Of a DNA stretch of 64,000 nt, positions 1 to 64,000 are shown in pieces (the first letter of the stretch is position 1; each line of letters starts with the position of its first letter). A model generated the notes under the pieces. That model made no database searches, was not told the DNA's origin, and saw nothing but the letters and a program-made list of their open reading frames with translations. Source of the DNA: Siniperca chuatsi. Lineage: Eukaryota; Chordata; Actinopteri; Centrarchiformes; Sinipercidae. The position numbers and the translations under genes were made by a program. Location: positions 10,149,233 through 10,213,232 of the forward strand of contig NC_058052.1 in the NCBI RefSeq assembly GCF_020085105.1, in the 5' to 3' direction.

Positions 1-2070
1 GTGCCAGGGCGTGTGTATGTATGAATATACAAAATATAAAGGACATTTATATTTTTGCACAAAAAAATCTGCTTCTCTCAACCTCACTGATTCAGAAAGT
101 GCCTCTACTGTTTTGTGCTTTCACTTTGTGCATGCATGCATGTTCATTTGTGAGAGTGCATGTCTCCTCATCGGAGGAACACACTCTTATGCACTCTTTG
201 CACGTTTGGCTGACTACATCTGCCATCCACAATAACCCTCGGAGTGATGTCCAATGTGCTGAGTATGTTATGATGTTTGTGTGCATGGTTAGCGAGGGTG
301 AGGGGAGGATAGTCCAGAAATAGAAATGTTTCATGAAAACATCACAATGGAGAATCATTTCACTGTAAAGGCTGGTTTCATAATCGCCCTGGAGGAACCA
401 GGCTTGTCTGTTCCATTTGAGCTCCCTTTTTGCCCTAATTCACTTCTGCAACTCGAATGTATTTAACCCAATGTCAGCTCTGACTACCCTTGCTCTCTTA
501 TCTCAGCCTTTACTCCTGTCAGGTCATGTTTGTTATGAAAGACTTGAGTGCTTTTTTTTCCGTCTGGGGGAGTGCTGTTAACATCAGAGCAATGATGATG
601 ACTGAGTTACAGTATGTGAGGCAGCAATCATCTTCCCTCTGAATGCCAGTCAGGAGAGGGGAGCACAGCCATGAGTAAACAAGGTGTGGCTCCTTTGAGA
701 TGATTTTCAGAGGAAAATCATTTCCCTGGCCAATCAGTCTCTGAGTCATTCAGTTTTTTCAGGATTCTCCCAGGATTTGTGTGCAGCACTGACAGCAGCG
801 CAGTTCCAGAGCCTTTTCTGGCAGGACGCTTTGAAATAGACTTGTCAGGGCTCAGGGCACAACAGAAAATGTTTATGTAAGTGGTCAGAAATAGGCAGCA
901 CATTTTGTCATGTTTAACATTAGTCATGAGATCACCAACTCTCTCAGCACAGCATCAAGCGATTATTAAATGTGGCTTTTACTTTTTGTTTTCTGAACAA
1001 CAAGTTGAACAGTCTACAGCCATGCTAGCAGCTCTGTAAGGCTGTACTTAGGCATTAAAGGGCTTTGAGCTAAACTCTAATATCAGCATACTAACATACC
1101 CACAATTACAATGCTAACATGCTGATGTTTAGAGGGTGTAATGTTCACCATCTTTGTTGAGTGTGTTAGCATGCTAACATTTGCTAATTAGCACTAAACA
1201 TAAAGCGTAGTTGAGACTGATGGGAATGGCTAATGAATTGTTTTGCAGGTATTTGGTCATAAACCAAAGTACTGAACACTCTAAAATTTGGACCGAGGAT
1301 GGCACTATATGGAAAGTTAAATGAGCCACAAAGTTATTACAATTCATCCTGACAGGGACATAAATGTATGCATCAAATTTCCATCCAATCCATCCAAAAG
1401 TTGCAGACATTTCACACAAAACCACAAATGTCAACCTGCTGCTGGCACTATATTAAAGTTCAGTGGTACACTAAAGTCTGTAGGATTCATCCTCTGGGGA
1501 CCATTAATGTCTGTACCAAATATCACCGCAATCCATACAATAGTGTTGTCAACAGTTGTTGAGATAATTCAGTCTGGACCAAAGTGGCAGCAACATAGCA
1601 ACCAACTAACAAACCATGATTACCATCACTAGAGCAACACCACTAGTGTAGCTAAAAATGTACTCATGAAACCAGGAAAATGTTCACACTGCAATGTTGC
1701 AACACCAGCACAAGCCCACCATTCCATATATGATGTCCCATATGACTTACTAAACATTATGTTGCATACTGTGACGAGTCAAGCGCCAAATTGAATCACA
1801 AATTTCATAACATGAATGAACAGCAGCTTCTGAAAACGCAGCATTTCCGCTTTATTATTGCAGAGCCAGCCAGTAAATTCCACAGGGGTGTCTCTGCTGA
1901 CCCAACATAATGCCCCTTTCATCACATACATATATTGAATATGTAAACTGTCCCACGCCTACCATCCTCAGCATCTTCAATAATGTGAAAGTCATACACT
2001 GTGAGCTGTTTATCACTGGCATGTCCTCACTTGCATACAGATAGACAGGCACAATGACACGGATACAAGG
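1..2070. other. Intergenic, no gene recognised
   Basis: No reading frame here resembles a known protein and none has convincing splice signals. The stretch from about 1030 to 1610 belongs to a dispersed repeat described separately. The rest is ordinary AT-rich fish intergenic sequence. Confidence 0.6.
1030..1610 (+). repeat. Dispersed teleost repeat, copy 1
   Basis: This segment carries repeated short words of the type gttagcatgctaacattt and a downstream stretch ending around tcagtctggacca. The same word order occurs on the opposite strand at about 11090-11530, including an aligned run near 'cctctggggaccattaatgtctgtacc'-like sequence read in reverse there. I read it as an old interspersed repeat, but cannot name the family. 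No coding capacity is visible. Confidence 0.5.
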
Positions 2071-2072
2071 CG

Positions 2073-2073
<1 letters not shown>

Positions 2074-2143
<70 letters not shown>
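2074..2143. repeat. (AT)n microsatellite
   Basis: About 70 bases of uninterrupted alternating AT. The reading frame through it (repeated Ile-Tyr) is an artefact of the repeat. Confidence 0.97.
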
Positions 2144-2145
<2 letters not shown>

Positions 2146-2149
2146 CACT

Positions 2150-5100
2150 GTGTGTGATGTTAAGCATTTATACGGCCTAGTGAGCCCATGTTTTCTTGTT
2201 CCAATCTAGCTAAGAGTAAAGCTAAGCTATTATGGAAAACTCTGTGCTTTGTTCCCTAAAAAGAACCTATATACCAATTTGAAGGAAAAGGAAAGGCATG
2301 ATTGTTAAATGGCAAATCCAAACCCGTCTCCCATCACCATTTACCTACACAACCTGCTAACCCAGCCCGGGCTCCAGCCTGAACACTGGATCAATGCGTA
2401 TCCTGATCAATAGGCTTATTAGAGCTGCAGTTGAGTGGTGAACAAAGCCGATTAGCTGAGTCTCCACAGCATGTCCCCTCAGGTTGAAGAGAAACACAGG
2501 AAAGGTCACCAGTCACAAGGTCATTGTGGAGCTGCTGGTTGTATACTAAGGCAGCCCTCACCCTCTCAGCACATATGATTAATAGAATTAGACTCTTGGA
2601 AACATTGATCAGCACTCTCTGTGCTCGCTCTGATCCATGCAGAAATCATGTTTAGCTCCCTTTTGGAACAATGCTAATGTTAATGTTAGAAGGAACCGCC
2701 CGAACCCATAGATTTGTAGTTATAAAGATGTATACTTAAAAAGAGGTTTTCAAGCTTTGCTTTGAAAATGTGCTGCTAGTGTTTAAAAGGTCAATGAGTG
2801 CAATAAGCCTTCATTTGAGACTATTTCTGTGGACGCCTGAGGCTGAACAATGAGGTGCGAGCTGATGACGAGTCTATGATGGTCAAAGAAGGCAATGTTC
2901 TCCAGTCAGTGGATGTGACACGAATGGAGTCACAGCTAGGCTAATTTTTGTTACCTTTTTACTCAAGAACATGTCTGAAAACCTGCCAAAAGACACTCGG
3001 GACTTTGTGAGTTCTGCCTCTATAGTTGGCATAAGACTGCATACATGGAGGGAATGAAAGAGACATATTCATGCCTTCAGAGTAATTTCATGATCATGGG
3101 CACCTGGGGCCTTATAAATCTTTTCAATCAGCAACTTATAGGCTCTCAATGACTAACATGACCATTCAGTGGTATGTACATTGGATTACTCAACAGCTTA
3201 TTTGCTTCGAGTACACTTATCATTGATAAGATTGAGTCAGGTAAATAAATGAAACAAATGCTGAATAAATAGTTGGTGAGGTGGCGAACATTTGAAAAAA
3301 CACTGTGGGTTTCATGTGAAAACAGAGATGGCTGCGTTTAATTGGAAAAGCAACTTTCCAGAGACCTTCGCATGTGTGACGACTGAAGATGAATGGGCTG
3401 TTCTCTCTTTCTCCTTTTCCACAGAGATATAGGCCTTGTGTTTTGATCCCCGCCTTGTGAATGGAAGGCTCTCTACACTATGTAACCTGAAACCCAATAG
3501 TAATGGGCACAAAGGCCACCTTTAACTGAGAGGCCTGTAATGAGCTGGAGGCAGGAGCGGCGCAGAGGCCAGGGGAATATCTGATGACTAAGAGGCTGCG
3601 AACGCCACTGTATACGACTGTGTGATTAATGAATGCAGCATCATCACAGACTGGCCTTCACCCAATGCTCTGAAGTCATCACCTCCACTCCTGCTCTTAT
3701 GTTAGAGTGTGAAGCAGCCAAGATTAATCTAATAAAGGAAATGTATACTTTAACACATGGATTATTTCCTTCCATTGAAGCAAACTTGCATGTCATTTGG
3801 GTAGTTTTTATAAAGTCAGTGAGGTGTGCTGTAGTCTGCGGATATTGATCTGGAGCCTTATGTCTTGTGTGCTGGCTCAGGGTTTATTTGCAGCTGCTGT
3901 TACGGGAAATGGATCCCCCGAGCGATCTGGATTCAGCTGATCCAATTAAATGCTGTGAATAATTGATCTGACAGTGAAACTGAGCCCTGTCACATGGGAG
4001 TGGGTGACATCATCATTTAAGGGTTGAAACCGTACTCCTGTGCAGCTGGACTGCCCCGGGTCGTTTGTTCCACAATCAGCCCACTGTATCTGATTACCGT
4101 CTGTGAAGGACACAAAGCAGACCATGAGGACAGAAGGGGAGGATACACTGGCATTATCACGCTCAGCAAGACTGTACAAAGACAACAGACTCTCTGATAA
4201 CCGGGGCCTGGAAACTCATGAGATTGTCACATGTTGCATGTCTGCAAACCTGAGTCCACTAAACTGAGAGAAATGAATTTTGATTTCATCTGGTTACATT
4301 GCTGAAGTTGAACTTTCTATCTTTCCCTTCTCACAGCCCTTATTTGCCTCTCATTTCAGGGCTGTGCGAGCTGTGTTGCATTGCGTGCTACAAAGGCCAT
4401 TCCTAAACAAGACCTCCATGTGAACCAGATGGACTCTGTGTGGGTTGATTATCTTCCTGGCCATGAAATAAGGTGCAAATAGGAGCCATCTTTGACCCTG
4501 GCCTTGGAGGAAGCTTAGATTGTAATATCTAATGAAACCCCTCCCGAGAGGTCTGCTCCTGCCGCTCGCCACCTTTTCATCTAGATCTGCACCGCAAATG
4601 AGAAAAGGAGGCTGTTGAACATCCAACATCTTGTCTGAATTAGACTCGAACCCTTGGGCAGGAACAGGGGGAGATCTGCTCTCAACGTCTCCCCTCGGCT
4701 TCTCACGGAGGGAGGAAAGGGTGTGGGGTCCCGTTTACAGCTGACTCTCATGCTGCAAACATTTTGCCGTATTGGCACTTCTGATCTGGTCATGATGAAC
4801 TCATGGGCCTGATGAAATCATCAAGAGTTTCTCCCCATGTGGCCACACAGTCATCGTGCATCACTGTTTAATGTCCAGGTTTGTAAAGTGTCATTATTGC
4901 TGTCTGCCTGTGGTAAGTCTAGAGACTCAACAACTGAGCCTGATTCAGAGAAAGGCATGACTAGTTTGTCCACAGCAGGTGTTTAGTTGATCGTTCCAAT
5001 CTTATTCAGTTGCCTTCTCTCTCTCTGGCCGAAAAGGACAACCCTTTACCGCTTTGATCACGAAAGCAGATTGAGAATCGATGCTAGTGGCCCAGGCAAT

Positions 5101-5160
5101 AACACTGGTGTCTGTAGAAAAAAAGATTATGCAAATACTAGTATCAGTCAGATGAAGAAA
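2150..5160. other. Intergenic, no gene recognised
   Basis: Mixed-composition sequence with several short open frames, none with a recognisable domain, codon bias or consistent exon boundaries. Conserved non-coding elements could be present but cannot be judged from one sequence. Confidence 0.55.
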
Positions 5161-5169
5161 CATTAAAGG

Positions 5170-5797
5170 TTCAGACTACAGGAGTTTTAAAATCCTAACC
5201 GATTTTTAAATCGGTTGCATCACGCACATAAGGAGAAATTACACAGATGATATTCTCTCTGATCTTAAACATGCTTACACTACAAGATTTGAAAATAATG
5301 GTGCATCACACAATACAGGATATTATTATTATTGTTGCGCCAGAGGAAGCAATGCACCACCTCACATGATCTCATGGAGAACCAGATGTAAACAAAATGG
5401 AGACTGACGTGGTGCAACATCTTGATGTAGTAATGCTTTGCAGTGAGAAAAAACAAAAGCAAAAGGCACAAGTCTGGATGAGAAAATGGTTGGGGAGGCG
5501 CGGTCAACACGGGTTGTCTATTCTTCAGTGAGAACTGGAGGTGAGATTTTAACAGTCAGTTTTAATATCTGTCAACAGCAGAGTTGTCTCTCTCATTGTC
5601 TACTGTGGTCCCGCTCGGAAAGTACTGATGTGATGCATCCAGATTTTAAATCCTAAATATCAAACATGTTTGAAATTATCGGGGCTGTCCCGATGAGTGT
5701 GTGAGCAGTTTGGGAGGTTTAAGACTGGATCTGTAAACCCCTCACATTGCCAGAAAATATGTGCCGAACATCGGTACTAACCAAAACTCCTGTAGTC
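5170..5797. mobile_element. Non-autonomous TIR element (MITE-like)
   Basis: The left end contains gactacaggagtttt followed by a cctaaccga-like run. The right end contains aaaactcctgtagtc, the exact reverse complement of the left motif, preceded by ggtactaacc. These are terminal inverted repeats about 630 bp apart with no transposase frame between them. The interior is also partly palindromic (around the aaatcggtt and ttttaaatcc motifs). I could not settle the exact ends or target-site duplication, so the superfamily is unassigned. Confidence 0.55.
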
Positions 5798-5799
5798 TA

Positions 5800-8700
5800 G
5801 GCCCAGCTGTAGGAGTCAGATGAGAAGATCGTTACCAGTCGCATGTCTGTGCGTTAAGTAAGGAATTAGCTAGCCTGATAATCAGACTGAATTGCTATTT
5901 TGTTTCACTTCATTCAGCCTCACATCGCGTTCATGTTAGCCCATTTCTTGTAGGGGGTGAGAGGTGGGGATTTTGTTTTGTTTTGTCCTAACCAAAAGCG
6001 AGTGACAGATCCATCCCAGCAACGTCATTTTCAGTCGACAGGGTAGCTGTTGTAGCTGTTGCTAGCAGATGTTAAAATTTTGGAGTTTAAGAGTTTTATT
6101 TCTGTAAGTCGGCTTACAACACAGCTAGGTCTCATCCACTCTTGTCACCAGTTTTATGGCCATTTGGTTTGTCAGTTGTTTTCATGGATGTAGCTAGGTA
6201 GCTTGCAAGCTATGCGGGAAGATGATAGCATTATTCTTAATCCCGCCTACAAGGCTTTGATTGGTCGACTCTTTCTCCAACTGGTGGAAGCCAGCAATGG
6301 GCATAACATCAGAGCTACTGTATTTGAATAACTGACTGAGTGAGAGATTTGGGCGCAAATTCAGAGGTCTGGAACAAGACTAGTGATTAATCTAGCTTTG
6401 CATAAAGACTGGAAGCAGAGGGAACAGTTTGCCTGGCTCTCTCCAAAAATGAGTCTACAATCACCTCTACACCTCACTAATTAATACTTTATATCTAATT
6501 TCTTTAATCCATAAACAAACAGAAATGTAAGAATGTGGATTTGTAATTATGTGCTGAAACTATTTCTTCACAAACAACCCTAACCCAACAAATAACCCTA
6601 ACCCAGACCTGTCATCTTCTGTGGTGCTTAGCCTGAACCCAATTTAGCCTTATCACTAACCACTCATCTTCTCGCCTAATCATAACCTCACATTAACCTA
6701 AATTGAGCCCTGACACCAATCACGGACAGCAGCGCTGTGGGGAAAACAGTTCAAAGGGGAAATGCACTTTGACACAAGAAACATATTTCATGAATTAATT
6801 GATTATTAAGTAAACATTTCAAGTTGAGCAACAAGTTGAGCTCTCCAATATTAACTGCCAATCTCTCAAGTGAAGATAAACTTGATTTAAGTATGCTTCT
6901 TTTTTTCCCCTGTTGAGAAGGTTGGCAAAAGCAAACATGGCCATGGCCAAACATTTCTCCATGAATTGAGTCATTGGACCTTCATGCGGGCAATGAGGGG
7001 ACCCTGTCAGTTAATTAGAGGAGGGTGGTGACGGCTCCATCCATCACCTTACGTTTTCTTTCACTCTGAGACAAGTCCAGTTGGATCATTTCCCTCATCC
7101 GTCAAACCGGAGAACGTTTCCAACTGCAAAGACCACCAATGGGTGGAGAGCTGGAATGAAATCTTTTGAGCAACACACTGACAAGAGCTCGACCTCCAAG
7201 GAAAGGTCATGCGGTGTTACCATGGCAACAGAGAACACCACCGGTATGTTAAAAAGGTAGCCAGGAGGGGTGTAGGGGGCGTCTAAACTGAATCCATGGC
7301 TGCGGAATTTCAGTGGGTGGGTGCGGATGCATGTTGAATATTAAAATATTCTCTCTAAATGAAGTCGGAGTAGCTGTGCCTCTATTCATTACACGACTCT
7401 GATGTTCCATAACCATTAACATCTGTTAAAGCCCAATACGCACCACAACACATCCAGCTCTCTGGACAAGGGGGGTATTTTTAGACATGTACTCATTAGT
7501 GCTGAGAGATCATTTGTAATGAAGGACGGGAGGGGAGAAAGAGGCCAATAACACAGTGAAAGATGGCATCCATATTCAAATACCTGAGGAGCGAGTGGGT
7601 TTAACTGGTAGTGTACTGAGTGGGGGTGAGATGTGAGGGGCAGGCAAAGATTTTGAGGAGAGTGATGCAATAAAATAGTCAGGGCAAGGTCAAGGAAATT
7701 ATACAGCACATTATGCATTATGTGAAAGCTTCTAGCTCTGTTTCTAAAACATAGACAACATATGTAACCTCTAACTAATTACATATGCTTAAAAGACTGC
7801 TATGTTCCCTGGACAGGGATCAAACCTATTGTTCTTGCTGGGATCGTCAGTTCTATTAGCAGATCGGCTATCATTCAGAATTACGCATGGTATCAATAAT
7901 TGGACTATCCTCACTGAGAACAGTTCAATTATTTCACTCTGAAATTATATATATATATCCTGCAGTCAGCATGTACCATATTTAGTGTTATCTGCTTTTC
8001 TATAATGAGACTCTGTTTTAATTTGCTGCAGGAGGGTAAGTGCCATGCAATCCGTCTCTTTCTCCAGGTGGAGGTTAGATTGGATAAGAATATAGTGCCA
8101 TTGTCTAACAAAGTGAGAACACAAACACAGATAGGGTGGTAGACAGCCATGCCACTTCTACAGCTCTTCCAGTGGGATGTAGCCTGATACAACAGTGCCC
8201 CCTGGAGGACACACTAGTTAGTCAAAGTGTCTGTGAACTTAAAGCAACCAGGGGCAAATCCAGGTGTTTTTACAGACTGAAAATTATTCAGAATATAATG
8301 TTTATGTAATGTAATTACTACAATGCACTTATGTGAACATTTGTCTAATTACCAGATCCTGCACTGAATGCTTAATGTGTCAAAGTGACATATAACCAAG
8401 CCAAAAAAACAAAAACAAACAACGCACAAAACACTAGCAAAAGCCATGCAGTCCAAATATGTTTTTGCGTGCCCCGGCCTTGTCCCACCAGGCTGGTGCT
8501 GTCACAGGCAAAACAGGAAAACACAATGGAGTGATGGAGGGACTAATTTGCCAGAGTGGCCTTTGCTGCCACACAATTAGCAGCAGAACAGTGGGCACAC
8601 CAAATATCCAAGTGCCACTCTACAGGGAGGCCAACTTGGTCTGCGGCTCCAAATAGAGTTGGCCAATTTGGCCGGTGACTTCACTGGCGTGTGAAGCCAG

Positions 8701-11088
8701 TCATTGTCCTCCCAGGCAGCCGGCAGATGGGAGAGAAACGTGGCCAGGTGATGAGAGGGACAGTCACTGATGGAGTGATAATATCAGTATTAATATTTAT
8801 TCATGATTGGAAATGAAAACATCTGATGAAATCCAGCTTCATCACTAGTGCAGTGCAGTTGACTCCGCCATCTAATGTTTTGTCTTTGTAACGGTATGTT
8901 TCATTCTATTTTTACATTTTGCAATGGTTTTGCATATGAAGGACCAATTGTCTTACAAGAAAAGTAAGAGTGACTGTAACAATAAATATAAATGTATAAA
9001 TATGAAGGGTATGGTATAGTTAAGAGATAGTTTGTTAGTATTTAATTTACAAAATATGTGTATATATGTGTATATGTACATATGTGTGTGCACATTGTAT
9101 ATTGTTCATCATTAGTATTTGACTTCATGTTCAAAAGCAAAGGTACAAAAACAGTGCTCCTGTATTGCTGTCCCAGGATGAATTTTGTTTTGTTAAATTT
9201 AGTGTAATTCTCTGTTCATTCACTGATTCCTTGTTATTCTCCATAAGACAGAGTTTAGGTTATCTGTTAAATTAGCCATAACCTTAATGTAACTGAGCAG
9301 AGTGGTATCAATCATCTCATCTACGTCTCAGCAAGAAAACGAATAAGCGTATTTCCCAAAATGTCTAACTATTCCTTCAAAAATCAATTATTAGTTGGGC
9401 TCTAATTTGTATGTATGTTTGTTGCATCAGCACAAAAGATGTATTCATTTGGGTTTATGAATTGGTGTTTCCATTGGATCCTACATTTGAAATGAAATAA
9501 AACAGTTAAAACAAATAAGTGAAAGGCTTCAGTGCTTACTATCTATCTGCTTTCTACTGTACATCTGCCACCCACACCTCAAGAGCCTTGAGATTTTATC
9601 ATGCACAGAGCTGTCATAAAGAGGATGCTGAGCTAACATGCTAAAAGAAGGTCAGATGCACTCTTCCTTGAAATATTATAAAGAAATGGATGTAATGTCA
9701 GTAATCTATAGCCTACAATTGATTACAGCATCTTCCAGCAATGAAAGAACATGCATCCATTTCCCACTCAACTTCCTATATGTCCTTCACTAGAGATAAT
9801 GTACAGCAGTGAAAAAGCTCTTAAGCATGGCATTATCTGTAATATTGCCTGCAGAATGACATGCCTCTAATGACAGAGCACAACATGCGCTCATAGGGAA
9901 AAAACACTTGATAGTGCTTACAGAGCTTGATGGAAAAATAAATAAATAAATGCAGACGACAGGATGGCGAGGGTGACTCAGACCACAGGGTGTTGATTTC
10001 TGGGAAAGTGGCTCACGAGGCTGGAAGTACGAAGACAGATGGCCACATGGTGCACCGATTCCCCTATGAGGCTTCACACACAACATGAAATCCATTTATG
10101 AGATGGCTCTCTGAGTGTAATGCCACAAATTTGGGTCTGATGAAGAACACAGGAGCCGAGTGCCAGCAATGGGGACTTTCAACCATCCCTAAAAGGATTT
10201 CTGAGAGCCCAGATGTGCCGTGCATTGAATTTGATTGAACTGTGTTTATCCCTACCAGGGCTTTTTAAAGGACATCTTATCAGGTTACATACAGTATATA
10301 GAGAGTTAATACAATAGAAATGTTTGGAGTGATTGTACTGTGTCAATGCACCAGCAGCATAAATACAAGCTCTGAAAACACCCAAATATTCCTTACATTA
10401 ACCAAAAAACTGCTTAAATGTCCAGACCAAAATGAGTGAATTGAATCACACACTGACAATATACAGTATTAAGAACAATTTTGAGGTACCAAATATTGTA
10501 CTTTTTACGCCACGACATTTATTTGACTAGTTATTTGCAGATTCAGATTAATAATACAAAATTTAATCAAGAACATAATTATGATGTATTATTACAGGTT
10601 AAAATAAGACTTTATTGATCTCAGGGGAGAAATTCACAAGTACCCCACAGTACATAAAGTAATTCTAATTACCCCCACCATTACCAGCTGCAACATTAAA
10701 GTGATGAACACAATAATGCATCAATAATTATAATCCAATATACATTTGTTTCCAATATACATACCTTTCCGCATAATGAGTACTTTTGGTACGTTAAGTA
10801 TATTTTGATGCGAACACTTATGTACTTTTACTTCTGAGAAAGATCTGAGAACGTCTTAAATCACTGATTAAGAATGAAAAGGTGCAATCCATTTTCTAAT
10901 CGAATGTTGCCCTACAAAAGGATCCACTGACTTTGACTGCTATAGATTTGTGAAGGTACCAGACAGAATAGGCTTCTTTCCAACAAGGATCAATAGGTGT
11001 CAGGTGTCTACGGCAGCATGTTCTATGAATGGAGCTGTGATCAACCCCCAACTCCCCAACCCTTGTAATGAATTAATTATATAGTGTT
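5800..11088. other. Intergenic, no gene recognised
   Basis: No gene is supported. Seen here: a short ccctaa-containing run near 6577-6605 that is too short to be an interstitial telomere, a short TG/TA-rich run near 9055-9095, and the retroposon-tail-like segment near 10.6 kb listed separately. All open frames are short and unlike known proteins. Confidence 0.5.
10600..10670 (+). repeat. Retroposon-tail-like segment
   Basis: The words 'actttattgatctcagggg' and 'gaaattcacaagtaccccac' resemble a 3'-terminal motif common in fish LINE/SINE elements (an Actttattgatccc-type end followed by a gaaattcac run). Identification is by memory of this motif only. No coding part is attached. Confidence 0.35.
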
Positions 11089-11089
11089 T

Positions 11090-11530
11090 TTACTCATGCT
11101 AGCGCGATGGCTCTAGGGATGGCAAGGTTGGTCTGATAGTCCACCACTGGTCCAGACTGAAATATCTCAACAACTATGAAATTAATTGCCATGAAATTGT
11201 GTACAGACATTTGTGGCCCCCAGAGGAGGAATCCTAATGACTTTGGTGATCCCCTGACTTTCCCTCTAGCGCCACCAGCAGGTTGACATTTATGGTTTTA
11301 AATGAAATTGTGAAATTTGGGTCACTGACTTTGAATTATGACTAAATACTACAACTGAGGCTGACATATCACTAACCTGTGTTCAGTGCTATTAAGCAAA
11401 TGTTAGCATGCTAACACACTACACTAAGATGGTTAACATGGTAAACATGATACCTACTTAGCATCATCATGTTAGCATTTAGCTCAAGTACAGCCAAACA
11501 GAGCTGCCAGCTTGGCTGTAGTAGTCTTAG
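11090..11530 (-). repeat. Dispersed teleost repeat, copy 2 (inverted)
   Basis: Read in reverse, this stretch follows the same order as the repeat near 1030-1610: tttagctc..., gttagcatgctaac..., then cctctgggggccacaaatgtc and the ttgttgagatatttcagtctgg words. Divergence is considerable, so both copies look old. No coding capacity is seen. Confidence 0.5.
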
Positions 11531-11531
11531 T

Positions 11532-14500
11532 CTTCTTTCACCTACAACAAACAATTAGCTCGAATTTGAGATTAAGATCCACATGGTCGAAGGACTAACT
11601 TCATTCGTAAGGAATTAAAAAGATCTTCATAGCAAAAAGAGGAAAAAATGGTTAATTATGTGATTGAATGATGGAAATTGCTGGAGGTTTCACCTCCTCC
11701 ATCTAATCCCACCTACTGAGGCGAGCTCTTTCATTCATGGACTATGGTATGCCCAACATGTTTAAACATGACATGATTTGCTGCTCTCACCAGTCACAGA
11801 ATGTTTTCATATGAGCTCCCCTCCAAGAAAAGGAAAATCCAGATAAAAAGATCAAATTGTATGTATTAAAATATATTTTAAATTAATCTTTGAAACGTCC
11901 AACCTGAAGTGACCTTTCACTTAAACGCAAACAAACCCACTCAGGCAGAAAAGAGCTCTCAAACACAAGACAGGTGGGCTGACTGCAGAGAAGGAGGCAG
12001 AGTGTGTCTGCTTTTAGAGGCTGTGTTGGCTCGAGTGAGGCCAAACTGGACACAAATCATCTGGAGCACCATCCAGAGGGGTGGGCGTGTGGGTGGGTGG
12101 GAAGGCAGAGCAGATAAAACGAATCCTAAAAAGCTCCTGGCAGCTGAATAAAACAGCCCCAAAGGCTGTCTGTGATGGCGTGGTGTTCAAGCGTTGGCCC
12201 CCTCTTTCTGTTTCTGGCTTTGTTCATGTCCTGGTTTCACAGCGCTTTCATCTCCCTCCCTGCCTTTCCCATAGGTGCCTGTGTAATTACTACTGACACA
12301 AAGAGGAAGAGGCAACCATGAATCCGCAAACATTACAAAAGTAATTCATTCCTGTCGATTCACTCTATCTTTCAATTTGTCTGCCAGTTTGATGAGCTTG
12401 CCTTTTTCTCTTATTTCTCTGCAACCTTGTTAAAAGACCAGAGTGCTTTGGGCTCAGTTAATCACCGCTGCCATCACACACTTCCTTAATTTACTGTCAC
12501 TTATCATTTAAATTATGCAACAAAGTCACTTTGCTTGATTCTGCCAGTGCTGAATATTCTAATTTCTAGACTATAAACACTTCACTACAGAGCCTTTAAT
12601 AGCACATGGAGCATGAATCCTATCTCATAGCTTCAGTCTGCAGGTGCAGGTGTAGAAGTAGACACCTCCCTCTGAATAATTTAAAAGCAAATAAAATAGT
12701 TCCTTCAAAGTCTTTTAGAGAACTGACTGTTGCCTAGTATTTACCACGGTTATGATATATTTATGACAGCAATGAGGAGGATGTTCAGATGTCTCCATCC
12801 TTGATTTGGAAGGATCCGTCTGGCAGTAAACAAGATCAGTGTGGGTGGTTGCAGTGGGTACATATTGTAACCTTCAGCTCTAACACCTGTCAGATAAAGA
12901 CACAAACTCTGACAGCAAGTGTGCCGTTTGTATTTCTTCACAGAGCACAGTGGTACCTGTTTAAGAGCAAAAATGTTTTTTTTCTTTCCATATTCCTCAT
13001 GAGAAATCCACACTAACGTCATGATTGCATCACCTCACACACGTCTTTCCTGCGGGCATGAAATCAGCACAACAGCTGGGCTGTCAAAAGGTGTCATTTT
13101 TGCAAAAGAAAACAGGGGAATAACTGGCTGCAGAAGCTTTCCAGGATCCTCCTGACACACTGCCGCCTCCCCTGCTGCTCTGCTATGAACTGCTGAACTC
13201 CAGATGGGGCTGACTCTTTGACTTATTAAAGATTTACCAGGTGAGTCTGCCATCGTGCCCTTGACCTTTAAAGCTGCGGGGTGTGGCAGTGAGCGTTTGG
13301 GGGATTTGAGGGAGCAAGAAGTTGACAAATGACTTTTCTGGCTTTGCCAAATGACAGCGTTGGCAGGCTGTCAACAGAGAGAATGCAATATCTTTTGTAG
13401 TAAATTACCAGCCCACACAAAGTGACACAAGGCAGCGTAAGTCAAGTTGTTCTGACAGCTCCTTCAGCTGCCACACAGAGCAAGCCAAGAAAACTGTACA
13501 CACACATAGACACGTACCACACTTTTACCCACATGTGCCAGTAAAACAAAACACACACACCAACATGGTAAGATCCGTTTTACATAAACCTCTTGATGCA
13601 AGAAAAAAAAAATTCTTTGGAGAACATTTACACTTCAGGGGAAATTCAACAGAATTCTTCTTTATGGAATAATGGCTGGCAAACTTAATTCAAACCAATT
13701 ATGTCTTCAAAAGCTGACTTGTAACATTTTTCTTGAATCAAGTGAAAAACTGTACTTTTTGGTGGGAACGTTTCATTTTATTTCTTGAATCGAGTGATAT
13801 TTTCTTGCACCAAATGGTGCATCTTCCCTGGATTCATGAAGATTATTAGAGATAAACTGAAGGTATATTAGAGTAAACATACCTTACAGTAGAGGGAAAT
13901 TTGTTTACATCAGTTAGATTGACAAGACAAACCAGGGCAGGAGTGTGAGAAGAAAAGGCAGAGAGGCAGCTGCTGCCAGCAGTGATAAACAACATCAGCT
14001 AACCAAAGAAATCCTGTGATGTGAAAATATTATTTCATCTATCTGCTCTCTGGAGACGGTGCGGTGGTATTTTTGAGAAGTGAATATAAGAAGTGAGAAT
14101 GAATATTTTAATATATGAGCGAATATTTGGCTGATGTGGAGCAAAGTTTGCCAAGTCTGTTGTCTCTGATTTACTGTGCATTTAATGTAGACCAGTTGGG
14201 AGTTCTCGCATGAAATGAGTTTTACGTAACTAGAGTACAAGAGCTTGGGGGAGGATGTACTGTAGGTGTTGTGAAGAGGATCTGATCTCCTCTGCTGACT
14301 GGAGCTGAATCAGGTGGATGTGAGTCAACACAAGGTGTTTTTCTTTAAAATGGGAGCTCAGATACACAGCTTGAACTTGATTGTAATGGCTTGAAAGGAA
14401 AAGTGACAGCAGAACTTTTTGTCTCATACTCAGTATAATCTCTAGGGGGACGAAAAACACCGCAAACTATATCAGGTGAAACATTCTCCTTTAGTTTAAC

Positions 14501-17500
14501 CTTGTGCAGTCTGTGAAGAGCACAATATGAAGTATTCATAGATTGTGAATTTGTGTCTTATCCTCCTAGAATTGTATTCTTGCTGATACTATCTGTAGAC
14601 TGTTGTCATAATGTACATTTTAGTGTCAATTTTTATTTGCAATGAAAATATCTGGGCTAAATTAGCCAGGATTTTACAAATACTAAGGTCCAAGTCCTAC
14701 AACACACCGTCCACTTTTAACCCATTCACAACTCCTGAATCCACTAAGAGGAATGTTAAGTCTAAAAGTCTAAGGACAGAGGATGTCACACGGTATTGTA
14801 CAGTGAGTTTATCAGAGCTTATTTCACTGAAAACAGCTGCCTGCTGCATATAAAGATAAGCGGTTAGACCGAACCAAAACAGTAAAGTTGCGGGCCATAA
14901 AACCAAAACAATCAGCTGAAAGTCGCCGAAACGATCTGTAGAGCTGTGAGAAAATGCAGAGTCGAGTGATAATTCTCAGTGGGTTTATCACCCTTTTCAC
15001 ATAACATTTAGTCATTTGATCCATTTAAAAATACTGATAGCACCTTTAAGATTTGTCATATTATCCTTGTGAGATAACACAGTACACCCTTAAACTGCAT
15101 TACCACACAATGATATTGGAAGTTACACAGTTCAAACTAGTTTTAGTAGTCTTCTAAATCCTTTTTATACTGTATGGAAATGAATGGAAACCAAAGGCAG
15201 TCTGGAAATGAAAAAAACAAAGATTATAGATCTGAAACTCTGACTTCCATGAGTTGTAGGTTAAAACGTGCAAAATCACTGGTATGGCCCTTTAAACAAC
15301 ACTGGCAGTGTTTCTTAAGTAGAGTGGACAGTGGCAGGATGTGGTTCTGGAGAGGTGGAAAGTTCAGAGTTAAAGCCAAGTGGGGCCTCCGGCGAGGCAG
15401 CATGCGGCCATGCTCCAGTTAACTGGAGTTCACCAGAGGTTAAGTGGGCTATAACTTAACAACAGAAACTTCTGAAATATATGCACAGTCAAGGGGAAGA
15501 AGACAACACTATCTGACAACTCACATGGATCCTCAACTGTCATTTTGATTTTGATGTCTGCTGGTGGGCGATAATTTTGTCTTAGCAGCAAGGCCGATTC
15601 CTAAAACACACAGAGCAGAACAAACTCTGGTTGCCGCTTCTGCAATGAGGCTACACACAGAGTAATCGTTTGCTCCGACCCCTGGGACTGTGAGGAGACA
15701 CTCCACTGCTGTGCTCCTGACTAGTGAGTCCATTTTACCCCCGGCTACATGGTCCAGGGCACTGACTAAAGCACTGGTTCAGTGCCCACAGTGCTCTCAG
15801 AGGAAGTGACCTCAATACATCCAATAACCCTGCTCGCACAAGCGCGACAGCTGTGGAAGATTGGAAACATACCAGGTTTCTTATCTTAGATACTGCTAAA
15901 ATGAGAGAGTGCATTGTTTTGGTGGTGTGAATGTCAAGGGGAGAATGATTAAAAGTTTTCTCATGCAGTTTTCTCATGCAGTTGATATCGAAATGACATC
16001 TTCAAGTGAAAAGGACAAAAATCAGCAGGCAACTGTTGGTGGTTATTGAGGAAGTGAAATAATATATAATCATAATGAATTTAATTTGGACCATCTCATG
16101 AATATAGTAACAAAACCGGGCACACTTTATTTATCTTGGGCATGAAATGGTTTGACATGCTGGCTAAAACCCACAGAAAAAAGTCAGATGATTTTACTCT
16201 GTTCTCATCCCAATAGTTTAAAGCTGCATTCATTAATACTTTCATATTAAAATGGATCAAATGTGTGTGTGATGTGAAAGGTGTTGTAGCAGCTCTTGTC
16301 AGTTCTACAGAGCATTTTAGCAGCTCCCATCAGCGTCAGTTTCAGCTGCAGCAGGAAGCTATTTTCAGACAGAAGCTGTGACAAACCCACTGAACACTAG
16401 CTGCCCAGCACCAAACAGCAGGTAGCCATTGGGTGCTACCTGCAAAACAGCTGGCAACTACCTAGTGAAGATAGTGGTGCATTTAGCAGCTAAAGAGCCA
16501 GATGTTAATATTGGACCTATATACGACTAGATAAATGCTAATGTTACTGCATGGCTGCTGGATGTGTAAATAAGCAACTGTTAGCCAACACGTTCGCCAT
16601 ATCAACTTCTTACTGTGATAATATGTCAGTGTTGTGTTTCCAGTTGGTTGTGCTGCCCCAGAGTGGCCAAACATCAATAAAAGGCAGGGTTTAAATTATT
16701 TTGTAATGTTATTGAAAACTAAATCTTTAATTCGGAGACCTTCTGGGGCTCCAGAGGCCAATATCAGTGTGCAAGGGTCAAAACTTCCTGTGTTTACCTT
16801 CAGGGAGGATAAGCTACTCATGGATCTGCAAACCTTTCATTTCAGCAGCTTTTCCCCTCGCTTCTGTCACCACCTGATTGTTACAGTGAGTCTATGAGGT
16901 AGGGCCATGACTGATAAGACAGAAATAACCAGGTTATTCAATCTACCTGAAGGCAGTCGATCAGCCTACAGTGTGGCCTCTATCCACCGGCACTAAGCAA
17001 ATCTTAGGGCACTTTGCAGTGTGGTGATTGTTGAGTTAACATACTGAGCCGCAGGAGCTGATTTGTGCTGATTACCGGGGCCTATGTGACTGTGTGCACC
17101 GCGGCCAGGTGATTGTGTGGGATCCTGCGTTTGGCACTCGTTACTGTTGTTTTCCACAGAGATGCTAATCATCAAGCATGCGCCAGAGGCATAATTAAAT
17201 GTCACACAGCTCCCTCGGTTTTGGCCCTCTCACTGTGAATAAACCTCTCTCACCCACAGGCTGAGGAGGCCTGGAGTCTGCAGCCACGCTCTGAACAGCC
17301 TGAGCTGCACAGAGCCACAGCTCCCCCTACAGGCCACACTACAAAAGACAACAATCAATCAGTGTGTGCATAGGTCAGTGTGGTTTTACATCATCACAAA
17401 CTGAACCATTACACACATTAGTTTTGGATGATAAATGTTTAACCATTTGTTTTGCCAACAGTGACTGAATTGTTGTTTCACTTGTCCCAAAATAGATATG

Positions 17501-17520
17501 TATGTTTTGTCCTAGTTATT
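11532..17520. other. Intergenic, no gene recognised
   Basis: Scattered short open frames only. The segments around 15430-15800 and 16900-17340 are more GC-rich than their surroundings and could be conserved non-coding sequence or old repeats, but nothing in them identifies a gene. No splice-consistent exon chain was found. Confidence 0.5.
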
Positions 17521-17535
17521 ATATTGTAGTTGCCT

Positions 17536-18215
17536 CTATTTCTCTTGGCTCCCTGTTTGTTTTAGGATTGATTTTAAGATCTTGTTGATTACTTTTAAGG
17601 CTCTTCATGGCCTGGCTCCAGACTATATTTTAGACCTTGTAATCCCTTATGAACCTTCACGTAGTTTGAGATCTTCGGGCAGGGGTCCCCTTGTCTGTTC
17701 CCTAGTCCAGGATGAAAACTAAGGGGGACAGAGCTTTTGCCATCAGGGCCCCGAGGCTCTGGAACAACTTGCCCGAAGAAATTAGGTTGCCTGAGTCAGT
17801 GTCTTCGTTTAAGTCTCGTCTCAAAACACATTTTTATCTGAAAGCATATCCTGATTTTACCTGAACTGGCTGTTTATTTTACTGTTTATTTTATTGCTTT
17901 TGTGTATTTTATGTATTTTATTTCTTTATATTTCGTCGTTCACTGTGGTATTTTATTTCTCTTGTTGTGAAGCACTTTGTACTTTCGTAGAAAAGAAAAA
18001 AAAATGGGACCGTTCCCGTCCCGTTTTTCACAATTGTGAATGACTGGATGGGAGCCGAAACGTCTTGATTCTGAAAACAGCGTCCAGATGACTACGACTG
18101 AAACCTTTTCTACGATGGAACACTCCTGGACGAATGAGGGACTACACCGTCTCACTTTGTACTTTGTTTTGATAAGTGCTCTGTAAATAAAGTTTTATTA
18201 TTATTATTTATTATA
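17536..18215 (+). mobile_element. L2-like LINE 3' end with nested insertion
   Basis: The translated plus strand reads as the C-terminal tail of a fish L2-type reverse transcriptase: FRIDFKIL, then LHGLAPDY, IPYEPSRSLRSSGRG, and after frameshifts ALEQLARRN-like and KAYPDFT-type sequence. It ends in tgtaaataaagtttta followed by tta repeats, the usual 3' end of this family. It is 5'-truncated and disabled by frameshifts. A 167-bp insertion interrupts the 3' untranslated part. A closely similar copy lies inverted at 19440-20260. Confidence 0.75.
17986..18152. mobile_element. Short insertion inside a LINE, with 13-bp target duplication
   Basis: The 13-base word cactttgtacttt occurs at 17973-17985 and again at 18153-18165. 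The inverted sister LINE near 19480 carries only one copy, so it serves as an empty site. The inserted 167 bp starts cgtagaaaag followed by an A-rich run, and contains the inverted partner cttttctacg at 18105-18114. The target duplication and A-rich end suggest a retroposed fragment. I do not recognise its source. Confidence 0.7.
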
Positions 18216-19435
18216 AATGTGACATTCAAAACACAACAGTCATCAAACAGCAATCTGGGGAAATTGATGGGATTTATTGTGATATAAATGAAAAAAAAAA
18301 AAAAAAAGGAAGGCAAGACTGCCCTCATGTGGTGTATTCAACTGTAAATTATGTGGACACCTTGATCATGGGGAAACTGGCAATAATATCTCAAAAGAGC
18401 CAGATTTTGCATATGTACATTGTTATTAACATATCTATACAACAGTTGGGTATTAGACAGCGAATTTCATTATTTTTAAACAAAACACTACCATGTTTGA
18501 TATGGATTTGGTAAAAAAAAAAAGTTGACTTTAAAATACATTACTGCTGTACTGTTCCTCATGCTGGTCAACAGTTACATAGCTTAATTCATCAAAATTT
18601 GACATTATCTAAAAACGTATCTGCACAGTATTCTAGTCAACACACTGAAAGTGCTTCAAATGCACTGAAATATGTACTGCTTCCGGCTACTTGTGAGCTT
18701 ACTGTACTTCAAAATAAAGCTTTTTTTTCAGCTAAAGTATTTTAATTATTTGTTCATATTTTAAATGTTATGTTAATATATCTTCACTGCAAATACAAGA
18801 GGGCTAGACAACCAAGCTAAATGGTTTTAAAATATTTCCATCATATGAAGTTTATTACATCACGAACACAAACCAAGAAGTAAAATCCATCTGATCTTTA
18901 GCTGAGATTATCTTCATTATCTTTCTATATAATACATTACCTGGCTTCGGTCTTATGTGATACTTCAAGATTGTTTAAATGTCATATGGTAACTTTCACT
19001 TGCTAATTTTCAGAACTTGTGATACAGAAAAAATAAATTCACATCATCAGCACTGGACTTGAGGTCAAGTTAACATGATTACAAGGAGAGCTAAGCAACA
19101 GGCTGAGCTAACAGAAGAGTTTATCTGCACTGAGCTCTGTTGTGTCAGTCTGAGATAAATTATAAACAGAACTCTATTAAAACGTCCAATTATTACTTAG
19201 ATAATTTAAATCTATATTATTGTATAAATCTCTCGCTCTAAGCTATGAAAGGAGTTCTGGCAGAGAAACATTTTATTACACCAACAAGTCAAGTCTATTC
19301 TATTCTTTTTGTATTGATTCCGGACAATGTGAGGAGCCAAGAAAGCAGTAGCCTACTCATGTATTGTCAGATTGTCAGAATATGGACAGAGTTTGAGGAG
19401 GGGCTGATACAAATAGTGAGAAGTAATAGTGAGAA
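18216..19435. other. Intergenic, no gene recognised
   Basis: AT-rich sequence with an A-run at about 18290-18307 and no recognisable frame. It forms the spacer between two inverted LINE 3' ends. Confidence 0.55.
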
Positions 19436-19439
19436 AATA

Positions 19440-20260
19440 ATAATAATAATAATACAACTTTATTTATTGAGCACTTATCAAAGCAAAGTACAAAGTGCTT
19501 CACAACAAGAGAAATAAAATACCACAGTGAACGACGAAATATAAAGAAATAAAATACATAAAATACACAAAAGCAATAAAATAAACAGTAAAATAAACAG
19601 CCAGGTCAGGTAAAATCAGGATATGCTTTCAGATAAAAATGTGTTTTGAGACGAGACTTAAATGAAGACACTGACTCAGGCAACCTAATTTCTTCGGGCA
19701 AGTTGTTCCAGAGCCTCGGGGCCCTGATGGCAAAAGCTCTGTCCCCCTTAGTTTTCATCCTGGACTCGGGAACAGACAGGAGACCCCTGCCCGAAAATCT
19801 CAAACTACGTGAAGGTTCATAAGGGATTACAAGGTATAGTCTGGAGCCAGGCCATGAAGAACAAGATCTTAAAAATCAATCCTAAAACAAACAGGTAGCC
19901 AATGTAAAGAGGCTAAAACAGGTGTTATGTGGTCGTACTTCTTAGCTGCTAGGCTGTTAACGAGGACTGAGTTTTGTACAGTCTGCAGTCGGTTTCAGTT
20001 TTATTTGAGTTGAGCTGAAGAAAATGTATCAACATCCAATTTTTTATGTCAGACAGGCAGTCCTGCAGAGAACTCAACGTACTAAGGTCAGTGGGCTTGA
20101 CAGGGAGGTACAACTGAGTGTCATCTGCATAACAATGAAAATAAATACCATGTCTGCGGATTACATCACCCAAAGGAAGCATGTACAAGGAGAACAGTAT
20201 TGGTCCCCAGAATTGAACCTAAAGGCACACCGTACTTGATATGGGAAAAGGATGACATGA
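19440..20260 (-). mobile_element. L2-like LINE 3' end, inverted copy
   Basis: On the minus strand from about 20230 the translation shows MLPLGDVIRRHG then the reverse-transcriptase signature YADDTQLYLP followed by CLSDIKNWM and LQLNSNKTE. After an internal deletion it continues with SGRGLLSVPESRMKTKGD, LWNNLPEEIRLPES and KSRLKTHFYLKAYPDFT. The 3' end (a tta-repeat tail read in reverse) lies at about 19440. It is 5'-truncated and internally deleted, so it cannot be an active element. The last 450 bp are very similar to the copy at 17.5-18.2 kb. Confidence 0.8.
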
Positions 20261-20289
20261 AGTTATTAAGAAAAGTGATGTTATGAAAT

Positions 20290-20412
20290 AGCCATTTTGT
20301 TTTTTTTTGTCTTTATTTGACAGAGCAGCTAAAGACAGACAGGAGGGGGGGTGACATGCAGCAGAGGACCGCGGGCCGGACCCGAACCAGGCGAGCCACC
20401 GGGGGGCCCCAG
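20290..20412. repeat. SINE-like / dispersed GC-rich repeat
   Basis: A T-rich start is followed by gtctttatttgacagagcag, then gtgacatgcagcagaggacc and a GC-rich end containing ggaccgcgggccgg and cgaaccaggcgagcc. This order is common in fish genomes as a short interspersed repeat. Identification is by memory, and boundaries are approximate. Confidence 0.4.
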
Positions 20413-21085
20413 AATCAATAGCCTACCATGTTTAGGTTTAAATAACAGTAACCAAGAAGTCAGTTACAAAGACGTGGCATAAAGTGGACTTTCCCAAATC
20501 AAAGTAAGCTAGTGGTTGGACATCAGTGAAGAGAGAAGACATGCACAGAGGAAAGCGATAACAAAAAACAAAAACAGAGCAAATGGCATTGTCCTTATAT
20601 ATTTATAAAGCCCTTTTCTAAACCCACGTTATGAAGTGCTTCACACAAGGCAGCGACTTCATAACGAGCACATCATAAAAATCAGGAAAAGCTCTCTGAT
20701 CAAAGTACTACGTGGCTCGTGTGCAACTACGAGGTCAGATATATAGCATGGATCAAAAGTATGATCTTGGCAGTTGCAATAGTCGAGGCGTGTAAAATGT
20801 CTTTGAAAGATACAATAGATCGGATTTTGGAAATATTAAGATGATAAAAACAAGTCTGCACAAGTTGTTTTTCAAATGTATTATTTTGGCTCTTTGAGCA
20901 CCACAAGCCGAGTGCCATATAGTCTCATTATATTGAAAAATAAATAAATAAGGCAGACAGCTCTGCTGCTGATATCTCCAAAACTCAGCAACTCACACCA
21001 AAACAATCTAGATGGATAAAGGGCACTATAGGTAAGAGAAAAAAAAAGGGATTTTCGATTTTCGAGTGAACTGTCCCTTTAAATT
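20413..21085. other. Intergenic, repeat-derived
   Basis: No gene. The end near 21050-21075 (gattttcgagtgaactgtccctttaa-type sequence) resembles the terminus of another dispersed fish repeat. Confidence 0.4.
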
Positions 21086-21089
21086 ACTA

Positions 21090-21790
21090 TCAAACCAAAT
21101 GCCAAGATTCTTTGCAACAGGCTTGATGTGTTCCAACAGGGAACCAGCAGATGGCAGGATTTGTTTTGTGCTGGGAGCAAATTACAACGATCTCTGTTTT
21201 GCGGGAGTTAAGCTGCAGAAAATGTTGTGACATCCAGTTTTTGATATCACATAGACAGTCATGTAGTGAACTCAGTCTGACAAGATCAGTGGCTTTAACT
21301 GGCAGGTAGGTCTGCGTGTCATCGGCATGTAATACAATAGGATTCAGGGAAGCATGTACAGCACTAAGGTCCAGAAAAACGAGGACTGAGCACATCCTGT
21401 CAACAGCAGCCATTAAAAGGTCACCCTGAGAAGGGCAGTCTCAGTGCTGTGATGTTTTTTCGAAAGCTGGACTGAAATTAAAGTTAAAAGCCTGTATTTT
21501 TCTAAAATGTTTGATTAAAAAAAATAAAATATAACTTGGAGATTGGTCTGTAATTTTGAGGGAGGATAGGATACTGCCCAGGTTGTACACAAACAGTTTT
21601 GAAGTAATCAGGGACACAACCATTAGATAAAGAACTGTTAAAAACTGACAGCAGGCAGGGGCCAATAGATTCAACGATTCTGAGAAAAACAAAACAAAAA
21701 AAAACAACCCAAAACAAAACTTTTACTAATTCTTCATCAAAAAAAAACAAAAACAAAAAAAAAAACAAACAAACTTAGCTGTATGACATC
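21090..21790 (-). mobile_element. L2-like LINE reverse-transcriptase fragment
   Basis: Minus-strand translation in two or three frames gives VESIGPCLLSVFNSSLSNG, then QNYRPISKL (an RT block) and, after a deletion, a HADDTQTYLPVK version of the RT active-site region with CLCDIKNWM. Stop codons, frameshifts and A-rich expansions (about 21500-21520 and 21690-21775) show it is a degenerate fragment. It differs from the copy at 19.4-20.3 kb and lies just beyond the 3' end of PKR copy A. Confidence 0.75.
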
Positions 21791-21897
21791 AACCGGACAG
21801 GAAGACACGTTCATCTGAGATACTATTTCTAAGGGCTCAGACAAGGAAATGGGAGAGAAGTATATAGTATAAAACAGATTGCAATATTTTTTGATAA

Positions 21898-24800
21898 TCA
21901 AACAGTCCTGCTGCCATAACGCACGATTTCTTGAGTGTTGAGCCTGCGACTGCACTCTTCCAAGTGTGTCTTGAGCGTACTTGCGTCAGGTCGGTCTTCC
22001 GGTTTCACACACAGCATTGGCCTTATTATGATGTACTGCAACATAAAAAAAAAAAATTAAAAAAAGAGAACATCTACTGACATCTAAGCATTAAGAAATT
22101 CTACCAAACTGCAGTATTACTGCACTCAGCATTTCCTCACACGTGGATATTACTTGGGCAACCAGTAAAGGCAAATATATTAAAGGCAGATTGCTGTATT
22201 CCCCAAATACTGTCATCTGTTCTGCAGGATATTTTTTATTTAAAAAAAAAAACAAAAAAAAAAACAAAACGCAATAGTCCTGTTTTGGCTCCTCATCCTT
22301 TGAGGCTTAACAGATGACAACGGTAATAGGTATGTCAATCTCCCACCTGCCCTGTTGGTGAACATCACCAGTAAACCAGCACCCTGTAGGAAATACTCAT
22401 TGCACTTAAGTAACCAGGTTACAGTCAGCTTTCTCCAGTAAGCAGATTTCTTAAAGTCCTGTAAACGAGAAACCTGGTTTCCCCCAGGTAGATTTCTCCT
22501 GGAGAAAGCAGATTTCTCTGCCATGTATATGGGTAATCAACTTTTACAAGTACACGCGACAAAGACTTCAGACAGGGAAAGTAACAGTGGAGTGGCTGGA
22601 TGAAAGGAGAGATTATTACATGCGTCGGTCTTCTTTGTATTTAAAATTCTGAGGTCTAAATTCTAAAACTCTATCCAGTCTAACTAACACAAGGTAGCCT
22701 ATGAAAGTCCAAATAATTAGTTTTCCATCATTGCCACTAGAAGTAGTAAGTCTGTTTCCACCGTTGAATATTTGTTAAATTCAGACACATTTGCGCTGTG
22801 AAGGAAAGCACCGCTGTCCTTACTGAAGTGCTGCATGTACATGTGGATTTACAGTAACCAGGTAACTATAGTGCATGTATACATGTTCTACCTTTGTAAC
22901 CCAGTTTCTCCAAATAACATATTTACTAAAGTGCATGTGAACATAATGACTGATTCATATTGCAAGTACATTGACAAAAACCATAAAATGATGTACCTCT
23001 TCAGGAAAACTGCCTGAAAACCCTTGGGGAAATTTCTGTCCTCTGACGTCATCCCAAATCTGGAAGTCACTCAGAGATAAAAAAGGACAAAAAGAACACG
23101 TAACTGGCTCGACACACCTGATAAGTTGCTCAATTATGCTCTGTTGAACTTTTAGGATAACTGAAAAAAGATTAAACATAGCAGGTTATTAACTACTGAT
23201 AATGACACAGTAAGAACAATTTTGGATTGTGACTGAACAACTCACCACATGCATTTCATGACCAGTGGAAACTTTCCAAAGAAGTTCAAAGCATATCAAC
23301 CCCAAAGCAAATATATCAACTTTTCGGTCATAAGTCTTCTGGCTCCTCTGTTGTAAAACAAGAACACAATATTAACAAATATCACTATATATTAAATGTG
23401 CTCATGAAGTCACTGTATGTAACTAAACCAATAGTTAATAAAGCCATTCTGAGGTCTAAAGTTGTGTTCAGACCAAACCTGTAGCGAATTTTGTGTGTAG
23501 TATGAATACACACAAAGTCAATGCAAAGACGTGAATAGAAGCAAATTCACGCCGGGCGAGGTGAAAATGTTTTCAAAAAGAAACAAAACAAAAAAAATGC
23601 GAAAAATTTGTGTGACGCTGTGTCGTGAAATCCTATCAGCTCTGAGAAGGAACAAATAAGGGCTTGGAGAAAAGTGAGCAAAACCATAGGACTATATGGT
23701 AAGTTCTGAAAAACACTTAGCACTGCATTAGCTGCCAGTTAGTTAGCATGGAAGGAGTACTCCCAATGACTGTTAAGGGCAAATATTCACGGGTTGCGAA
23801 ATACTCAAAAAACAAAAACACTCCAGCAGCCGTAATATTACATTAAATAACTTTAAAAAATAGGTTCTTTTTTTCTTTGAAGTAGCTATGAAGCATAATA
23901 ACACACTCCGAGGTGTCCCATTTTTCAATGCTGTGAGCACCACAGGGTGCAACCAATATTTAATAATACAGAAAAATCTAAAGTTATTGTCAGCCGTCTC
24001 ACTTGCTCAGGAGCCATGTAATATGGGGTTCCTTTGTACAAAGTCCTCTCGATCAGGTTCCCATCATTGTCTTCAGCAGCAGCAGTAGTGACCAGACCAA
24101 AGTCTCCAATCTTCACTTCCCCATCTTGCCCAAACATGATGTTGGTAGGCTATCCACAGGAAAGAAATAAACAAACATGTAGCTTCATGAGTGATGTGAT
24201 GTAATAAATGATGATTATATTCACTTCGTCTCACCTTCAGGTCTCTGTGGATGAGCATCTTGGAGTGAATGTATTCGACTCCACTGACTATTTGCTGAGC
24301 AATAGTTAGACTCTCTTCTCTTCTCTTGGAGTTTCGCAGAGATTTCTTCACATTCTGAATATTCTTCTCGTCTATCCACACTCTAAGTGTTTTGGTGTCA
24401 CACAACTCCATCTGAATATACAGGTACTTTATTGATGAATTATCGGTAGAAGACCTAGAAAAGTAAGAAAAGACAAATGAAGAAATTATGTACCTCCAGT
24501 AAGTAAGTAAGGACTTTAATAAGATGTGACTTACTGGGAAGTGCTGCAACTGTCATCTGTACTGTCCCATTGGTCTCCTGAATCATCCATCCAACACGAG
24601 TGTAACTGAACAATGTTGCAGTGATGAAGGCCTGATAATGCTTTCACCTCTCGTAGAGCTTTGCTGATCCTAAGGATTAGAAAATAGCTCAGTTGAAACT
24701 TTCAACTTATAATGCATACAAAAAACATAGAACATCAATTAATATTTGACTTACTCTTTGCAGCGGACAATCTTTATAGCATAATCCTTCTCCGTAAGTT

Positions 24801-27800
24801 TTTCTTTCGCTTTGAAAACATGACCAAAGGCTCCTTTGCCGAGGCACACTACGCAGTCAAATTCTGATTTGTTTCTGTTGAAACAAAAGAAAATGTCTCT
24901 TATTGTATATCAGTTGTTAGAATACACAAACACAAACTAAACGCAATGGAAAATACATGCTAATATTGCAATTTAATGTTTTAATTTTCCATACCTGAAG
25001 GTTTTTGATTGGGTCGATGTCATCTCACTGGGACTTCCTGTGTTCACTCTTTCAGGAATCATCACATCCTTAAATTAACAAAATAAATCTTGATATAGAG
25101 CTTACATTGTAGAAAAAGAAAAAAAAACCTACTAAAAAAAAAAAAAAAAAAAAATCGATAAAATTATTCAAATCTCTAACAGGCTCACATTGCAACATTT
25201 TAGAGACATATCAAATCGTTTGACATGTGAAGGTAAATCAAAAGTTCATATATTAATGAAAATGACCAAAGATGCCTTTTTTGTTTCGGACAAGAACATG
25301 AAGCCTTTTTGGAGCCTTGACTCAACTTTTGACTATATACTGAGTATCAGAGGGTGGATTTCCCTTCCAGTATCATACAGATTAAGGATTAGAAAGGCAG
25401 TAACAGACCTGATCTTTGGGAGGATTCGATGAACTTGTGAAAACTGAGTCACTTGAAGTCGTTGACACACGTCTTGATTTTGCATCACTGGACTCCCTTG
25501 AAGAATACAATGAGGCATTAGTAAAAAGCTTTGACATATCAAACGCTACCATCAGTCAGTGACTTACCGTGCAGTTGGTGGTGTGGACGGTCTGTCTGGT
25601 GCACCATCAGACCAGGAGGGCACCTGAAACACACACAGAAAGTCTTTCACTTCTGCCTTTTATCATTTTTCATAGTAATTTTAAATTGAGCTGGAGTTTT
25701 CAGAATAATAACTTGGTTGGTAAGTTGTATAATAAGGAATTTCAAAAAAAGCTAAGCCGTTATGAGTGTAGATCTCTTGAGCAGCAAATTTGGTCACCCT
25801 CTTACAGCGCCAGAAATAAAAGTGCAATGAGCATGTTGACAGACAACTGTATCAATATGAAGACGTTATTTGAATATATTAAGAACAACAGGAAATATAA
25901 TAAATACCTTGCTGTCCCAGTCTGACTGTTCTTGAAGAGCAGACCAGGCAAGCTGAGCTGCATTTTGTTTGGCTTCCATAACACTCTTACCTTCACATTC
26001 AGAGTACATGAATGTTTAATGGAAAGGGCTTTCAAAATAAAAGCATGTAAGCTGTGGTGAACACGCCCCCTGTGAGCCTTTATACATCTCTGTAAGCAGT
26101 ACATTTAGAGACCGGCTAACAGCATCAGGAAGAATCTGCAGTGAAATTTCTACTTTTCTACCAAAGCACCCTTAGCTGCCAGTTTATTAGGTACACCTAG
26201 CTAAAACTAATGCAGTCTACTACAACAACCCTGCCATAAATCCTCCCTTCATGAAGGTTATAATGTTCAGTTTTAGTTGAAACTGTTTTAGAGAGGTGTT
26301 GATTCCACGTTATCATCATTTTGGAGAATGTAGTTTGTGATGCTGTTGAACTGTATGGCATTGTACAGGGAGGTGTTTCTGTAATTAGGCCTACCCTTAT
26401 GATATAAATGGGGTGGACAAAATATTAGAAACACCTGTCAGTATAACACGACGTTGAAACCAAACACTTCTCTAAAACTGTTTCAACAAAAACTGAACAT
26501 TATAACCTTTATAAAAGGTAGGATTTATTGTAGGATTGTTGTATTAAACTGCATTTTTATCTAGGCGTACCTAATAAACTGGCAACTGAGTGTTCATTTA
26601 ATGATACAAAGGGAGCAGAAAATATGAAATACCTTGCTGTCCCAGTCTGACTGTTCTTGAAGAGCAGACCAGGCAAGCTGAGCTGCATTTTGTTTGGCTT
26701 CCTTGATAGTCTTACCCTCAGCCACAGGGTAGTCCTTGTTGTTGATCACTAATTTGTAGAAAAATCTGTGTTGTGTTTTGAAAAGGAGGAATTAGTTTAG
26801 ATCATTGTGTTGACATTTTAATATTGTTTCCAACTGAACATCAATCAAGAGTTAGCACAGTGTGTCTGTAGTGTTCATACTCACTGAGGGTTATGAGGCG
26901 GGCCGCATCTCCTCTCTTCAATAAATATATGGGGGCTCTTTGTTTTCTGACAGTAGTGGTTGACAATTCCTATGTAATTTGTCTCTGTAAAGCTGCTGTC
27001 GTTCACATTGACGCTTCTTGTCTTATTACTGTAATAAACAAGTGACATTTCACACTAATGAAGACATGATAATTAAACAATGCATTGCCATTGTGATTTA
27101 CTCACCAAATATCAAAAAGACTTTGACTTAGTTCCTCCTTTTCTTGAGTTGATGTATGGTAGTAATTCTCATCTGCAGTCTTGGCAATTAAAAAAATTAC
27201 AATTTTGAGATGGTTCACACAGTGGACTGTGGCCTGCTGAGTACGTGACACCAACGAACACAACACAATATGTTTTTAGGCCTATGATTAACCCAGTAGA
27301 ACCTAATGTGTATTACTTACCTCTGTAGTTTCACTGCCACATATCTCGTTATATACAAGCTTGGCTGCTTCCTCCTTTGCTTCCCTCTTTGTTTTCCCAT
27401 AGGCAGCTGGATACTCCTTATCACCAACCACGAAGCTACAGCACCTAATAGCATAGAAACTTTAATGCATTTTCAGATGGTGACTGAACAACTACAAATT
27501 AATTTGGATGCAGTGTGGAGGCTTACAAAGAAGCATTATTTGGTTCCGATCTGGTTGACTCCACAGGCCTTATAGTCACCCCGTTCTTCTGACCATATTC
27601 ATTGAGCCAACACATGTAGTTGATGTCACTGGTACTTGTCTGATGAACCGGTGCAGTATGATTTTTTGCAGCATTTTCTGTCTAAAAGAAAAAACACAAA
27701 ATGTACACTTTTTAGCAAATACTCCCATCTGTCAGGATAAACAAATGAATCAACACTATGTATATGATCTTTCAAACTGGAGTACACAATCTAACATGCA

Positions 27801-28052
27801 CCATTTCACAAAGAAGAATCTTACCACTGGTCTCTGATTCTCCTTCTCGCTTACACTTCTCAGGGCCCTTTTAGCTGCATTCTGCTTGGCTTCCTTTTTG
27901 TTATTCCCCACACCAATGGGAAAGGCTTGACCATTGATCACAGCCCTCTTTAAGAATCTGTAGTTATAGGAAAACAGTTATAGCCGAGATGACTTGAGAC
28001 AGTAATAAATCATTATCCATTGAGAGTTAATTTTCACTTCTGTGTGTGTAAT

Positions 28053-28121
<69 letters not shown>

Positions 28122-28618
28122 TTTGGATGGGATATTCAACAAACACATGGATGTGATGTTCAGAGGGTGACAGTGGAAAAAACAGAGCCATCGTTTGTTA
28201 TTAGTAACACCTGTGCTTTTAATACTATGAAATGTCTGCTGTGAAAAAGGCCTATTGTAGTGAGTGTGTCTCATCTGCCACAACGTTCATTCAAACGTTA
28301 TACCCTAAAACAAACTAGGACGTACTCCACAAAAGGTGAGAATTATGCTTAAACGGAAGCGGTTTCAAACACTATATGACAATGAGAGACTTTAAATATG
28401 AGGATTTAAGTGGTCTGGCTAACTCCCCCCACCGCCAGTGAACTACGCGCAGCGTTAGTCGCTTCGCTATAACTTTCTATAGCGAGTAGTACGGTTTTAA
28501 CTCACCTTTTAATGCGGTCAGGTCCCTCAGAACCAACGTCCTCGTATTTTAGCGACGAGCGTGTTAGCCGCGCATACGTCTTTAGTTGAGCTACGTAGTT
28601 GCTTTTCTTCTTTCCCAT
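21898..28618 (-). CDS. eif2ak2: PKR copy A: interferon-type dsRNA-activated eIF2-alpha kinase, three dsRBDs
   Basis: Seventeen exons join in frame: 28618-28506, 27957-27825, 27681-27527, 27444-27321, 27179-27106, 27028-26885, 26765-26633, 25623-25568, 25496-25409, 25068-24995, 24874-24755, 24669 (or 24663)-24535, 24454-24235, 24149-24003, 23347-23246, 23059-22997, 22035-21898. The product has 672 (or 670) residues against 551 in human PKR. The extra length comes from a third dsRBD and a longer linker. dsRBD1 is about residues 6-75, dsRBD2 103-170 and dsRBD3 217-288, each ending in the [12 protein letters not shown] basic helix. The kinase domain shows GKGAFG (377-382), AIK lysine 399, HRDLK (519-523), DFG (539-541) and an activation loop RTLYKGT with both threonines (559, 564) matching human T446/T451, then APE. 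Family role: dsRNA sensing in the cytoplasm and eIF2-alpha phosphorylation to stop translation. No Z-DNA-binding domain, so it is not PKZ. The intact frame argues for a working gene. Confidence 0.93.
25908..25994 (-). pseudogene. Orphan 3' half of PKR exon 7 (duplication scar)
   Basis: Within intron 7 of copy A, the last ~80 bases of a dsRBD3 exon recur: the frame reads [15 protein letters not shown] then QEQSDWDSK and ends at the same AAG|GTATTT donor as exon 7 at 26633-26765. The upstream half is missing. Similarity breaks off at about 25994, next to the point (about 26009) where near-identity with copy B begins. It is most simply a remnant of an older exon 7 left at the edge of a recombination tract. 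It has no good acceptor of its own, so use as a real exon is unlikely. Confidence 0.75.
26172..26594. mobile_element. Foldback MITE in intron 7 of PKR copy A
   Basis: The left arm starts tgccagtttattaggtacac and runs for about 140 bp through the words ggttataatgttcagttttt-like and aaactgttttagagaggtgtt. The right arm, read in reverse, repeats the same order and ends ttgccagtttattaggtacg. The two arms are inverted repeats about 420 bp apart end to end, with no transposase. An almost identical copy sits in intron 7 of PKR copy B, so it was carried there by duplication rather than by separate insertion. Confidence 0.75.
28058..28118. repeat. (TA)n microsatellite
   Basis: About 60 bases of pure TA in intron 1 of PKR copy A. 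The Ile-Tyr frames through it on both strands are artefacts. Confidence 0.97.
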
Positions 28619-28899
28619 CCCGAATAATAACCAAGCGTGCACTAGCTGCTGCGGCAAACACTAGCTGTAGCTCTGCACCTGGGTCTGCAGTTCCGAGATT
28701 TAATTTTCCCCCCAGTCATCGTCGTCTTCTTTTCAATGTTTTATGGCGGTTGGTAATCAACGTTGTGGTGCATTGCCGCCACCAACTGGAAAGGAGTGAT
28801 TATCGGGACTCTATACATCCACTCTTTATGATAATAAATGCCAAGACAATGACATGAAAATAAAAAGACAAAAGCAAAGACAATAAGGTTATATTCTTT

Positions 28900-29785
28900 T
28901 TATCAAGTTCGTTCTCCTAAGATATTGAAACAACAACAGACACTTCTCTCTAGAACTTCTTTGTAAAGCTCATCTTTATTTCTTTAAGGTTCAGTGTCAG
29001 TTCTCTTCTCTCAGCATCATATTTTGGACAATAAATCATAACGTGTTCTACAGATTCTTCTTGATCACGAAATTCACACCTTCCTGTATTATGTTTTCCT
29101 ATTTGAAATAATGTACTGTTTAATCCTGTGTGACCAAAATGTAGCCTGGATATTATTGTTTCCTCTCTCCAGGTTCTCCCTGTGCGTCTCATCACACCTA
29201 CTTTTCTTTGAATGTTGTATAGCCACCTTCCTGTCCTCTCTTCTTCCCACTGCATTTGCCACCTTTCTTTCAACTTATGCTTAATTGTGCTCTTCATTTC
29301 TGTTTTACTAAATGGTACTGTAATGTCTAACCCTAACCCATCTGTATACATCTGACCACAGCTGTTTATTTATTATTTGATGATATTTTCTATATATGTC
29401 TGTACTATCTGTGAATGCAAAATAAGCTCCTTTGTTCTTTTTGCCAAGCAATGTGGGAGCTACAGTCAGGTCAGGAAGTATCCAAGGATGTGTTACTGAG
29501 AGTGGGAGTGTTGGACTATTGTTTATTTCTGTTATTTCTATTATTATTATTTTTTGCTTTCTGCTCAATTGTCCATCCAAAACGTTTTGTTTCTCTCCTC
29601 TCCTTTTCCCACAGTGCATCTTGTGTTGGAGGATCTTCATTATGTCCTCTTAAATTAATCCAGTAATTACAAAATAGCTGTATTCTCCTTAATTCCAGTG
29701 GCATTTCTCCCATTTCCACTTGTAATGCTGATGTTGGGGTTGTTCTAATGGCACCTGAACATAGTCTCAAATCCTAATTTTTGTC
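28900..29785 (-). mobile_element. I/Nimb-type LINE fragment (RNase H end)
   Basis: Minus-strand translation (with frameshifts) gives MPLELRRIQLFCNYW, then RRETKRFGW, then HPWILPDLTV, AYFAFTDSTD and, in the last frame, TGRTWREETIISRLHFGHT followed by GLNSTLFQIGKH, CEFRDQEESVEHV and CPKYDAERREL. The GHTGLNSTL and ESVEHV(M/L)xxCxKY motifs are typical of the RNase H and C-terminal part of fish I-clade LINEs. The fragment is 5'-truncated at about 29785 with an A/C-rich run beyond. It lies 0.3-1.2 kb upstream of the copy A start codon, between the gene and a block that is proximal in copy B. Confidence 0.75.
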
Positions 29786-29814
29786 AAAAAAAACAAACAA
29801 ACAAAAAAAGCATC

Positions 29815-30095
29815 TGCACACTATAGACTACTAGCTCCCAGAATTTTTAATTGTCTGTTTTTTTGCCTTCAGAAATGTGTTGTTTATCATTAGTTATCAA
29901 TAACTGCAGTTATTGTTTTGTTTTAGTTTTCAGGGAATTTAATTAATCTGTACAGTGGTGTACACACTGTCTCAGGGTGGGGGCAACGTTTTAAAAAGGG
30001 GCACCTCCGACATGTTAAAGATTAGGGTTCATTTTTGGTCTAAGGACACACCAGGCTCTAGGCCTACCTGGCTGTGGGGATGGGCACAGGTCCTT
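29815..30095. repeat. PKR upstream block, copy A version
   Basis: This block shares long runs with 40680-40935 upstream of copy B, for example tcattagttatcaataactg, ctgcagttattgttttgtt, tctcagggtgggggcaacg and tggctgtggggatg. It is non-coding and marks the ancestral 5' flank of the tandem unit. In copy B the block ends about 350 bp from the ATG. In copy A it is about 1.2 kb away because of the intervening LINE. Confidence 0.8.
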
Positions 30096-30099
30096 TAAG

Positions 30100-31390
30100 T
30101 CAGCCCCTCCGATTTGTTGTCTGAAGAACTCACTTCTTAAGAGTTTCAACCTGTTCCATTTTTCTAAATCTTTAGACTGATATGAGTCAGAACCCACTGA
30201 GATATACTACACCTTACTGTATCACTCTGAAATGAACCTTCAACACCTTGAATAAAACATCTTGACTAGTGTAATCAATTGCAGTAGCCAGAGCAGTAAT
30301 TGCAGGCTCCTGAGAACAGAAAGAGTCAGAGCATATTTAAGACATTTCCTGGTTTATTTTCTTTAGCCTGCTGCAGTGCCAACAACCCTGCCAGCATCTC
30401 CACAGAGCGCACACCAAGAAAACGAGATGCACACTTAGAAATAATACTTATATACTGCAAATGCAGCCACTTTTTGTCTTATCCAACAGATCCACTGGTA
30501 TATTAACATATTTTTTAAAGTAACCAAGTTCACTTCCTACCTTTTAAGGCTCAACAATCTGTCACTGGAGGTGGCAGGGGCTCAAGTGTTCCAATCCCCC
30601 CCCCCCTTTGCTTCATTTTCAAACAAAAGATCTTTTTGATTTTAAGCAGCAGTTGGCAACCAGCTTTTTAGGTGCATAACTATCAACAATCCATCTAAAG
30701 CTGATTTAACTTCAAGTCTCAACACTACCGATACCAAGTCTTGATTTGAGTATCAATACTAGTATCAATAGAATTGAGTGGCACATAAACACTCTTAGTG
30801 CTCTCCCTGCTTCTTTGCTGCTGATCACAAAATCCACTTGAAAATTTTTTTATTTACCATCAGATACTGACTTGTGTTTTAATATGTGATTAAATCATTA
30901 ACAGATAATAGTAAACAGAAATTGTATACAAAACCCTTTTAATGAAATAATTAAACTCATAAAACATGACGGTACTGTAGCCAGTTTTAATATGAAAAAG
31001 TATTAGTATCAATATCGGTGATTCTGCAAAGCAAATAAAGCAAACATGTAAAATTTTAACAGGAGAAAGCAAGTGAAACTCGAGGGTAAAATCTGTGTAT
31101 CTATTTACAGTGAATGCATTAATGGCCCTCTTGATTCAGAGACCCATGGTTACAAATGTAACCCTCTCATTCATATTTCACGTAAATTGGAAACAAACAT
31201 CCATGTGTCTCTTGGGGAAAATTCAATGAAAGTCCTCAGATAATTTTCTGTTTTCTGGGTTGGGAAATCAGATGCCCGTCCAAGAATATCTGTCTGGCTC
31301 GTGTGTGTGTTTATACAGTACATACATTTACATTGTACATTGTGTAGATGACCATTCTACCCCAGATAACCATTATTTTATTTTCCAACT
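30100..31390. other. Spacer between PKR copies B and A
   Basis: No gene recognised. It contains a C-run at about 30597-30606 and AT-rich sequence. Transcription of copy B runs leftward into this spacer. A possible minus-strand AATAAA signal (plus tttatt) lies at about 31575, some 300 bp past the copy B stop. Confidence 0.5.
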
Positions 31391-31394
31391 TAGC

Positions 31395-31530
31395 ATATTC
31401 AGTACAAAGCAAAGGCCGTAATGTGGCACCACTTTAAATACAAATTACATTTCTACCATTTCCAGCATATAATAAAATGTCAACCGTTGACAGAAATTAC
31501 CCAGCACATGATTATTTGCTAGACAGCTAG
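31395..31530 (-). repeat. Shared 3' flank of PKR copy B
   Basis: Runs such as caaaggccgtaatgtggca, tttccagcatataataaaat, gttgacagaaattac and acatgattatttg have close counterparts in the same order at about 41398-41515 beyond copy C. This shows the duplicated unit extended past the stop codon. It is probably 3' untranslated sequence. Confidence 0.65.
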
Positions 31531-31879
31531 ATGTGAAAAGATGGCAAAAGTTACTTATAAAATCATGATATAATTTTATTTTATGGTTCATTCCCTGATT
31601 ATAAAACCTAGAATATTAGGTCCCCTTTCACACTTGCATGGTTAATGATTTGACCTCCAGTCTGCATGCTGAAGTGTCCATGAGCAAAACACACAAGTGT
31701 GTGTGTGTGGCCTCGTGAAGTGCTTTGTACAGGTCTCAGGTTAAAGCGCTATGCAAGTGCAGTACATTAACCATTTTCCAACAAATATTAATATAATCAT
31801 ATTAATAACAGTATATCAAATCATCAGAAAAGACAGATTTCCACACGCTCCTGTGACTTATCACAGGTCCTTGTGATAA

Positions 31880-34800
31880 TCAGACAGTTACATTTTCCCG
31901 ATGCATATTTTGTGCGTTGAATGTCTGAGCCCACTTCTCCAGCTCTGCCTTCAGTGCACTTGCTTCAGGTCGGTCTTCTGGCTTCTCACACAGCATTGAC
32001 ACAATTATTTGGTTCTGCAAAAAAACGAAGAAACTGCAACTGAGATATTTGTACCAACAATAATAAATGCTGTCATACTACAATATTGCTGACGCTCCAC
32101 TCCACAGTATTTCCAACATGCACTGTGCTCAGGACACTTCTCAAAACACTGTTTTGTGTTCTGTGCTGCTTGATATTGACAATGTTCAAATACAGACAGC
32201 AGAAGTCTTGCTTTGACTCCTCATCCTTTGAGGCTTTAGAGATGGCCAACTGTGCAAACCTCTGTATGTCAGCCTCCCTCCTGCTCTGTTGCCGACCATC
32301 ATAACTGGCACCCTGTGGGAAATACTGTTTCATGTGGCAAGTAGATAAGAAAATGGTAATCTACCTCTTGAGGAAAAGTCAGTGAAAACTCTTTGGGGAA
32401 CTTCTGACGTCTGGCATTGAGCAAAACCTGGAATTCATACATTGATAAAAGGATGAAAGAACATGTTAGTTAGCCTGAAATGTACTAACAATTCAAATTA
32501 TGCTTGGTTGAACAAATAAATAAAGAAAAATGAAACTTTAATAACTTTAATAATAACACACAATGTTAACATTCTGTTTATGAAAGACTCACCTCTCCTC
32601 TTTCATGGCCAGAAGAGACTTTCCAAAGGAGTTCAAAGTATATCAACCCCAGAGGAAATATGTCCACTTTTCGGTCATACTTCTTCTCCCTCTTCTGTGA
32701 TAGAATAAAAACACAGTGCTGACAAAAGGCACCTACAGCTGCCTGATGTTATCCTTTCATTAATCATCATTAACTAGTTATGCTCATGAGGTTAATGAAG
32801 CGTCAGCTTTCAGCTCAGTTTGTACTGCTTAAATTTGTAATTAAATTTTAAATAATGTTCTGTTGGCATAAAAGTTGTAACATGTTTGATGTTAAATTTT
32901 TGATTTTACAGCTCTCACTGCCAACAGTAAAAACAGATGAGGCTGAGCTTCAGGAAATCTGGCAGCATTGTTAAGTGTGGTAGGCACATAGGTAGTCTAC
33001 CTAATTAAGCCCATTAGAAGAGCATATTTGTTAAAACAGTAATACAGAAGAATTCAAAGTTATTGTTAGTAAAGACCATCTCACTTGTTCAGGAGCCATG
33101 TAAGTTGGGGTTCCTTTACACACTGTTCTGTCCATCAAAGCAGAGTCGTCATCTCTGGTGACCAGACCAAAGTCCCCAATCTTCACTTCTCCACCCAGTC
33201 CAAACAGGATGTTGTCAGGCTAACCGTTGAAAAGCAAAAACACGAAGTGAAACAAATAAACACCTAGCGCTTCACATTATGGGCAGTAACAGATGAAGTA
33301 GTGAATTTAAGTGAAGTGTTAATTGAAATGGATTTTAAAAAGGTATCTGTGGCTGAAGCCAGCATCAAATCTAAACAGTCAGCATGTGTCTTTCATTGGG
33401 AAGGGCTGTTTTGTTCACTTTGATTAGATAAATGATCGGCTAATAGGCTTATGTTTATCTAGTTTATCTTTTCTAGATTAATATGTCAGATTATCCTCTC
33501 TCGATGACTTTTTTAATTTCTAGTTGCATTTTCTGTTCTGATTCCTCATTATAGACCCTAAAATCTGTGTGTAAAATGGGTTATTCATGTGGCATTTGTT
33601 CATTTAATTATTATTCTGTTACATTTAACGTAAATGCCTTCCATTTACCAATATTATTGTAGCGGGGAATTATTGAATACTGGCCTTAAAAAAATACTTT
33701 AACATAAGTCTAAAAACAAAACAAAATATTAGTTAAGCAAATTCTTATGGGTTTAACTTCCACTTCCTTCCTGGAAGACCTCATCTGCTGTCTCCACATT
33801 AGTACTGTGCTGTAATGGCAGCACACTAACAGAGAATTTTGGTCACAAAAGTCTTTGCTGTGATGAACTACACACTGCACTTCAAACAGCAGGAGAGCAG
33901 CAGCAGCACATTTCCACCACCTCTTGGGGCTTGTTGGGGCAGGATCTAGCCCAATACTTAGAATAACCATATGTTCATTAGTAAATGGAGGTGAGGGGCA
34001 AAATTCTAGTATGTGGTGCTGCTACCCTGTACCAGTGAGCACCAGAACATACTGGTTCTAGGTGCTCCGCCCTCTTGACGGGCTTCACTATCGGTTTGCA
34101 CAAGGACCTGTCTCAGGGTGTTGGCAAAGCCTCCTCAGGGTCAATTTCGGAACTCATCGGCTATCGTCTGACAATGATTTAGCCCCTAAAGGCAACAGCC
34201 AATGTTTTGGGGCTTCCGGCGTGGCCAGCGGATATCGGGATAACGGATATTCAGGCTAAGACTTCCTCTTCCGTGTGCCGGTCATTGTTTACAGCCCACT
34301 TACCAATGGCGGAACCCATCGGCTATCGTCTGATGAGATACATTTTAAAAAAGCAAATAAAAAGCTAATCTCTAGGGTTGCAAGACTGATAAAAAGCTAA
34401 AGTGTCGTCAGACGATAGCCGATGGGTTCCGAGATTGAATTTCGGCCAATGCGTTCCGCCTCTTTTGCTTTCCACACGGACTGTTTACCTGCATGCAACC
34501 AAAGCCTGCTCAAACGTGATTGGTCAATACTACTCGGACTGCAAACGGAAACCAGAACGCTTCCGATACCAAAGTCTTGTCCCTTGCCTACATATACTGC
34601 GTTCATATGCAGGTATCTGTTTATAGAGGTTATGTCAGGGTAAACCGGAGGACATATCAAATGCTCATTCACCTGAAGTGACATACATTTAGCTTCTATA
34701 TCAGCTTTGTCTCAGCCACTCACTGTAGAGGCTGGTCTCACCTTAAGGTCCCTGTGGATGTGCTTCTTGGAGTGAATGTATTCGACTCCACTAACTATTT

Positions 34801-37800
34801 GTTGAGCAATGCTTAGACTTTCTTCTCTTCTCTTTGCGTCTTGCAAAGACTGAGCGTTCTTATCATCAATCCACCCTCTAAGTGTTTTGGTGTCACATAA
34901 CTCCATCTGAATATAGAGGTACTTTGCCGATGAATTATCTGTAGACCTAGAAAAGTAAGAAGAGAAGAATTGTTTAATTATTCACATTCAACTTGAATAA
35001 AAAGTTAAGACTTAAGGTTAGGTGTATGGGACTTACTGGGAAGATCTGTAACTGTCAGCTGAAATGTCCCATTGGTATCCTGAATCCTCCACCCAAAATG
35101 TGTAGTATCTAACAATATTACCGTGGTGGAGGTCTGATAATGTCTTCACCTCTCGAAGAGCTTTCCTGATCCAAAGGAGAACAAGAAAATTAATCAGTAA
35201 ACAAAGTACTGCAAATGCTATACTGCACACAGGTACCTTACCACTGCATACTTACTCCTCACAGCAGACAATCTTTACAGCAAAATACTTCTCCAACAGT
35301 TTATGTCTTGCTTTGTAAACACAACCAAAGGCTCCACTGCCAAGACACTCCAAGGGATCAAAGTCTGAAGTAAACCTGTTGAGATTAACGCTATTGTTTA
35401 GGCAACAGATTAAAAAAACATTGACATGTCTTCTTGATTGTACATCAATTATTAGGAGAGAAATTAAAACCATATCAGTATAAAACACACATGCTACATT
35501 GTAAATGAATGTTTTTTTTATTCACACCTTGACTGGTTCCATGTCTCATTCTGACTATTTCCCATATTCTTGTCTTTGACAACATCCTTAGAGAATAAAA
35601 GAATGAAATAGATTTAAAATGTTGAACCCAGCTCTGATTAATTTCTATACTCTTTAATAACTAGAACATTCAACTTGTCATCCACCACATCAAAACAACC
35701 AAGTAGCATATTCTCTTTGGGAGTGACTCCCTCCATCGGTGGGGTGAGATCACGAGCAGTCACTGGTATTGCATTCACAGAATGCAAAATCCAATTAATT
35801 AAAACTGTGATAGAAAGTGCAGACCTGATCCTTCGAAGAGCTTGATGAATTAGTGAATATTCCTGAGTTACTTGTGCCCGTTGACATGCTTTGTGACGAT
35901 GCAAGACACTCCCTAGGAGAATATAATAAGAGGCATGAGTCCGGCTTTTTCATTATTAAGCTCTACAATCTGTTTTAATACTAGTGTCAGTAAGTGCCTT
36001 ACAGTGAAGTTGGTGTTGAAAACTTGGTTGGTGCATCATCTTCAGACACAGTTGACCTGAAGGACATCTACAATTCACAAAAAAGTGCTTAATTGTTACA
36101 ATGTAGCATGTTCCAAATAAAATGATACATGAAAATTAAAAATAATGTCAAATAATGTGAATTATTTAATGTAATTTTTCACCTCAGTAAAACCATTTAA
36201 AATTTTCATCATGTTAAACCACAAATATGGACCCAAACTAAAATGTCTTGCTCTTACAATGCTGCTACTAGTCTGCTGCAATCTTGCAGACTATTACAAG
36301 AACATTTGCTTTACCTACTAAAGATTTTTTACGATTATGAGAGAACAGACCTGAGCCTCGGAGGGGTTTGATGAACTGATGAATATTACTGAGTCACTTG
36401 TGCTCATTGTCGTGCTTTGTGATGATAATTCATCATGGGATTCCCTAGGGGGAATACAATGAGAGACATGAGTACAGCTTTCTCCGTATTTAACTCCATG
36501 GTATGTTCTCCTACTAATGACAGTAAGTGCCTTACAGTGTAGCTGATTGAGCTGACAACATAGGTGGTGCACCATCTTCGGACACTGTTGATCTGACAGA
36601 CACCTAAAATGCACAGAAAAGGTGTATATATAAATATATAATATATATGACATAATGTTAGACGTGTAAAAATTCACTCCAGTGGAATCATTTCATTCAA
36701 AAGTATTCAAAAGTAGCTGAGGTTAAAACTAAATGGGAACAGGAGCTGGGGATAGAGTTAAATAATGTGTGGTGGGTGGCGGCCATAGACAGAGTACATA
36801 CATCTTGAGCTTGACTCACCCTCATACAACTTAAGGTACTGCACAGGGCCCATCCTTCCAAATCAAGGATTTCAGGAATATCTCCAGATGTTGAAGATAC
36901 ATGCACTAGATGTCATAACACTCCCTGCAATCTAAATCAGGTTTTTCCTATGTCCAGAACTACATACCTACTGGGATGGTTTTTTTTTCAAACGTATGTC
37001 CTCAGTGCTCAACTTCAACTTGAAGTTCCATGTTGTAACATGTCTTACTGTGTTGTGTTACTCTTGTTTTATTTATCATTTATTTAGTTATTTTTTATTC
37101 ATTTATTTACTCATCTATTTTGCACTCTATATTTGTACTCTAAATTGTACTTACATGTTATTTTTGTTATTAATGTTACTGTCATTATTACTATTTTTGT
37201 TACTTCTATTTTATTTAGCTACAAATCTCTGTAATTTTGGAAAATCTGGAAAGTATTCTGTCACTATCGAGATACACACTTCCCTCCCCCCTGTGGAATA
37301 AAATGAATTCTCAAAAGTAGCTGGGGTTGAGATCTGTTGCCACCTGTGAGTATTGGGAAATTGGGAAAAAAGTGCAATCCCTGGAATAAATAAAAAAGAA
37401 AATGCCTTGCTTGAATGTTTAATGGAAAGGGCTTTCAAAATAAAAGCATGTAAGCTGTGGTGAACACGCCCCCTGTGAGCCTTTATACATCTCTGTAAGC
37501 AGTACATTTAGAGACCGGCTAACAGCATCAGGAAGAATCTGCAGTGAAATTTCTACTTTTCTACCAAAGCACCCTTAGCTGCCAGTTTATTAGGTACACC
37601 TAGCTAAAACTAATGCAGTCTACTACAACAACCCTGCCATAAATCCTCCCTTCATGAAGGTTATAATGTTCAGTTTTAGTTGAAACTGTTTTAGAGAGGT
37701 GTTGATTCAACGTTATCATCATTTTGGAGAATGTAGTTTGTGATGCTGTTGAACTGTATTGCATTGTACAGGGAGGTGTTTCTGTAAATAGGCCTACCCT

Positions 37801-40323
37801 TATGATATAAATGGGGTGGACAAAATATTAGAAACACCTGTCAGTATAACACGACGTTGAAACCAAACACTTCTCTAAAACTGTTTCAACAAAAACTGAA
37901 CATTATAACCTTTATAAAAGGTAGGATTTATTGTAGGATTGTTGTATGAAACTGCATTTTTATCTAAGCGTACCTAATAAACTGGCAACTGAGTGTTCAT
38001 TTAATGATACAAAGGGAGTAGATAATATGAAATACCTTGCTGTCCCAGTCTGACTGTTCTTGAAGAGCAGACCAGGCAAGCTGAGCTGCATTTTGTTTGG
38101 CTTCCTTGACAGTCTTACCCTCAGCCACAGGGTAGTCCTTGTTGTTGATCACTAATTTGTAGAAAAATCTGTGTTGTGTTTTGAAAAGGAGGAATTAGTT
38201 TAGATCATTGTGTTGACATTTTAATATTGTTTCCAACTGAACATCAATCAAGAGTTAGTGTCTGTAGTGTTCATACTCACTGAAGGTTATGAGGCGGGCC
38301 GCATCTCCTCTCTTCAATAAATATATGGGAGCTGTTTGTTTTCTGACAGTAGTGGTTGACAATTCCTATGTAATTTGTCTCTGTAAAGCTGCTGTCGTTC
38401 ACATTGACGCTTCTTGTCTTATTACTGTAATAAACAAGTGACATTTCACACTAATGAAGACATGATAATTAAACAATGCATTGCCATTGTGATTTACTCA
38501 CCAAATATCAAAAAGACTTTGACTTAGTTCCTCCTTTTCTTGAGTTGATGTATGGTAGTAATTCTCATCTGCAGTCTTGGCAATTAAAAAAATTACAATT
38601 TAGAGATTGTTCACACAGTGGACTGTGGCCTGCTGAGTACGTGACACCAACGAACACAACACAATATGTTTTTAGGCCTATGATTAACCCAGTAGAACCT
38701 AATGTGTATTACTTACCTCTGTAGTTTTACTGCCACATATCTCGTTATATACAAGCTTGGCTGCTTCCTCCTTTGCTTCCCTCTTTGTTTTCCCATAGGC
38801 AGCTGGATACTCCTTATTACCAACCACAAAGCTACAGCACCTAATAGAATAAAAACTTTTATTTAATGCATTTTCAAATCATGACAAAATAGCTAAGAAG
38901 TTGGATGCAGTTAGGAGACTTACTGAATAGCATTATTTGGTCCCGGTCTTGTTGACTCCACAGGCCTTATAGTCACCCTGTTCTTCTGACCATATTCATT
39001 GAGCCAACATATGTAGTTGATGTTGCCGATACTTGTCTGATGAACTGATGCAGCAGAAGCTTCTGCGGCATTTTCTGTCTGTTAAGATAATAGCAAATAT
39101 ACTTCAAGGAGACATATGCCATGAACTGATGTTTTACTATTAAATACCTACAATCCAACATTCTCTAGTTAAGCAAAGAGGAACAATAATCTTACTGAGT
39201 CAGCTGAGTCCTGATGTTCCTTCTCCAACAAGCATTTCAGGGCATTTTTAGCTGCATTCTGTCTGGCTTCCTTCTTGTTCTTGCCCACACCATCAGGATA
39301 GACTTTACCATTCAGGACTACCCTCTGGGTGAATCTGTAGAGGAATTGTCATACCTTTGTTGTACAGCCAAGTTGACTTGAAATGATGTTGGTGGTGTGC
39401 ATTAAAGTACATGAATCTGCACACTACCATATTCAGCCTCTAGGAGGTAAAAATCATCCATGTTGGGACTGTGTGACTCCACCAGGTTATTCACACACTA
39501 ATGTTCAACTGTACATTCATAGGCTGAAATGGTAACACAGTACATGTATTCAAACACTTTACTTGAGTACAATTTTGAGGTACTTGTACTTGATGTATTT
39601 GTACTTAAGTATTTCCATTTTATGCAACTTTATACCGCTTCTCTATCACATTTACCTGACCACAATTTACTGTTTACTTCACAAGTTTACAGAGCACAGG
39701 GCATAACTGATCCAGAGCTAGCAGGCACGTCATTCCAGCCATTAAAGGACTTTATCAACTCACTCTGTTCTTGAAAAAAAACAGTATGGGTTGGTACCTT
39801 TCTCTAAAAACTAAATTAACTTAAAAAAAAAAACCCCTTTGTGCTGTAAATATAAAGTTGTGACAAGTCCTTATGGGCAAATGTGTGAGGTAACCTCTGT
39901 TAAATCCTACACTTCCGTTTTTTGGATACATTTGTTCTGTATTAGTTGGTTGTCTCTAATCAACAAGTAGTTTCATGATATTTTAGGAGTTTTCTGATAT
40001 ACCAGGCCTCCTCCTAAAACGTATTGATGAGTAGGCCTGGCAGTTTTTCTGTGTATTACCTTGATATTGAACCACCACCCGAATCATCATCCAAGACACC
40101 CTTTGCAAGAGACTCTCATCCAAAAGCACTCCCATTTTAGTGGAGCACGACTATGCCAGAATAATACACAAAGGCGCGTGCTACAACCACCGGTAACAGA
40201 AATTCATTCAACTCACGTCTGATTATGGGCAGAGCCAACTGATCCACAGTCCTCATATTTCAGCTCGGACCGTGTTCTCTGCGCGCGCTCGTTTAGTGTA
40301 GCTACGTAGTTTCCAGTTTCCAT
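31880..40323 (-). CDS. eif2ak2: PKR copy B: dsRNA-activated eIF2-alpha kinase, three dsRBDs, long linker
   Basis: Nineteen exons join in frame: 40323-40217, 39334-39196, 39078-38924, 38840-38717, 38575-38502, 38424-38281, 38168-38036, 36603-36536, 36444-36351, 36067-36003, 35912-35825, 35586-35528, 35375-35256, 35165-35037, 34946-34742, 33219-33085, 32694-32593, 32427-32365, 32014-31880, giving 712 residues. Three dsRBDs occupy about residues 5-75, 103-170 and 217-288. The Ser/Thr-rich linker is longer than in copies A and C because an exon pair is doubled (36603-36351 and 36067-35825). The kinase domain has GSGAFG (429-434), AVK lysine 451, HRDLK (564-568), DFG (584-586), loop threonines 600 and 605 and APE. 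The exon with HRD lacks the five extra codons (KSLRN-type) of A and C. Same inferred role as copy A. An ISRE-like element lies about 145 bp upstream. All splice sites are canonical and no stop interrupts the frame. Confidence 0.93.
34140..34440. repeat. Inverted/direct 20-bp motifs in PKR copy B intron 15
   Basis: The word ggaactcatcggctatcgtc (about 34149) and ggaacccatcggctatcgtc (about 34312) are direct near-copies. Their reverse complement gacgatagccgatgggttcc appears at about 34410-34430. The surrounding 34060-34640 segment is more GC-rich than the rest of the 1.5-kb intron, which is far longer than the matching intron in copies A and C. It is most likely a non-autonomous DNA element or remains of one. 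The family is not recognised. Confidence 0.5.
36695..37310 (+). mobile_element. L1/Tx1-like LINE fragment in PKR copy B intron 7
   Basis: Plus-strand translation reads [19 protein letters not shown], then a run with [18 protein letters not shown] and [19 protein letters not shown], which matches the order KWEEDLG...IQFKVVHRxHWSKSRLxxI...CxRC of the region after the RT domain in fish L1-like elements. Stop codons interrupt it. The following low-complexity, T-rich stretch to about 37240 fits a degenerate 3' end. It is antisense to the host gene. Confidence 0.6.
37574..37998. mobile_element. Foldback MITE in intron 7 of PKR copy B
   Basis: Near-identical to the element at 26172-26594 and in the same position relative to exon 7. 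Both arms carry the gccagtttattaggtac terminus in inverted orientation. Only a few single-base differences from the copy A element are visible by eye. Confidence 0.75.
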
Positions 40324-40466
40324 CGTAAATGACGAAGCTGTCGGAATTTGAGCTCAAATTACATAAAACTGTGAGAACAAAGTACACAGCTCACGACACT
40401 CGTCTCTCTCTGCTGCTAGTTCTGCGTACAGTCCTCTGTTTCGATTCATCTGACTTGATACCTGTA

Positions 40467-40481
40467 AGTTTCGATTTCTTC
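40467..40481 (+). promoter_or_regulatory. ISRE-like element of PKR copy B
   Basis: The sequence agtttcgatttctt matches the interferon-stimulated response element pattern AGTTTCNNTTTC. It lies about 145 bp upstream of the copy B ATG (gene on minus strand). A similar element followed by the same gaacgtcac/aaacgtcac word is found upstream of copy C. This fits the interferon induction known for PKR, but function is inferred. Confidence 0.6.
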
Positions 40482-40679
40482 GTATGAACGTCACATACGG
40501 AAAAACGTCATCAAAACTATCAACTGAAACTGGGCAATTAATTAACCTACCTGTTAACGACTGCAGGTGAAATTGCAGAAATGTGTCGTTCGTTCGAACA
40601 GAGTGCGGGGTACTCACATCCAAAACACTTCTGCAGTTTGCATCAAAAAGCAAACTGAAGGCAAAAACAGACAAAAGAT

Positions 40680-40935
40680 CCGCACACTAGCTCCCGATTT
40701 TAATTGTCTTGTTTTTTTTGCCTTCAGAAATGTGTCGTTCATCATTAGTTATCAATAACTGCAGTTATTGTTTTGTTATAGTTTGCGCAGCATTTTATTA
40801 ATCCGTCCAGTGGTGTACACACAATGTCTCAGGGTGGGGGCAACGTTTTAAAAGGGGCACCTCCTACACATTAGAGATCCTGTGACCACAGGGCTGGCTG
40901 TACCTGGCTGTGGGGATGTGCACAGGTCCTCCAGT
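40680..40935. repeat. PKR upstream block, copy B version
   Basis: Paralogous to 29815-30095 upstream of copy A, sharing long identical runs in the same order. Non-coding. Together with the shared 3' flanks it defines the tandem duplication unit. Confidence 0.8.
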
Positions 40936-41390
40936 TCTTAAGTGTTTGCTTCTGATCTCTGACTCTGAAGGCTGCAACTTCACTGGTTTTCCTGCAGTCT
41001 AAGAGCTTAAGCTTGGAGCTAAAGTACTTACTTGTCCAGCTTGATTTAGAAAGAAAATCGTCATATTTCAACATGTCTCAAATGCTGAATCTTCATATCT
41101 GAAAACAGTTGTCTTGCACGTACAGTTTTGGGAATCAATGACAGAAACAAGTACAAGCATTTGGTACACGAAGGTGATTTTCTGGAACTAGGGCACATTC
41201 CCCATCTCAGAGCTGCTGAAATTCCCATCCAGACTCATTTGAATGTAAAAACAAGACAGATCATCAGGAGAGCGGCCACTAAAATTCACAAGTTGTACAA
41301 AATACAAAAGTACTTATACAAACTTTACAGAAGAAGAATGACCATTACACCCTAGCTGCCGATGTTATATTTTCCAATTCATCCTATTCA
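40936..41390. other. Spacer between PKR copies C and B
   Basis: An open plus-strand frame at 41128-41355 shows no recognisable domain, and its first methionine has no support as a gene start. I treat the spacer as non-coding. Confidence 0.45.
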
Positions 41391-41397
41391 TTGAAAA

Positions 41398-41515
41398 GCA
41401 AAGGGTGTAATGTGACATCACGTTAAACACATTTGACCATTTACAGCATAGAATACATTACTTCAATACCAGTTGACAAAGGAATTACACAGGACATGAT
41501 TATTTGTTAAAAGTG
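41398..41515 (-). repeat. Shared 3' flank of PKR copy C
   Basis: Counterpart of 31395-31530. Words such as gcaaagggtgtaatgtgaca, tttacagcatagaatacatt and acatgattatttgtta occur in the same order. Probably 3' untranslated or immediate 3' flanking sequence of the tandem unit. Confidence 0.65.
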
Positions 41516-41640
41516 AATAATGTTGCATTCCCTGATTTTAAAATGCACATGGTCATGTGCCTTTTCCCACGATGCTGAATAAATAGTCATGCATGTGATG
41601 ACAGATGCTTTCGCATTGTTTGAGTATTTCCTTGTAATAA

Positions 41641-44600
41641 TCAGACAGTCTTATTGTCGCGACGCATATCTTTAAGCGTTGTAAGTGTACGACTGCACTC
41701 CTCCAAGTCTGTCTTTAGTTTACTTGCTTCAGGTCTGTCTTCTGGCTTCACACACAGCATTGACTTTATAATTCGGTTCTGCAATAAAAAACAACAAAAA
41801 GAACAGATATTGGAATCTCCTTAATATCCATAAATGATGCCAGTGTCTTTGAGGCTCCACTCAACTGTATTTGCCTCAAGCTGACATTACTTGGGCAACC
41901 TAACAAAGTAAACCGTTTCCCCAAACAGTCATCTGTCCTGCTCGATATTTGACATTTTTATTACATTACATTACATTACATTACACACACACACACACAC
42001 ACACACAGTCCTGTTTTGGCTCCTCATCCTTTGAGGTTGAACTGCTATAACAGTGCAAACCTCTATACCTCAGCCTCACTACTGCCCTGCTAACCATCAC
42101 AAATGACTGCCTGCCTGCAGAAAATACTGTTTCGTGAGACAAGTAAAAGAAAGAATGCTGGTGCACCTCCAAGGAAAAATTGTGTGAAAATCCTTGAGGA
42201 AGTTTCTGGTTTCTGGCATCATCCCAAATCTGGAAGTCATGCAGTGATAAAAGGGAAAGCAAAAAGCATCTATTAGTAAACAGTTAATATGGACATATTC
42301 TGTACAGCATGATTTTGGACTCTGGACAACTCACCGCTTTCCTTTCGTGGCCAGTAGAGAGGTTCCAAAGGAGTTCGAAATATATCAACCCCAAAGCAAA
42401 TATGTCCACTTTTCGGTCATAAATGCTCCTGCTCTTCTGTCAAACAGGAACACAAAATAACACAAGACACTTTAGCTCTACAGCACCAGTAGTGGTTCAA
42501 ATCTCCGCAGGGTGCCTTTATGTCTCCCTTTGGCAACCGATATTTAATAATACAGAAATCTAAAGTTATTGTCAGTATAGACCGTCTCACTTGCTCAGGA
42601 GCCATGTAAGATGGGGTTCCTTTGTACACGGTTCTCTCGATCACGTTCTCAGCATCGTCATCATTCTCAGCAGTGACCAGACCAAAGTCTCCAATCTTCA
42701 CTTCCCCATCTTGCCCAAACATGATGTTGGCAGGCTAACCACAGGAAAGAAATAAACAAACATGTAGCTTCATGAGTGATGTGATGTAATAAATGATGAT
42801 TATATTCACTTCGTCTCACCTTCAGGTCTCTGTGGATGAGCATCTTGGAGTGAATGTATTCGACTCCACTGACTATTTGCTGAGCAATAGTTAGACTCTC
42901 TTCTCTTCTCTTGGAGTTTCGCAGAGATTTCTTCACATTCTGAATATTCTTCTCGTCTATCCACACTCTAAGTGTTTTGGTGTCACACAACTCCATCTGA
43001 ATATACAGGTACTTTATTGATGAATTATCGGTAGAAGACCTAGAAAAGTAGGAACAGAGAAACAGTGAAATGACATACCTTCATGTTAAGTAAAAAAGTA
43101 CAGTAAGGATTTGAACAAGTGGACGTGGCTTACTGTGAAGTGCTGCAACTGTCAGCTGCACTGTCCCATTTGTATCCTGAATCCTCCAACCAACATGTGT
43201 AGTATCGAAGAATATTGCCGTGATGGAGGTCTGATAATGCCATCACCTCTCGTAGAGCTTTTCTGATCCAAAGGCAAACAAGAACATGGCTCAGCTAATG
43301 AAACTTTCAATTTATTTGCACAGCGTCTGTTTATTCAAAAAAATATTATACAGTGCTCATTTAAAAAAGGAAACAAAATGAAACATCGTTCATATTTGAC
43401 TTACTCTTTGCAGCGGACAATCTTTATGGCATAATACTTCTCCAGCAGTTTTTGTTTTGCCTTGAACACATGACCAAAGGCTCCTTTGCCGAGACACACT
43501 ATGGAGTCAAATTCTGATGTAAACCTGTTGAGATTAACACGTATTATTAAGGCAAAAAGGTGACTATATATATATAAGAATTTTTATTAATATAAAAATG
43601 TCTTTCTGATAGAATGTTAATACATGAAACACAAACTAGGCCAGACAAACAAGGCCAAAGCAGTGCTAAAATGCTAATATTGTACTTCAGTGTTTTCATA
43701 TTCCATACCTTGAGAGTACTGACTTGGTTGTTTTTTCACTCTGACTATTTCCTGTATTCTTGTCATTGAAATTGGCCATTATATCCTTAATGAATAAAAT
43801 AAAGTCATGATATAGAGATTAAAATGTTAAACAAAATCCAACAAGATAAACTAGCATGATTAATATCTTCTTACTTTACCTCTTTGCTGTTATTGCAGGC
43901 CTTTGCGAAATTTGCTGCAATTCTAACAAGACAAGAAAAATTATAAATCAGGTGAAATATTATATAATGTTGCTTTACAGTGGGTCTCAAAAGATGGCTT
44001 ACCTTACTTTGGGCTTCACATCAGGGCTTCTAATCTTTGTAGCGGGAAGTAGGAAAATATAGCCAATCATATTAAAGCATACATACATTCAAAATCCATT
44101 ATATGAGGGAAACAGTCCTCCTGTACTTCTCAGTAATATAAAGAGCTCAGAGTGCAATGCCAAAAAATGTGATTTGATTAGAAGTGTGCTGAGAACTAGA
44201 CTAACTTCACTGGACTTACTAACACTCTTGGTCTTGTAATACTATTGCTTACTTGTTTGCTCGCATCAAATACATGTGTAACTCCCAGGGATTACTAAAA
44301 GGCATTCTGGTAATGTGTTCTAGTAATGTAATCAAGGTCAGTAAATTAATATAACTTCTGCAATAGACTGAGCATTACAAACTGGTGAACCACGACAGCA
44401 TTTGAGGATTGCATAGGAAATAACCGACCTGATATTTGGGAGGATTTGATGAATTGGTGAAAACAATGGAGTCATTTGAAGTCGTTGGCACGCTTTCCGG
44501 TTTTGTCTTGTGGCACTCCCTTGGAGAATACAATGAGACACATTAGTAGAATATTCTCAACATTAAACTTTACCATCTGTTGTACTCCTGTCAGTGCCTT

Positions 44601-47092
44601 ACGGTGCGCTTGGTGGTGTGGACAGCCTGGCTGGCGAAGCATCATCAGACACAGCTGACCAGAAAGACAACTGAAAGCACATAGGAAGTGTTCGGCTGTT
44701 ACATAGTACCATGTTTTGTAGTAATTGATGCTCTTTGGCATGGGGTGCTTCATTAGTGTAATAATGTTATATGATGTTAAACCACAGATGTTCAAAAGAA
44801 CCTCGCCTTGTAATCTGCTGCTAGATGTATCAGCTTTTCAATGAGAGTTACAACTGCTGTGCATGTTGAAAAATCACGAGCCAGAAAGAGTGTTTTGTTA
44901 CAATAACAACTGGTAACAGTGAGCTGTCATGTCACCAATTTTAGTTCTGGCATTTATTGCTTATTTCTTCTATATGTTGTAACTGATGGTTAAGTAAAAG
45001 GCTCAGGAAACATATGCAATGCCCCTGTTAACAATCTACTAGGTGGCACATAAATAAAAATCATAATTTATCATATCAAAACAACAAGAAATATGAAATA
45101 CCTTGCTGTCCCAGTCTGACTGTTCTTGAAGAGCAGACCAGGCAAGCTGAGCTGCATTTTGTTTGGCTTCCTTGACAGTCTTACCCTCAGCCACAGGGTA
45201 GTCCTTGTTGTTGATCACTAATTTGTAGAAAAATCTGTGTTGTGTTTTGGAGGAAAGGACAGGCAAGGAAAAGAGGAAATAGTTTAGATCATTTTGTTAA
45301 CATTTTAATATTGTTTACAAGTCAATCAATCAAGAGATTTCATACAGTGTCTGTAGCGTCTATTCAGGTTAAACAGATTCAGTCAGACTCACTGGGTGTT
45401 ATGTGGTGGACCGCATCTTTTCTCTAAGATGTAATCATGGGAGCGCTTTGTTTTCTGACAGTAGTGGTTCACGATTCCTATGAAATTTATCTCTGCAAAA
45501 CCTTCGTCGGTAGCTCTCACACTCAAGCTCTTTGTCTTATCACTGTAACACCAAAACAAATCAGACACTAATTAAAACCTTTTCATAACCAAACAGAATC
45601 AAAAGAATCAAATGGAAACAATGCGTTGCCACTGTTTGTGCTCACCAGATTTCCGACACATTTTGATTCAATTTCCCCTTTGGTTGGCTTGATGCAACGC
45701 TGTATTTCTCCTCTCCAGTCTTGAAAAAAATTAAAATAAACATAAGGATGATTTTTATTATGATTCACTGATCAGAGTGCAGCTTGTGTAACATTTGAAA
45801 TAAAACTACTTGAACATTCATGACAATGATACAGTCAGTGACAAGCATGTCAAGTCTTTCCTTCCCGCTGCTCTTTTCTAGGACTTTAATTAAGCCAGAA
45901 GAAACGAGTGTGTATTACTTACCTCTGTAGTTTTACTGACACATATCTCGTTATATACAAGCTTGGCTGCTTCCTCCTTTGCTTCCCTCTTTGTTTTCCC
46001 ATAGGCAGCTGGATACTCCTTATCACCAACCACGAAGCTACAGCACCTAACATTACACAAACTTTATTTGATGCATTTTTAAACGGTGACTAAACAACTA
46101 AATAAGAATTTGGATGTAGTGTGGAGACTTACTGAAGAGCATTATTTGGTCCCAGTCTTGTTGACTCCACAGGCCTTATAGTCACCCTGTTCTTCTGACC
46201 ATATTCATTGAGCCAACATATGTAGTTGATGTTGCAGATACTTGTCTGATGAACTGGTGCAGTAGAAGCTTCTGCTGCATTTTCTGTCTGTCACGATGAT
46301 AACAAATATATGTCAAGGACATGTGTGCTGTGAACTGGTCTTCTACACTTTAAAATACAAAAATTCACACATGCACTAAAGCGGTATAATCATCTTACAG
46401 GCTCAACTGATTCCTCCATCAAGCCTGTCAGGGCATTTTTAGCTGCATTCTGTCTGGCTTCCTTCTTGTTCTTCCCCACACCATCAGGATACACCTTACC
46501 ATTCAGGACTGCTCTTAGTATGAATCTGAGAAGAAATTATGAAACACTGTTAAACAGGCAAGATGATGCTTGAATGCGGTGTGATGGAGGTCAGGGCTTA
46601 CAGTGCTTCAGACACAGTTCAGTCAAGCACTACAGCCTTTTCTGAAGTAGTGTTACAAGCATAACATGCCATATTCCTTAACATTTTCCTATTGCTTTAT
46701 CCCCCACAGGGATTTTAAATTTGTACAGAAAACAATAAATAATATATCAACTCAATGTTAAAGGTATACAATGTCAAGTGCATGTGTGGTTTAAATGTGG
46801 TAACACTGAATAGCCTAAAGCAACATACAGAATACACCTATTTTCTAATTTTTCTGCCAAAAAAAAGGGAAAATACATCCATTCAATAAGGATCTGTCTT
46901 ATTAAAGTCCCAGATCTCTTCAAATCCTACATCCCTGCATGACTTTGCAGGTCGCAAATCCCACCAGAGGTTTGATTCAACTCACGTTTTAATGTGGTCA
47001 GGGCCAGCAGATCCAACGTCCTCATATTTCAGCTCCGAGCGTGTTCTCTGTGCAAACTCGTTCAGTTTAGCTACGTAGTTTACCGTTTCCAT
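41641..47092 (-). CDS. eif2ak2: PKR copy C: dsRNA-activated eIF2-alpha kinase, three dsRBDs
   Basis: Seventeen exons join in frame: 47092-46986, 46525-46399, 46287-46133, 46046-45923, 45719-45646, 45542-45393, 45234-45102, 44670-44603, 44519-44429, 43785-43709, 43524-43405, 43262-43134, 43039-42820, 42734-42591, 42436-42335, 42229-42167, 41778-41641, giving 673 residues. dsRBD1 is about residues 5-73, dsRBD2 99-166 and dsRBD3 215-286, each closing with a basic Lys-rich helix. The kinase domain has GKGAFG (381-386), AIK lysine 403, HRDLK (521-525), DFG (541-543), [16 protein letters not shown] with loop threonines 560 and 565, and a KPEDRP motif in the C-lobe as in human PKR. The most compact and perhaps most regular copy, and the closest to gpatch11. 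An ISRE-like site lies about 100 bp upstream. Exon 13 and its flanking intron are identical to copy A. Confidence 0.94.
41961..42008. repeat. (ATTAC)n - (CA)n compound microsatellite
   Basis: About five units of ATTAC pass directly into about twelve CA units, in the last intron of PKR copy C. A repeated Val-Cys frame on the minus strand is an artefact. Confidence 0.95.
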
Positions 47093-47189
47093 TATAAAGT
47101 ACTCAACTGCCGGAATGCCAATTCAAATTACATAAAAATAAGAGAACAAAGTGCAAATGACATCTTTTCCGTTTTCGTCCTCACCCACA

Positions 47190-47206
47190 GTAGGTTTCGT
47201 TTTCTC
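47190..47206 (+). promoter_or_regulatory. ISRE-like element of PKR copy C
   Basis: The word ggtttcgttttctc matches (A/G)GTTTCNNTTTC, read on the other strand as GAAAACGAAAC. It is about 100 bp upstream of the copy C ATG. A second, looser GAAA-rich IRF-like motif (ttttccgttttcg) lies at about 47166-47178. Context fits interferon induction, but function is inferred. Confidence 0.6.
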
Positions 47207-47209
47207 GGT

Positions 47210-48300
47210 AAACGTCACACAACATGGCTCCTTCAAATTATGACTCAAAAATGAACAGCAACCAAGGGGAAGCTGTCCCCATGGATAAAATGTAGCTAAC
47301 ACTTGTAAAAGTCTTAGCTTAGTAGAGTAAGTGACGTGCTTATATGTTATTGTTAGGTAATGCTACTGTCAATAATTATTTTGACGGATATTTAACTAAC
47401 GTTTGTCTAACGTCTGCTTAAAATCTTTTGCTTGTTTTGTTGTCTGCTTTAAATTTATACAGCTTCGCTAAAATATGTTCCTACCTGTTTTTCACCTTGC
47501 CAAAACGCTTTTTTCTTTTTCTTCTTCTTTTTTTTTTTTTTTTTTTGCATTCAACAACTACAGTTCCCAAGAAACTTTAGCACCGCCCCTACAGCTAAGA
47601 CTCATGGGAGCTGGAGTTGTTAATACCATTTTAAAAAAAATCGTTAAGGAGGCTTACTATCCTGCATAGGTAGACGTCTTGAGTATTTACAAGGGTTTTG
47701 TATCATGTTAGAGCACTTCAGAGACGCATATGAAAGAAACACAATTTCAGGCAACAGTTACCTAATGTAATCCAGTGGTGACAGCATAGGATATTGAAAT
47801 AATAATAATAATAATTTGAAGACACATATAAACTCACAATTGAGCACCGCATACAAATTAGAGAGTTAGGGAGTATAATGACATCTTACATTTTGTGAAG
47901 TAAATCAAACCCAAAGCAATTTATTGTATTATAAGTAGCTAAAATAAAACAATAGATAAGATAACAAGGAATAATTCTTAGAACATTTAATGAAAACACA
48001 GGTATGCAATTACTCTTGAAACATCGTCTCAAAAATCTTTTCAAAATATAAATATTAAAAAAGGTATCCTAAATTCCCCACAGTATTTCTAAATGTAATG
48101 AAAAATTCAAGGCCGCCACCCACAAACAGCATAAACAGTGATGTCCTTCCAGAGATGGATAGCAGATTCAAATGGGGATAAGAAATAAACATTCCTCCAA
48201 TTCTGATGAGCGTGATGAGCCTGTTTCACATTGTAAAATGCTGTCTGCACTCGCTTACACATGCAACGTTTCCAGGGTTCAAACATTTGTAACTGCTTTT
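47210..48300. other. Spacer between gpatch11 and PKR copy C
   Basis: No gene recognised. It contains a T-run at about 47529-47546 and an AT-rich segment. A possible minus-strand AATAAA (plus tttatt at about 47920) lies about 385 bp past the gpatch11 stop and could serve as its polyadenylation signal. Confidence 0.5.
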
Positions 48301-48306
48301 TTAAGT

Positions 48307-50345
<2,039 letters not shown>

Positions 50346-51104
50346 TATAAGCGCGCAAAAGACAAAAAATGTAGAAAAGAACAGATACAGCGCTTAACTA
50401 ATTATCCGGTTATGCGTTTGTATTTGCTTCACTGATGTTTGGTTCGTTCAAAGATATATTCCGAGTAGCTACAAAGTACACAATAAGTATACAGTTCCGG
50501 TGCTTTTGACAAGTAATTCAGAAGATAATACTGACTTTGAGTGCACAAAGTCAACTGGAAAAATATGATACACATAATGTGAAACAATTATTGACAATTA
50601 TGTTAAAGCAGTATTTTCTCTACATTATTTCCTTGGTTTCACATCGGGCAAACGTTAATGCGACACCACCGATACTCGTCGTCATTCATCCTGGGTTATC
50701 GAAACACAGGTAGGATGAACAGTTTGGTTAAATATATTCCGTATTTCAGCAAGATGTTGTTGCTAAGGCGTTTTAAAAGATGACGATAGATAGCTAACGC
50801 TCAGTTTGAGTGAGAGTGTGTAGCCGGAGTTTAGCTTGTTCCTCGTACGAACTAGCTAGCTTAGGTTGCTAACCAGCTCGCCTATCAACAGCTGGAAGCA
50901 GGCAGCTGTCAACACAGAACAGCAAAGTGTTACGCTTCCCAGCGTTGACATGTTAGTTTGCTACATTTTATACGACAAATAAGCACGGATTTAAAAGCGT
51001 CTAAAGCCGTGACAGCTGCTATAATTTTATTAATAAAGTCATTGCAAGGACGGTAAATGTCCACAGATCTTTAGTAACTCAGGTGCCGTTATAATGCTTT
51101 CTAG
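50346..51104. promoter_or_regulatory. Shared gpatch11/heatr5b promoter region
   Basis: The two genes point away from each other with start codons 882 bp apart. A likely heatr5b 5' untranslated exon ends at 50709 (aacacag|gtagga). The second exon, carrying the ATG, would begin at about 51105 after a ttctag acceptor. That leaves a few hundred bases for a bidirectional promoter. No TATA box stands out. The arrangement is the same as in mammals, as I recall. Confidence 0.55.
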
Positions 51105-51214
51105 GTGATAATCTGATTGGATGAAAGGGCGAATATTACAGAGGAGACATCTACTGACAAGGCACCCTCCCCCCAATATAACATTGCAGAGGTGAGGGTG
51201 TACAGCACTGTTAA

Positions 51215-63952
<12,738 letters not shown>

Positions 63953-64000
63953 TAGAAATGTTTTATTTACTCTTGGACAAATCCGGATCAAATCTCTTCA

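Follow-up and report, generated by a model that had tools for sequence, protein, structure and literature searches.

Mosaic sequence identity among three tandem PKR genes of Siniperca chuatsi suggests gene conversion between the copies

The dsRNA-activated kinase PKR is a textbook example of an arms race between host and virus, and in fish both its copy number and its number of dsRNA-binding domains (dsRBDs) vary. Tetraodon nigroviridis exhibits three tandem head-to-tail PKR genes (PKR1-PKR2-PKR3), of which PKR1 has three dsRBDs of two exons each and seven kinase exons; a single dsRBD is present in TnPKR2, and TnPKR3 has only part of one (Rothenburg et al. 2008, PMC2291453). Xenopus tropicalis also possesses three tandem PKR genes. 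Zebrafish PKR contains three dsRBDs, the second and third being separated by one exon, followed by five linker exons. Its tandem neighbour is PKZ, which carries Z-alpha domains, and kinase exons 1, 5 and 6 are 120, 102 and 63 bp long in both zebrafish genes; zebrafish PKR was also expressed in laboratory yeast carrying wild-type or S51A eIF2alpha (PMC2291453). In Fugu, a percomorph fish, PKR1 and PKR2 are tandem duplicates (PMC2291453, PMC7582293), with two putative dsRBDs each in the 2008 description. In the portions of PMC2291453 consulted, two exons per dsRBD are the pattern of fish PKR, and conversion between the Tetraodon copies is not described. A parallel from another gene family is provided by the tandem antiviral paralogues IFIT1 and IFIT1B of mammals: in the consulted part of PMC4887208, recurrent conversion at one breakpoint homogenised one part of the gene, the rest diverged, and trees are confounded.

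We analysed a 64,000-nucleotide window of the Siniperca chuatsi genome (NC_058052.1). Three PKR genes lie head-to-tail on its minus strand in the order A-B-C: PKR-A (41641..47092, 17 coding exons, 673 aa), PKR-B (31880..40323, 19 coding exons, 712 aa) and PKR-C (21898..28618, 17 coding exons, 670 aa). The stop codon of C and the ATG of A mark the exact ends of the interval 21898-47092. Gene models were assembled by hand and then checked by script for splice sites and frame. All 50 introns (16 of 16 in C) exhibit a GT donor and an AG acceptor, and the three genes splice into open frames without internal stops, each coding sequence being a multiple of three in length. In A, B and C alike, two exons encode each dsRBD, a single exon separates dsRBD2 from dsRBD3 as in zebrafish PKR, and seven exons encode the kinase, of which the first, fifth and sixth match the zebrafish lengths. 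The linker comprises three exons in A and C and five in B, as against five in zebrafish PKR; in B a linker exon pair is doubled (copies at 36603-36351 and 36067-35825). A PKR protein search of all six-frame ORFs of at least 18 aa (E-value 0.01) revealed no PKR fragment beyond the three genes.

Searches of the whole proteins with the Pfam dsrm profile (PF00035) found three dsrm stretches in each, and when tested separately all nine dsRBDs scored above the curated cut-off of 23 bits. In PKR-A they are located (minus strand throughout) at 46399..47092 (dsRBD1, exons 1-2, 69.2 bits), 45923..46287 (dsRBD2, exons 3-4, 35.1 bits) and 45102..45542 (dsRBD3, exons 6-7, 55.3 bits). The corresponding exons of PKR-B are at 39196..40323 (64.0 bits), 38717..39078 (36.1 bits) and 38036..38424 (50.6 bits), and those of PKR-C at 27825..28618 (52.9 bits), 27321..27681 (35.8 bits) and 26633..27028 (59.0 bits), the last being B-like. 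Seven-exon kinase domains follow at 41641..43524 in A (Pkinase, 8.1e-44), 31880..35375 in B (3.8e-45) and 21898..24874 in C (5.5e-46). The Gly-loop, A-x-K, HRDLKPxN, DFG, two activation-loop threonines and APE were identified in all three proteins. At the position of DIFALG in A and C, B has DIFPLG. The GPxH motif, the RNA-contact loop of dsRBDs, is intact in every dsRBD3, in dsRBD1 of A only (GPDH; GSAH in B, GPDR in C) and in none of the three dsRBD2 (GPNN in A and B, EPNN in C).

An earlier note on this DNA had described three intact tandem PKR genes, each with three dsRBDs and complete kinase motifs including both activation-loop threonines, and the gene models bear this out. Its suggestion that the exact arrangement may not have been described needs narrowing: tandem triplets and three-dsRBD fish PKRs both appear in the consulted part of PMC2291453, and compared with that source the only novelty in arrangement may be three tandem copies with three dsRBDs each. 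The mosaic relationship between the copies and the lack of an ISRE upstream of C, both discussed below, had escaped that note.

These sequences are best explained if A, B and C are tandem paralogues of PKR (EIF2AK2), the eIF2alpha kinase that interferon induces and dsRNA activates. In a PDB search with A alone, the N-terminus matches the human PKR dsRBD structure 1qu6 (1.6e-19), and PERK, PKR and GCN2 structures are at the top of the kinase matches listed. Among the best 60 of 1124 matches, PERK structures (1.2e-56 and 1.4e-56) are slightly ahead of PKR (1.5e-53), which would favour a PERK-like eIF2alpha kinase or PKZ. We consider such an identity extremely improbable and rejected it on domain content: each protein has three dsRBDs, no Z-alpha domain is found among the Pfam matches of the three, unlike zebrafish PKZ, and all three genes exhibit the exon pattern of fish PKR, as far as the consulted part of PMC2291453 gives it. 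Upstream of A, neighbouring genes contain a G-patch domain (2.3e-08) and a Laa1/Sip1/HEATR5 domain (6.5e-26), assigned at the domain level. GPATCH11 and HEATR5B flank human EIF2AK2, and by these neighbour domains the position of the array agrees with the EIF2AK2 locus.

Like the PKRs that have been characterised, A, B and C would each bind viral dsRNA through three dsRBDs and dimerise, then autophosphorylate at the two activation-loop threonines and phosphorylate eIF2alpha at Ser51, leading to a translation stop. We infer by this analogy that all three are enzymatically active as PKR. Neutral substitution simulated at 0.1, 0.2 and 0.3 per site left none of 300 copies open at any of these levels, which excludes chance survival of the frames. 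Whole-gene pairwise dN/dS is 0.41 (A-B), 0.49 (A-C) and 0.46 (B-C), and thus above 1 overall in none of the three pairs; values of this kind, like whole-gene trees, are unreliable under gene conversion. Together, the open frames and these ratios support in a general way the maintenance of the three copies by selection on the protein. The earlier note's more specific suggestion, selection for dosage or for diversification against viral antagonists, goes further than this support.

The copies are not uniformly diverged. Outside certain tracts, most values of synonymous divergence between them range from 0.2 to 1.1. For exons 4 and 7, which encode the C-terminal half of dsRBD2 and that of dsRBD3 and whose proteins are nearly invariant, dS falls to 0-0.04 in all three pairs. 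The longest tract is common to B (37412..38847) and C (26009..27451): 1,436 aligned bp with 16 mismatches and 7 gap columns, a divergence of 1.1% versus 21.3% outside. It spans several introns and an inverted-repeat element, which is located in the same intron of B and C (98.9% identical) and has no copy in A. A second tract of 376 bp with 2 mismatches is common to A (42675..43050) and C (24090..24465). It covers kinase exons 3-4 and the 85-bp intron between them (1 difference), with 0.5% divergence versus 15.1% outside. The exon 7 tract of A (45090..45249, second half of dsRBD3) is identical to B over 160 bp and differs from C at 1 of 161 bp; the exon 4 tract (45909..46050, second half of dsRBD2, 142 bp) has 3 mismatches to B and 2 to C. 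Where the B-like tract ends, C contains an orphan truncated exon (25908..26009) corresponding to the second half of dsRBD3. It sits in the intron after exon 7, outside the gene model. Against exon 7 of A and B, its first 32 bp exhibit 12 mismatches and its last 70 bp none.

Taking the divergence outside each tract in the same aligned segment as baseline, and sites as independent, binomial probabilities are 1e-121 (B/C), 4e-24 (A/C) and 4e-18 (A/B, exon 7), for tracts that were picked for their length. Of the four-fold sites, none of 30 varies in exons 4 and 7, versus 48 of 124 in the remaining exons (Fisher, 4e-6). The longest runs of identical variable sites (41 for B/C, 27 for A/C) were each reached in none of 2000 shuffles; the A/B run is 8 (P = 0.034). 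Near-identity that extends to synonymous and intronic positions and ends abruptly, our criterion for conversion, was found for B/C and A/C. The case for A/B is weaker, its support coming from exons 3, 4 and 7, in which few or no sites vary.

We consider it very likely that the array consists of three PKR paralogues that arose by head-to-tail duplication and were partly homogenised by interlocus gene conversion, C probably being regulated differently. The A-B and B-C spacers are 81% identical to each other, and the duplicated unit would have comprised the gene and its spacer. Later exchange between the copies, for which the sequence mosaic suggests gene conversion as the mechanism, would have produced the partial homogenisation. 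A B-type segment of 1.4 kb would have been placed in C, bringing the second half of dsRBD2, the whole of dsRBD3 and the next intron with its inverted-repeat element. The direction, B as donor, is suggested by the leftover truncated dsRBD3 exon of C. Conversion would likewise have made the middle of the kinase common to A and C and brought all three copies close to uniformity in the C-terminal half of dsRBD2 and in that of dsRBD3, dsRBD1, the linker and the kinase ends having remained separate. In contrast to the one breakpoint of IFIT1/IFIT1B, several tracts and modules would be involved here. Judged by titles and abstract openings, no paper on conversion between PKR copies was found among the matches listed from a literature collection with few subscription journals.

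The near-identical exons might instead reflect very strong purifying selection that extends to synonymous sites, as for splicing signals or RNA structure. The exon 4 and 7 tracts indeed reach just 4-15 bp past the exon edges, and the near-invariance of the proteins encoded there points the same way, so that these exon-limited tracts could be due in part to constraint. As an explanation in place of conversion, constraint appears improbable, for it does not account for the intron within the A/C tract, for the several introns and the inverted-repeat element within the B/C tract, or for the switch from 12 of 32 to 0 of 70 mismatches in the middle of an orphan half-exon that is non-coding in our model. 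Near-identical blocks in tandem copies are also where assemblies fail, through mis-joined or cross-corrected reads or an uncollapsed haplotype appearing as one copy. An assembly or polishing artefact of this sort is similarly hard to credit, since the B/C tract itself contains mismatches and gap columns, and spacers and insertions differ from gene to gene. Haplotype duplication was rejected, the 15-23% divergence between copies outside the tracts being far too high.

The three copies also differ in their upstream regions. An ISRE (GAAANNGAAACC, 47193..47204, minus strand) lies 100 bp upstream of the start codon of A, and another (GAAANNGAAACT, 40467..40478, minus strand) 143 bp upstream of that of B. 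No strict ISRE is present upstream of C, where unrelated DNA (28600..29830, minus strand) stands in place of the ISRE-bearing region of B. Looser matches (GAAANNGAAA) number 10 in the window versus 4.1 expected, and none is located between the start of C and the promoter match of B. One ORF in the DNA upstream of C has the look of a retroelement remnant; this candidate was dropped, as it has no Pfam match. A weak A/C similarity within that DNA (47162-47114 / 28882-28837, 78%, E-value = 0.014) suggests that part of the old 5' region of C may survive. As only A and B carry a proximal ISRE, C is probably regulated differently. It may even be an intact-looking gene that is silent or decaying, a possibility to which we give some weight but which we rather doubt. 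The lack of an ISRE, the replacement of the upstream region by unrelated DNA, the orphan exon described above, and the absence of AATAAA or ATTAAA within 1.5 kb past the stop codon, where A and B have such signals, would fit a silent gene. However, frame, motifs and splice sites of C are all intact, its dN/dS against A and B is that given above, and over 1.5 kb of AT-rich sequence the lack of a poly(A) hexamer weighs little. Under the reading of separate regulation, the locus predicts that interferon acts through the proximal ISRE on A and B but not on C.

It is conceivable, although we regard it as unlikely, that conversion works by module and is maintained by selection: the kinase core, together with those halves of dsRBD2 and dsRBD3 that contact RNA, would be copied again and again from one paralogue to another and kept uniform, while dsRBD1, the linker and the outer kinase diverge. 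We take these latter parts to be the dimer-facing and substrate- or antagonist-facing regions. If so, the fish would possess one sensor and engine with three virus-facing surfaces, two of them interferon-induced and that of C under separate control. In any case, different exons with different histories make a single protein alignment and tree of A, B and C misleading. Should the conversion prove real, trees and selection tests computed over entire duplicated PKR genes of fish can give misleading results, and each recombination block should be analysed by itself.

The window contains three PKR (EIF2AK2) paralogues arranged head to tail on the minus strand: PKR-A (47092-41641; 17 coding exons, 673 aa), PKR-B (40323-31880; 19 coding exons, 712 aa) and PKR-C (28618-21898; 17 coding exons, 670 aa), with 1,317 bp (A to B) and 3,261 bp (B to C) between coding ends. 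The open frames of the spliced models, free of internal stops, and the GT-AG borders of all 50 introns confirm the earlier note's claim of three intact tandem genes. Each gene's start codon is preceded by a purine at -3 and followed by a G at +4. Pairwise protein identities are 469/656 (A-B), 485/665 (A-C) and 456/653 (B-C). The linker exon pair of PKR-B occurs twice (36603-36351 and 36067-35825, minus strand), lengthening the linker between the third dsRNA-binding domain (dsRBD3) and the kinase. In the same gene, a kinase intron (33250-34735, minus strand) that is 85 bp long in A and C has expanded to 1,522 bp and contains short inverted repeats.

Each protein exhibits three Pfam dsrm stretches and one Pkinase. 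Tested singly, all nine dsRBDs score above the Pfam cut-off, and the full set of kinase motifs is present in 3/3 proteins, so that the claimed domain content also stands. The weakest domain is dsRBD2, as reported for Tetraodon PKR1 (PMC2291453). The PKR-A N-terminus matches the human PKR dsRBDs (1qu6, 1.6e-19). With A alone as query, the top structure matches of the kinase, among the best 60 of 1124, are eIF2alpha kinases, PERK slightly ahead of PKR. No Z-alpha domain occurs among the Pfam matches of the three proteins; a PERK or PKZ identity was set aside, as the three proteins carry dsRBDs instead of Z-alpha domains. Kinase exons 1, 5 and 6 measure 120, 102 and 63 bp in every copy, as has been reported for both PKR and PKZ of zebrafish; two exons encode each dsRBD and a single exon separates dsRBD2 from dsRBD3, again as in published fish PKR (PMC2291453). 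Three tandem PKR genes have been published for Tetraodon and X. tropicalis, and three dsRBDs for TnPKR1 and zebrafish PKR (PMC2291453). The suggestion that the arrangement may be undescribed thus can hold only for the combination, three copies each with three dsRBDs, which was not found in the literature surveyed (mostly titles and abstract beginnings).

Directly upstream of PKR-A lie exons of a G-patch protein (49471-50070, minus strand), and a HEATR5-family gene (about 51400-64000, plus strand; Laa1/Sip1/HEATR5 domain at 61913-62224) runs past the window end. We take these to be GPATCH11 and HEATR5B, presumably also the neighbours of human EIF2AK2. One of 116 ORFs scanned across the flanks (1-21500 and 48600-64000) matches a reverse transcriptase (RVT_1, 4.7e-09). 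ARAGORN predicts a tRNA-Phe with the odd anticodon AAA at 15102-15177 (minus strand), perhaps a pseudogene.

The A/B spacer (40930-40700) is 81% identical to the B/C spacer (30094-29847), as expected from tandem duplication of gene plus spacer. Several near-identical segments are read as tracts of interlocus gene conversion. The B/C tract (B 38847-37412, C 27451-26009, minus strand) has 16 mismatches in 1,436 bp, with 21.3% divergence outside; the A/C tract (A 43050-42675, C 24465-24090, minus strand) has 2 in 376 bp, with 15.1% outside. Others cover exon 7 (A-B 160 bp, 0 mismatches; A-C 161 bp, 1), exon 4 (A-B 142 bp, 3; A-C 142 bp, 2) and exon 3 (A-B 169 bp, 6). Shorter candidates are found in exon 2 (A-B, 83 bp, P 9e-4) and exon 3 (A-C, 73 bp, P 3e-5; B-C, 73 bp, P 0.14, not significant). 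Shuffling the 516 variable coding sites 2000 times never matched the longest identical runs of B-C (41) and A-C (27); A-B reaches just 8 (P 0.034). Invariance across all three copies extends over up to 84 bp at a stretch, while the 2000 shuffles gave 44 at most. Synonymous divergence (dS) outside tracts is 0.21-1.11 per exon, A-B kinase exon 6 being saturated. It is 0-0.04 in exons 4 and 7 (all pairs), exon 3 (A-B), exons 5-6 (B-C) and kinase exon 3 (A-C), and intermediate (0.16-0.18) in exon 3 for pairs with C. Kinase exon 4 of A-C gives 0.08, because the tract spans only part of that exon. Variable four-fold sites number 0/30 in exons 4 and 7 versus 48/124 in the remaining exons.

The B/C tract border in C is sharp: 12 bp of B sequence, which continues in B, are followed by a truncated dsRBD3 exon (26009-25908, minus strand) and then by intron sequence resembling that of A. 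Compared with exon 7 of A and B, the first 32 bp of this truncated exon contain 12 mismatches, its last 70 bp none. On the simplest reading, a B segment would have been pasted into C, leaving behind the end of C's own exon, itself already partly converted at an earlier time; both direction and order are what we infer from the sequence. Within the tract, intron 7 of B and C carries an inverted-repeat, MITE-like element of about 436 bp (B 37566-38001, C 26163-26598; 98.9% identical), with no further copies elsewhere in the window. IFIT genes already provide a known case of mosaic conversion among antiviral paralogues in tandem (PMC4887208); conversion between PKR copies was not encountered in the literature surveyed, again mostly titles and opening lines of abstracts.

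The strict pattern of the interferon-response element (ISRE) occurs 3 times in 64 kb, whereas 30 Markov simulations give an expectation of 0.43. One match lies 100 bp upstream of the A start, one 143 bp upstream of the B start, and one at 62.8 kb. The sequences upstream of B and C are similar as far as 40686/29830 and then part, with some 1.2 kb of different DNA in C; neither the strict nor the looser ISRE pattern occurs between the C and B starts. No AATAAA or ATTAAA lies within 1.5 kb after the C stop, which is weak evidence. Given the ISREs upstream of A and B and their absence for C, interferon probably induces A and B, whereas C is probably either not inducible or induced in a different manner.

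Zebrafish PKR phosphorylates eIF2alpha in yeast (PMC2291453). By analogy with the PKR family, all three proteins would be activated by dsRNA, dimerise, autophosphorylate and then phosphorylate eIF2alpha. The GPxH of loop 2 in dsRBD1, intact in A only, the DIFPLG motif of B and its doubled linker exon pair may represent functional differences between the copies.
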